DNA from: Russula earlei
Lineage: Eukaryota > Basidiomycota > Agaricomycetes > Russulales > Russulaceae
Length of the DNA stretch: 64,000 nucleotides
Assembly: GCA_025769875.1 (NCBI GenBank)
Contig: JAGFNK010000088.1
Span: 1-64,000, forward strand
Direction of reading: 5' to 3'
Positions 1-64,000 of the stretch are shown here, in pieces (within the stretch, counting starts at the first letter, position 1; each line of letters opens with the position of its first letter). The notes beneath the pieces are model-generated. The model saw nothing but the letters and a program-made list of their open reading frames with translations. It searched no databases and had not been told where the DNA came from. The position numbers and the translations under genes were made by a program.

Positions 1-373
1 GACCCTAATACTTCTATTAAGGTCCTTAGTATTGCCTTATAGTTCGTTCTATAGTTATTAGAGTTAGTCTAATAATGTGTTGTAGGGTCTTTGATACTGT
101 GTTAGTGCCTATTGTAGAGCACCTAGAGTCATCCTAGAGGGTCTTTAGGAAGGCCCTAATACTGTCCTTTATTGCTAAAAGGGTTGCCATTAAGTGGGGC
201 TTGCTGTATGTTGATTGTGCTGAGAATCGCTCGCGCGACAATGTGCATGCAATATTGTGGACACCTCTACTCACCCCTTTTGCTTGTGTGAACAGGGTGA
301 CACCATAGAGGCTGGGTTTCCTCTCATAAGGAAGGGTCCTTCAAGGGCCCTCTCCAGAGAATGGTTCATGACA
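1..373 (+). repeat. LTR-B, 3' part (left end outside window)
   Basis: This is the 3' part of repeat family B and ends in GGTTCATGACA at 373. The same sequence recurs as complete copies at 39976-40940 (+), 50523-51486 (+) and 2828-3791 (-). Complete copies begin TGTCAAGACTC, end TCATGACA, are about 965 bp long and two have perfect 5 bp target duplications. I therefore read the family as solo LTRs of a gypsy-like element. No internal region of the family is seen in this window. Confidence 0.85.
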
Positions 374-390
374 CTGGTACTTGTGACACA

Positions 391-1581
391 TACTCTGACT
401 TCTTACTCATCCGTCAATTGTGTCGAGACACATACTGCTGATCACTAAGGACTCAGGAGCAGGTGGGCAAGGGTTGGAACAGATGATACACAGCGTAAGC
501 AGCATTGAACAGGAGGATGAGCCAAATGACAAGGAGGTACCAGATGGGGACTGGTAGGTGTTGCAAGAGACAGAGGTGAAGGCTAGAGGCCAGTGTAGCG
601 AGGGGGCTTTAAACAAGGCGGTCATTGAAGAGTACCTTGGAGGCGAGGGGAATCTTTAAACTGAGCAGTCGCAGGGGAGTACCCAGGAAGATGAGAGTAT
701 CACAAATGGACAGTCTGACGACTGCCATGCTTCATTGGGGCTTATATACAGTGTACAGGGTTGATTACAAAGAACTGGGACTATTCTAGACTCTTTGGTA
801 CCATCCAATAGGACTATAGAGGCATAAACTTGCTTGTGTCAAGTTTCAGGCTTACTGAGCGCATTACTGATCATTGTGGAGCGATGACATCATTATGATG
901 TCACTGTGGAGCGCTTAGTGAGCCTATGAGGTCACTGTGGAGTCGCTCAGTCAGCCATGATGTCATTGGAGCCTTGATGATGTCAGATGAGTTATGCAAC
1001 AGTTTCTAAGAGTTTGTGCTGCTGTTTCGGGTCCTTGGTGGCTGGGTGGCCTTGTGGCTGCCACGCGATGATTACCCGATTAGGAAATGGGTGCCTGGTC
1101 GTGTTATAGTGCCTTTGCAATAGCGATATCTTGTACCACAGGAGGGATAGCCCAGAAAATGGAAGGGAGTCGGCAATGCAAAGTGAGAGAGGTCTCTCTT
1201 GAGTGAAATAGGACAATCTATGGCCAGGACCTGGCCCTGGTTCGTAACAAATTGTGCTTGATAACAAGGTTATGACTTGTTCCCTATTTAGCAGTTCCCC
1301 TGTAGTATATAAGCACTCAATAAAGTAGCAGACAGTCTTCAGATTGTCCATTTGTTTATGGCACTCTCTACCCCTGGGATACTCCTTTAAGGACCATCCC
1401 CTTGTGATCATTCTAGCCTCTTCCCTGCATAACTTCTCCATACTATCAGTAACCATACCTCTCTGGTACTTGGTACTGCTTTGGACCCTACTTCTTGCTC
1501 ATGCCATCTTGGACATCTATAGACTTGTCTTTGAACTTATCCCTCACTCTTGAACTGTATTGTTCAACAGTGTGTCCTGAC
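391..1581 (-). repeat. LTR-B fragment split by a solo LTR-A
   Basis: Positions 391-420 and 1250-1581 together form the first roughly 360 nt of family B on the minus strand, ending at TGTCCTGACA (1572-1581). The solo LTR-A at 421-1249 sits inside it. The fragment abuts a plus-strand B fragment head to head at 1581/1582, so the 5' third of one B LTR appears inverted relative to the rest. This could be an inversion or two overlapping insertions. Confidence 0.7.
421..1249 (-). repeat. Solo LTR-A, TSD AATTG
   Basis: An 829 bp LTR on the minus strand, running from TGTTACGAACC (complement of 1249) to the complement of 421. Flanking 5 bp direct repeats AATTG (416-420 and 1250-1254) show a genuine insertion reduced to a solo LTR. 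A TATA-like TATATAA lies inside on the minus strand near 745. Other copies are at 5510-6039 (partial), 30693-31519 and 62147-62978. Confidence 0.92.
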
Positions 1582-2352
1582 AATAACCTTGTTATCAAGC
1601 ACAATTGATGGATGAGTAAGAAGTCAGAGCATGCTTAGTGAGCATGCTCAGTCATGCTTAGTGAGCATGCTCAGTCATGCTTAGTGAGCATGCTCAGTCA
1701 TGCTTAGTGAGCATGCTCAGTCATGCTTAGTGAGCATGCTCAGTCATGCTTAGTGAGCATGCTCAGTCATGCTCAGTAAGCTGCTGAGTAAGAAGGCTCA
1801 TATTGATGAGTAAGAGCCTTTAGTGTCCACATGTTCACTACTTAGTACATGTGCAAAGCACTAATTCATTTACTGTTAGTTGGTTTAGGGCTGGTCATCC
1901 AAGGACTTGTGGTTTTTGTCCATGGAATAGAGTTCTCTATGAGGCCCCTTATATAGTTCTATTAGGGTCCTTAGAGTCGACCCTAATACCTCTATTAAGG
2001 TCTTTGGTGTTGCCTTATAGTTTGTTCTAAGGTTATTAGAGTGAGTCTAATAACACGTTCTAGGGCCTATAGTATCTTCATTAGTGTCTATTGTAGAGCA
2101 CTTGAGGTCATCCTAAAGGGACTTTAGGGAGCCTATAATACCGTCTTTTATTGCTAGAAGGGTTGCCACTAAGTAGGGCTTGCTGTATGTCAATTGTGCC
2201 TAGAATCAATCACATGACAATGCGCACATGATATTGTGGACACCTCTACTCACCCCTTTTGCTCATGTGAACAGGGTGGCATCATAGAGGCTGGGTTTCC
2301 TCTAATAAGGAAGGGTCCTTCAAGGGCCCTCTCCAGGAAATGGTTCATGACA
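1582..2352 (+). repeat. LTR-B, 5'-truncated copy
   Basis: Plus-strand copy of family B beginning at about LTR position 310 and running to the conserved 3' end TCATGACA (2352). It contains an expanded minisatellite (1630-1767) that is only one or two units long in the other B copies. It is followed directly by a fragment of the copia LTR. Confidence 0.8.
1630..1767 (+). repeat. 23-bp minisatellite, 6 units
   Basis: Six head-to-tail 23-bp units beginning CATGCTTAGTGAGCATG, with starts at 1630, 1653, 1676, 1699, 1722 and 1745. Each unit contains the near-palindrome GCATGCTTAGTGAGCATGC. A degenerate seventh unit follows. The array lies inside LTR-B. Confidence 0.95.
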
Positions 2353-2563
2353 TCAAGTGATATTGGGGTGTAGAGTGATGTGTATACTCATCTACATGTA
2401 TGGTATTTATACCTCTATGACCCAGGGCTGTCCCTAAGTCCAAAAGAGGTGACTACAGGTGTCCACTATATTGCACACTCACAGATATGATATGTGATGT
2501 GGAAACATCCCAGACACTGCATAAGGCTGCATCTTGTGATAGATAATGTAGTATGCATAACCC
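2353..2563 (+). repeat. Fragment of the copia LTR (family C)
   Basis: Starts TCAAGTGATATTGGGGTG and aligns by eye to the copia LTR at 24134-24518 from about LTR position 64 to 274. It carries many transitions relative to that copy (for example TATATTGCACAC against TATATCGCGCAT), so it is an older relic. The 2564-2827 stretch that follows holds a TATATAG near 2798 and looks like another old LTR-type fragment; I recognise no gene in it. Confidence 0.75.
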
Positions 2564-2827
2564 AAGTGTTAAGGCTCCAAAGTGCCTTAAATAAGATCAA
2601 TGGTTGCATCTATGAATGCATCCTACCAATGCAGATATGCTTGAGTCAAGCAAGCAGTACTCATGGAGGGAAGGAGTTGTTAGATCCTTCTAGAGTATGG
2701 CAACAAGATGAGAGGGGCCCTGCAGATGGGGTAGGAGTCAACTGTTTGGGATTGGCAAACTAAGTCAAGCTTAAGGCTCAACTGCTACAAACTGGGGGCT
2801 TTATATAGCCCTCAGGGATAAGGTTTG

Positions 2828-3791
2828 TGTCATGAACCATTCTCCGGAGAGGGCCCTTGAAGGACCCTTCCTTATAGGAGGAAACCCAGCCTCTATGGTG
2901 TCACCCTGTTCACACAAGCAAAAGGGGTGAGTAGAGGTGTCCACAATATCGCGCGTGCATTGTCACGCAAGCGATTCTCAGCACAATTGACATACAGCAA
3001 GCCCCACTTAATGGCAACCCTTCTAGCAATAAAGGACAGTATTAGGGCCCTTCTAAGGACCCTTTAGGACGACTCTAGGTGCTCTACAATGGGTACTAAC
3101 CTAGTATTGAAGACTCTACAACGCATTATTAGACCAACTCTAATAACTATAGAATGAACTATAAGGCAATACTAAGGACCTTAATAGAAGTATTAGGGTC
3201 GACTCTAAGGACCCTAATAGAGCTATATAAGGGCCTTATAAGATAACACTATTCCCTAAACTAAACTACAAGTCCCCAAATGACTGGCCCTAAACTAACT
3301 AACAGAAAATGAATCAGGTGCTCACATGTGCACTAGAACAGCAAACACGTGGACAATGAAAGCTCTTACTCATCAGGAAAAGCCTTCTTACTCAGCAGCT
3401 TACTGAGCATGACTGAGCATGCTCAGTAAGCGCACTCTGACTTCTTACTCAGCACTCTATTGTGCTTGATAACAAGGTTATGACTTGTTCTCTATTTAGC
3501 AGTTCTCTTGTAGTATATAAGCGCTCAATAAAGTAGCGGACAGTCCTCAGACTGTCCATTTGTTTATGGCACTCTCTATCCCTAGGATACTCCTTTAAGG
3601 ACCGTCCCCTTGTGACTATCCTGGCCTCCTCTCTGTGTGACTGTTCAACTCTCACAGTGACAGTACCTCTCTGGTATTTGTTACTACTCTGGACTCTACT
3701 CCTTGCCCACGCCATCTTAGACGTCTATCAACTCATCTCCAAACTTACCCCTCAGCTCTTGAACTGGATAGTTCAACAGTGAGTCTTGACA
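2828..3791 (-). repeat. Solo LTR-B, TSD GTTTG
   Basis: Complete 964 bp minus-strand family B LTR, with termini TGTCATGAACC at 2828 and GTCTTGACA at 3791 as read on the plus strand. It is flanked by the perfect direct repeat GTTTG (2823-2827 and 3792-3796). No internal coding region remains. Confidence 0.93.
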
Positions 3792-3796
3792 GTTTG

Positions 3797-4257
3797 TGCT
3801 ACTGTAGTACTGGTCAGTGCTATAGAAGCAAAGGCTACTCATAGCAGCAATACTTGCTTCTGTGTAAACAATCTCAGTGCTGGAAGCATTAAGTGCTTCC
3901 CTAGTAGCAATCTTGGTGTCATAAGTACTTTCCCAATCAGGGAAACAATGTATGTGGCAGTACAGGAACATCTGGAACAGAAGCAATGCAACTCATTGCT
4001 TCTGTATTGCTTCAACAGAAAGATATGATCAACGCATTCCAAATGCAATATCAAGGAACATAAATGGTCAAGATCTGATGCACACATGATGCAAATGATG
4101 CAGTCCATAGTTCAGGTGTTCTGGCATCTTCTGGACCCCAAACCACTCAGTAACACCTCAGTCTTGTATATGAAAGACTGAGGAAAAAAGGAATGGATGG
4201 TATCAACATGGTGTTCTAACTGTCTGGCCTGTTCAGTCCATTTCTCTGCCACATGTG
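3797..4257. other. AT-rich spacer, nothing recognised
   Basis: AT-rich and CpG-poor, with short overlapping open frames on both strands that share no recognisable motif. A small hairpin built on CTCAGTCTT / AAGACTGAG lies at about 4157-4183. I see no gene. Confidence 0.5.
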
Positions 4258-6125
4258 GCTGCATTTCCAACAGTAAATACTCACTTCAGTTTGGTTGACA
4301 CAAAACCGAAGTGATCTACATACTTTGTGGTGCTCTTAAGTACCTGAGACCACCAACTACAGTACAGCTAACTACCATCATGGATCACTAAGTATGTTCA
4401 AGGATCAGTGGTAACTAGCTACTGATTGTTCTAAACCACCTTATCAGTGTAACTAACACATGCTGCAGTGTATGAGCTGAGCAGGTGATGCCCAGTCCAG
4501 GTGAGCTGATGTGTCAATGCATCAGCATTGTGATTGCATCACAAAGCACATGAGACTCTGAGCAGTGCAGATCTCAACAGATCCACATGCTGGGGACAAA
4601 ATATTGGGCAAGCATGCCAAGCCCAATGCAATATCTGCCATTGCAAATGCCCACACACATGCCCTTGGGGAACTGTCATCTCAAACCCCCCTTCCTCAAA
4701 TTTTCCCTGCCTCCCTTGCACCAGATCCCTTTGGACTTGCATGGCTGCTTATTCTAGCAGCCTCATCTGCTGCTGTTCCCTCTACACATGATAGAAATTC
4801 ATTTTTTGTATTATTATAATTTATTTGTCTGATACCTAATAATAAGTGATTGAATAAGTGATTGAGAAAATAGTTTGGTGTCATTTAAATGCATCATTGA
4901 AGCACCAATTCTCTTGCTGACACAATCACCTTTTATGGAAATTCTTGATCATCTAACCACCACTAAAAGTACACAACTAGTGCCTGAGGAGCAGCTGTGG
5001 CATGTGGAGCATTGTCTCTGTTGTGTGCTCTGTGATGATTCTAATTCCAAGAGGTCCACCAGGGCAATTTTGCATACTATCCCTGTGCTCTCATTTGGCC
5101 ACCATTGATTTCTCATGTATCTCTTACTGAACAACTATGATACTGTACTTTGAATACTATATATAGTACCTTCTATCTACATACCCAATAATTTAGGTGT
5201 TGCATAGTAAAATTGAAAAATGGCTGGTTGTCACACTTGCCAACTGATGCTGTGTTGGAGCTCTTAGTCTGAGGGGTGACAGAGCATGACTGTCCTGATG
5301 AGATCAGCACTGGCCTGAGCCCCAGGTGCATTGTGACACAATCACAACTCTGATGTGTTGACACATTGGATCACCTGGACCAGGCATTACCAGCTTCAGC
5401 TCATACACTGCAGCACGCATTAGAGACATTGATTAGATGATTTTGGACAATTGGTAGCTAGTTACCACTGATCCTTGGACATACTTAGTGATCCATAATG
5501 GTAGTTAGCTGTTATGAACCAAAGCCAGGTCCTGGCCATAGATTGTCCTATTTTACTCAAGAGAGACCTCTCTCACTTTGCATTACCATCTCCCTCCAGT
5601 TTCCTGGGCTACCTCTCCTGCGGTACAAGATATCACTATTGCAAAGGCACTATAACATGACCAGGCACCCGTTTCCTAATCGGGTAATCATCGCGTGGCA
5701 GCCACATGGTCACCCAGCCACCAAGAACCCGAAACAGTGGCACAAACTCTTAGAAACTGTTGCATAACTCATCTGATGTCATCAAGGCTCCAATGACATC
5801 ATGGCTGACTGAGTGACTCCACAGTGACCTCATAGGCTCACTAAGCGCTCCACAGTGACATCATAATGATGTCATTGCTCCACAATGATCAGTAATATGC
5901 TCAGTAAGCCTGAAACTTGACACAAGCAAGTTTATGCCTCTGTAGTCCTATTGGATGGTACCAAAGAGTCTAGAATAGTTCCAGTTCTTTATAATTGACC
6001 CTGTATACTGTATATAAGCCCCAATGAAGCATGGCAGTCTTAGGTACTTAAGAATGCCAAAAGCATGTAGATCACTTCAGTTTTGTATCAACTAAACTGA
6101 AGTGAGTACTTAGTCTATGATATCT
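4258..6125. mobile_element. TIR element of about 1.3 kb, split by an LTR-A fragment
   Basis: The left arm (about 4275-4440, starting ACTCACTTCAGTTTGG) is matched in inverted orientation by 5443-5509 plus 6040-6125. The LTR-A fragment at 5510-6039 interrupts the right arm. Shared blocks include TCTTAAGTACCTGAGACC and CTAAGTATGTTCAAGGATC with few mismatches. The very end of each arm is itself a hairpin. The interior (4440-5440) has no open frame with a recognisable transposase, so it is a non-autonomous or decayed DNA transposon. Its superfamily is unknown and no target duplication was identified. Confidence 0.65.
5510..6039 (+). repeat. LTR-A, 3'-truncated copy
   Basis: Begins TGTTATGAACCAAAGCC and follows the LTR-A sequence through the TATATAA near 6012 to GGCAGTC, where the complete copy at 62147 continues but this one stops. 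It interrupts the right arm of the TIR element. Confidence 0.85.
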
Positions 6126-6275
6126 TATCGCTCTGTACTGATAACGCATTGTAGCTATTGTCTGATAGGTACATTATTTATATCAGTTTTGTATCAATTA
6201 AACTGAACTATTGTCTGATAGATCTGCCTGCAATCTTATCATCTGCTGCTATCTAATCACACACACTGCGCATCT

Positions 6276-6503
6276 TCAACATGTCCAAATGAGGGCCCTG
6301 TCCAAATGAGGGCACAGGGATAGTACCCTAGACCAGAGGCAAGAACATAAAAGAAAAGAAGAGAAGAAAGGGAAAATGAAGGAAAGTACTAGAAAGCCAC
6401 TCAGTGACATTGAGGGCAGTGGCATTGGGCAGGACCATTTGGCCTTCATTTTGGGGTGTGCCAGTTTGTTGGGAGAATGCACTCACAAAGGCAATTGTGA
6501 TTG
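6276..6503 (-). repeat. Relic of pyrimidine-rich repeat F
   Basis: The reverse complement of 6300-6490 matches 57000-57160 in the 54-57 kb array. Most differences in the best-conserved 60 bp are C-to-T or G-to-A at CpG sites of the 57 kb copy. The relic continues after the solo LTR-G at 7102-7600. No protein is supported. Confidence 0.75.
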
Positions 6504-7101
6504 TGTTGTAAATTACCCCCCTTGACAGTTCATCTCTACCCTTTTTGCTATTGTTCTTTTCTGTCACCCCTATCCTCTTGGTTACCATTTCATCCCTTGA
6601 TACTGATGATCTTTTTATTGTGTTTCACCTATTGTGTTTCACCTATTGTTTGAGCTCCTTTTGCTATTGGCTCACCTTTATCTATTGTTCTACATATGGT
6701 ACTGTACAGCCTTGCTAGATACAGTATTTAAGTGCCTGTAAAAACTGGGGAATGCCCCAAGCTTAGCTTTGTCCCATCTCCTGTCACATCCCTTGCCCTG
6801 TATACTCTCTCAATCACAAACTTGTTTGTGCTGGCCTACACTCTGCTTGACCTGAGCACACCTCAAGGAACCCTTGTGTTCCTCTTCCTCCTCTGCCTCC
6901 CTCTCATTGTCCTCCTCTTCTGTGAAACCAGAAGATCGACTCTGTCTGCGGACTGAGTCATTGTCTGACTCAGCCTTGAGATGCTAAACCTTTTGATCCA
7001 GTCTCCTTGAGCCAGCCCCACTGAACCCCTTGAACCAAGTCACAGGGACTTGGCCCCACTGAACCCTGAGCTAATGCTCTTACGGCTGTGACGCCATAAC
7101 A
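6504..7101 (+). repeat. Solo LTR-G, TSD GATTG
   Basis: 598 bp, from TGTTGTAAATTACC to CGCCATAACA, with the perfect direct repeat GATTG on both sides (6499-6503, 7102-7106). It is homologous to the minus-strand LTR at 35225-35832 that ends chromovirus G, sharing blocks around GGGGAATGCCCCAAGCTTAG and the Met-less tail GAGCTAATGCTCTTACGG. This assigns family G to a chromovirus. A CpG-poor composition suggests it is older than the 35 kb copy. Confidence 0.9.
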
Positions 7102-7718
7102 GATTGTGTGGTGTGTGCTGGCATGATGGAGGTGGTGAGGGAGTGGTGTTGGTTGGGGTCATTTGGCTTTCATATGGTGTGTCAGTTTGTCAGGAAGCAT
7201 GCATGTGACAGCATAGCATGTGTTGAAGGCAAGATGATAGGGGAGTGGCATTGGGCAGGACCATTCAGCCTTCATGTGCATTGGTTTGTCAGGAGAACAT
7301 GTGTGTGAAGATGATCACAGTCATGCAGTGTGTGTTGGCAGATGATGGAGGTGGCAAGGGAGTGGTGTTGGTGGGCCATTCAGCCTTTGTGTGGTGTGTT
7401 GATTTGTTGGGAGGGCATCCCCATTGTGATTGCAAGGGCATGATGTCTGTTGCTGGCAGGATGGCAGAGGTGCAAGGGAGCAGGATGTGGCAGGTGGGCA
7501 TCATTGCAGTGGAAGGTGTGCAGCATGATGTTGACCTCTGTTGTGCCACAATTTCAACTTCAAGTATCAATATTCTTATCATTATTAATAAATAATTATG
7601 TTGAATTGTTAAGATGTTCACACACTGCCCTGCTGACAAAGTCCGATAGTCCGGATTTGGGTGTCAGAGGGATGCGAAATTCCCAAAGGTTTAATCTTAA
7701 CTCGTGTCAGTGACGGCC
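7102..7718 (-). repeat. Relic of repeat F, several degenerate units
   Basis: Contains at least three degenerate units with the signature TTGGGCAGGACCATTCAGCC / TTTGTCAGGAGAACATG in inverse orientation to the 54-57 kb array. G- and T-rich, CpG-depleted. Small open frames here have no recognisable motif and I reject them as genes. Confidence 0.55.
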
Positions 7719-7723
7719 AGCTG

Positions 7724-8043
7724 TGACACCGCCAGCCCCACTCGTGGGCCACGTGGCACAGGAAGTCGCAACGGTCGCGCGGTTCGACCGTTCGAGCTTT
7801 GATGTGGTGCCGCAGTATCGTAGCGAGGGGGACATGAGGCTGCTCAGTAGTGTATATAAGGACTTGCCCTAAGCCTAAGAGAGGGCAAGTCGAATCTTTT
7901 GTCGTATCTCCCCCACGAACAATAGCAGTTACTTTCTCGCCCACTTCCCTCTCTCTCTCTCTCTTTCTCTCGAAGCCACGTCGGACGTGCGCTTACCTAA
8001 GACTCTCACGCTCGAACTCTGAGTACCGTACGCGGCGGTGACA
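7724..8043 (+). repeat. Element H 5' LTR
   Basis: 320 bp, TG...CA ends. It carries TATATAA at 7853-7859 and a CT-microsatellite at about 7947-7971. The predicted RNA start is at about 7887, 34 nt after the first base of the TATA box, which is also where the 11-nt self-primer match begins. Confidence 0.96.
7853..7859 (+). promoter_or_regulatory. TATA box of element H
   Basis: TATATAA in the 5' LTR, duplicated at 14263-14269 in the 3' LTR. Its distance of 34 nt to the self-primer sequence at 7887 fits a normal start-site spacing for RNA polymerase II. The start itself is inferred, not measured. Confidence 0.75.
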
Positions 8044-8045
8044 TC

Positions 8046-8056
8046 AGATTCGACTT
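8046..8056 (+). promoter_or_regulatory. Self-priming primer binding site
   Basis: AGATTCGACTT, starting 2 nt after the 5' LTR, is the exact reverse complement of AAGTCGAATCT at 7887-7897 in the LTR. In Tf1 of fission yeast the first 11 nt of the RNA fold back on the primer site and prime reverse transcription without tRNA; the length, place and register are the same here. No TGG-start tRNA primer site follows the LTR. Mechanism is inferred from the match. Confidence 0.8.
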
Positions 8057-8071
8057 CTTTCTCTGCCCACC

Positions 8072-9825
8072 ATTTCGAACGAGAACGACCTCGTCGTCGT
8101 CAGCGCGCCCAACGAAGAGGACGCCCCGCCAAACCCCAGAATCGTCTGGTCAGGAAGTCTCACAGCAGAAGGCTTCACCCACCCCCATCATATCTTCAGC
8201 CGAGTCGACGGGACTGAAGAACCAGTATACCGCCTCGGGAATAGGTGGTACGAATTATTCCAACTAGCAGACGGACGACTTGCTATTGGCGAACGACGAA
8301 AAGAAATCGAGTATCGAGACTCGAATTGTGCAAATACCCCGAGCCACAGCTCCCAAGACTCCGACTCGTCAGACGACATCCAAGAAGACACTCAAACCAC
8401 CCATCAAATCCGCCATACCTCCGTAACAACCTCGCCCACCACCGAAGCCCCGCCACCATACGCAATGACCACCACCACCGTAGCATACACCTCAACGGTG
8501 CTCGACCCCGATGCAAACCCGGACCCGCAGGGCGGCCCTACCATTGCACCAACCAACCAGATAGAAACCCAACCACGCGCATCAATGCAGCACTACGACA
8601 CGCTCTACGACGAGGGCCAACCGGACCTGGTGGACCCCCGGGAGGAGGACCACCCGCACCCGGACCACCCGCGCCAGGACCACCCGCGCCAGGACCACCC
8701 GCTGGAGGGAACGCACCAGCGCACCCGGGAGGAGCAGGCGGAGACGCCAAAGCATACGGAAGCCTACCTCGCGAGTTCGCAGGCGATCGAGCTCTCGCCG
8801 AGGACTTCCTACAAGAGCTAAAGACCTACCTACGCCTCAACGCCCGCGTTCCGAATTTCGCTTCACCCATCTGGAAGACGTCGTTCGCTCTCACCCTTAT
8901 CAAAGGCCCCACAGTGTCGGGCTGGACATGCGACATGGGGGATTGGATCGACGCTCTCGACCCTATCGCTGATGATCACCCAGACGTGTGGGAACAGTTT
9001 CAGAATGAATTCCGGACCCAGTTCATGGACTCCCAGCGTGCGCAACGAGCACAGACCAAGATAGAGGGCCTTAAAATGCAATGGCCCCACATCGATCAAT
9101 ACATAGCCGATTTCGAGCAACTCGCACGCGAGGCTGGCTACACACAGGGCGACGAACCCGTGACCCGACTCTTCCTCAAGGGGCTGACCAAGTCCATCAT
9201 CACCGAAGTACTCACGCACCCAGTACCAGCAAACTATCGAGACACGAAAGAAAAGGCGGTGCAATGCACCAAGGCCCGTCAAATGCGAGAAGCGATCACA
9301 GGCGTCGCTAATCAAACTAGCCGACCCTTCGGGCAATGGCAACACACCCCGACTCCAGCTCCCCGACGACCGTTCTTCTCCCAACAACGACAACAGCCTA
9401 CTCCCTCATATAATTCATCAACCGCCCCTAGGGCCATGGCCAACCAACCTGTGCCAATGGACCTAGACCGAACACGCGTACCCCGGGGACGGCAGGGTCC
9501 ACCCCCGTGGCATAGCCGTGTAGCGCACGCTCAAGGAGCTCCAAACAGCCAAGAGCGCTCCATGCGTCCGCGAGGACCGTGCTTCGAGTGCGGACGCGAC
9601 GGGCACTTTGCGCGAAATTGCCCACAAAGAAAGCAGGCACGCGCACGAGCCTCCGAATGGGAAACTGACGACTGGGGGCCGACCCAGTCAGCGGTCTCCC
9701 ACACCCCCATTCCCGAAGATCCTATCCGCGAGATACGAGAGCGCCTGGACGCGCTCACTCCAGAACAGCAGGGCGAGCTCGCTACCCAGCTTAATGCATC
9801 ACCCTCAAATTTTCCCTCAGCCTGA
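8072..9825 (+). pseudogene. gag: Gag of element H (two apparent defects)
   Basis: Structural capsid-nucleocapsid protein. The retrotransposon Gag core (DFLQELKTYLRLNAR through RLFLKGLTK) lies at about 8794-9190, and a CCHC zinc knuckle, CFECGRDGHFARNC, at 9580-9621. The N-terminal part reads well in frame 2, which is open from 8042 to 8822. The first in-frame codon with a good start context is ATT at 8072 (CCCACCATT); the first ATG in that frame is at 8465. The core reads in frame 1. The switch is best placed at a run of five C at 8635-8639: one extra C would join acidic and Pro/Gly-rich parts smoothly. Either gag is broken, or non-AUG start and recoding are used, or there are base-call errors. 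It ends TGA at 9823-9825, overlapping pol. Confidence 0.85.
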
Positions 9826-9845
9826 TCTGTACAGCCTGGATCAGG
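9807..9845 (+). promoter_or_regulatory. Gag-pol -1 ribosomal frameshift signal
   Basis: In the gag frame the codons read TCA AAT TTT, giving the slippery heptamer A AAT TTT (9807-9813), which fits X XXY YYZ. A 7-nt spacer follows, then a 7-bp perfect stem CCTGATC (9821-9827) / GATCAGG (9839-9845) with an 11-nt loop. The pol frame is open from 9795, after TAA at 9792, and gag stops at 9825, so the signal lies inside the only 31-nt window where a -1 shift can work. Confidence 0.8.
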
Positions 9846-12800
9846 AGTCGTGACCGTAATGTGTACTTGTCAAAAAGGAAGTCGATGACAGTTAAATGTT
9901 ATTTTCATACGGATCACAAGAGGGCTGCAACCACCACACTATTAGACTCAGGAGCCACTGAGAACTTCCTGAGTCAGTCCTATGCCCAAGAGCTAGGACT
10001 CCCCATCTCTACTATGAAAGAACCCCGCTCTCTGCTAAACGTTGATGGCACACCTAACAAACAAGGAGAAATTCGAGCATACACCGACTTAGACCTGCGA
10101 GTAGGTGATAGATCAATACAAATGCGCTTCTACCTCGCAGATCTGGGGGAACACAAGGCTATCTTCGGGTACCCATGGTTTGCGGCCTTCCAACCACGGG
10201 TCGACTGGGCGCACGGGTGGATCGACGAGGGACACCTACCTATCATCGCGCGACCACCTTGTCCTGAACAGTTATTCTTAGGACGGGTCACCTTGGTTGA
10301 GCCCGAACAAAGCTCACCTGCCAAGATTCCTACCACTTATCAACGTCACTCCCAGGTATTTAGCGAGAAAGCGGCCCAGAGATTCCCCGAACCACGAATT
10401 TGGGACCACACGATAAAGCTCAAACCAGGCGCTCCCGCGACCCTACCAGGAAAGATATACCCGTTGTCCCAACCCGAGCAAGAGGAACTGCGAAACTTTG
10501 TCAAGGAGCACCTTAAAAAGGGATACATCCGCCCGTCACAGAGCCCGTATGCAGCCCCCTTCTTCTTCATTAAGAAGAAAGACGGTAAATTGCGACCTGT
10601 ACAAGACTACCGACGACTAAACGAATGGACCATCCGCAACTGCTACCCCTTACCCCTCATACCACAGCTAATTAACAAGGTGCGGGGGAAGGCCCTGTTT
10701 TCCAAATTCGACATCCGATGGGGGTACAACAACGTCCGCATCAAAGAAGGAGACCAGTGGAAAGCAGCCTTTGTAACCAACGAAGGACTCTTTGAACCCA
10801 CGGTCATGTTTTTCGGACTCACCAATTCCCCGGCCACATTCCAAACCATGATGAACGCTATTTTCGAGCACGAGTTACGCGAAGACTGGCTCACCATTTA
10901 CATGGACGACATTCTGATAGCTACAGGACCCGATGTGCTCGAACACCAACGCCGCGTCCACCAAGTACTAGACAAACTCGCGAAACACGACTTGTACCTC
11001 AAACCAGAAAAGTGCCAATTCGAACAAAAACAAGTAGAATTTCTCGGTGTCGTCATACGAAATAACCAAATAGCCATGGAGGAAAAGAAGGTGGACGCCG
11101 TGCGACACTGGAAGATACCCCGAAATCACACCGACATCCGAGCCTTCTTGGGGTTCACAGGTTTCTACCGATACTTCATCCCCAACTACTCCAAAATCGC
11201 ACGACCCCTACTAGACCTGACCAAAAAGGCGGCCACCTGGGTATGGGACAAGCCACAGCAAGCCGCATTTGACCAACTCAAAACCCTCATGTGCCAAAAG
11301 CCTGTCCTGACCCAACCCGATTATGCCAAACCCTTCACACTCCAGACAGACGCTTCAGGATATGGCGTGGGCGCCATACTCTCGCAGGGGGGAGAACCCA
11401 CCGTGACACACCCGAAACCTCGTCTACACCCCATCATGTATTTTTCGACCACCTTCTCCCCCGCTGAACGCAACTACGACATTTATGAGCGAGAACTGTT
11501 AGCAGTCATCAAAGCCTTGGAACACTGGCGCCATCATCTGTTGGGAACCCAACACCCCATCACACTACTAACCGATCACGCCAACCTCACATACTGGAAA
11601 CATCCGAGGAAGATTAACCGACGCGTGGCCCGCTGGATTACCCAACTACAAGACTATTGGCTAGAAATCAAGCATGTACCTGGCAAAATCCACGTAGCGG
11701 CCGACCTCCTCTCCAGACCATGGGAGTCAGACGTTGGACAAAACGACAATGAAGACGTCACAGTATTGCCGCCCCGAATGTTCACCCGCACGCTGATCGC
11801 AGGCTCCACCGAAGGACGCATTCAACAGGCCCAGAATCGACACAGCACCCTCATGAAGACCTGGGCACGAACGTTCGGCATCACCTACCACCGGACGCGA
11901 AGCTTATGGATGTTCAGAGACACCGCTGTAGTACCCCCCGAACAAAACCTTAAGAGACGGATAGCCCAGCTCGCCCACGAAGGACCGACTAACGGCCACC
12001 CTGGAAGAGACGAAACTTTGAGGCGAGTAACAGCAGAATATTGGTGGCCATACATGAGGTCTTGGATCGCCGAATACGTCAAAGGATGCGATACATGCCA
12101 ACGTAACAAGATCCAAACTCACTCCCCACGCACCCCCCTATACCGCATTCCCACGGGAGCGAACACTCAACCATTCAGACATGTGTCAATGGACCTCATC
12201 ACTCAGTTGCCTAAGAGTCAAGGATATGATGCCATTCTCACCATTGTGGATCATGGCTGCTCCAGAGCAGCAATATTCCTACCGTGCACCACCAGCATCA
12301 CGGGACCCGGGATCGCACAGTTATACCTGGATCATGTATACCGGTGGTTCGGCCTCCCGACCAAGGTAATCACTGATCGAGACCCGCGGTTCGTCTCCCA
12401 CTTTGGTCGAGCACTGCACGCACGCCTAGACATTAAACAAAATCTATCAACGGCGTTCCACCCTCAAACGGACGGACTGTCAGAACGCAAGAATCAATGG
12501 GTCGAACAGTACTTGCGCCTCATCACTATGGACCAGACCGACTGGAGTCAATGGCTAGGAATCGCCTCAGCAGTTCACAATAACACCACCAATTCCACGC
12601 TAGGGATGACTCCCAACCAAGCGCTCTTAGGGTACCAACCTATCCTCCATCCACGGGGTGTGGAAACCAACAACGAGGCGGTGGAGCAACGACTGCAACG
12701 CATGGAACAGAAGCGCCGACAAGCCCACAGCGCATTGAACCTGGTCGCCCAGAATCAAGGGGTCCCGCGGTCAACCTACGCCGAAGGACAACACGTGTGG

Positions 12801-13261
12801 CTAGAAGCCACCAATTTACAGCTCCCCTATCTCAGCCCCAAACTGGCCCCCCGTCGCCATGGACCCTTTAAGATTCTGCGAAGAGTGTCCCCTCTAGCCT
12901 TCCAACTACAGCTGCCGAAAAATTGGGGCATCCACGATGTGTTCCATGCGTCCCTACTGCGCCCGTGTTACCACACGGCCGAATTTGGCCCTCATGCTCT
13001 GGTTACCCCCCCGACGCCCACGGCCACCGAGGGGCTTCAGCCCAAGATAGGAACTGTTCTCAATCACAGAAGGCACGGCCCTCAGAAGCGATTGCAGTAC
13101 CTCGTGCAATGGGAGGGCCAACCAATGAGCGATAGTACGTGGATCAATCCGCAGTATCCAGGACTCCTGCCTCTGCTTCCAAAATATCATAAGTCCCAGA
13201 GGGCCACACTCCCACTAGCTATAAAAACCCCCCAGCTAAACGCCACTAACCTCACCAAACC
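9813..13261 (+). CDS. pol: Pol of element H (PR-RT-RNaseH-IN-chromodomain)
   Basis: Polyprotein for reverse transcription and integration, read in the -1 frame relative to gag. Counting from codon 9861: protease DSG at residue 29, RT active site YMDD at 347-350 (10899), RNase H start DASGYG at 497, integrase zinc-binding HHCC from His706 with CDTC, and DDE residues D778, D839 and E875 with D,D(35)E spacing. A C-terminal chromodomain lies at about 1063-1105 (YLVQWEG, STW), which in chromoviruses targets integration to modified histones. All catalytic residues are present. The frame has no stop before 14282, inside the 3' LTR; I end the supported protein near 13261 because beyond it the frame becomes Ser/Pro-rich and unlike any Pol. 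An internal ATG at 9885 is a possible separate start. Confidence 0.95.
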
Positions 13262-14212
13262 ATGCTCCCCGAATCCCGCACTTCCTCGCCCACTCCCACT
13301 CTTGTCAATGTCGACGTCGTCGTCCCAGAGGGCCCCCTCTCCCCTAGATCGATCGCCGCGGTCCTCAACGGCCAGCCTGAGCTCGACCCCGACACCCTCC
13401 GTGGGATGGTGGCCGGGGTTCTTCTCACGGTGGCTGCGCGCGAAATGGAACTGGCCGCGCGCACCGAAGCCCTCTTACGCGCCGAGTTACAAGCATCCCA
13501 CCAGGCCGACACCCTGGTCGACCTCACAGAACGCCTCCAACGGGCCACTGAACGACCCACGCTCGCCGTTTGCCCTGAGGGGTTCGTCCCCAACATGGGG
13601 CATGCCCCGGGACTTTGGCTCCCTGGGACCGAGGGACGCGTGCAACTCGCGCGTTTCGTCCAACGTAGCCCCCATTCCCCTACCATGGTCGTCGGAGTCA
13701 TGGGAGACTCCGACGACGATCCCCGCATCGGCATGGAGATATTTGCCTCCCCAGTCGACGACCCCATCGGCCCCATCGACGTCCTCCCCAGTTGGCTCCT
13801 CAAACAGATGGGAGCCAACTCTCCCACCTTCCACCGTCTACTCGAAGAAGCTAGCAAGGCAGACGATTGGGGGCTGGCCGCCGACGTCCAGCGCTACAGG
13901 GGCTGGGACGAACACATCGTCGTCCTCCAAGCCGACATCGCTCAGAAGGAGGCCGAGCTCAGGACGGCGCGGGAGTCCCAGAACCGCGCGCGCTACCGAC
14001 TCGAGGCCGCCCGACTCGCCGACCGCGTCTCTCACATTTGCGTGTCGTGGGACGGGACCCCCTACGCGCGCCGTGTCTCCCTGGCCGGGTGGCGCAACCA
14101 TGGTCCGGGACGTCCCAATCTCGACGAGGGTGATGACACCGCCAGCCCCACTCGTGGGCCACGTGGCACAGGAAGTCGCAACGGTCGCGCGGTTCGACCG
14201 TTCGAGCTTTGA
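13262..14212 (+). CDS. Third ORF of element H (ORF3, unknown function)
   Basis: A 316-residue ORF starting at ATG 13262 just after the chromodomain and ending inside the 3' LTR. It lies in the -1 frame relative to pol, and both frames stay open for about 1 kb. Composition is normal for a protein, and residues about 45-95 and 220-265 are Glu/Arg/Ala-rich and likely coiled coil. The block around residue 140 (PTMVVGVMG) and the LAADVQRYR block near 224 line up with PMLLGTIG and LADIYRLR in the ORF3 of chromovirus G. No zinc knuckle is seen. I do not recognise a named family. It could be a structural partner of Gag or a targeting factor; this is inference. Confidence 0.75.
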   Translation: MLPESRTSSPTPTLVNVDVVVPEGPLSPRSIAAVLNGQPELDPDTLRGMVAGVLLTVAAREMELAARTEALLRAELQASHQADTLVDLTERLQRATERPTLAVCPEGFVPNMGHAPGLWLPGTEGRVQLARFVQRSPHSPTMVVGVMGDSDDDPRIGMEIFASPVDDPIGPIDVLPSWLLKQMGANSPTFHRLLEEASKADDWGLAADVQRYRGWDEHIVVLQADIAQKEAELRTARESQNRARYRLEAARLADRVSHICVSWDGTPYARRVSLAGWRNHGPGRPNLDEGDDTASPTRGPRGTGSRNGRAVRPFEL

Positions 14213-14453
14213 TGTGGTGCCGCAGTATCGTAGCGAGGGGGACATGAGGCTGCTCAGTAGTGTATATAAGGACTTGCCCTAAGCCTAAGAGAGGGCAAGT
14301 CGAATCTTTTGTCGTATCTCCCCCACGAACAATAGCAGTTACTTTCTCGCCCACTTCCCTCTCTCTCTCTCTCTTTCTCTCGAAGCCACGTCGGACGTGC
14401 GCTTACCTAAGACTCTCACGCTCGAACTCTGAGTACCGTACGCGGCGGTGACA
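14134..14453 (+). repeat. Element H 3' LTR
   Basis: Identical by eye to the 5' LTR over 320 bp. Followed directly by the second copy of the AGCTG target duplication. The 3' end of ORF3 and the open pol frame both run into it. Confidence 0.96.
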
Positions 14454-14458
14454 AGCTG

Positions 14459-16591
14459 TCTGAAACCACTTCCAACAACCTGCGCAGATAATACAACACA
14501 ATCAAAGACGCCGCCGCCCGACAACAACCTCAGTTCAACAGGGCTTCAATATATCCACATTATGTCGCGTAACCACAGGACATGCTTTCGTAGGTAAATA
14601 CAGGAAATGCGTTTCTATGCGCACCACACCCCAGGCCAAATCGCCTGCCAACGCAAGACACCCATCAAAACCAGACCATAGAACATGTGCTCAGGCTTGG
14701 AGAATGCACCCCTCCCCCAACGCGCTGAAAGCATCTAACAGAACGGCCAATTGCTCCCACGGAATCTGCCCCAGCTGTTCGAGCGGGCACAGAAGCTTCT
14801 GCTTCGGTTTTTCTAGGAGGAGTCAGGAGCCCCTGCCTGCGCTAAGCTGCAGGCAGCGTGGGGGGCCCAGGATGAGGATGAGGCAAAGGAGAGACAAGGA
14901 CGAGGAAGCGAACCATTATGATACCGCTTCACTGCATAGCCGGGGGGGGACCACCCATGACAAGTGGCACGTCCCAGCTCGCCACATGTTTACGTATTAA
15001 CGTGAGCGCCCGTATGATCGTACGCGCTGGGAGAATACAAATCCGGATTCCAAAAAAAAAAAGGTGAGTCCGAGACCATCGGTGCCTCAGGTGCGACTCC
15101 ATCAAGTCGAGCTGAACCAATAATCGTCTCCCCTGATGGTTTGATTCTTGGCAGTACAGTACCCTCCCAGTATCAATGTACTATGCCATTCGACGCGAAA
15201 CTACCACGTGGTATCGATAGCCTTGATGTTGCTGGGGGGCCAGTGACTAGAATTACCAGACTGGTCAATTCTAATACTCCCTAGTTGATTCTAGGCATTT
15301 CTTACTAGGTTGAAGTTTTCCTGATCGGCCTTACCATCAGCATCATTTGGGTAATATCTTCATCGGACATCGAAGTGGAGTGGCGGGGAAAAGAGATCGG
15401 TAAGGATGCAGAGAAAACGTCTACCTTTGGAAAGAAATAGGTACATGATAGTGTGGCGTATCATCATCGCTAGAAGAACAAGGCACGAGCGACAAAAGGG
15501 ACCAAGTGCCAAACAATGACGAGATGCACCATCTGCTGCCTTTTCATGATACCATATCCATATATTACTGAATAAACCCATTATAATTACAACAGTGTCC
15601 ACATATTGAGTAGCTCCGGAAGTTGCACAGGAACGACAGGTGATGATGCGATGATGCCTTGACCGTGAGATATACATTACGGATATATATAACCCAACCA
15701 GGTGTGGTGACAAATGGCGGAAGTCCTTTCACACGTAGGGTTACAGAGAACAAGCCAACAGCGGATATGATACATCAGCATAAAAGAAAGCAAAGATCCA
15801 GGATAAGAAGCGACTTCGGGAGGGGGGGCTCTGCGTCATTGCCGGGAAGAGGGCATCGGTCAGGTAACCAAGTGCTGTGGTGCAAAGTCCGGTGTTGTGG
15901 GAGCTTGTGGTGGGGGAATACCGGCACTTGCGCAGGCCTGGGAAAGTTGCCCGCGTAGCGTCCTCCCTCTCAGGTGGAATGCTGCACGATATGCACCTTC
16001 AGGGAGAATCAATATATGGAGCTAGAGAAAGAGCGTACCTTGACTGGGCCATAGGGAGTTGAGTACATCGATCGACACTAGGAATGATTTTGCGAGCTCT
16101 AGGGCTCGCAAGAGGTCTCTATCTCCTTCCCACAATGCGAGGCACCTGGAAACCAAACCTCTAATGAGGAAGGGATATCACAAAAAAAGAAAACGCGCCC
16201 ACGTCGCAACTTGGTTGGTGAACCAGCCGATGTGGAATGGGCGACGTAGAGTGACATGGGCGGAAGGCTCGGTAATACGCGTAAGGGGATTTCTGATGCG
16301 TTTCACGACTTGCTCCTGATAGTATACTTCCAAAGCGCACGCCCCAATCAGAATTACGTGGACGACCTCAGGAAAACCACCTACGCCACTCCTCAGCCAG
16401 TCGGTGGTTCCAAACGGGTTTTGCCGCCCTGGTATTCAGGTCAAGGAGGATGCTTATAACAAAAAGGTAAGGACGACGACGGGGATGACTAGGTGCAGAC
16501 GTTCTACCTTCTTGTGAGATACGTAACCTCAAGGCGGATGCTGCATACGACCATCAGACGGCGCTGACAGGAGTCCAGGCAATTCGGTCAC
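14459..16591. other. Unique intergenic region, no gene recognised
   Basis: CpG-containing single-copy-looking DNA. Small open frames (for example 14617-15000 and 15659-15958) have no recognisable motifs or good intron context. It lies downstream of the Zn2Cys6 gene and may contain its 3' UTR and further C-terminal exons that I could not model. Confidence 0.5.
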
Positions 16592-18062
16592 TCACTTGGA
16601 AATGAACTCGCGGCACATGTAGATCAGAGCAGTATCTATATTGCATACGTGCGCATCCAGTGCGTTCTCCACCACACGCGTCTCCACGAATGCCGCGCAC
16701 GCAATTCTTGTGCGCTCTTCCGTAGCCAGGCGTTCATCCCAGAAGCGCAAGGTGCAGTTCCAAAGGAGCATGCTGCGGCAGTAGAGGGCCCACACACTAT
16801 CCTTTCCCGAGTAAGGGGAGACGGTATCCTTGTAAGGGGGGACGTATTCTCGGCGTTGATGATACTCTCCAGGAAAGAGCAAGCGGAACTAATGGCAGGA
16901 AGGGCCGCCCCCGGGCGATGAGTAAAGGGATCGGGTGACGATAACACCGAGGAGAAGGGCAACATACATTTGACGGGTCGACCAGGAAGAGGTCCAGAGG
17001 CTGACGTTGCTCCGCGGCGCGCTCGGCTGTGTGATTTGCAACGAGTATGAGAGCGCTCCAGCAGAGGCGGCGTGTCTCCTCCGACTTGACCTCGGCCTCA
17101 GTCCATGAGGAGTCCCATGCGAGTTGTAAGGACCAGGTAGTGGATGAGTCAGGTGGCAACGTATCACAGTCACACTGCTTGGGCAGCGGGCGCGGATTCA
17201 TAACCGTGGGCACGCCCGTGGAGTGGTCAAGGGCATCGGGGTCACGTGCATCAAGGGCTGTGAGCTGCAGCGCTGCGATGATCTTGTCCAGCAAAATTAA
17301 CGCAGCTTCCACGCTGGCATCGTCGTACTGTGGGTGTGCTGATGTCTCAAAGAGGGCTAGCACCATTGCCGCTTCTGCGAGACCAAGGTCGACCCATTGC
17401 AAATTCCAGGACTCGTGAAGGTGCGCTCGGGCGGCATCGCGAAGTCTCAAGGCGTGGGCACGGCCACTGGCACCGCGTTCGATCTCGCTCGACCTGACGA
17501 GCATTGCCATTGCCAGGCAAGCATATACAAGCGCAGGTTGCATGTGCGTCCGCGCATTGGAGTCGAACAAGTCACGGAGGAACCAGTGGACGTTGAAAAA
17601 GGTTAACCAGTGACCGCAGGAGGTGAAACTGCATGGAGATGAGGACCAAGAAATATTGGAGCGGACGTCATGACGGCACTCAGGGCCTGAACTCACAGAT
17701 TATTAAGGTCGTTGGCCATGGCTTCGAGACTATGGACACGGGTTAGGCGTTCTGTAGCAAGGAAATCTGTGCCTCACGTACGATTGCTCAGGTGTTCGGG
17801 CGTAGGTATCGAGAATGTTATCCCACCATGCTTTGCGGTACTGGACAACCTGCGTTTCGGCGAGGGACGGTGAAGGGTCTTCGTACGAGGACAGTTCCGG
17901 GGAGCGAAGATCTGATTCAAAAGAGCGAGAGAACGCCTGCCCTGGCTGGATCTCGCTCCTCGAGGGACGGGATGTTGATGGGGTCTGCGTCGACGAGGGT
18001 GATGGCTGCCTCTGAGGTGAGTCGGGATGGTCCATGCGGTGAGAAGGATTCTCGGAGAGCAA

Positions 18063-18100
<38 letters not shown>

Positions 18101-19219
18101 AGAGGAGCAGGGTAGAGCTCACCTTTACATAGTAGGCCTCATGGAGGGCTGCGGTGGGGGGCTCAGTGTCAACCTTGCGGGTCTTCTGATGGGCTGGACC
18201 GGGAGAGATCTCATACTGACTGTAGCCTGCGTGAGCGGTGGTGACCTGGTCGACTGGATCCGTTCGCCGTTTTTTCTTCGGCTGAGGGTCTGATCCATCC
18301 GATTGACGTTTCTTGCAGGAGCGTTTTCGCGTGCCAGGCCGTTTATCTGGCCCTCGTCGCTTAGGCACTTTATCGTATACGCATTCATTCCCTCGCTTAA
18401 TACAGTTCTGACAATTTGGCCGAGTGGAATCGCAGCGAATCTTGCGTGACCGACTAAAGAGACCGTGCGTTACGGATAAGGTTGAGGGGAGGTTTCGGAC
18501 AACAGGGCAGAACGATGACGCACCATTGACGACAGGCGATGACGCCGGAAGAGAGGTTGCGTGGAGGGCCGGCTCTTGAGGACGAGGCCAGGGACGCATC
18601 GGGATGTAGGACTGCGAGTGAGGACGTGGAAGGATCTATAGTGCCCGCTGGGGAGTGCAAAGGCGCCTGGGGTATAGGGGCAGTTGTGGTTACGGATGAG
18701 TGGAAATGTGAAGGATGGATGTGAGGGGCAAGTGGGGGGACGTCAAGCGAGGTGGTGGTGGACCTGTTGAGAGCCGGGTTCATTAGCAAGGGGAAACAGT
18801 GTGGCATGGCAAGCTCGTATGCGGAAGATGTAAATGACTGGGTGTGTGATTGGACGGAAGCATTATAGGCCAAGGCAGTGTTCGGAGGTTCTTTGGGGTA
18901 GCCATGATGATGTGCCCCAAAACCCTGTGATTGTGGGTAGCATTGAAAGTTGTTAGGAGGAGCGATAAGGGTATCGCGAGGCAATAGGCAATCGGAAGCT
19001 ATTGGGTGATATCGGGCTTTATGGAGGGCTGAGATGAGCGGAACTGTGGAGAGATCGAGTGATGGACGCACATTCCGTTGGTAGAAAAGCGGCAAGGGGG
19101 TGTTCAAAGACCGGGGAGTGCAACTCTGAATCGTCCTCACTCGATTGAAAGCCCTCGGGTTCTGGTGGGCTGGCCCTGGAAAAGGGAGTGTACTGCTCAT
19201 TATTTAAACTGGCCACCAT
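16592..19219 (-). CDS. Zn(II)2Cys6 transcription factor, 7 predicted exons
   Basis: Likely DNA-binding regulator acting in the nucleus. My model on the minus strand uses start ATG at 19219 and introns 19071-18999, 18523-18454, 18122-18012, 17781-17730, 17696-17629 and 16967-16888, all GT-AG and 52-111 bp. Splicing at 18454-18523 joins ACRQC to RSRKIRC and completes the six-cysteine cluster C-x2-C-x6-C-x6-C-x2-C-x6-C; without it the first cysteines are out of frame. A basic Arg/Lys region follows (KRRGPDKRPGTRKR), then a Pro/Ser-rich linker. From about 17628 on comes the hydrophobic middle-homology-like region (WLTFFNV, YACLAMAML, RRLCWSALILVANHTAE). The C-terminus after 16592 is uncertain, since a GTGAGT donor overlaps the stop. 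The target genes are unknown. The intron at 18012-18122 holds a 37-nt homopolymer. Confidence 0.85.
18063..18099 (+). repeat. 37-nt poly(G) tract in an intron
   Basis: 37 consecutive G on the plus strand, so poly(C) in the transcript of the Zn2Cys6 gene. It lies between the GTGAGC donor (18122) and the acceptor at 18012. The intron is 111 bp, a multiple of three, so the frame also reads through as polyproline. Length is likely unstable and the exact count may be an assembly estimate. Confidence 0.9.
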
Positions 19220-21039
19220 TGTGTTGGAACGGAACGGAGAGGGTGACGGAAGGGCAAGGAGAGAGGGGGAAGCAGGAGAGCAGGGATTGGAATAGGGCAC
19301 GCGTTGAGCAAGAAATACGCCAAGGACCGAGGACGATTGGATCACCTGTGGGCAGGAGGGGGGGAGTGGGTGAGTGGAGAGATGGAACTAAGCACAGCGT
19401 AAGAGAGATATGAGGGATGGCGATTCTTTTTTGCACTGAGCGGTGTGCTCGACTTGACGTTGATCTTGCTTGGGCGAGGGACATCAACGGGAGGCTGGCC
19501 GAGGCAGGAATTCGAAATTGGCTGGTGTCCCGTCCGTCCCGTCCGATCGAAATCCAATCCAACTCTGATCTTCTTCTTCCTTCCCTTTCCCACACGTGAC
19601 CCGACATTTTTCCGAGTCCGAGTCCCCTCTACTCCTCCTCACACACACAAACACCAGAGCAGAGAGGTGGAAGCGGCCACAACCCCCCGATCTGGTGGGT
19701 CGCTGTCGTAATCTCCGCGACCTCGCAGCCTCGCCTCCTCCATCCGGATCCGCAGCCATCCGCGGGTCTGCCCGCAAAAACATGTGTCCCTACCCGCCAC
19801 TCCCCCTCCTAACCTTCAACTTGGCTCAACACGGCTCAAACACGGCATTTCCCGCATCCCCCGTACTTCCGGCTCCCGGTCAAGGGACAATCCCATCCTT
19901 CTTCTCCACAAACGCTAAGGGTTCGTGTCATTCGCCTGAATGGGTAACGTTCCCCCCTTGGACGCACAGCCTGTGGGAATTATTATCGAGCACGTAATAG
20001 ACCAAGAACGAGATGTGAGATGGGTCCCGGGATCCGACCCGAGTAAACGCGTCGGCGCCGCACACAAGTATGGGAGCCTCAGCAAGCCGACATACTTGAA
20101 CAGGACTTTTCGTGCCTTGTTGTTCTCCGAGTCCGAAAGCATGCATACCCGCGTTTCCGCAGCGTAAGCATCCCGAGCTCTGAACCTCAGCCTCACCACC
20201 GTAGTAACGTTACGAGAAATTTATCAACCCAGGATACCATATCATTTACTTTACGGTTCCCACGGCTGCGCACCGATCGAGATTTCTGAGCTTCCACGTC
20301 CAAGTGGCTTCGCTGCTGTCAGAAAGGGCAAGCAGCGAAAGATCCAAGCGAGTAGAATATTGCGGCGCGACACGACAACGGATCACATCACTAGAACGCG
20401 TCAGACGTCCGGTTGTCTCGGTTGCTGACAGGTGGATGGAGTTACTGTTTTCAATGAGCCAAGCACGTCTCCTTGCTTATCGGACAATGTTTCATTTTCA
20501 TCGTTATAACCTTTTTTTCTTTTTCTTGGCGGGTGTCATGTACCCCCGCCAGATGTCACCGTGTGTGAGAGCAAGTGATATACCATATGGCCAATGGGCA
20601 GGTATACCCAGGGGATAACCACTGACGGACAGAAGATCTGTTGAAATAAGGTTGTGGCTGCTGGGGGCGAACGGGTTAACCCAAATGTAGAAAAGAGTGG
20701 GTTGCACACCCACAAGGCACGAAGATACCGTACTAGTCCTGCTCTATTCCACCAGCGCGTGTCTCGGTATCCGCGTGCCTTGGAGGTTTAAGTTATGGAT
20801 CAGAATCCTACGGCGTCAGCGCCGAGGCTGAAAGGGGGATAAGCAGGTAAAGGGGATGTCAAATCATAGAGATGAGATGATAGGGATTTATCACAACCCG
20901 TCCGACACGCCATTCCAGCATGCTGGGGGGAAAGAAAAAAATTTTCATTGAGGGACCGGGAATCGCCGATGGCCTTATCTCGCTCTCTGTACTTGCGCCT
21001 CCATCTCTACCGCCTCGGGCTCTCGATCCCTCTCTCACG
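19220..21039. promoter_or_regulatory. Intergenic region between divergent genes
   Basis: About 1.8 kb between the Zn2Cys6 gene (minus) and the next gene (plus). CT-rich and CpG-rich stretches around 19560-19720 and 20960-21040 are typical of fungal promoters just upstream of start codons. Open frames here carry no motifs. No specific operator is recognised. Confidence 0.45.
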
Positions 21040-21789
21040 ATGTCCATGTTGTCACTGTTTTGCTGCTGCTTACGGCCCCGTCGACATTTTCTTCCCGTCA
21101 GTCTTTCTTTTTCATGCTGTCGACAACTGCACATGTGTCCTTCTGATTGTCTTCTGTTGCGCCGCCCCCACGTCCTTTAGAATGAACCCAACGAAAACAC
21201 CCCACTCATTCCTGCTTCTGATGATATTCCGTACGTCCCTTCGGGTTGCCCCATATTTTTGGGGTTATCTCAGATTCATCTTCCTCCCAAGACCGGCCGC
21301 CCGACACATTATCATCGATCAACAACGCATGAAAGAACGCCTCGGCGTAATCGTCCGCGCCAAAGAAGGGTAATCACGCACCCTTCAGCCTCTCTCATTT
21401 CTCGCACATTGATCCAATAATTCATCAGCAAGATGGTCAACGTCAATGCACCCTTACCATTCAACCTGAACAGCAATCACGCTGCCACAACCAACCACAA
21501 CAAACACTCCAGATTAAGTCGCCTCCGCACCCGCTCGCCACAGCCGTCCCTAGATATGGAGCGCCAGTCGGTCGCGAGCTCCGCGTCTGCATCGGCCTCT
21601 GCATCCCATGAATTGGACGAGGACATGCGCTGGCCGACGCTCAATGTCCGCATCGTCCGAGGCGTGAGTGCCCTCGCGCGCGGACGACCGATTAATCGTG
21701 ACGCTGTCATGCATGGGCTCGAGACAGGAGGGGGAGAAAGTGCGGCAGAAGCAGAGGGACAGCCCGTGCAGGCGCCGTCGGACGACGGG
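21040..21789 (+). CDS. Small multi-exon gene, unknown function
   Basis: Modelled from ATG 21040 with introns 21097-21180, 21231-21273 and 21370-21428, which keep one frame throughout. The predicted protein begins with a short Cys cluster (LFCCCLRPRR), a possible palmitoylation site for membrane attachment. It continues through NENTPLIPASDD and QQRMKERLGVIVRAKEGKM into a Ser- and Arg-rich low-complexity part. The C-terminus is unresolved: a GTACGT donor occurs at 21790 and several acceptors follow. The Cys-rich N-terminus recalls lipidated vacuolar or lysosomal adaptors, but I do not claim that. Unidentified gene, exon structure inferred. Confidence 0.5.
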
Positions 21790-23880
21790 GTACGTACCGA
21801 GCCTATCGACCGTTCGTCGCTCATAACCTTACTGACCTTTCGGGTACCGTGCGTGCGTCGTGATAGGCTGGACGAGGCAGGGAGGCCGCTCCGATACCTG
21901 GCACAACATTCAAAATCCAGAATGTTGGGTCCCTTTCGCGGAGCTGGGGCGATTGAGTCAACCACGAAGCATTTGAAGCCATTAGCATGCGCGCCATCAT
22001 TTTTTCTTTCTTTCGAGATCATCCCTTATCATATCATCGATCCATCATCCTTGCACTTCCCTGACAACTTCCTTCCGCGGCACATCTCTCGGTTTGCGCC
22101 TATCTGTATTCATTCGCCTTTCCTCTGTAGCATCTTTAAAAAGTTTTGCAGAACCAGCGCTTTTTTGGTCCGTTGTATGGAAATCCGACATGCCACTGGC
22201 TTGCGATACAGCGCCAGCGCCCGCAGAAGTTGAGGAATATTCTAGATGGACAGCGCAACTGAAAGCATCAAACAAGGTTATACCCCATTTTTTTGCCCGC
22301 TGACAGTTACTTGGAACCTCTTTTAGAGTTGAGGGGTCATAGCATGGGATTTAGAGGTGTGGTAATTATGCACAGGTACACGGTACGCACATCCAGATTT
22401 CCCCAAACGGGGTGTGATAATTGTCGCAGAAGAGGCAACGGTACTAGTCTTCACACGTTCATACAGCCGACGTGTGAGTTTCCTGAGAGGAGCCTAAGGT
22501 CTAGCCCTGCCCGGCACTGGCAATATCCTGGTGTAATAGAGGTAACCCCGAATACTCTCAGCGAGAGGCTTTGGGTCCAAGTTTTACTGCCATGACTACT
22601 CTGGTCACACCGCTTAACGATGGGCTCCATGCCAGTACGCACCAAGGCCATGTATATTCGAGTGCTCTCCAACCGCTGGCTCAAAGCACGATGATTTCTA
22701 TTCCAAGGAAGCTGGAAATCGCTTCTTTCCGGTCGGCGGGTGATGTCTTCCCAGGATTTGTCGAACGGGGCTGGTTCCAATCCTCGAGTCGTGACTTATT
22801 GTTGACGCCATCAACGAAGACCTTAAGGTTTGCCCTCAGGGACCTGCCACTGCCAAGGAAAACAGGCAGCGACTTATCTCAGGTCGTAGGGGTTTTGCCT
22901 TGCTGCGCACAATTGGCTCAATTGCTGACGTGAATTCTCCCAACCAGCCACTCACGGGTCTTCGAATGCTCAGCAAGGCGCTCCGTCACATCGAGGAGGG
23001 ATTAATGAGGATCCGGCATCGGGGAGGCCAGCTTCAGTGACCGCTCACGGTTATATGAACTCAAACCTCGGTCGCCCTTTGGAAAGCTCCGGAACGAAAA
23101 TCTTACTCTGGCGTGCCTTGCACAATGCCCAGTGCTTCTGCCACTTATGTTATAGGGATGAATGGTAGAGCCAGCCTCCTGTAATCGCAATCCAATACGT
23201 GGTCGTAATCAAATTTCTCGATCGCGCTCGGTTGGATCAGAAGCGTCGTCCAGGTGCCACCGGCGGGCCCTTTCTTGTCTCGCTGGCTGGATCCCTTACC
23301 CAGGGAAGGATGAGAAACGGCAACTCCGGACACTTCAAATCAACGCCCTGATAATATACGTCGTGCAATGTACATCGGCATCGGCGATCCCCAAGAGCTG
23401 GGCCAATAAGCTGGTCGGCCTCGTCTGCTTTGTCTTCTCGAGCTCGCGCTGAAGTACCCGAGCAACCGGAGCATCCCTTCTCAGCCTGCTCGACATCGGC
23501 AAGCCCCGTCGATACCGATCGTGCCTGCCGGTCTGTATACGTAACCTCCCTTCTACGTCTCTGTGGGGCACACACACACACAACAATTCTCAGCCTCCGC
23601 TCCGCTTCAGAAGAAGTTGGTCTTTGCCTTTCTCTGATAAGGATGGGCTTTTTTGCTGTGTTCCGTTTCTGTAATTTGCTGATCTCCTCCACTCTTACAC
23701 CAACCAGCCTTGGCATTGGTTCCTGATAAAAGGTTATCTAAAGCTGGTAAATTGCTTCCTGCCACCTCTGTGTGAGAATATACCTCAATGCTATTGTGTG
23801 ACCATCAAAAGGAGATTGCTGTGTCTATCCTCCCAGGGCATGGCATATGGCAGCAGGGCTCCCCCCTATTATGAGACAAT
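21790..23880. other. Region without recognised gene
   Basis: Continues the CpG-rich island. Possible C-terminal exons of the preceding gene extend to about 22000. Open frames at 22293-22933 and 23237-23726 have no recognisable domain. AT-rich repeat begins near 23740. Confidence 0.45.
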
Positions 23881-24133
23881 GTGTTGAGTACTCACTGCTA
23901 GGCCAATGCTACAGCCTGTGGGGGAAGTGAGATAGATGTTCTGGATGTTGAGAACTATAAACACCACAAGGAGAAGTTCCATCCAAAGGATAAGCCAAAG
24001 CAGAACAGCAAGGGGGACCTTGTTGAGTACTCACTGCTGGGCCAAACTACAGCCTGCAGGGGCAGTAAGTGAAAGTGAGGTAGATGTGCTGGATGTTGAG
24101 GATGATGAACCCCACAAGAAGCTCAGTCCAAAG
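23881..24133 (+). pseudogene. Relic of a tandem-peptide ORF, cut by the copia insertion
   Basis: Two degenerate units (from about 23881 and 24021) each contain GTTGAGTACTCACTGCTRGG and a coding-like stretch VDVLDVE-(D/N)-x-(E/K)-x-HK. The sequence after the copia element (29955-30003, KDEPK...GGLEDV) continues the same unit with KDKPKQNSKGDLVE as its counterpart. Probably an old repetitive protein segment of a transposon or host gene. Not identified. Confidence 0.4.
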
Positions 24134-24518
24134 TGTTGCGCAGCATAGAGCGCAGCTAACAGGCCAAGCAACCCACCTTAGAGGTTGTGCTAATGCTCAA
24201 GTGATATTGGGGTGTAGAGTGATGTGTATACTCATCTACAAGTATGGTATTTATACCTCTATGACCCAGGGCTGTTCCTAAGTCCAAAAGAGGTGACTAC
24301 AGGTGTCCACTATATCGCGCATTAAGTGACGCGTGATGTGGAAACGTTCTAGACGCAGCATAAGGCTGCATCTTGTGATAGATAGCGTAGTATGCGTAAC
24401 CCTATTGCCATAAGCGCATATACTAAAGTTCTGTCTAACACGTAACATCTATGAGCGGATCTTGAACCTTGTGTGAAGGTCTTCGCCTTCTTTGATCCGT
24501 TCGGGTTCCGGTTCAACA
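24134..24518 (-). repeat. Copia 3' LTR
   Basis: 385 bp, the 3' LTR of the minus-strand element. Differences from the other LTR include GCGTAGTATG against GCATATTATG and GGTTCCGG against GGTTCTGG. Confidence 0.93.
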
Positions 24519-24567
24519 CTCCCCCTTGCTAAGTGCATCGGTAGATGCCGTGAGCATTTTCCCACAT

Positions 24568-27500
24568 TCAGGGGTAGAACGTTAGTCCTAGTTGCTCCCT
24601 GAATTTGAGGAACTTGACGCGACCAAGGTTCTTGGTGAACATGTCGGCTGGGTTGTTAGCCCCTTCAATAAAGAATAGCTCCACCTGTTTATTTTGTATG
24701 ACTTCACGAATGAAGTGATAGCGCAAATCAATGTGTTTGATGCACTTTTCTTGCACAGGGTTGGAGGCTAAGAATATTGAGCCTTGGTTATCACCGAACA
24801 GTGGGATGGGAGCAAGATTGATGCCAAGTTCTGTTAGTAAGGATTTAATCCAAACTAACTGTCTGCTCATGTCAGAGAGCGACATGTACTCAGCTTCAGT
24901 GGAGGAGAGCGTGACTGTTTTCTGTGCTCGTGAGTTCCACGAAAATATTGCTCCAGCCAGGTTCACCATATAGCCTGTAGTGGACTTCCGATTAGTCGGA
25001 TCAGAAGCCCAGTCAGAGTCAGCATATGCCATTAGGCCGCCATTAGATGGTCCATCATAGACCAAGGCATAATTGGCGGTTCCCAAGAGGTATCGGCAAA
25101 TATAGAATGCACAATTTAAATGGTCCTCTGAGGGATTGGCAGCATGTTGTGACAACTTAGTGACAGCAAAGGCTATGTCTGGACGCGTTCCAAGCATTAT
25201 GTATAGGAGTGATCCTATAACCTGCTGGAATTTTGACCGCAAGGCTGGGTCAGCAGCGGAAGTGTTGGGAGAGGGGTGATAGCCCTCTGGTAGTGGAGTA
25301 GGAGCAGGGTTTGCATTAAGCAAGTCGAAACGCTGCAGCACTTTCTGTAAATATTCAGTCTGGTCCAGATGTATCTGGCCTGACTTGCGTTGAATGCGCA
25401 TGCGTAGAAATTCTTGGGCATCGCCCAGATCTCGACATTCTCAGAGCTTCATGAAGTGCTCCTTTGTTTTATTGATTTGTTTTTTGTCTGCTCCAAAGAA
25501 GAGCACATCATCAACATAGACGATGGCTATGATGCTCTTGTCTTTACTAACAAAGAGTCCAGAGTCAGACATAAGGCGAATAAGGCCGAGCGAGGCCATG
25601 GACTTGTCAAGGGCTTTCCACCAAGCAAGTGCCGCTTGCTTGAGTCCATATATTGCGCGTTTAAGGCGCATGACTTTGCGCTCTTGGCCTTTTATTTTGA
25701 CTGCTCCATATAGAGCTCTTCATCGAGCTCACCATAGAGAAAGGCAGTCTTGACGTCTAGTCCGCTAATGTGCCAGTTTTTGAGTGCTGCGAGCGCAATC
25801 ATCAGGCGGACTGTCTCAAACCGTACCACGGGTGAGAATATTTCGTCATAGTCAATGCCTTCTACTTGGGAGAAGCCTTTGGCGACTAGTCTGGCTTTTT
25901 TATGACCATCAGACTTAAGGTCGAATACCCATCTATTTTTAATTATCTTGCGATCCTTGGGAGGATCGACTAGTTCGAAGACTTTGCGTCTGCGGAGGGA
26001 TTCCAACTCCTCGTGACAAGCATCTTTCCACTCCTTTTGGAGTTCACTTGGCATTCACAGAATGTCCCTAAAGGTCCATTCGCGAATTTTCGCAGTATCA
26101 GGTGCATCTGAACTTAGTGGAACTGCTTGGGCGAGCAGATAGTTCAGAAATTTGACTCCCCCTTCCCTAGCTAGATGTAGAATGTCTTCTACCTCATCCT
26201 CAGAGGCTTGCGGCGGTTGATCGTCAAGGATGACAGGAGGGTAAGGGCCTGGGGCGGCCGATCCTGACGTACTACCCTCACCGGAGCTACCGGGTTGGTT
26301 TTCTGTCATTGTTCTCCATGTGCGTGTGCGCCGAACGTCTTTTTCCACTTCTGTGGGGTGTCTGCGTTCACCATAGACGTTGTCTGGATGGGTAGGTACT
26401 TTCCTCAACCGCTGAGACCTTCGAAGAGGTACAGGCTCTTCAACGGGAGGAGGGGACGGTGTAGGAGGGACAGGCGTTTGCTCGCGTTCCTCTTCTTGTG
26501 GCGCCTGTATAGGCTGCTCATCGTCCTCACTTTTAATTGTAGGGAATGGGTCGTCAACACCAGGAATGGTGTCTTCGACAGGTTGTTGCGGTAGTTCCTC
26601 ATGCGGTTCATTAATCCGCGTGGTACCTTTAGTGCGCGCTTTGTCGCATTTGGGGTACAGGGTCTCATCGTATAGGGCGGTAGCATTTGTGTAAAGCATA
26701 TTATTAGGAAGCCTCATAAAGAGTGAGGCTTTGATCCCCTCAGTGTGACCAAGGTAGATCATAAGCTCGCTTTTAGGCGAAAGCTTGTTGACTCGACACT
26801 TTTCTGGTATGTGCACATATGCACCGCAACCAAATACTCTGAGGTGTGAGATATCAGGGACCTCGTTCTTTAGGACTTCGTAGGGTGTACGCCATTGAAG
26901 GCATCTGGCAGGTGTCCTATTGTAACAGTGTGTCCCATGATTCACTGCAAATTCCCACCAGGAGGGAGGTAGACAAGCTTCAAGGCGCATTGCCTGAGCT
27001 TTTTCCATTACAGTGCGCATAAAGCGCTCTGCGCGTCCATTCTGTTGTGGAGTGTATGGGGCACTTTGCAGGGTTTTAATTCCTTCGTCCTTCAGGACGT
27101 TATCAAAGGCCTCGGACTTGTACTCTCCACCAGCATCGGACATCCACTCTTTGATTCCTGCTTTGTATTGGTTTTTCACCATAGCAAGGAATTGCTTGAC
27201 GGCCATTATGGTCGACTTTTTATTTTTTAAGAGTGTGATCCATGCATAGGAGGAATAATCGTCAATGAAGCTGATGAAATATTTGTACTTATGATACGAC
27301 TTCACAGGGAAACTCTTAAGGTCCGAGTGGATACGCTCGAACGGTGCGGAAGCACGAGTTTCAGAAGGGGGGTGCGCAGATGCAGGCATTTTGCCTTGCG
27401 CGCAGCCAGGACATACCGGCTGTTCCTGAGGGATTTTCAGGTCTTCAGGGAGACCCTTGGTATGTGTCTTAGCACGTGTTACAACATCCTTAGATGGGTG

Positions 27501-28534
27501 GCCAAGGCATCGGTGTATGACATCATAATCTACCGCGTAGATAAGAGAATGCGCTTGCGCGCTTTCAATTGAGGCGTCTAACCAATATGTGGTTTGACCC
27601 AGGAATAAGGGGTAAGAGGACAGGATTATATGTCCGTCCTCTCGTAGGGAAATATGATTTCTATTCCCTAATGCATGCATCCCTTGTTGTAAAAACTCCC
27701 CCATAGATAATATCTGAGTGTTAATTTTCGGAATATAGAGAACAGGAGAAATGCGCGTGACAACTGTTTTAGAGTTGACAGTGTGCCGAAGCAACACAGC
27801 GCCTTTGCCTTCCACATATATAGTGTTATCGGCAGTTTTAACAGGGGATCTTTTGTGCGGCAAAGCCGGTGTATACTCTATAAAGTCTTTTATTTCAAAG
27901 GTGAAGTGTGTGGACGCGCCAGAGTCTAGGAGCCATAAGGATCCCATTTTACTCAAGTCGTGCTTTCCTCTACATCTCGAACAATTTTTGTTACATTCAC
28001 TTTGAAGGGAAGTAGTCCCTTCGCTAATTTGTACATCATATGATACAAGCGAACATTTATTAGACATATCTAGCCCGCTTTGGGGCTGGGGAGATGCTAA
28101 TAGGTTCTTTAGCGAGTGAAAGGAGAGAGGAAGGTGCACGCACGCTTCGTTATCTTCGGGGTTGCTGCCCCAATCAAGCGCTTCATCCGACGGAGTTGGA
28201 GCACGCTCAGGGGTGGCAGCACCTTCTGGGATACCATCATATATGTCGAATAAATCCGACATATTTGTTTGCGCGAAGTCGCCATCATCCTGGTCCATGG
28301 GCTCAGGGATGGGCGACGGAAGTTTGACTGCACTTGTCGAGGCAGCGGATTGAGTTGAGATCCGCTGCTCGAGGGTCTTGACTGTCTGTATAGTGGGAGT
28401 TACCCCAAGATCGTCAGCAAGATCAAGCGCTTTGTTTAAGGCCTTGTAAGGGCCGTGAGTGCGTTTGCGAGGGTCAGTCGCAGTCGGGACGGTACGTTGT
28501 TGGATCCCCGAAGGACCCAGATGGGCGATGGTGG
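24568..28534 (-). pseudogene. pol: Copia Pol (PR, IN, RT, RNase H), interrupted
   Basis: Protease LLDSGASTHFT at about 27914, then GAG-pre-integrase zinc motif (HRCLGHPS ... CPGCAQGK). The integrase core has its triad in HSDLK, SDAGGEY and NGRAER. RT follows with YVDDVLFFG near 25500, then RNase H with ADSDWASD and SSTEAEYMSL, ending TKNLGRVKF. Defects on the minus strand: TGA at 26055-26057 directly before a further in-frame stretch starting MPSELQKEW, a small deletion and frame change near 25690-25705 just before KIKGQERK, and TGA at 25441-25443 before ECRDLGDA. A frame change also separates Gag from Pol at about 28530. Catalytic residues themselves are intact. Confidence 0.92.
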
Positions 28535-29401
28535 GAGTGGAAGTGTGGCAACGTCCGCAATGTGGGAGTGTCTGGGACCATGGCTGCTATCAGCCTTCTC
28601 CTTGCCTTTCCCTTTTCCTTTGCCGCCGCGCTTGCCGCGCTGGCGCTTATCCTTATCTTCATCGCGCTTGGGCTTATTGCCCTGCTGCTGATTAGAGAAG
28701 GAGGGGTCACCGTGCTTGCGCTTGACAGCTGAAAGCTTCTGCGCGCTGTGCTTCTTGTTTGTACCACGATTGATCTCAGTTTGATATTGAGAGACAATAG
28801 CCTCTCGCACGTGTTTTGGACTAAGATTGTCTAGTTCATAATTCTGAGTGACGATGTGGACAAGCATTTCCCATTTCGAGGGAATAGCTGCAAGCATGAT
28901 GAGTGCCTGTAAGGCGTCAGGAATGATAAGGGAGGATGTGGTGAGGCGCTGGAACGCAGCGTGTATCCGATCCATTTGAGGGCCAGGATGCTGGCTCGGG
29001 TTAATGCAAATGGAGATGGCTTCTTTAAAGTCCTTATAGATGCTGGTGGTAGTCGCCGTTCCATAGAGGGTATCAAGGCGATTCCAGATTGTCTCAGCGT
29101 TATCCAAAGACGTAAGATCTTGTTGGATCGCGATGCTCGATCTAAGGACCATATGACCGACTGCCATATCATTTCCTTTGTTCCATTCTTTCACAGCTGC
29201 CAGAGCGACAGCCTGGGCAGCAATCTCTTCGGGAAGAGGCGCCTGAGGAAGGGCAGGGATGGTAGGCAGTTCAAAAGTGCCATTGCAATAACCCCACAGT
29301 CCAATGGACATGAGGTAGGCTTTCATAGCCTTTGACCAAATACCATAGTTTGCTCCATCGAGGATGGGGACAACTGGGGCAGAGGGTTGAGACGATGACA
29401 T
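28436..29401 (-). pseudogene. gag: Copia Gag (UBN2-type)
   Basis: Capsid-type protein of copia elements. The N-terminus has the copia Gag pattern LDGANYGIWSKAMKAYL, followed by W-rich helices (TIWNRLDTLYG), MLAAIPSKWE and HVREAIVSQYQTE. A Lys/Gly-rich basic tail (GKRGGKGKGKGKEK) takes the place of a clear zinc knuckle. After about 28530 the frame is probably wrong and the true protein continues into the Pol frame. Start ATG at 29401 lies about 157 nt inside the 5' LTR. Confidence 0.85.
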
Positions 29402-29557
29402 TGTAGCTGTTAGAAGAGGGCTTAGAGGTCGTCAGTAAGAGTATTTGTATTAAACAAGCCGACATAGTCTCCCCATAGGGTAGACTAGCTCGCCGCAGCA
29501 TGCAGGCTTCAGGGATGCTTCGCCATTGTTGCAGCCGATGAAGGCGCATGGCTTGCA

Positions 29558-29569
29558 GGGCCCATAACC
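29558..29569 (-). promoter_or_regulatory. Copia primer binding site (initiator tRNA-Met anticodon loop)
   Basis: On the minus strand the primer site GGTTATGGGCCC starts at the first base after the 5' LTR. Its complement GGGCCCATAACC is the anticodon stem-loop of eukaryotic initiator tRNA-Met, including anticodon CAT. Copia of Drosophila likewise uses an internal half-molecule of this tRNA. Confidence 0.88.
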
Positions 29570-29954
29570 TGTTGCGCAGCATAGAGCACAGCTAACAGGC
29601 CAAGCAACCCACCTTAGAGGTTGTGCTAATGCTCAAGTGATATTGGGGTGTAGAGCGATGTGTATACTCGTCTACAAGTATGGTATTTATACCTCTATGA
29701 CCCAGGGCTGTTCCTAAGTCCAAAAGAGGTGACTACAGGTGTCCACTATATCGCGCATTAAGTGACGCGTGATGTGGAAACGTTCTAGACGCAGCATAAG
29801 GCTGCATCTTGTGATAGATAGCATATTATGCGTAACCCTATTGCCATAAGCGCATATACTAAAGTTCTGTCTAACACGTAACATCTATGAGCGGATCTTG
29901 AACCTTGTGTGAAGGTCTTCGCCTTCTTTGATCCGTTCGGGTTCTGGTTCAACA
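29570..29954 (-). repeat. Copia 5' LTR
   Basis: 385 bp 5' LTR of the minus-strand element, directly followed by the CAAAG duplication at 29955-29959. Confidence 0.93.
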
Positions 29955-30475
29955 CAAAGGATGAGCCAAAGGTAAACAGGAATGGGGGCCTGGAGGATGT
30001 CAGTGTCAAGACACATACTGCTGATCCCTAGGACTCAGGATCAGGTGGGCAAGGGTCAGAACAGATGATAGGCAGCATAACATGCATTGAACAAGAGGAT
30101 GAGCCAAATGATGAGGAGGTATAAGGTGGGGACTGGTACATGTTGCAAGAGGCAGAGGTGAAGGTTGGATGCCAGTGCAGTGAAGGGGCTTTAGACAAGG
30201 TAGTCGTCAAAGAGTACCTTAGGAGTGAGGGAAGTCTTTAAACAGAGCAGTTGTGGGGGAGTACCCTGGAAGATGAGAGTATCACAAATGGACAGTCTGA
30301 CGACTGCCATGCTACATTGGGGCTTATATACTAGTTACAAGTCTGAGTACAAACTACAGAAAATAACTCAGACTCTTTGGACTGCTCCAATTGGATTCTA
30401 GGGGCATAAACCTGTTGAGTCAGACCTATAGGTGACTCAGGACAATTAGGGAGACTGTGGAGCAATGACATCATT

Positions 30476-31813
30476 TGTCACCAACTGGGGGTGGTGTCAC
30501 TGACAATCTGTTTGCATGCGAGATGAATGTAAGGGAGTCGAGCAAGACAATGAGTTCTCATAAAAATTGGGGTTCTTGGTGACAACACGGCAAGGGCTAG
30601 TGTACCATGGAATGGGGAAACTACTGATAAGTCTTCACATCCAGAGGACTTAGTGGTATTGAAGTTTTCAGACAGCAAGCTCAAAGGCTTGATGTCAAGA
30701 CACATACTGCTGATCACTGAGGACTCAGGAGCAGGTTGGCAAAGGTCGGAACAGACAGTACATGGCGTAAACAGCGTTGAACAGAAGGATGAGCCAAATG
30801 ATGAGGAGGTACCAGATGGGGACTGGTACGTGTTGTAAGAGACAGAGGCAAAGGCTAGAAGCCAGTGTAGTGAGGGGCTTTAGACAAGGCAGTCATTGAA
30901 GAGTACCTTGAAGATGAGGAGGGGACTGTAGACAAAGCGGTTGCTGAGGAGTACTTTGGAAGGAGAGTATCACAAATGGACAGTCTGACAACTGCCATGC
31001 TACATTGGGGCTTATATACTGTGTACATGGTCAATTACAAAGAACAGGAACTATTCTAGACTCTTTGGTACTGTCCAATAGGGTTGTAGAGACATAAACT
31101 TGCTTGTGTCAGGTTTAGGGCTTACTGAGCGTATTACTGATCATTGTGGAGTGATGACATCATTATGATGTCACTGTGGAGCACTTGGAGAGCAGATGAG
31201 GTCAGTGTAGAGTTGCTCAGTCAGCCATGATGTCATTGGAGTTAAATGATGTCAAATGAGTTATGCAACAAGTTGTAGGAGTTCATGCCACTGTTTCTGG
31301 TTCTTGGTGGCTGAGTGGCCATGTGGCTGCCACACAATGATTACCTGATTAGGAAATGGGTGCCTAGTCGTGTCATAGTGTCTTTGCAACAGCAATATCT
31401 TGTACCTGCATGAGGAGTAGCCCAAGAAACAGAAGTGGATTGGCCATGCAAAGTGAGAGGGGTCTCTCTTGAGTGAAATGGGATAATATATGGCCAGGAC
31501 TTGGCCTTGGTTTGTAACACTTGAGGGCAGATGGGTCCTGAGGCATAAACCAGTGGAATTCACAGGAGAACAAGCCTAAGGCTTGTTCTCTTCGACAGGA
31601 CAACTTATACTTATATACACTTGGATACCATATCAAATAGTACCTGCATGATACAATGAGTCATATATGAGGTGATTGGGGGTTGGGCATGAGGAACAGT
31701 CATTGTAAGCATGAGTCATATAAATGAGTCACTAAACATGAGCTGAGTGTGAGGTATGTCCAGGTAGGCTATCCCAGTTGCCAGTCCAGTCTGAGGCACC
31801 TGGTTCTGTGACA
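30476..31813 (-). repeat. Solo LTR-D with nested LTR-A, TSD TCATT
   Basis: An LTR-D copy of about 506 bp (without the nested insert) on the minus strand, flanked by TCATT at 30471-30475 and 31814-31818. Plus-strand ends are TGTCACCAACTGGGGG and GGTTCTGTGACA. Family D is the LTR of the chromovirus whose 3' end lies at 48.7-51.6 kb. Confidence 0.92.
30693..31519 (-). repeat. Solo LTR-A nested in LTR-D, TSD CTTGA
   Basis: 827 bp LTR-A with perfect CTTGA repeats at 30688-30692 and 31520-31524. It is the innermost insertion of a three-level nest and so the youngest of the three. Confidence 0.93.
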
Positions 31814-32162
31814 TCATTTGTGGAGTGCTTGGTGAGTGTATGATGTCATAGTGGAGTTGCTTGGTCAGCCATGATGTCAGTGGAGCTTCATGACATCATA
31901 CAGATTGTTCTAGGATGTCTAAGAGTCCTTCCAATGTTTTGGGAATCTGTGGCTGAGTGGCCATGTGGCTGGCACATGGTGGATTACCCAAATAGGGAGG
32001 GGGCATCCAAGTGAGCCACAGGGACTTGGAGGATGATGATGTATGCTTGTAGAAGGGAGTGGTCATTGGAAACAGAAGTGGATAGACAATGCAAAGTGAG
32101 AAAGGCTTCTTTGGAATGTGATAGAACAATACATGGCCATGTTCTGGCCTTGGTTCACAACA

Positions 32163-32720
32163 TTCATCCCCACTTCATGGATTTGTTGCTCCTGCAATGG
32201 GTTTGGGGTTCTTTATTTCTTTGAATAAGGGAGCTGAGTCATTGGAATGGTTTGCATATAAAAAATTGAAGTCTGTTTGTTCATGGTGGATTTCTTTGGG
32301 CTCTGTTGTTCATCCTAGGGATGGCTGTGGTTGACTGGGTGCAGGTGATCACAGGGGGTCTTTGAAAAGTTCTTTGGTAACAGGGATAGAGGTAATTGTC
32401 AATAGACATCATGTTGTGTGTTAAAGTTAGGGGTTACCCCTAGTGGGAATTGTTTCAAGCACTTTCATATATTTCTGGTGAAAGTCTTTGACTAGTAGTT
32501 GCGCTCTAGACAGGTTAGATGCAGGTTCCCAATTATTTTCTGCAGTGGTGTATCCTTTCCATTTATTGCCATTTTCAGCACACTTGGCAGAGCTTGAATT
32601 CCACCCAAATCAGCGCAGAAAACCCCCTCAAATGTGTGGGATAAATATCTCCCTCAAAACACCTTCAATTAATATAAAACCCATTGTCCCTGAATCGCCT
32701 GAATGAGGGCTAGGTAGCCC
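32163..32720 (-). pseudogene. Pol C-terminus of a relic chromovirus (chromodomain)
   Basis: On the minus strand, about 32575-32470 reads WKGYTTAENNWEPASNL followed by RAQLLVKDFHQKY, the second half of a chromodomain. The first half is frame-disrupted. Only about 300 bp separate it from the polypurine tract at 32163, so this element had no room for a long third ORF, unlike H, G and D. CpG-poor and full of stops. Confidence 0.7.
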
Positions 32721-33853
32721 CATTGTTTTCATGAGATTTGAGTGAGAATTGGTGGAGCTGGACTCAATCCACCTCCACATGTGTATTAGATGAATTACAA
32801 CTCAAAATTGTGGTCTATATCTATTATTTTGCCCTGATGTTGTACCCATGGGCTGTCTTGAGGCAGCCCCATAGTGTTCTTGACTGAAGCACCAAAGAGG
32901 AGGCGCACCTAGTGGGAATGTGAGAATGTGTTTGTTCATTCAACTGCACTCAGGTTCACACAGATGATAAGAGGTCAACAGGGCAACTTTATTCAAGATG
33001 GTAGCATATACAGGTGGGAACTAAGGCTAAGGGACAGGAAAAGCACAAAAGACAGGCATATGAAAGGAAATCTAGATGTGAGAAGAGGACCAAAGCTGGA
33101 CAATGTGAGGTATTGAGTCATGGTCTCCAGTGGCTGTGGTAGTGGCATGTGGCAATTTGTGAAGGATGGCCAAGGCCAGGTGTGGTGACAAGGGGTGTGG
33201 TCGAGTCACAATGCAAGGGGGAGATGATGCAAAGGAGAGGCTGGAGGGGGGATAGGGAGAGTGCTGGTGGGTAGTTGCTTGGGCGCTGATGGCACTGCCA
33301 AATGCGATTGCAGGTGGGATGATTGGAGGGATTGGATGGCAGATGCAAGGTAGAGGAGTGAGGGGGTGTGGATGTGGAAAGGGAGAGGGAAGATGGCAGC
33401 AGGCTGGGAAATGGATGCATAGGTGGCGTGCAGATCTCTGACTAACAAAATGAGAGACTAGTAAAAGGGGAGAAAAAGCATACTGAAACATACAGTAGCA
33501 ACACCGTCTGATGGCAACAAAGATGGCGGCATGGTATGGGGCTCTTCGGTGGTGCATGGTGAAGGCAGGGGTGTTGAGGGCAAGGGTATGTGGTGGTTGA
33601 TGGGGGTGAGGTGGCATGCTGGTGGCGATGATGATGATGCAAGGACAAAGAGGAGATGGCATGAAAGGAATATGCACATATGTACTCTTGTAAGCAATTT
33701 GTGGCCAGCCATATAGATGTGTGGGGTGAGTCGACATTGAGGCCATGCTGAGATGCAAGGGAAGCAAAGGCAGAGGCAACGAATCAAGAGATGACGGAGG
33801 TGGTGTTGGATATACAATCTGTCATATAGATTAATCCACTTCACTGTACCCAA
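32721..33853. other. CpG-poor relic DNA, no gene supported
   Basis: AT-rich to 32920. A G-rich, low-complexity block then follows to 33830 whose reverse complement is pyrimidine-rich and encodes only Pro/His/Ser-rich strings (open frame 33072-33779 on the minus strand). Its makeup resembles the repeat F relics. I see no conserved domain. Confidence 0.45.
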
Positions 33854-33926
33854 GGCTAGGTAGCTCAGTGGTTAGAGCACCTGGTATATATCTGGGAGGT
33901 CCTGGGTTCAACCCTCAGTCTGGCCA
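33854..33926 (+). tRNA. tRNA-like sequence (pseudo-tRNA or SINE head)
   Basis: 73 nt that fold as a tRNA: acceptor GGCTAGG / TCTGGCC (with G-T pairs), D arm GCTC/GAGC, anticodon stem CCTGG/CTGGG with two wobbles, T arm CTGGG/CTCAG, discriminator A and TTTT just downstream. Box A (TAGCTCAGTGG) and box B (GGTTCAACCC) are good. The anticodon loop is TATATAT, which puts A instead of the nearly universal T at position 33 and would give anticodon TAT. It may be a decayed tRNA or the head of a tRNA-derived SINE in this repeat-rich stretch. Confidence 0.6.
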
Positions 33927-34389
33927 TTTTCTTAATTGCACTAGAATATAGGGAATCATGTGAGTGCATGTCAACCCCCTCCTCTGAGGTCCCCAGGTTG
34001 GTTCACATAGTGTTGAACTCACAAGTCAGGCCCAAGAGGGTGGCAATGACTAAGCACCTCCTCTGAGGTCCCTCTATCTGTGGTGGCATTTCACAACAGG
34101 TGGCACAGAGAAGCAAGACTTGTGGGCAACTAGGTTGGAAGATGCAGAGGGCTTGACTAGGGAATTGGCAGGGTCAGAGATGGTAGGAGCAAGAACAGGG
34201 CCCACACATGAGGCACCCATGCAGGCATCATAGCGAGTTTGTGGATGTGGGTGAGAACATGGGGAGCAGGTTGTAGGGGGAAAGGCCAGCACAGCTGATT
34301 TCATGGCCAGCAGCTGTGAGTGGTGGGGGTCTCCTGCTGCTTGGGGAGCAGTTGGCTTGGGGTCCAACAATGTTTAAGGCCAGAATGGT
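33927..34389. other. No gene recognised
   Basis: Contains two copies of CCTCCTCTGAGGTCCC (33981-33996 and 34058-34073), each with the palindrome CCTCTGAGG. If the tRNA-like unit is a SINE head, this would be its body. No coding sequence supported. Confidence 0.4.
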
Positions 34390-35188
34390 AGCTTTACAAG
34401 GTACAATACAGTACAATAAGGGGACACCACAGTACAGTAACTCAGAAAAAGTCAGATATATCAACATTTGGGGAACCAACCTGCTGTGTCATCTGACATA
34501 ACAGAGAATGCTGCCCTATACAGGAAAACCCACACATTAGTATCATCACCAGCCAAGTCAGCACAAGCCACACCCCCATTCTGATGAAGGTAGGCCTTGA
34601 TCTTTGAAAATGCAAGTTTGATTGGGTTAAAATCAGGAGAGTATGGTGGCAGGTAAAGGAGCTGACATCCCCTTCATCAAATGAGCAATATATCAGCATA
34701 AGAAAACTAACATAATACCTTTCTTTGACCATTTGGAGTATTTGTGGATTTCTATGAATGTGTGCATTGTCTATGATCAATACTGAGTTCTTGCCAGGGA
34801 AGGAATTCATTTTTGAAAGTAGACCTTGGATGAAGCCAGTAAATAGTTCAGATGTGAAAGAACCCTCAACCAGCTGGCTATAGATGATGCCATTGAGCAA
34901 GAGTGCTGGGAGAAGCAAATAACTGGATACTTTGTATTCTAGTCTGTTATAGATATACATAGCAGGACACACCACTTTCCTCAAATGAAAAAGTGCTTCC
35001 TTACTGCTGCTTTCCCTGACATTGCCCATGCTTGCCCTCAAAGGTCAGTTTGGTGATCAAAGGAGCTTTTGTCCACAAAAACCACCTGCTCTGTGGTATA
35101 GGTGATGCCAAAGGTATACCGATACTGAAGGTGCAGGTCCTCATTGCGCTCTAGTGCATTTTTGCTCAGGTGGGCAAGTCAGTGCACT
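34390..35188 (-). pseudogene. Tc1/mariner-type (DDE_3) transposase relic
   Basis: Cut-and-paste transposase fragment. The minus strand reads ERNEDLHLQYRYTF and VVFVDKSSF (first Asp), then GIIYSQLVEGSFTSELF and VLIIDNAHIH (second Asp). After a likely 47 bp intron (donor GTATTATG) comes LLYLPPYSPDFNPIKLAFSK. The usual catalytic Glu of NPIE is Lys here (codon 34617-34619). Frame breaks near 35060 and a stop replacing Gly near the C-terminus confirm decay. The N-terminal DNA-binding part is missing. A short LTR-B fragment (35189-35224) replaces the 5' side. Confidence 0.82.
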
Positions 35189-35224
35189 TGTCATGAACCA
35201 TTTCCCAGAAAGGGCCCTTGAAGG

Positions 35225-35832
35225 TGTTACGGCGTCGCGGCCATAAGAGCATTAGCTCAAGGTTCAATGGGGCCAAGTCCCTGTGACTTGGTTCAAGGGT
35301 TCAGTGGGGCCGGCTCAAGGAGACCGGGTCAAAGATTTAGCGTCTCAAGGCTGAGTCAGATAAGGACTCAGTCCGCAGACAGAGTCGATCTCCTGGTTAC
35401 ACAGAAGAGGAGGGTGATGGTAGAGCAAGAGAGGAGTGAGAGGAATGCAAAAGTTCCTCCAATGTGTTGGTATCAAGCAAGGTAAGAGTCAGCACAAACA
35501 GGTTGTGATTTGAGAGAGGATACAGGACAAAGGGATGCGACAGGAAATGGGACAAAGCTAAGCTTGGGGCATTCCCCAGCTTCTACAGGCGCTTAAATAC
35601 TGTATGTAGCGAGGCTGTACAGTACCATAAGCAGAACAATAAGTAAAGGTAGACCAACAGCAAAAGTAGCTCAACAATAGATGAAACACAATAAGTGAAA
35701 CACAATAAGTGAAACACAATAAGGGATCACTATCAAGGGATGAAACGGTAACCACGGGAACAGAGATAACAAGAGGAATAATAATGGGGAGGGATTATGA
35801 GCAAACCGATAAGGGGGTAAAATATAACATCA
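35225..35832 (-). repeat. LTR-G, 3' LTR of chromovirus G
   Basis: 608 bp on the minus strand from TGATGTTATATTTTACC (complement of 35832) to the complement of 35225 (TGTTACGGCG on the plus strand). The polypurine tract ATGAGGGGGGCA lies directly upstream on the minus strand (35833-35844). It inserted in an LTR-B fragment (TGTCATGAACC at 35189); the sequence beside it is GAAGG (35220-35224). The homologous solo copy is at 6504-7101. Confidence 0.88.
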
Positions 35833-35859
35833 TGCCCCCCTCATGCTTAGTTCTCCAAA

Positions 35860-37737
35860 CTAATTGGTCTCAGGGCCTGACTCACGGAGTTCATTGCCCT
35901 CGACTTCTGGCCACATGCTCTGGGGCCCCATTGCCCTGGGGCAGAAACCCCTGTAGCTCCGATGGGTCTTCCTGAGGATGCAATCCACCTGTCCGCTACA
36001 ATTAGTGTGAGGTCTGTTGCAGTCCTTGTTCCAATGCCCCCTGGTATTGCAGTGTTTGCAGATGTGTTGTCGCTTCTGAAGTTGATGATGCTGTGCTTTA
36101 GTCATTCACGCGGGGGTGAGAGGGGTGTTGGGGGTACTGGCGTCATCAGAGAACATTTGGGGGAAGTGGGATGGTGACCCCATGGGAGCGTCGTTTTGGG
36201 ACTGGTCGACAACACGGGAAGGGAGGTATTCGAGGGGAGGGGTCAGGGAGAGAGAAGGATGAATGGACGGTGAAGGGGAAATGGACGGTTCCTTCGAGTC
36301 CTCAATTTTGTCGTAACTCCCTGCTAGTGAGTAATATGGCCCAACATCGCGGGTAAGCCCCCCATCCGTCATCAAGTTATCGAGCTGATGGCGAACTCAG
36401 ACGGAAGTGTTGTTGGCCCGAAGGCGACTGTGGATGGTGGCGGTTTCTTTAGTGTGGGACTGGATTTCATGGAGTCGGTCAGCAAGCTGCCCTTGAAGGA
36501 CACTAAGAGCCCCTTGAATAGAGGCGCGTTTGCCCTCCAAGACTTTCAGTTTAAAAGAGCTGACACGGAGACGGTAGATGTCGGCAAGAGCACCAGGGTC
36601 ATGGAGGTTTTCAAGTGCTTGAGCAGCATCGAAGTGGAAGGGGTGGTCCTCAATGAGGAGGCGGAGGTCAGAGGCAGTGACAGAGGGATGAGGGGCAGAG
36701 GTAACGGGCCGGGTGACGAGCTTTTCTCTGTAAGTGGGTTCTCCTCGACCTATAGTTCCTAAAAGCATGGGTTCGTCATTATATAAGGCGACGCGTAAGT
36801 ATGGTAGTAGGCGCTTTCGCCCGTTAACGTAAATGTGGAAAGGTGGAACATGCGTGTAAGGTTCGTAAATAAACCAAGGGGGGCCGGGGTGAGTGGGGTC
36901 TGTTTGGGTCGGGGTTGGCGAAGGTGTGCCTTCTCGGATGGCGAGTGGGTTGAGAGTAGCGGCAAGGTCTTGGACTTCGGTTTCGTCTGGGACGATGAAG
37001 GTTTGTTGGTCGATGATATGTTGAATAATTTCAGGCGAGAGGGGTTCTTGTTTGATAGTGGGGGAAGGAGTGAGGATAGGCAGGGGGGATGAGTTAGAGG
37101 CGGGGGACGACATGGGGGTGTTGTAAGTAGAGGTAGCGTGTTTGTGGTGCCAGGCTGACCACTCGGAAGGGGTGAGGGTATTTATGTAGGCTGAGCGTGT
37201 GATATGGTTCCATACTAAATCTGTAAGTACTGCTCTTCGTACGGATAGATGAAACTCAGAGAAACGGGGGTCCATCATAAGTAATTGAAAACCGCGGAAG
37301 TCGCCAGGGGAGAGAATTCCGGAGAAGAGTTGTTCTCTGGCAGCTAAGTTGAAAATTGTATATCTGCGGTCGGGGATAGCGGGGTCATTAACGGAATAAG
37401 AAGGGGGGTTACGTGAGTTAATTCGGGGGAGTAATGTACGTTGTTGTATCGTAAGTGTTTGGAATTGATGCTCTAAATCGTCCAGATTTTCATCTGAGTG
37501 ATGGGATTCTGCGGGATCAGAGTTAGTGGTGGTCATGGTACGGAGTTTGGTGGGTTGTTGGAGGTGAAACATGGTGATGGCGTCTTGAGCGTTTTTAAGG
37601 TTTGAGAGAGGTTCCCAGGTATCCTCTGCTGTGGAATACCCTTTCCACCGGACCCTGTATTGGAGTCGGTTTCTATGAAGGCGTTGGGTGGTAATCTTTT
37701 CGACTTCATATTCTCCCGAGAGAAGGTCAGGTGGTGG
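35860..37737 (-). pseudogene. Chromovirus G: Pol chromodomain fused to ORF3 with zinc knuckle
   Basis: The minus strand from 37737 reads PPPDLLSGEYEVEKI, then a chromodomain (RLQYRVRWKGYSTAEDTWEP, about 37605-37720). It runs without a stop into ORF3, whose own ATG is at 37536 (MTTTNSDPAESHH). ORF3 holds the block NDEPMLLGTIGRGEPTY near 36735-36785, LADIYRLR, a predicted coiled coil, an acidic Ser/Pro linker and the CCHC knuckle CKHCNTRGHWNKDC at about 36020-36061. Two stops interrupt one otherwise continuous frame: TGA at 36397-36399 and TGA at 36106-36108; both could come from CGA by C-to-T change. The function of ORF3 is unknown; the knuckle suggests nucleic-acid binding. Confidence 0.8.
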
Positions 37738-37748
37738 TAGTGCTGTCG

Positions 37749-37783
37749 CCGGCTCGGCTCGAAACCGTTTCGAGCCGAGCCGG
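37749..37783. repeat. Perfect hairpin, 16-bp arms
   Basis: CCGGCTCGGCTCGAAA and its exact complement separated by CCG. It lies 11 bp inside the left end of the TIR-bounded unit. Further GAGCCGAG motifs occur to 37860 and at 45483-45512 near the other end. Confidence 0.9.
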
Positions 37784-38090
37784 AGCTGTATTTGAGCCGA
37801 GCCAAGCTGTTCAATGGCTCGCGGCTTCGAGCCGCTCGAAACAGCGCGAGCCGTTTCGAGCCGTTTTGATTGCCACATTTGGATGTTTGAAGTGCCACAT
37901 TTGGATATGGTTGCTCGATTTGGAGAGTCGTCTGCCACTCTGCTCCGCCAGATTTGGGTATGTAGCTCGATTTGGAGAGTCGTCTGCCAATCCCCACCAC
38001 GCCTTGCTCTCGCAGGCTGCAAGCCTTCCTTCATCCTGCCAAGATCCGTTAATCATCTCCCCCACCCCAACCCTACTGGAGCTCTCAAAG

Positions 38091-38630
38091 CCGCCGCTAC
38101 CCAGCGTACCTCAAAGACTCATCAAAGACGAGCTCGTTGAGTTCCCGTCCGACCCCCAGACCCGCCCCCTCCCCTGCAGAACAAGGCGAAGATGACGAGA
38201 TCCATGGCTACTGAGACAGACACAGGCGTGCACATGCGCAAGCATAAGAGCATCATGGAACGCAAGACCAAGGCAGAGCGCCGCCGAGCTGGGTGCTGCC
38301 ATATCACCGCTTACTGGCTCGCGGATGGCTTTCGCATGAAGCTGCTTGCCAACTTTCTCAAGCACGAGCACAATGTCGTCCCTCGTTCGTTTGATGAGGC
38401 TCTCTATGTCGTACATTCCTTGCTGACCCCTTGTCCTTCAACCTTTCCCCTTGCACAGTGCACGCAGGGCTGACCACCTCTCCCAGATGTATCACCTCCC
38501 GCTGCTTCCTGGTTACGGCCCCGTGGCTAAAGTGCGCTCCCCGGTGCCTGCTCCGTCGCACGCGCGCCATTTGTCGTACACATCTCAGGCTGAAGAAGAC
38601 AGGCTGATGCAGCAAGGGCAAAGGTCTGGA
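38091..38630 (+). pseudogene. RMD1/DUF155-like gene fragment
   Basis: Reads RKHKSIMERKTKAERRR, then ITAYWLADGFRMKLLANFL, KHEHNVVPRSFDEALYV and, after a likely intron (about 38410-38485), MYHLPLLPGYGPVAKVR. This resembles the N-terminal part of the fungal RMD1/Sad1-interacting-factor family (DUF155), membrane-associated proteins of unclear biochemical role. The C-terminal half is absent. The assignment comes from recalled family pattern and is tentative. After 38640 an exon-like stretch (to 38875) is unassigned. Confidence 0.45.
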
Positions 38631-38959
38631 CAATGACGGAGAAACATCCATGCCACAGAATAGTGGGGTGATGGCTCCATCCCAATTTCACGAATGCAGT
38701 TTCGACGGAAGGACCAGCAAACTACGTCCTGGAGCAACCACCAATTTTCATGTTTGGTGTCGCAGGCCAACCTGGTGAACTGATGGACTTCACCTTTGAC
38801 ACGATCACCACGCCTTGGAACGATGACTTTTCTATCCCTGTCGACACAACTATGCTCATGCTACGGTAACTGGATGAGATGCTCAACTGCCTTTTCTTTT
38901 CTTAAATGGTTTCCTCATGGGTGTGCCGACCTCGTCCTGTCGGTTCGGCGTAGATCACT

Positions 38960-39935
<976 letters not shown>

Positions 39936-39975
39936 CGTCGCGTTAGAAACAAATGTGTGTATTCTACTCGGTTAG

Positions 39976-40940
39976 TGTCAAGACTCACTGTTGAACTATC
40001 CAGTTCAAGAGCGAGGGGTAAGCTTGGAGATGAGTCGATAGACGTCCAAGACGGCATGGGCAAGGAGTAGAGTCCAGAGTAGTAACAGATACCAGAGAGG
40101 TACTGTCACTGTGAGAGTTGAACAATCACGCAGAGAGGAGGCCAGGATAGTCACAAGGGGATGGTCCTTAAAGGAGTATCCCAGGAATAGAGAGTGCCGT
40201 AAACAAATGGACAGTCTAAGGACTGTCCGCTACTTTATTGAGCGCTTATATACTACAAGAGAACTGCTAAATAGGGAACAAGTCATAACCTTGTTATCAA
40301 GCACAATAGAGTGATGAGTAAGAAGCTGGAGTGTGTTTACTGAGCATGCTCAGTCATGCTCAGTAAGCTGCTGAGTAAGAAGGCCTCTCTTGATGAGTAA
40401 GAGCTTTCACTTGTACTTGTCCACGTGTTCACTGTTTTAGTGCACATGCAAGCACCTGCTTCCTTTCCTGTTAGTTAGTTTAGGGCCGGTCATTTGAGGA
40501 CTTGTAGTTTGGTTATGGAGTAGTGCTATCTTATAAGGCCCTTATAGTTCTATTAGGGTCCTTTAGAGTCGACCCTAATACTTCTATTAAGGTCCTTAGT
40601 ATTGCCTTATAATTCGTTCTATGGTTATTAGAGTTGGTCTAATAACACGTTGTAGGGCCTTTGATACTAGGTTAGTGCCTATTGTAGAGCACCTAGAGTC
40701 ATTCCAAAGGGTCCTTAGGAAGGCCCTAATACTGTCCTTTATTGCTAGAAGGGTTGCCTTTAAGTGGGGCTTGCTGTATGTCGATTGTGCCAAGAATTGC
40801 TCGCGCGACAATGCGACAATATTGTGGACACCTCTACTCACCCCTTTTGCTCGTGTGAACAGGGTGACACCATAGAGGCTGGGTTTCCTCCTATAAGGAA
40901 GGGTCGTTCAAGGGCCCTCTCCAGAGAATGGTTCATGACA
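39976..40940 (+). repeat. Solo LTR-B, TSD GTTAG
   Basis: 965 bp complete family B LTR with perfect GTTAG on both sides (39971-39975 and 40941-40945). It inserted after the gene fragments were already in place, interrupting a coding-like stretch. Confidence 0.95.
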
Positions 40941-41001
40941 GTTAGAAATTTGACCTTTTCTTTGAGGAGGAAGACTCGATTGAAGGTATGAAGAAAGCTC
41001 A

Positions 41002-41192
41002 TTCACGATGGGCAGGAAAGGATAAGTCGACTCTGCTTATAGTCAACTCAGTGGATAATAAAAGTAAAATATTTCAAGTGCTGAGTAGGGTCTGTTGCGG
41101 CCACAAATTATATTACATAAGTAATGACCTTAGTTGAGCACGAAAAATGTGACAAAAAAGGTTAAATATGGAGAGTCTACTCATTCCAGCAC
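41002..41192 (+). repeat. Single arm of the foldback element
   Basis: 191 bp, nearly identical to each arm of the inverted repeat at 57632-58039 (for example TTATAGTCAACTCAGTGGAT and GACCTTAGTTGAGCACGAAA). The mirror arm is absent, so this is either a half-element or the ancestral unit. Confidence 0.88.
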
Positions 41193-42024
41193 GGAAAAGG
41201 GAAAGGACAGTCGGATTCGAAAGACAGTAATGAAAATCATGGCGATTGTCGAGAAGTGAACCTCTTTCGGTCGAGGTCCGCACCGCGGCGTGTTCAAACC
41301 AGAATCGGGCAGTGCGTGTCGCAGTTTCAGTTTCTCTCTCTCTTCTGGTTGCCCTGTGCAGTAGCTATTGTCTTTCACTTTCTTTACTTTTCCTGCTCAC
41401 TAAGGTGGTTCCCTTTTGTGCAGGTTGACGATCCCATTTCGTAACGATATTCGTTGCCTCTCTGATTCGTGACGACGCTCCATTAGATGGCGCCACTTCA
41501 TGCTATTACAGTGGCCATACACCTGCAGCAGGGCGTTGGTCATCGCCCTGCGAGCCCGGTCATTGATGATCCCAGTGCTGAACTTGAGCGCGAGCTGGCT
41601 GGGACGCACATCGGACGCCAGTGAAGTGGGAAGATAGAAAAATACGTTAAGAGGGAGGATGTGGTGTATCCGTGTATGTCTCAATACTCTTGTACGCTCA
41701 TGGTTGACTCTAAATTGCATGTCTGTGAAGCAACCGATTTAAACTATCACAGCTCCTACGGCCTCCCTTTCCAGCCAGCCACCACAAGCACACCCTAGTA
41801 TTGTCTGTTCATATGATCTTTTCTATCACAACACCTAACAACTCAGCCTCACAATCTCTTTGATTCTCATATCACACTGGTTTTGCACCAAGCCATGTCG
41901 CAAAACGCGACCTGCTTTCTGCCCAGCCTCCCAGGGCACCCCAGAAAGGACCTTCTCTCTTTCAGCATGGCAACGTGGTATTTCAAAGTCAGTGCGATAG
42001 TCTTGTGTCATCAGACCTGGTCTA

Positions 42025-42492
42025 ATCGATAGTGTGTCCCTATGTGTGGTGCCATTAGCGCACGATGTTGGCTGGCTCGTATCCGGTTTCTTCACCATCG
42101 TGGCCATCGTGGCCTCCTCCTGGCTCCTCAACAAGCATCTTCAGTGGCACACCAATGTACGTTCGCATCTGCGCGATCCCTCCGAACCAGAGTCTGTTCT
42201 GATCTTTGTAATCGTCATAAGAGCAGCGCTGTACGTGCCGTTTGTTGTTATGGCCACGCATCATGTGTCAACAGTTTGCCTGATTTTCTTCACAGATATC
42301 ATCCGCCTGCTCCTCATGGTCCCTATATATGCCTCGATCAGTCTCGCATTGTATCTTTTCTGGGTCCGGGTCTTTGCCTCCGCATCTAAATGCATGTAGC
42401 ACGCTGACACGCCCCGTATTGAATCTCTCAGGACATCGCCACGCCCTTACTTCTCATCTGCGATGCATATGAGGCCGTCCTCACCAGCCACG
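42025..42492 (+). pseudogene. TMEM184/OST-alpha (DUF300) membrane protein fragment
   Basis: Three exon-like pieces in order: VPLAHDVGWLVSGFFTIVAI with SSWLLNKHLQWHTN (about 42045-42156), IIRLLLMVPIYASISLALYL (about 42299-42360) and ATPLLLICDAYEAVLTS (about 42436-42490). These match the start of the OST-alpha/TMEM184 family, seven-helix membrane proteins. Two intron-like gaps separate them. The remaining helices are missing and the sequence then turns low-complexity (42500-43050), so only an N-terminal fragment is present. Confidence 0.72.
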
Positions 42493-43299
42493 ATGCGCTG
42501 TCATCACCTCACTGCCACCAGCGCCATTGCCCAAGAAGACCAAAGCCTCGGACCTGAGCCCAGCAATGCCACCCCGCCAAAAGATCAGACCCTGCCACCA
42601 CGACGTTGCCACAGGAGAAGCTGCCGACACAAGCACCACGCTGCACCACGCCACCTCTTCCATCGCATCCCCGTCCACATGTACACCCTCGTTCACATGT
42701 GCTGATACCACATGCAGTGGCGAAGACCTCATCGCCGGGCTGGCAAGACGACAGCACGAGCAACACACAAGTCACACCCCCATGCCCACCCATTCCACGA
42801 CGCCATCGCCTATGCCCTTGCCTCTTGCCACCCCATTGCCTCGAACGACCATGCCTCAGCCTCTGCCACGACAGCAGCAACCGCATCAATGGCAACAACA
42901 ATGCGGCCAATGCTTGACAACACCTCAAGATGTGACGACTCATTCGACACACCGCACGCTGGAGCTTCACTTCGATGGTGCGCCCACGCAACCTTCTCAC
43001 CCAGTGGCTGCCACTGTTGAAGGCGAAGAGGCGGATTTGCAGATGCTCACACTCTCCAAAAGGTCGCACTGTGCCCAACGTCGAGATGACCGAGGAACAT
43101 GAGAGGGAAGAGGATCTGACGGAGGAAGAGATGATTATGTGGGCCATCGTGATGAGCATGCACCCTGAGGCAGAATCGGACGTGCAGGGCATGTGGAACG
43201 TCAGTCAGATGATTGTGCACCACCTCACAAGCAGTGCGCTCATCAGGCATCCAGGTTTTGATTGTCAATGTAAACTTGATGGTCATGAATTTGACAAGT

Positions 43300-44575
43300 G
43301 CGCGACAGCATCCAGAAGAACACCGCCACTAGGGAAGCTGCCGAACTCGCCAACCGTAGTAAATCCGAGTTCCTGGCCAACATGTCCCACAAGATAAGGT
43401 TGGCCTGGTGGATTGGATATCTCAAAAAGTGAGTGCCACAGGAACTAATTATTGAGCACAAGTTCATTAACTAACATAACAATCAGTCGAAGCTGGTCGG
43501 ATGACCATGGAGCAAGTCTCCTTCTCGCTCCGGCAGACTGTTTTAGGAATCGTCCGCGCATCACAGAACAACTAGGACCTCACTTACTAGATCCTGACAT
43601 TTTAGACCAGCTCATTGGTGATTCCCTCTGCCTCTGGCAAGTTATCGCAGACCTAGTGGGCAACGCGATCAAGTTCACACCATCTAAACCTCCAAGAAGG
43701 GTCACGTCGTGCTCAGTTGTCGTCTACTTGCCCTTGACGATTCTAGTGTGTCCCTCGAGTTCTGCGTCTTGGACACCGGCATTGGTATTGCCAAGGACAA
43801 GCTGAATTTTAACTTTGACACTTTTGCACAGGCGGACGGTTCTACTGACAAGGGTGCGTGCTGTTTTACCTTTCTGCATTTTTTTCTTGACATGCCAGCT
43901 TTTCTCAGAAGGAATACGGAGGAATGGAATAGGGCTGTCGATTTTGAAACGCCTCGTTGCTCTTATGGCTGGAAGTATGCAGGGTTGAAAGCGAGATTGG
44001 CAAGGGTAGTAAGTTCTTCACCATCACTGTCCCAAATTGGCCAGATGTCCATGGACGCGATGCTTGCCAAGATGGTGCCATTTGGGAACTATTTTATTCA
44101 TTGATATGCTATACTGACAACATTGCGGTGGTGGATTGGATACAGGAACTTGGACTCAGGCCTTATGTGATTCACGATCCACTCAAAGTCGCAGATAAGG
44201 CTACATGCCCCCCACATTGATACTATCGTCATTGATTCGCTCAATGTGGTAAGTTTCAATATTGTGTTTTACAGGACAATGTACAGGCAGACCTGAGACG
44301 ATCCATGAGTATGAGCATTTGCAGGTACATACCCATCGTCTTATTAGCACTGGTGCACCCCACAATCTGTGATATCTGTCTACCCTGTGCTGATCTGACG
44401 AGTTTCATCAAAACCTTCCTTGTTTGAACTGTACGTAACATTGCCTATCATATGACACTAGCTGCTGACCCATTGTTCCATGTAGTGAAATGGTGTCTGG
44501 ATAACAGCATAAGCTCCAAGGTCACGACACCCATGAGCACACAGGACCTGGCGTCGGTGCTCATCTCCGCCCCTC
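43300..44575 (+). pseudogene. Hybrid histidine kinase fragment
   Basis: Sensor of fungal two-component signalling, decayed. [20 protein letters not shown] holds the phospho-accepting His (43388-43390), but the usual Glu after it is Lys and the TPMNG that follows is lost. The ATPase N box region ADLVGNAIKFTPSK lies at about 43650-43692. The G1 box region CVLDTGIGIAKDKLNF lies at about 43764-43809, followed by FDTFAQADGSTDKG, and VESEIGKGSKFFTITVP at about 43988-44037. Weak receiver-like pieces (PYVIHDPLKVADK, KWCLDNSIS) follow to 44570. Frames change several times across introns and indels. The N-terminal sensor region is absent. Confidence 0.75.
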
Positions 44576-45524
44576 GGAAGAAAAGGGGTAAAAACTAGCA
44601 ATGTTTTCCATGTCCACTGTAAGGTATCTGGCTGGGAAACTCACATGACCTGTACCAGGCCCATTGCGTGCCTGCATGTCTCCTTCATTCAGTCCCTCGC
44701 TCACGCGTCCTCCTTCCTATCCTCCTTCCTTTCCTTCTCTCTCTGCGCACTCACCTTTCGACGTCATCTCCAACTCTGCGCCCGGGAACTGCGACAACAC
44801 CCCAGTCCGATCACCTTCGACGTCACATGCCTCGCCTTCAACACCTCGCCCTCAATGCCTTGCTGCCAACGCCTCGCTCGCCCGCCACACATCTACGTGC
44901 AGACACCATGACGCACGCACAACATCATCACCGCCCTACGCAAGGGCTCGCTGCCCATAGCGTCTCGCCCCCGATGTCATCACCTTGCTGCCTCACACTC
45001 TGGGACTTGGAGTAGCACTAGAGTAGCACTTTTGTATTTAAGATCAGTAGCCACCATTTTGTACAGTAGCTAATGGATCAAATGAACAGCTTTCTAGTAT
45101 TCGCGTTGGCCCTCTCGTCTGCCTGAAGAACACTTTGACTCCCTCAAGATCTTCCTCTTTTCCTTCAAGAACACAGGCCCGGGCAGGCTTATGGGTGTGC
45201 AGACGGCAAGTGGACGTGTGCTTGCATTGATGCCTCAGTTGTCACAAGAGCATTCTCAAAATGGAAAGTTGATAACTGTAGTCTGTAGATCCAAAAGTAG
45301 AAATGGCCCAAATGGGATGGCTTGAATCAGCTCAGCCAATGAGAGGCGTCAAGAGCATTCTCAGAATGGAAAGTAGATCCAAAAGTAGAAATGGCTTAAA
45401 TGGGACAGCTCGAATCAGCTCAAGCCGCAAGCTGTGGCTTGGCTGCTTGGTCCAGCTCACCCAATCTGGCCAAGCCGTTGCTGAGCTGAACCGAGCCGAG
45501 CTGAGCCGAGCTGTGACAGCACTA
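44576..45524. other. Low-complexity and subterminal repeat, no gene
   Basis: 44640-45010 is C-rich with three overlapping open frames and no motif. 45250-45410 contains two near-identical tandem units of about 100 bp (AGAGCATTCTCARAATGGAA). 45480-45524 is the GAGCCGAG-rich right terminus of the TIR-bounded unit. Confidence 0.55.
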
Positions 45525-48500
45525 GCATTATGTGCAAACTCCATAAAGGGAATTAGTTCTGCCCAATTGTCCGCTTGATGGTTGCAAAATATTTGTAGGT
45601 ATTGTTCTAGTTCTCGGTTAACTCGTTCTGTTTCTCTATCTGTCTGTGGGTGATATGCCATGCTCAATGATACTTTGACATTTAACTTCCTCCATAGTTC
45701 TTGAGTAACCTTTGCTGCAAACTGAGGGCCTCTGTCTGATATTATTTGGGCCGGGAGGCCTATTCTTCTCCAGACATTGTTCATGATTAGTGTCGCTGTT
45801 TCGTGTGCTGTGATTGTCTTGTGGCAAGGGGTAATGATTATTGCTTTGCTGAATCGATCTACCACAACTAGGAGGCTGTCAAAGCCTTGTGAAACTGGTA
45901 GGTCTGTGATAAAGTCCATGGTAATGCTTTTCCATACTTCTCCAGCTGGTGTAATTGGTACGAGGGGTGTTTCTGTCTTTGGGCGGTTCTTTGTGCTTTG
46001 GCAAATTGCTGCAACCGTCTACATAACTTTTGACATAGGTTAGCATTCCTGGCCACCAATAGTTTCAGGCTGATTAGTTCATAAGTTTTCCATTGGCCAG
46101 GATGCCCAGTGGCAAGGGAGTCATGATGTAGTTTCAGAATTTTCTTTCTTAGGGTGTCATTGTTTGGGATATAGACTTTTCCTTTGAATAATATTAGTCC
46201 ATCTTCGAGGTTCCAGTCCTGTAAGCCTTTGGATAGTCGTCTTGGTCCATTCTTTATAATGATTGCTAATGCGTTAGATACTTCTGGGTCGTAGTCTTTA
46301 CTAGATCATAGTTGTTGTCAAAGTTCTTGGTCGCCAATTGGTTCTGTAGCAGAGGTGCGTGTTGCTCTAATTTTAAAATATTTGTCATCTAGGAGCACCT
46401 TTCCATCATTTTCGTTTTGTATCCCCTCTTTAAAGTCTGGCCGCCTGGACAGACCATCTGCTTTGTTCATAGTTCCCGGGTGATGGGTGATGGTAAAGTC
46501 AAAGTTGCTGAGAAGGAGTGCCCATCGGGCTTGTCATCTCGTGAGTTTTTGTTTTGTCATGAAGTATGTCAAATTATTGTGGTCCAGTCCATAGATCAAT
46601 GGGGTGTGTAGTGCCTTCAAGGTAGTGTCGGAAGTGCCAGAGGGATAAAACGATGGCAAGGAGTTCTTTATCATAGATCATGTAATTTCGTTGTGTGGGG
46701 TCCAAGGATTTCGAAAAATAGGCTATTGGGTGATATCTATTAAATTCATCAGGTTGTTCCAAGATTGCGCCAACTGCAAAGTCGCTTGCATCGCAGATGA
46801 GTCGAAAGGGTTTAGTATGATCAGGTAACATGAGGATTGGGGCCTGTTGTGAATGCTTGGACTAGTTTTTGAAATGCTTGTTCTTCATCGTCTTCCCACT
46901 TGAAGGGGTTTTCTTTCTTTGTTAAGTTAAACAAGGGTCGCGCTATCCATGAGTATTGGTGGATAAATCGTCAATAGAAGTTGCAGAATCCTAGAAATGC
47001 TTGTACTTCTGTAACGTTGGTCAGAGTAGGCCATTTTGTAATGCCTATTAGTTTGTCCTGATCCATGGATATGCATCCTTGGGAGATATTGATGCCCAGG
47101 TAACTAATAGAGGTTTGTCAAAAGGCACATTTCTCTGGTTTTAGATACAAGTCATGGTCTTGGAGTGTCTTTAGGACCTTGTGTGTTCAGTCATCTAATT
47201 CGTTCAAGGTTTGCGCCATGATTAGTATATCATCTAGGTAAACGACCACTCATTCAGTGGCAATGTATTTTGCTAGGATGGTGTTCATAAAGCATTGGAA
47301 AGTGGCTGGGGCGTTGCAGAGACCAAATGTCATTATCAATGGCTCGAAGAGTCCTAATGGTGTCTTGAATGCTGTGAGGTGCTCATCGCCCTCTCTTAGG
47401 CAGGATATTGTTGTATCCCCATCGTACATCAAACTTGGTGAAGTATTGAGCTCCTTGGAGTTTGTCGATTAATTCAGGAATCAAAGGTAGTGGATATGCG
47501 TCTTTGACAGTTGCTGCATTCAGGGCTCTGTAGTCTTGTACCAGGTCGTAGATTTCCTCCTTTCTTTTCTACAAAGAAGAATGGACTGGCAATAGCTGCT
47601 TTTGATGGTCGGATAGTGCCTCTTTTCAAGTGTTCATCTAAGTATTCTTTTAGGGCTTGTAGTTCTTTGGGAGTAAGTCGATAGATACCAGAATCGCGTC
47701 GGGCGATCCCTGGTTTCAGATTGATTGCATGGTCCCATGGTTGGTGAACAGGAAGGCGTTGAGAGGCTTGTTTGTTGAAAACCTTTCGCTATTTCAAGAA
47801 CTGGGCAGGGATAAGTTTGTCTAATGTCTTGGGAGGTGTTTCTGCATGGGCTAGTTTGGTAGCTGTGGTTGATTTGGCTCTTATGCTGATCGTCACTGGT
47901 CAGAATGCATTGTAGATTTGTTCATCCACACATGGGTTCAATAGTCTTTCAGTATCTGGGAAGATTAGTGCAGCAATGTTTGTGAACTCAGGTTCTTCCT
48001 CTTCAGGAAAAGTAAGCGCTTGTATTTGGTAATTCTGCGTTCCAGATGCAGATGCAATGGTTATGCTTGGGTGTGTGGTAAGACAGGTTTGGGGGCAATT
48101 CCTCAGTGTGATTGTGTCATTTGCCCAATCGATATCCGGGTTGTGGTGTCGTAGCCAATCTGTTCCTAAGATGATGTCGTGATCTCCAATGTTAGTGACA
48201 AGGAATTCTGCTTGTTCGTCATGAGTAGTGCCTGTGTGCACTTGAATGCGAAGTCTTTGGATGGTGCTAAAGCGTATTAGTCCATTGGCATTTTGTGTTC
48301 CATCTACATTTTGTGCTGGCAATGGTTTGATCATAGTTCAGAGGTGCAGGTGGTGTCTTTGTGTGAATCGTTCGTGGATTATCATTCCTTCTGCTCCACT
48401 GTCGAGCAGGGCTCTTGCACCGATTTCTTTGCCACTTGTCTTCCCCACTAAAGTAATTTTCAAGGCAATAGATGGGGAGTGAATATTCTTGGTAAAAACC

Positions 48501-48540
48501 TTGAAGTTGCAATGTATGCTTTGTTAGGAGGGAAGTCAAT
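45525..48540 (-). pseudogene. pol: Decayed gypsy Pol (PR, RT, RNase H, IN), C-terminus missing
   Basis: The minus strand reads protease ALLDSGAEGMII near 48400, then LGTDWLRHHNPDIDWA. RT follows with [18 protein letters not shown] and VVVYLDDILI near 47240, then LYLKPEKCAF and VQAFLGFCNFY. RNase H has CDASDFAVGAIL and YDKELLAIV. The integrase core has MDFITDLPVSQGFDSLL, SDRGPQF and HPQTDRETERVN, where the usual Gly is Arg. Many stops and shifts. It stops abruptly at FMEFAHNA (45525) against the TIR-bounded unit. The missing integrase C-terminus and chromodomain would fit the piece at 37737, but the two pieces differ in CpG decay, so a single element is unproven. Gag is absent. Confidence 0.88.
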
Positions 48541-48647
48541 TAGGAACAGAAGTGGGTAGAGGGTACGAAGTAAAAGGGCTTTGTTGAGTTATTAACAGGA
48601 CAATATATGGCCAAGGCCTGGCCTTAGTTCACAACATACAGTACATG
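48541..48647 (-). repeat. LTR-A'-like 5' end fragment
   Basis: The minus strand from 48647 starts TGTTGTGAACTAAGGCCAGG and keeps the A-family start to about TTGTCCT, then diverges. It sits directly between decayed Pol on one side and the family D chromodomain on the other. Confidence 0.6.
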
Positions 48648-48684
48648 CCCTCCACCTACTGTTAAGAGCAAAGAATGAAATTGA

Positions 48685-48835
48685 AGCAATTCTAGATGCT
48701 CAAAGATTTGGACAAAAATGTAAAATACTCATGCATTGGAAAGGTTATCTCACACCAGACAACTCCTGGGTTGACCACCATGACCTAAACATCCCTGAAC
48801 TTCTCAAAGAATATTACTCTGATACAGCTGGATGA
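48685..48835 (+). pseudogene. Chromovirus D: Pol C-terminal chromodomain
   Basis: Reads NEIEAILDAQRFGQKCKILM, HWKGYLTPDNSWVDHHDLN and IPELLKEYYSDTAG, then TGA (48833-48835). This is a complete chromodomain with the aromatic and W-x-P-like positions recognisable. The upstream Pol has been lost. Confidence 0.82.
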
Positions 48836-48839
48836 CCAA

Positions 48840-50110
48840 ATGTATAAAATACCAATCCCCCCAACACTGATCCCTCACTTCTCTCCCCTGCCCCTGACTA
48901 GCCTTGACATGTCTTCCACTCCCAACTCACCTTCTGCATTGTCCACCACATTAGTCCCCACTCAACCACACTCACCAGCCCTTGTACCACTGCCACCATC
49001 TAGAGAACCATCTCCATCATCTGCTGCTACCATTAATACCAGGCTCCTGGTCAGATGCACCACACAACATGCCACCATGATTGTATGTGCTGACACACTC
49101 TGGGATGAAGACAGACTCCCTCTCCACCATACTCTGTGCTTTTGGCAATCATTCCCCCACACAAGGAACTATGTCTCCTATTAGAACCCACAGCCCCTCC
49201 TACCATGTCCACTCCCTCTCTCCAGATCCACTTCCTATCTCACAGAGACACTCCTATTCCTGAACGCCTAAACCATATCATCCTTCTCAATGAGAACTTT
49301 ACCCAACAACCATTGGATGATGGACCTCCCTCAGCATATAACACACCTACTTCTACTACCCCACAAATAACAACTAACCAAATGACAGAACTAGAGGAAC
49401 TAGGAGACAGATGGGAAGAAGGAGACCTAGGACTCAACTTGCTCATCCCTGACCCTGGGAATGAAGACAATGCCCTCCCACCATGATTCATCCTATCTGA
49501 CCTTGTCAATGGCTTCCCTTTCATGCTAGCCACCTATGGTCCTGGCTGTCCCACTTATCATATCTCCATCTGAGCTCAAGCCAATCCCTACCCTCACCCT
49601 CTCCTCACAAAGAAAGACATCTTACTCTTCCAAAATGGGCTGAAACATACCAAAGCAGTAGATGAAGCCCTCAGTTTTGAAGAAGACCTGTCTCTTGAAG
49701 ATGAAGTTCATAGGTACAGGTTTGCTATCAGAAAGGCTCAATAAAGCTTGCATAAGCCAACACCAAAACTTGCCTCAAGCCTCACATCCTCTTCCAATCT
49801 ATGCCCCATCTCATTGATGAGGAACACAAGGAAGCCAAGGAAGCCATCATGGACCCTTGGTATCAATTTCATCCCCACACCACCAATAAATGCTCATGGT
49901 GTAGTGATGGGGGACATGACACATTCAAATGCCCCAAAATCACAATATGTGTTCTTTGTAATTGCTAGGGACATAAGGCGGATCACTGCAGAACCCCCTT
50001 ATCATCATTGCAAGGTACACAAGATTTGCTGCATCCCTCGGGACCAAATACATTTTCACACCCACTATTGTAAATCCACCATCATCCCTTATGCTGCCTA
50101 GGATGTTAAC
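48840..50110 (+). pseudogene. Chromovirus D: ORF3 with two zinc knuckles
   Basis: Begins after the Pol stop, probably at ATG 48909 (MSSTPNSPSALSTT) in frame 0 and continuing in frame 2 from about 49136. From 49487 it reads FILSDLVNGFPFMLATYG and PGCPTYHISI, then PHPLLTKKDILLF, DEALSFEEDL and EVHRYRFAIRK, matching ORF3 of chromovirus G block by block. It ends in two CCHC knuckles: CSWCSDGGHDTFKC, and CVLCNC-stop-GHKADHC with a TAG at about 49966. Stops at 49484-49486, about 49573 and elsewhere show decay. A polypurine tract AACAAGGGGGTGA (50108-50120) follows, then the LTR. Confidence 0.75.
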
Positions 50111-50120
50111 AAGGGGGTGA

Positions 50121-51590
50121 TGTCATGGAACTGGTACCTCAAACTGGACGAGCAACCGGTATAGCCAACCAAGACATGTCTCATATTTAGTTCATGTTAT
50201 ATGACTCACTCCACCTGACTTGTGCCCACAAAGACTCTTCATCATGCCCAGCCCCCAATCACCTCATTACTGACTCACTGCTACTGGCAGGATAGTATTT
50301 GATATAGCATTCCTGTATATACACTGTTCTATTGAAGAGAACAAGCCTTAGGCTTGTTCTCCTGTGAATTCCACTGGGTTATGCCTCAGGATCTGTCTGC
50401 CTTCAAGCTCTTAAGCCCTTTGTCTGAAACTCACTGAATTGAACTGTCTTCTGGACACAAAGACAATTCAATCAATTTTCCTCTCCATGGAACACACTAG
50501 CCTGTGCTGTGTTGTCTCTGAGTGTCAAGACTCACTGTTGAACTATCCAGTTCAAGAGCAAGAGGTTAGCTCAAAGACGAGTCAATAGACATTCAAGACT
50601 GCGTGCATCAGGAGTAGAGTCCAAAGCAGTACCAAATACCAAAGTGGTATGATTACTGGTAGAGTCAAGCAAGTATGCAGGGAAGAGGCCAGAATGGTCA
50701 CAAGGGGACAGTCTTTAAAGGAGTATCCCAGGGATAGAGAGTGCTGTAAACAAATGAACAGTCTGAGGACTGTCCACTACTTTATTGAGTGCTTATATAC
50801 TACAAGAGAACTGCTAAATAGGGAACAAGTCATAACCTTGTTATTAAGCACAATAGAGTGATGAGTAAGAAGTCAGAGTGCACTTACTGAGCATGCTCAG
50901 TCATGCTCAGTAAGCTGCTGAGTAAGAAGGCTTCTCTTGATGAGTAAGAGCCTTTATTGTTCACGTGTTTACTGCCCTAGTACACCTGTGAAGCACCTGA
51001 TTCATTTGCTGTTAGTTAGTTTAGGACGAGTCATTTGAGGAGTTGTAGTTTGGTTCAGGGAATATAGTTGCCTATAAGGCCCCTTATATAGTTCTATTAG
51101 GGTCCTTACAGTCGACCCTAATACTTCTATTAAGGTCCTTAGTATTGTTGTATAGTTCGTTCTATAGTTATTAGAGTCAGTCTAATAATGCATTGTAGGG
51201 TCTTTAGTATTGTGTTAGTGTCTATTGTAGAGCATTTCTAGTTGTCCTAAAGGGTCCTTAGGGAGGCTATAATACTGTCCTTTATTGCTAAAAGGGTTGC
51301 CATTAAGTGGGGCTTGCTGTATGTCAATTGTGCCGAGAATCACTTGTGTGACAATGCATGCACAATATTGTGGACACCTCTACTCACCCCTTTTGTCCAT
51401 GTGAACAGGGTGACACCATAGAGACTGGGTTTCCTCTTATAAGGAAGGGTCCTTCAAGGGCCCTCTCCAGGAAATGGTTCATGACACCAAGATCCCTGAC
51501 CTTTGCAATAATTTATTGTCTTGCTCAACTCTCTGCATTCATCTCATGTGTGAACTGATTTGTCAGCAACACCACCCCCAGTTGGTGACA
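50121..51590 (+). repeat. LTR-D, 3' LTR of chromovirus D, with nested LTR-B
   Basis: Starts TGTCATGGAACTGG right after the polypurine tract and ends CCCAGTTGGTGACA at 51590. Without the nested LTR-B it is about 500 bp, as in the solo copy at 30476-31813. This links family D LTRs to the ORF3-bearing chromovirus. Confidence 0.85.
50523..51486 (+). repeat. LTR-B nested in LTR-D
   Basis: 964 bp complete family B LTR. The flanking pentamers CTGAG (50518-50522) and CCAAG (51487-51491) differ by two transitions and may be a decayed target duplication; the other D copies read GTCACCAAG at this place. Confidence 0.9.
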
Positions 51591-51788
51591 GATACTATAT
51601 CAAATAGCATCCTGCAGGAGACAGTGTGGTAGTAGTGAGGCAATTAGGAGGCAGTTACTTGTTATAAGGTAGAGTCATTATAAACACAAGTCAGTCAGAC
51701 AAGTCATACAAAATGAGTCAGATGCAAGGTATGTCCAGGTAGGCTATCCCAGTTGCCAGTCCAGTCCAAGACACTGGTTCTGTGACAC
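51591..51788 (-). repeat. Minus-strand LTR-D fragment
   Basis: Plus-strand sequence from GATACTATATCAAATAG to CTGGTTCTGTGACA matches the second half of the minus-strand D copies. It abuts the plus-strand D LTR head to tail in inverted orientation. Confidence 0.75.
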
Positions 51789-52382
51789 TATGGGTACCAT
51801 ACCATGAGCCCTGTAGCCAGATACTAATGCACTCTTTTCGAATGCATATATAGCCATGAGGCGAGCGAGGATATTTTCTGGGATCTTACGAATTTAATGT
51901 TTTGGGGCTGGGGATCACGCGGTGTCTCGCGTTGGGTAGCGCTCCTCTGCCCATCTCTTGGGTCGCTTTTCCACTACCTCCTTGCAGGGACGTTTCCAAA
52001 GTTCTCATTGGCGAAATGGCCGCATTTGGGGTGCGCGGGACACAGGAGCATGTCAGAGGCGGACACGGTCAAGACGCAAGCGAGGAAGGTCAGGCCGAAG
52101 AGCGAGGTGGAAAGCAAGTGCGTGCGGCCAGTGGCGTGCGCGGCAAGACCATTGAATGGTCCATGTGCCACAAGCTTTTGCTTTTTTGACCTGGAAATTG
52201 GGGATGAGGCCGCCTGTTGACGGTGGCCATGTGGTCAACAAGTGGGGCTGAGGCGTGGGACTACCTTGTTTTCGGAGCTTTAAAACGCCTGGATGTGGCG
52301 TCCTCTGTCTGTTTGTTCTCCCCCTTCTCTCACTCATCCCTGACTCATCGCTCATCTGCCCTCCCCGTCAACTATCATCGAT
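51789..52382. promoter_or_regulatory. Upstream region of the Crinkler-kinase gene
   Basis: Composition switches sharply from CpG-poor to CpG-rich at about 51880. CT-rich stretches (52305-52375) directly precede the start codon, and TTTAAA lies at about 52280. Open frames here have no motif. Confidence 0.4.
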
Positions 52383-54301
52383 ATGACCTCAATGCTCACG
52401 CTTTTCGTACATGTGAAGGGAATAGGCAGCACTTTTTCAGTCAAGATTGGCAAATCGGAGACTGTTGACAGTCTTAAAGACGCCATTTTGCAAAAAAAAA
52501 CCTCATGTTTTGAAGGATATCGACGCTGACCAACTCGTCCTCTACAAAGTCGACCTAGATGATGACGAGAACATTGCACAAGCTGCTGAACAAGCCACGA
52601 ACGGTGAAAAGCCGCTGAAGACGTCTCGTTCACTCGCCAAAGTATTCGAGACGGTTCCTCTAGAGGAGAGGATCAGCATTGTCGTTGAGCTTCCGAATCG
52701 TGAGTCCACGTGAGCGTTGCCTATGACATTATGCTCAATTCTCGCTCCCCATTTATCCTACCATAGTGCTGTTCCAAACACCCATCCCGTCAGAAACGGT
52801 CCTTGGCAAGAGATTTCTTTCTCAGGTTGAAGATGACCTTAAGCGTTATCAGAAGCACCGACTTAATTCCGACAGGGCATCCCACATCAGTACGCAGATC
52901 GAATACAGGTCATTGCAAGGAAAACCAAGGGACAGGATTCTGGACGACCGTCCCGACTCTGATAACCTTCCTCCTCTTCCCCTCCTATTTAACGGCTTCG
53001 GTTTCTTTCACGACATCTTCAAAGATCGGCATTATACACGTACCTCGAATAAGATGAGGGGTGATCTGGAAGAGGCCGTTGATTCTTTCTCTGAAGCAAT
53101 GACCCAGTTATACGACAAAGAGCAAGACCGGATGATCAAGGGCCTAGAGACTTTAAACAAAATTTTTACCCTTCGTAACGGTGGCTGTCGACCCTTTATG
53201 GCGGCCGCTATTGGCAATTGCCAAACGGATGGTCACTTTGATGGGCCACACAACATAGTATCGTGCGTGGTAGAGTTTAAAAACGAACTCGCTGCCACGA
53301 ACTCGATACCTGCTGTCGAGCTCCTCAGCTACGTCTGCAAATCGCACGCTCAGCAAATGGCAAACCGAAAGTACTTGTCTCCGTGGAGGATACCGTGTCT
53401 TGGCCTGACAATTGCTGGTAAGCCGAACGTCTCTTGGTCTCCTATGGGGACAAGTTTGACTTCCGTACCAGGCCCATATGTCATGTTTTTCGGAATTATC
53501 TTTCTTAAGCCGCTTTGGCGCATTGTCAGCCTCACCCCTATGTTGTCGTGTATCCTATCCGCCGTCAATGGTGATGATCGACAGCAGCTCTATGCTGCCT
53601 TTTATGCGGCATTGGATCTGTCACGACGCATAGATGACGAGGCACTGCTCTTCATCAACGGAGCTACGGCGATGTCACTTGCCCCTCACCCTAGTACCAG
53701 ACTTCCATACATCTCGGCGTTGACGAAGTGGGGCGATTCTGGCGAGATCCGATTTCGAATTGTTGAGCTCTATCCCGAAACGCAGGACTACCGCCATCTG
53801 TACATTGCCAGGCTGGACAATGACAAAGAAATCATTGTGAAGTTTTCGCAACGATACTCGATCGAACTGCACCAGTTTTGTGCTTCTCGAGGACATGCCC
53901 CGAAGATTCTCGGCTTCGAGCGACTCCCAGGAGGTTTCTTCGCCATTGCCATGGAATACATTTTTCCATCTGAAACTCTCAACTCAGCACCAAATCGAGC
54001 GCATTTCTGTGACAAGTGGAGTCAAGACTTATGGATTCTCATGGAATCCTTCCACGAAGCCGGGTTCGTCCACGGGGACCTACGCGAGCCCAACATCCTT
54101 TGTGATGGAGAAAATGTGATGCTATTAGATTTTGACTGGGGGGGCAAAGCTGGAGACGCACAATATCCAACCGGACGGCTCATCAAGGAGTTGACGTTTG
54201 GGCGAGCGGAGGACGCTAATTCGATCATTACGACAAATGATGATAGGCGGGTGTTGAGGAATACGCTCGATAGGTTTAAAATAGCAGCTACTAGAATGTG
54301 A
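52383..54301 (+). CDS. Crinkler-type (CRN) protein with C-terminal kinase domain, frameshifted
   Basis: The N-terminus from ATG 52383 has the ubiquitin-like Crinkler header: LTLFVHVKGIGSTFSVKIG, SLKDAI, DIDADQLVLYKVDLDDDE and an end near PLEERISIVVELP. A 67 bp GT-AG intron (52700-52766) joins it in frame to a long C-terminal part. That part ends in a kinase fold with EIIVKFSQRY (candidate ATP Lys), AMEYIFPSE (hinge), FVHGDLREPNIL (catalytic loop, HGD for HRD) and MLLDFDWGG (metal-binding Asp). Crinklers are modular effector-like proteins known from oomycetes and fungi and proposed to act in host or inter-microbial conflict. A run of nine A at 52492-52500 puts the header in a different frame from the rest, so the gene is either broken by one base, uses slippage, or has a base-call error. 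The host or target is unknown. Confidence 0.8.
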
Positions 54302-54389
54302 TGTGGCTTAAAGGACGGGCGAGGTGTTGTCTTGGTACGATATCATCAACCATCAATCAATCATCGTCAATCAATCAATTATCAGTTCA

Positions 54390-57340
54390 GTTGCTAAGTG
54401 GTGAAAAAATTGTTTTCACGGCCGCGTTGCGCAACCGCGTCGTCCTCTCTCCTGTCCTCTGCCCTGCTCTGCCTCTCCTCCACCCCCTCTCTCGACGTTC
54501 ACAACCGGTCAACACCACGTACATGCGTGGCCATTTGCACGCCAAAACAAAAACGGGCCATTCTCGCGGCGTCCAAACGAATCCCTCGCTCAGTCTTGGC
54601 CAAGGATGGTGCACCCCTGTGAGCCTGCTTTTTCCTTTCTTCTCTATAATCTATAATCTATAATTAAAACGAAGGGGGTCGGAGGGTCGCCGGTCCTTGC
54701 CCTCTCCTCCAGCCCGTCTCTCGACTCTCGACATTCACGACCGGTCAACGCCGCGCATGTACGCGGCCATTCGCACGCCAAAAAGGGGCCATCCTCGCGG
54801 CTTTCGTGAAATCCCTCAAAACTTTTCGCGGCCGCGTTGTCCTCTTCTCTCCTGTCCTCTGCTCTCTCCTCTTCCCTCCCTCTCCTCCACCCCACCCTCT
54901 CTGGACGTTCACGACGCGAAGCTGGGTTTTGTTTGTCTCTACCCCACTCCCAATCACAACACGACGGTCATGACCTCCACCGCAACGATGGCACTCCGTG
55001 CGCGTTTCGTTCAGGTTTTTTTCTGCGCTCACTTTTCTTACCCGTTTCTCACAGAGACAGCACAGCTAGGACCACGGCGTTGATACAGCCGTGAAGGTCT
55101 GGAGGGATTTTTCGTGCTCGACGAGCGTGCGTCGTCCTTCAAACATGAACCCGGTGCGCCCATCTCCTTACAGCGACAGACCCCCTTTTTTTTACGACGA
55201 TGTATAACTCTCACAGTGGCAACCACAACGAGATGGCGATGACCACGACTGTGCGCCTTTTCTTAAAAAAAAAACGCGACAACACTCTAGCACCACAGTT
55301 CTCTCATTCTCTTATCCCTCTTCCTTCCCTCAGTGCAACGGCCAATTGTCCCGTTTCACAAGACGACGGTCTCCAAGTCTCTATTTCTTCCTCGCCAGTT
55401 CCGCTCCGGCTGTCTTTCTCCCGCGTATGCAACTCCAGGTCAAGACCTGGCCTGTGTGCGTTTCTTTTTCTTTTTCCATAATTCACTCGCGATTTCTAAC
55501 CCGTCATAGTAACAGCACGGCCACGACCACAACGATGATGCCGCCATCAAGCGGGGCCTCACGATGGCCACGACCGCGTGCGTTTTTTCGTTTTCATTTC
55601 TATATGGTTTTTGATTCTTTTCTTCTCTCCAGCTGTTATACATGCCAATTCCCGAGCGCGTCGCGTTCCTCTCCCGTCCCCTCTGCTCCACTTGACCCAC
55701 TCCCAAAACGCGCCGTTCTCGCGGCTTTCAAATCCCTCGCACATCCTCGCCGGTAACGGTGGGTTTCGTTTGACGCTACACCCCTGTGAGCCTCCTGTTT
55801 CCTTTCTTCTCTTTTCTGTTGTCTCTGACCTCTAGATGTTCACGGCGGTTCAACACAGCGCGTGTACGCGGCCGTTCGCACGGCAAAAGGGCCCATTCTC
55901 CTCGCTTTCAAATCCATCGCATGGTCCTGGCCAGCGACGGTGGGTTTTATTTGTCTCTACCCCACTCCCAACAACAACGCGATGGTCATGACCACCACCA
56001 CGACCATGGAATGGCAGGTGCGTGATTTTTCTTTTTCTTTTCGATTCCCTTCGTTTACCCGGAAACGCGATAACACCCGGAATGTGGACACAAGTACTCG
56101 CACCACAGTGAAGACCTCTTAGAGCCACGACCAGTTCCCTCCAGCACTGTGTCCCTGTGCGCGACACCAGGGATCTTTGCGTGCGTTATCGTTTTCATGT
56201 TTGCGCGTTCTCTCTCCTTCTCTTTTCCGTCTTCCTTGCAACAGCACATTATCCCATTTCACAACACTCTCCCAGTCTCTCTCTGTGACTTGCCGGTTCC
56301 TGTTGGCTTTCTTTCACAGGTGCTTTTCTTTCCTCTTCTGACGACCAAAGGACGCGCGAACCGGCCAATTCCCACACCCAATGCCCTGTGAGCCTCCTTC
56401 CTTCCTTCTCTTTTCTGTCCTCTCTGACCTCCGTTTTGATTTTTGATTTTTTTCACTTGCTCTTTTTTGACCTCTTCTCACAGCAACAGCACGGCCAGGA
56501 TCTCGGTCATGACGCACCTGTCAAGACTCTCGCGAGGGGTCAATCGGTGTCTCACGCATTTAGCAACTGAACTTTGGTAATCGTGCCCGGTGATAAAAGG
56601 CGGTCACGGCGCTGTATCGCAGTTCCTGTGGGTATTGATCCCGCGGGGGCAGTTTTCTATCTTCCTTTTCGCTCATTTCTTCCGTGTTCTCCTCAAGCCT
56701 CCCTTTGCGCGCTCGAGATCAACCCCACACTCGAAACCCTGTTGGTGCCTCATGCAGTTCCCCGTGCGTCTCCTATCGCCATGAATGGCCGCGTACGGCC
56801 GCGAATGGCAGCGACAGCACGACCAGGGTCGAAGCCGGTGACCTCGACAGTACGTGGCGCTCGCCGTCGTGCGTATCGCGTCATGCCCTCAACGACTAAA
56901 CCTTGCTTGGGCGATCGGTATCGCGCCATCCTCTCCTCCTTCCTCCCGTCTGCTACCTGTCAACGCAACCGTCATCATGCTCACACGCGCGCGATCGCGA
57001 TTGCCTTTGCAAACACGTTCTCCCGACAAACCGGCGCATCCCAAAATGAAGGCCGAACGGTCCCGCCCAACGCCACTGTGTTCTGGCTTTCAGGTACTTT
57101 TCTTTCATTTTCCCTTTCTTTTCTTTCTTCTTTTCTTTTCTTTTATGTTCTCGCCTCTGTCTGACTTGCGTTCCATCTGGCCTTCTTTTCCCTGTGCGTG
57201 CGTGCGTGCGTTTTTCCATTTCTTTCCTGTTTCAGTTTTCTATCTAATACCCTCTTCCCTATCCTTAGTTTTTCTTCAGCCTCCTTCAATGTGTGACTGG
57301 CCAAGTCCCACACCCAGGAAACCCTGATGGCACGTGACGG
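54390..57340 (+). repeat. Mosaic pyrimidine-rich repeat F array, CpG-rich
   Basis: About 3 kb of degenerate units sharing GACGTTCACRACCGGTCAAC / ACGCGGCCATTCGCACG, TTTGTCTCTACCCCACTCCC and CAGGT-type stretches followed by long CT tracts. Unit starts are visible near 54495, 54733, 54905 and 55838. The open frames on both strands are unstable between units and carry no domain, so I do not call genes. CpG-depleted relics lie at 6276-7718 (inverted) and 58800-60245. Nature unknown; possibly a decayed intron-rich gene family or a satellite-like repeat. Confidence 0.6.
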
Positions 57341-57631
57341 TTTCCCGCGCGTGCAATGTCACGTGCGTTGAGTTGTGTCTTGGCCTTCTCTTCTCTCAGC
57401 CCATTTCCTACAATCACCATGTGCATGTGATCATCCAGTTGACTATGTTACTTTCAGTGAATATAATGATTATTTTTATTTTCCACTGATAAATGAGTTG
57501 AGTCTATATCCAGTTAAACTGGGCTGAGCTGTAGCACTATGGTTGGTTGAGTGATTAACATCAAGCACAGATGCTGATTGGCAGTTGACTTGGCCATATG
57601 ATGAATTGCTGTCTTTGATAGGATCATGGTA

Positions 57632-58039
57632 ACACGACGGGCAGGAAGGGATAAGTCAGGTCTGCTTATAGTCAACTCAGTGGATAATAAAAGTAAAATA
57701 TTTCAAGTGCTGAGTAGGGTCTGTTGCGGCCACAAATTATATTACATAAGTAATGACCTTAGTTGAGCACGAAAAATGTGACAAAAAAGGTTAAGTATGG
57801 AGAGTCTACTCATTCCGGCACAACATTTACCCTAGCCTGGCTAAAAGTTGTGCCGGAATGAGTAGACTCTCCATATTTAACCTTTTTTGTCACATTTTTC
57901 GTGCTCAACTAAGGTCATTACTTATGTAATATAATTTGTGGCCGCAAAAGACCCTACTCAGCACTTAAAATATTTTACTTTTATTATCCACTGAGTTGAC
58001 TATAAGCAGAGTCGACTTATCCCTTCCTGCCTGTCGTGT
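57632..58039. mobile_element. Foldback (inverted-repeat) element
   Basis: Two 193 bp arms (57632-57824 and 57847-58039) are nearly perfect inverted copies around a 22 bp loop. Arm start ACACGACGGGCAGGAAGGG, arm end CATTCCGGCACAAC. No coding capacity. A single arm occurs at 41002-41192. No clear target duplication. It fits a MITE or foldback transposon. Confidence 0.9.
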
Positions 58040-58799
58040 AAGAGTTTTGTTTTTGGTTGAGATAGAGGCAGTTACTAATTGGCAAATGAGGTGCCTGTGC
58101 TATGGTGGATAGCTCCTCTTTTATAGGATGATATTAAAATCTCTGTTGCTTCTCATGGCAAGGCTAATGAGGGGTGTTCAAGTCAATTTCAGTATCTGCT
58201 ATAAAGGTGGTTTCATGGGGGGAAGAGAAGAAGAATGTAGAGTGAATTTTAATAAAGTGAGTGTAAAAATACATGAATTCAGTGTATTGATATGGATTGT
58301 TCAGATAGATGACATGAAGATTATAAAGAATTACACATTCACTCAAAAAGGATTACACCCAGTGATGACTGATGTTAAAGGCATATTAGGGCCTTTTAGA
58401 AAGAGAATTTTGAACCCAAATGGAAACTCTTGAAACTCAAGGATTTTCAGAGATCACTAATATAATAGGGTTTTGTTGGTACCTGTTGCTAAAATGGGCC
58501 TTATGAGTAAAAAAGATTACACATGGTGATGATTGTGAGATTATGATAGACCTCCTCTCCCTTTATCTGAAAAGGATTACACATGAAGAGAATGCTCATG
58601 GCCCGCCAAAGGCACACTCCTTGGGCAAAGCCCAGGCAAGCTTCAGCTTGTCTATAATTAAAATGAAGGGGGTTGAAGGGTTGATGGATTGAGTGGCTCC
58701 TGGAATCACCTTTTGTGACCACATAATTATCAAGGATGCCTTTTCTGGACCTAGTGCATGGAGAAAAAAATTGTTTTCAAGCATGCAAATAGGGGTCAT
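58040..58799. other. AT-rich spacer, no gene recognised
   Basis: AT-rich. 58648-58690 (TATAATTAAAATGAAGGGGG) matches 54655-54684 with C-to-T and G-to-A changes, so repeat F relics start here. The 101-codon open frame at 58128-58433 has no motif and is flanked by repeat; I do not support it as a gene. Confidence 0.45.
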
Positions 58800-60245
58800 G
58801 CAATGACAATGATGTAGCATATCCAAGCTCCCCCCTCCTCTCCCTCCTCCCATGTCCTCTACCCCACTCCTGCCTTACTCGCCCCTGTGCACTGCCATCC
58901 TTCTGACCTCCCCTGACAACACCACCATCATTACATTCAACACATTCAAGAGCGGTCAAATCAGTGCACATTCAATCTTCCCCACTATTTTGGTCGTTTT
59001 CCTCTCCCCCCTCCACTCTCCTTTGCACAGTGCTGAGCATGTCATGTCCTCCAGATCTAGATCATGTGGTGTGCATGTGCAAGGCAGCCATCTAAATGTT
59101 GCCAACTGGCCTATCTATGGGTGGCTCAGCAACATGCCCATGGCTGTGACGACGGCAGGCAAAGCTTTCTCTTGCTTGCTCTCTCATCCTCTCACATTGC
59201 TTTGCAGCTCAATGCCCTCTGCTTTGCCACCTCTAGCATGTGTGACAACTCAGGCCAAGACCACAAGAACACTCAATGACTATGAAAACAATACTATGCA
59301 ACCATGAAACCCAGTGCACTTTATCCTTTTTATTTTCTTTCTTTTTTACTCACATGTTAAGCTGTGTGCGTGTGTTTTTCTTTTTTTTTTCTTTCAGGTG
59401 CTTTTTTTCTTTTTTTCTCACTCTTTTTAACCTCTTCTCATAGCATGCCTATTTTGCTTGGGCTTCAATACTGCTGCAGATGGCCAAAATTTGATTGGGT
59501 ATGCACCCTCCATGGCCAACTTGATGACCAAGCTTCCAGGGTGGACCAGTATGCAGATCCATATGCCATTCCAGCACTGCCACACCTTGACCCTAACCAG
59601 CTGTTCTGGGATGATCTGTACCATGGGGCCATCCCTCAGACATTTGACCAGACTGTCATGGGCGAGGCAATCCCAATGGTGCAGCTCACCAGCCATCACT
59701 TGCCTAGTCCAGGTTTGGCATATGGCAGTGACCTTGATGGGCATGCATTGCCTGGCCCACATATGCAAATGTCTGTACCAGTATGTGCAGCAACTCCAGG
59801 TCAAGACCTATCTGTGCACTTTTTTTTTTTTTTCATTTCGCTTCACTCACAATTTTCTAACCCCTGAGTGATAGCACAGCCTGGACTACAGCGATGATAG
59901 CACTGTTTTTGTTTTTGTGGCTTCTCATTTTTTTTTCTTCCTCTCCAGTCTTCCATGCATGCCAGTTTTCTCAAGTATCACTGGCCTCCTTTCTCCTGGA
60001 TGCATGTGTGTGGTTGCATTTGTTTTTCCCCTCCATTTGCTCTGTTTTTTGTTTTGTTTTGTTTTTTTCATCTTTTATTTACCCTCTCAAGCAGCAGTGA
60101 TGACAATGACATCACTGTCACAGCAGCAATCACAATGCGATGACCATGAACACAACCAAACAATCCTGTGCAACCACAAACCTGGTGCACTTTTTTTTTT
60201 TCTTTCCTTCCTTTTTACTTGGTCTTTCTAACATCTCACAGCAAC
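58800..60245 (+). repeat. CpG-depleted relic of repeat F array
   Basis: Same order of motifs as the 54-57 kb array (CT-rich blocks, CAGGTGCTTTTTTTCTTT, TTTTAACCTCTTCTCATAGC) but with TG and CA in place of CG almost throughout. Low-complexity open frames are not supported as genes. Confidence 0.6.
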
Positions 60246-60741
60246 TGTCACTGACTGGGGGTGGTGTTGCTGACAAATTGGTTCATGTGCAAGATGTACT
60301 CACAGAGTCAAGGGAGAACAACAAGTTCTAACAAGGTTCAGGGATCTTGGTGACAACAATGCCAAGGCAATTGTGTACTGCAGAAAGGAAAGGTGAATAA
60401 TAAGTCTTTGCGTTTGAAGACTTAGAGAGTTGAGAGAGTTTTCGAGATGATTGCTTGATTACTTGCAAGCCTACAAGTCCTGAAGCTGGAACCAGCGATA
60501 TTTCATAGGAGAACAAACTTAGAGCTTGTTCTTGTTGACTGACAGGTTTATATACAAGAGAGGTATCATATCAAATGATGTCCTTAAGGGAACAATGAGG
60601 CAATCAAAGTAAGAACATGCTGGAACACCATGGTAAACATGAGTCATGAAATGAGTCATTCAAACAGGAGTTAAACATGAGTCGAGTCCAGGTAGGCTAG
60701 CCCAGTTGCTGGTCTGATCTGGAGTATTGGTACTTGTGACT
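60246..60741 (-). repeat. LTR-D copy, diverged
   Basis: About 496 bp on the minus strand, from TGTCACTGACTGGGGG to TACTTGTGAC as read on the plus strand. It contains TTATATAC near 60550, the complement of a TATA-like box. More diverged from the other D copies than they are from each other; no target duplication found. Confidence 0.75.
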
Positions 60742-62146
60742 ATTACCCCTTTATTAATGTCTAAGCTATGTAGGGGATGATGGTAGCATGGCAGCAATGA
60801 GTGTGAAAATGTAACTGGTCTCGAGGGACTCTACACATTTTGTTGGTTTTGCATTGTTGGTGTGGTGTCCTTAGTGCTTTCAGGTCAGGTCACATTGACT
60901 GCAAAAAACTGCTTGACTGAACCTGACCTGACTGATCATGAGTGAAATTTCAGTCAAGGTCAAACTGGATTGTAGAATGTCCAGTCACAGTCACATCAAC
61001 TTTCAAGACTGATAAAAACTGGTCAAGACTGGTGTGCCTGGTGTGCCTGGGATTTCTGTCAAGATTTCATGGGTTTGTGTTACACCATTTTCCTTTTACA
61101 TTTACTTCTTACCTTTCGCTATGGACTGCTTGCTTTCGTAAGTCCCTTTACTTACTGGTCTCGTGATCTCTTATGTCTTGTGATCCCTTCTGTGTTATCA
61201 TGTGATCCATACACTGTCCAGGTAACACTGGATTGCTGTTACTTTCCCTTTGTTTGGTTCTCTTCCATTGATATTCACTTCTTAGTTTTGACTGTGCAAT
61301 GCTGCGCACTTACTGTGCAGCACAGTTACTTGGCTTCTGACTCATTCATGGCCTCATTCCTATGACTCCTACTTATTATGACTCCTACTATACTAGTAGC
61401 ACAGTCAAAGCGCAGCTATTGCTGCGCTTCTCCTGTATATATAAGCTCAGTACTTTGTGACCAAAGCCCTAAGCTTGGTCTCTTGTAGAATCCAACCTAC
61501 TCTTGTCCAAACATATTCACCTGCAACCCACTTTGCTCCTAATCCTCAAACCACATCCACCTCTCCATTTCACCAACTCTTCACACACACACAACATCCA
61601 CCATCTACTCTTTGCCTCTCCCTTTCTCCCCCAAGAGTCTCTCTTCACTCCCCTGAGAAGAGCTCTCCTCCTTTAAGACCTACCATCCTCTACTCTCTCT
61701 GCATTGTTCAAGGTTTCTGACAGACTTGAATGCATATAGCTAGTGGAACCAGCCCTAGTCTATCTCATTACAAACTTACCCTAGCTTCTCAACAGACCGA
61801 GTCGTACTAGGAAGGGTCTATTGGCCATAACCTGTTTAGCATAAAACACTTCGACCGCTGCAGGGATCCTTACTCTCTATACATAGGGAACCAGCCCGTT
61901 TCTTGAACACATCTCTACAATTGACTTCATCTTTATGCTTGCAAACTGACACGGCTAGTTACTGTGACATCAGACCAAGCTTAATGTTTCACCACTGGCT
62001 TCTACCTAAAATACCCTTGTTATCCTTGAACCCTCTATCAAACCAGCCTCCTCATCTAATCCTCTTCAACACTGAACCATCACTTGACGTAACCAAGACA
62101 ATCTACCCAAACGAATCACTGGTAAAGCCTTCTGGCACCCAACTGA
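60742..62146 (+). other. Possible LTR and leader of the gag element at the right edge
   Basis: A TATATATAAGC box lies at about 61435-61445, and a candidate LTR end TTCTGACA at 61715-61722. The sequence then runs, interrupted only by the solo LTR-A at 62147-62978, to the gag start at 63312. I could not find the second LTR in the window and the left LTR end is not defined, so this is a guess from layout. Confidence 0.35.
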
Positions 62147-62978
62147 TGTTACGAACCAAGGCCAGGTCCTGGCCATAGATGGTCCTATTTCACTCAAGAG
62201 AGACCTCTCTCATTTTGCATTACCAACTCCCTTCTGTTTTCTGGGCTATCCCTCCTGCAGTGCAAGATATCGCTATTGCAAAGGCACTATAACACAACCA
62301 GGCACCCATTTCCTAATCGGGTAATCATTCGCGTGGCAGTCACATGGTCACCCAGCCACCAGGAACCTGAAACAGCGGCACAAACTCTTAGAAACTGTTG
62401 CATAACTCATCTGACATCATCAAGGCTCCAATGACATCATGGCTGACTGAGTGACTCCACAGTGACCTCATAGGCTCACTAAGCAGCTCCACAGTGACAT
62501 CATAATGATGTCATTCGCTCCACAATGATCAGTAATGCGCTCAGTAAGCCTGAAACTTGACACAAGCAAGTTTATGCCTCTGTAGTCCTATTGGATGGTA
62601 CCTAAAGAGTCTAGAATAGTCCCAGTTCTTTGTAATCGACCCTGTACACTGTATATAAGCCCCAATGAAGTATGGTAGTCGTCAGACTGTCCATTTGTGA
62701 TACTCTCATCCTCCTGGGTACTCCCCTGCGACCGCTCAGTCTAAAGTCCTCTCTCGTCTTCAAGGTACTCTTCAACGACCGCCTTGTTTAAAGCCCCTCG
62801 CTGCACTGGCCTCTACTCTTCGCCTCTGCCTCCTGCAACACGTACCAGTCCCCATCTGGTATCTCCTAGTCATTTGGCTCGTCCTCCTGTTCAATGCCGT
62901 ATACACCGCGTACCATCTGTTCTGACCCTTGCCCACCTGCTCCTGAGTCCTTAGTGATCAGCAGTATGTGTCTTGACA
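62147..62978 (+). repeat. Solo LTR-A, TSD ACTGA
   Basis: 832 bp complete LTR-A, TGTTACGAACC to GTCTTGACA, with perfect ACTGA at 62142-62146 and 62979-62983. Because of this duplication it is a solo LTR inside another element, not the 5' LTR of the gag that follows. Confidence 0.93.
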
Positions 62979-63311
62979 ACTGAACCCAAAGTAGGATACT
63001 ACCTCTGCATTGAAAACCTTTATCATCCTATCAAATTTATCAACGGACATTGGTATAAACTTGATAGATGAGAAGTTGGACTTAACCTTGAATACACCAC
63101 TCACAAAGGCCTTGTTCTTGACAACAAAGAACACGGTTTAGGAACTTGGGATCAATCAGACCCCTAGTACCAACTCTTTCACTATCAACCTTCACCCTCT
63201 CTTGGAAGACATTATTTATCTTTGGCAGAAGAATCTGAACAACCTTCCTCTTGACCTTGAACCAGACAACCTTCACCTAGGTTATCTCCTATACAACTAG
63301 CTGTAGAAGCC

Positions 63312-64000
63312 ATGCCAGCACCAGAACCACTTCCTGTACCACAAAGGATCTTTGGTATCACTCATGTACCCACTCCTAGACCTCCTAGACCTCCTACTCC
63401 ACCTACACCTCCTACTCCACCTACACCTCCTACTCCACCTACACCTCCTACTCCACCTACACCTCCTACTCCACCTACACCTCCTACTCCACCTACACCT
63501 CCTACTCCACCTACACCTCCTACTCCACCTACACCTCCTACTCCACCTACACCTCCTACTCCACCTACACCTCCTACTCCACCTACACCTCCTACTCCAC
63601 CTACACCTCCTACTCCACCTACACCTCCTACACCACCTCCTCTAGCTATGGCTGCCATAGTCCCAATCCCTTCTAATGGAGTGGTCAGGGGAAACCCACC
63701 ATCTATCTTTGATGGAGACTGCTCCCAATCCTCCAAATTCATGAGAGAGTTTGCCATCTTTCACAATATGAATGATGAAAACTCTCTCTTCAACAATCAC
63801 TATAGACGAGTTAACACTTGTCTATCCTTTATAAGGGGCCCTAAGGTGGACCATTGGGTTGATACTCAATTGGAAACAGTCAACAATAGTGTCAACACTC
63901 TTGGAATACTCAGGACTGATGAAGCTCTATGAAACGACTTTAGAACTGCATTTACCAATGCCTTCACTGATACCAATAAAAGGCAAAACACGTTCAACAA
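63312..64000 (+). pseudogene. gag: Gypsy Gag with (PPT)n tract, runs off the window
   Basis: Starts MPAPEPLPVPQRIFG, then a tract of Pro-Pro-Thr repeats (63385-63640) encoded by an 18-bp tandem repeat, then the Gag capsid-like core: PPSIFDGDCSQSSKFMREF, IFHNMNDENSLFNN and KVDHWVDTQLETV. A TGA at 63930-63932 occurs where Gag relatives usually have Trp (AL-stop-NDFRTAF), consistent with a G-to-A change. Reading continues in frame past it to the window edge. The zinc knuckle would lie beyond. Confidence 0.8.
63385..63640 (+). repeat. 18-bp coding minisatellite, about 14 units
   Basis: Near-perfect head-to-tail units CCTCCTACTCCACCTACA encoding Pro-Pro-Thr-Pro-Pro-Thr. Low divergence between units despite a decayed gene implies recent expansion or homogenisation. 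Confidence 0.93.

Follow-up and report, generated by a model that had tools for sequence, protein, structure and literature searches.

Chromoviruses are usually described as consisting of Gag and a Pol whose last domain is the chromodomain. Fungal chromodomain-containing Ty3/Gypsy elements have also been drawn with a further frame, labelled "add. ORF", whose function is unknown (Novikova et al. 2010, PMC2864245, Figure 3 legend), which can be likened to the third ORF (ORF3) reported here by description only, the passages in question giving no sequence, family or position. In LTR retrotransposons of bdelloid rotifers, ORF3 is described as a GDSL esterase, a DEDDy exonuclease or an env-like protein (PMC5408684). 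As in our elements, it is a third ORF after pol that is common to diverse retroelements; however, the enzyme and env families described there are absent from our ORF3s, in which Pfam found no GDSL or DEDDy domain. The plant element Retand, as described, carries between pol and the 3′ LTR an ORF for TRP28, which is possibly nucleic-acid binding (PMC11963269). It resembles ORF3 in this extra coding capacity, but the plant element falls outside the chromoviruses and its ORF runs antisense, whereas the fungal ORF3 is in sense orientation.

Here we examined a 64,000-nucleotide stretch of Russula earlei (contig JAGFNK010000088.1, positions 1 to 64,000), referred to as the window, and the 66.6-Mb genome to which it belongs. 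Three element families in the window, denoted H, G and D, carry additional coding sequence downstream of the Pol chromodomain, and this sequence is real in all three. Only H is intact in the window, with identical LTRs and a 5-bp target duplication, while the window copies of G and D are broken, 5′-truncated and start near the chromodomain; intact relatives of both are present in the same genome.

The H element lies on the plus strand between a 320-bp 5′ LTR (7724..8043), with AGCTG just before it, and a 100% identical 3′ LTR (14134..14453), with AGCTG directly after it. The open frame of its Gag (8245..9825) contains a Retrotrans_gag domain and a CCHC knuckle, and its Pol frame (9861..14282) encodes protease, RT, RNase H and integrase, complete in the Ty3 order, and a weak chromodomain at about 13056-13145 (Chromo 22.3 bits, under the 25.1 cut-off). 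ORF3 of H (13262..14212) is open over 316 aa as had been claimed, starts with its own ATG in the −1 frame relative to Pol, which stays open across it, and ends within the 3′ LTR; the core shared with other ORF3s covers about residues 98-262.

In G, on the minus strand, the chromodomain read from the sequence (37560..37710) is in frame with ORF3, and 379 aa (36400..37536; P0002) can be translated up to the first stop of the window copy, with the shared core at about 36400-36882. The initial annotation had taken 35860-37536 as one ORF. Its strand and its position in frame after the chromodomain were right, but internal stops interrupt it and the open part is 36397-38034. A zinc module with one CCHC knuckle and an extension (35938..36060) lies past these stops and is reached by uninterrupted reading in four relatives (L002, L003, L004 and L006). 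Uninterrupted frames of 1683-1693 aa, in which ORF3 is fused to Pol and the chromodomain, were found in 5 of the 109 genome rows. Protease, RT, RNase H and integrase of G were complete in Ty3 order across L080 and L002 combined; the chromodomain of L002 scored 53.8 bits (Chromo), and the LTR pair of one element outside the window matched over 113 bases.

For D, on the plus strand, a chromodomain read from the sequence (48674..48832) ends Pol and is followed by a stop at 48833 (Chromo 38.1 bits in the relative L031). D-type sequence does follow this stop, but the ORF that had been proposed at 48840-50110 is spread over all three frames with many stops. In the window copy, ORF3 (48909..50110) is thus in pieces in three frames, whereas L088-L091 encode it whole (414-418 aa). 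Its core (49502..49745) bears the NGFPFMLATYGPGCPTY and EVHRYRF motifs, and its zinc knuckles (49891..49989) number two in the relatives, a stop interrupting the second one in the window copy. D Pol was recovered in pieces, with parts of RT and integrase, its Gag is split across two frames with only a knuckle seen by Pfam, just under the cut-off, and the LTR pair of one element outside the window matched over 240 bases.

Concerning chromovirus membership, the chromodomain at the end of Pol scored above the Pfam cut-off in G and D and below it in H; the integrase core rve was under the cut-off and the H2C2 finger over it in all three. The motifs quoted earlier for H, G and D are present in the sequence, and the three links to Pol described for them, in-frame fusion in G, −1 overlap in H and location after a stop in D, match what we read.

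A retroviral env sits after pol as the third ORF, and ORF3 occupies this position; together with the knuckles of G and D, this could point to an envelope protein, to a Gag that has been displaced or to a Gag belonging to the element next to it. However, in the single element inspected for each of H, G and D, ORF3 is enclosed by the LTRs, following Pol and preceding the 3′ LTR, and a CCHC-knuckle Gag-type ORF of the element's own is found upstream, which excludes the Gag of an adjacent element for those tested. Moreover, Pfam found no gag family in any of the three ORF3s, and the hydropathy of seven sequences gave no transmembrane-like stretch (highest 19-residue mean 1.25, on hydropathy only). 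The env or Gag explanation is largely refuted and we regard it as very improbable.

Within the window alone, similarity among the ORF3s is weak (tblastn E 0.23 for G-D and 0.52 for H-G). Profiles were built from hand-chosen rows: 8, later 7, of about 108 places for G; 7, later 6, sequences for D; and 16, later 17, for the H type. The H-G comparison gave E 2.7e-7 to 2.9e-7 over 191 columns, matched by none of 200 shuffles, and by these sequence profiles H and G ORF3 are homologous. For G-D, E was 0.0015-0.0039 with 0/200 shuffles reaching the score, and the two are probably homologous, judging from sequence. Between H and D, direct profile similarity was at chance level (44 of 200 shuffles reached the score). 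Of the mutual similarity proposed for the three, the H-G part is therefore significant, the G-D part probable and the H-D part unsupported; D joins the family only through G.

Hence it has to be considered that only G and H form one family and that D gained its ORF3 independently, resembling G by a short motif and a common knuckle. Besides the missing H-D match, core-only G-D profiles reached just E 0.009-0.023 and also produced one alternative in the wrong register (E 0.059), and zinc z-scores fail to separate ORF3 from Gag knuckles. Such an origin of D ORF3 is nevertheless unlikely, given the shuffle result for G-D, a best single G-D pair of z 7.9, the same gene position and the closeness of the D RT to that of H. 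When RTs of five elements were compared, H and D shared 64-69% identity and G stood apart at 39-42%; RT groups H with D, and ORF3 similarity does not. RT pairs H with D, but the ORF3 similarities join G both to H and to D. One reading, possible if rather doubtful, is that a large fungal chromovirus group has long had, as a regular component, a gene for an oligomeric adaptor on the integrase side, and that this gene moves between lineages. It would have become fused to Pol, overlapping with it or placed after its stop, with zinc modules acquired or lost.

Within each family, purifying selection acts on ORF3 (dN/dS 0.08-0.28 in 11 within-family pairs, with 10 of them not exceeding 0.16). Translation of ORF3 in H and D probably begins at its own AUG. 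A −1 frameshift into ORF3 of the window H copy is unlikely, because a stop closes the ORF3 frame five codons ahead of the ATG. As the Pol frame of H stays open over ORF3, we compared its stops there with the expectation from synonymous shuffles. Stops were fewer than expected in the window copy (0 vs 3.3), L041 (0 vs 3.2), L070 (0 vs 6.8), L079 (0 vs 6.7), L073 (0 vs 5.1) and L061 (1 vs 5.5), and there was no deficit in L069 (5 vs 4.9) or in L002 of G (15 vs 15.4); nine control stretches totalled 220 vs 243 expected, and three of the nine were also short of stops. The five pairs compared between subfamilies showed no conservation of the Pol-frame protein over H ORF3 (z −0.5 to 1.7), and dN/dS for this tail was 1.2-2.6 in four pairs. 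Dual coding in H, or a functional Pol tail over ORF3, is unsupported by these conservation and dN/dS tests.

Between subfamilies, ORF3 identity is 37-39% vs 80-90% in RT. Such fast divergence would suit a conflict with the host, and H and D ORF3 are coded separately, as might be expected of a regulatory or anti-silencing protein acting outside the particle, either on the host or on the transcription of the element. In intact G copies, on the other hand, the frame is continuous with Pol, and we consider this role quite improbable.

With regard to the protein itself, zinc knuckles (CX2CX4HX4C) number one in G, two in D and none in H, and a zinc motif common to G and D was seen by eye. Pfam did not recognise the D knuckles and scored the G knuckle under the cut-off. 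The G zinc module scored z 6.6 against the D Gag knuckle and z 5.5 against the D ORF3 module; only the by-eye extension past the knuckle is specific, because G scores the D Gag knuckle as well as the D ORF3 module. Three H-type proteins and P0003, an unnamed protein of H type, were acidic (pI 4.9-5.6) and had no knuckle. The nucleic-acid binding suggested at first for all three is accordingly plausible from sequence for G and D only.

The ORF3 layout is predicted to comprise a small beta region followed by a long heptad helix. In the H and G models, predicted strands and helices succeed each other in the same order, at low confidence and from the same three input sequences (pLDDT 57.8 and 42.5; H and G only), and all of H, G and D show heptad-like windows, which are uncalibrated, close to the C-terminal helix. 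C-terminal knuckles in G and D together with this helix would fit an additional assembly protein akin to nucleocapsid, which would package or chaperone element RNA with Gag and be no partner of integrase. Pol is made in small amounts relative to Gag, and G ORF3, being attached to Pol, would be of low abundance for such a role, which the acidic, knuckle-less H type does not suit either; we find it rather unlikely.

We tentatively favour the view that the H, G and D ORF3s constitute a single accessory family of Ty3-type chromoviruses, divergent and fast-evolving, whose proteins would be oligomeric and act beside integrase. The conserved accessory protein, variously linked to Pol, that the initial annotation had put forward is supported by the location inside LTRs, the purifying selection and the H-G match (E about 3e-7), with D included only via G. 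Counting against this view are the chance-level H-D score, the drop of G-D when profiles cover the core only, the failure of P0003 to match G or D, the equal scoring of Gag and ORF3 knuckles, the RT grouping and the low confidence of the models. According to this view, the elements would have, besides Gag and Pol, a third protein whose coding region follows the chromodomain and precedes the 3′ LTR. It may form oligomers via its long C-terminal heptad helix and serve as an adaptor beside integrase, within the particle or the pre-integration complex. In G it is part of the Pol polypeptide, fused to the integrase-chromodomain, and in H and D it is encoded separately. In G and D, the zinc modules might add a contact to RNA or DNA, for which H-type proteins would depend on Gag or a partner.

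Searches for known relatives gave few leads. G ORF3 had no match at E <= 0.01 among 7997 scored candidates of the protein database, and the G core inside its Pol-length frame had none at E <= 10 among 1180. Searches of viral_contigs with A1 and with P0002 returned 32 and 4 pattern matches, respectively, and no relative. Pfam gave only matches below the cut-off for ORF3, among them SLATT_4 in D (0.011). A PDB fold search with the H model yielded 80 hits with E no higher than 10 and no hit at E <= 0.001, the model being too weak for these to carry weight. Comparison of H with sequences of solved structures led to the coiled coils of Bicaudal D2 (0.052) and TRAF1 (0.22), without result, and the D knuckle region matched 28 chains of TAL-type or engineered TAL repeats (best E 1.6e-4), which we took as chance.

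Two related proteins were found, neither with a functional name. P0003 is 29% identical to the H type over 266 alignment columns (E 3e-23) and matches neither G (z 1.1 and 2.5) nor D. P0004, the hypothetical protein F5148DRAFT_569745 of Russula earlei, contains a core of D type (75% across 57 aa) but differs from D ORF3 past the core, where it runs into other sequence. If our reading is true, fungal hypothetical proteins such as P0004 would become recognisable as retrotransposon genes, and a strongly selected third protein, C-terminal on the integrase polypeptide in one family, would be a new player in assembly or target choice.

The extra ORF after the Pol chromodomain (ORF3) was identified at 13262-14212 in the chromovirus family H, in the -1 frame overlapping Pol, as the initial annotation had described it; it ends inside the 3′ LTR. 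H is a complete element within the window, with two identical 320-bp LTRs (7724-8043 and 14134-14453), AGCTG on both sides, a Gag (8245-9825) and a Pol frame (9861-14282) that encodes protease, RT, RNase H and integrase plus a weak chromodomain, all on the plus strand. The identical LTRs and the perfect 5-bp duplication point to a recent insertion of H (7724-14453). The H Pol frame is open across the entire ORF3 (13262-14282), as it is in three H relatives elsewhere in the genome (L070, L073 and L079), and in all four its stops over ORF3 were fewer than in synonymous shuffles.

We compared ORF3 pairs within families by NG86, and the resulting dN/dS ratios are rough because many dS values exceeded 1. 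They were 0.12, 0.08, 0.11 and 0.11 for four D pairs, 0.12, 0.10 and 0.14 for three G pairs and 0.16 and 0.11 for two H pairs. A further two H pairs, closely related, gave 0.10 and 0.28, and comparisons across H subfamilies 0.35-0.45 (dS 1.4-1.9). In four H pairs the majority of changes fell at ORF3 third codon positions, and the Pol frame over those bases gave 1.2-2.6; no purifying selection was detected on the H Pol-frame protein over ORF3, despite its open frame.

The G and D copies of the window, previously taken as ORFs, proved to be broken. Both are 5′-truncated remnants starting near the chromodomain: G (35220-37737, minus strand) has one frame from the chromodomain into ORF3 that is interrupted ahead of its zinc module (one C-terminal CCHC knuckle and its extension), while the D ORF3 (remnant from 48643, plus strand) lies in pieces across three frames, with a repeat of another family (50523-51487) inside its 3′ part. 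The N-terminal ~145 residues of the G ORF3 (36400-37536, minus strand; P0002) were absent from the H and D alignments, and no relatives of this region were found. At least five copies of one repeat family (1-374, 1979-2352, 2827-3200, 40571-40940 and 51114-51487) occur in the window, with 85-93% identity to the first and one of them within the D remains. Two 386-bp repeats (24134-24519 and 29570-29955; 98.4% identical) surround minus-strand ORFs at 24568-29401, which resemble a Ty1/copia element. A 511-aa ORF (52766-54301) contains a putative kinase-like segment with HGDLREPN and LDFDWGG, and an ORF at 63312-63932 has a long TPP tandem repeat (63373-63638) followed by a Gag-like stretch at the window end.

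Across the 66.6-Mb genome (1374 contigs), where all copy counts are lower bounds, the G ORF3 gave at least 109 rows, of which at least 5 have frames of 1683-1693 aa without interruption; in L002 and L003 a single frame covers integrase, chromodomain, ORF3 and zinc module, and L004 and L006 also carry ORF3 with the zinc module. The H ORF3 gave at least 128 rows, fragments counted, with 37-39% identity between the subfamilies compared. For D, at least 72 rows were found at the DNA level, and 31 of the 150 protein rows scored (of 552 candidates) were free of internal stops in a frame of 414 aa or more. Whole D ORF3s of 414-418 aa are present in L088-L091, and the two of these inspected have two knuckles each. 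A D-type fragment matches a hypothetical R. earlei protein (P0004) at 75% identity across 57 aa, which makes a basidiomycete host likely. Internal stops in decayed copies were, by impression, mostly TGA, matching C-to-T decay.

LTRs and upstream Gag were examined in one element per family. In the G element (contig C37), L080 opens with 113 bases that are identical to L002:3715-3827, and in the D element (C40), L081:3-242 and L031:3021-3259 are 97.5% identical; in both, ORF3 lies ahead of the 3′ copy of the terminal sequence. Upstream of ORF3, each element has a Gag-type ORF that carries a CCHC knuckle; that of D is split between frames, and Pfam finds there only one knuckle, just under its cut-off. 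ORF3 lies inside the terminal repeats with its own Gag upstream, and therefore in these elements it is neither the Gag of an adjacent, separate element, the alternative raised for G and D, nor the element's only Gag.

With the window sequences only, similarity was weak (tblastn E 0.23 for G-D and 0.52 for H-G). Profile comparison of H and G gave E-values of 7.8e-5, 3.2e-6 and then 2.9e-7 over 191 columns with successive profile sets; with the second set, none of 200 column shuffles matched the real score. Single-sequence z-scores were 3.6 to 8.3 for six H-G pairs (H-type sequences H1, H3 and H4) and only 1.1 and 2.5 for P0003, an unnamed H-type database protein; with H4 as the query, a G copy was matched in the corresponding register, at an E of just 1.58. 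For G-D, E was 0.0047 with the first profiles, and 0.0015-0.0039 with the second (0/200 shuffles). Profiles restricted to the core gave 0.009-0.023, and full-length ones 4.4e-5 across 64 core columns; in that last comparison the zinc modules came second (0.031) and a wrong-register match third (0.059). Six G-D pairs gave z-scores of 1.8 to 7.9. No significant H-D profile similarity was detected (44 of 200 shuffles reached the score), with z-scores of -0.1 to 3.7 for H1, H3 and H4 (nine pairs) and -0.4 to 1.0 for P0003 (three pairs). A joint H and G profile matched D at 0.066, exceeding all 60 shuffles by a margin of just 0.02 in score. The proposal of a conserved accessory protein in all three families holds in part: support is good for H and G, and the D ORF3 likely belongs to it through its similarity to G; no direct H-D link was found.

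In RT, H subfamilies are 80-90% identical to one another and 64-69% identical to D, and G shares 39-42% identity with the rest. The ORF3 ranking differs, with H-G the clearest and H-D undetectable; this mismatch, based on five RTs, may reflect ORF3 exchange or rapid change in D.

By eye, the G and D ORF3s have the zinc pattern CX2CX4HX4C-X2-PH-X2-C-X5-C in common, and three Gag knuckles show its first part only. The G module scored z = 5.5 against the D ORF3 module and 6.6 against the D Gag knuckle, which does not separate ORF3 from Gag. Pfam detected no family in ORF3 at its cut-off, and no transmembrane-like stretch was found. The AF2 model of the H ORF3 (three sequences; pLDDT 57.8) has a helix at 43-96, strands at 132-164 and helices at 188-199 and 203-261, and that of G (pLDDT 42.5) has strands at 222-260 and helices at 288-310 and 314-374. 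The order of strands and helices is alike, which is weak evidence since both low-pLDDT models used the same three sequences. By a measure without a null, the best 42-residue heptad windows begin near H 210, G 333-339 and D 264-272, and lie in the N-terminal half in P0003 and H4 L070.

No paper describing the ORF3 family was found by title or passage in the open-licence literature, including PMC2864245 (Novikova 2010), PMC2774666, PMC5006619, PMC3248453, PMC6338049, PMC5408684 and PMC11963269, a scope that gives no proof of novelty. Novikova 2010 does mark an additional ORF of unknown function in fungal Gypsy elements.

ORF3 may oligomerise through its long helix and work beside integrase. Nucleic-acid contact, suggested earlier for all three proteins, would be confined to G and D, through their zinc modules, and is not common to the three families. 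Three chromovirus families carry an extra coding region under selection at their 3′ end, and in one of them it is attached to Pol.
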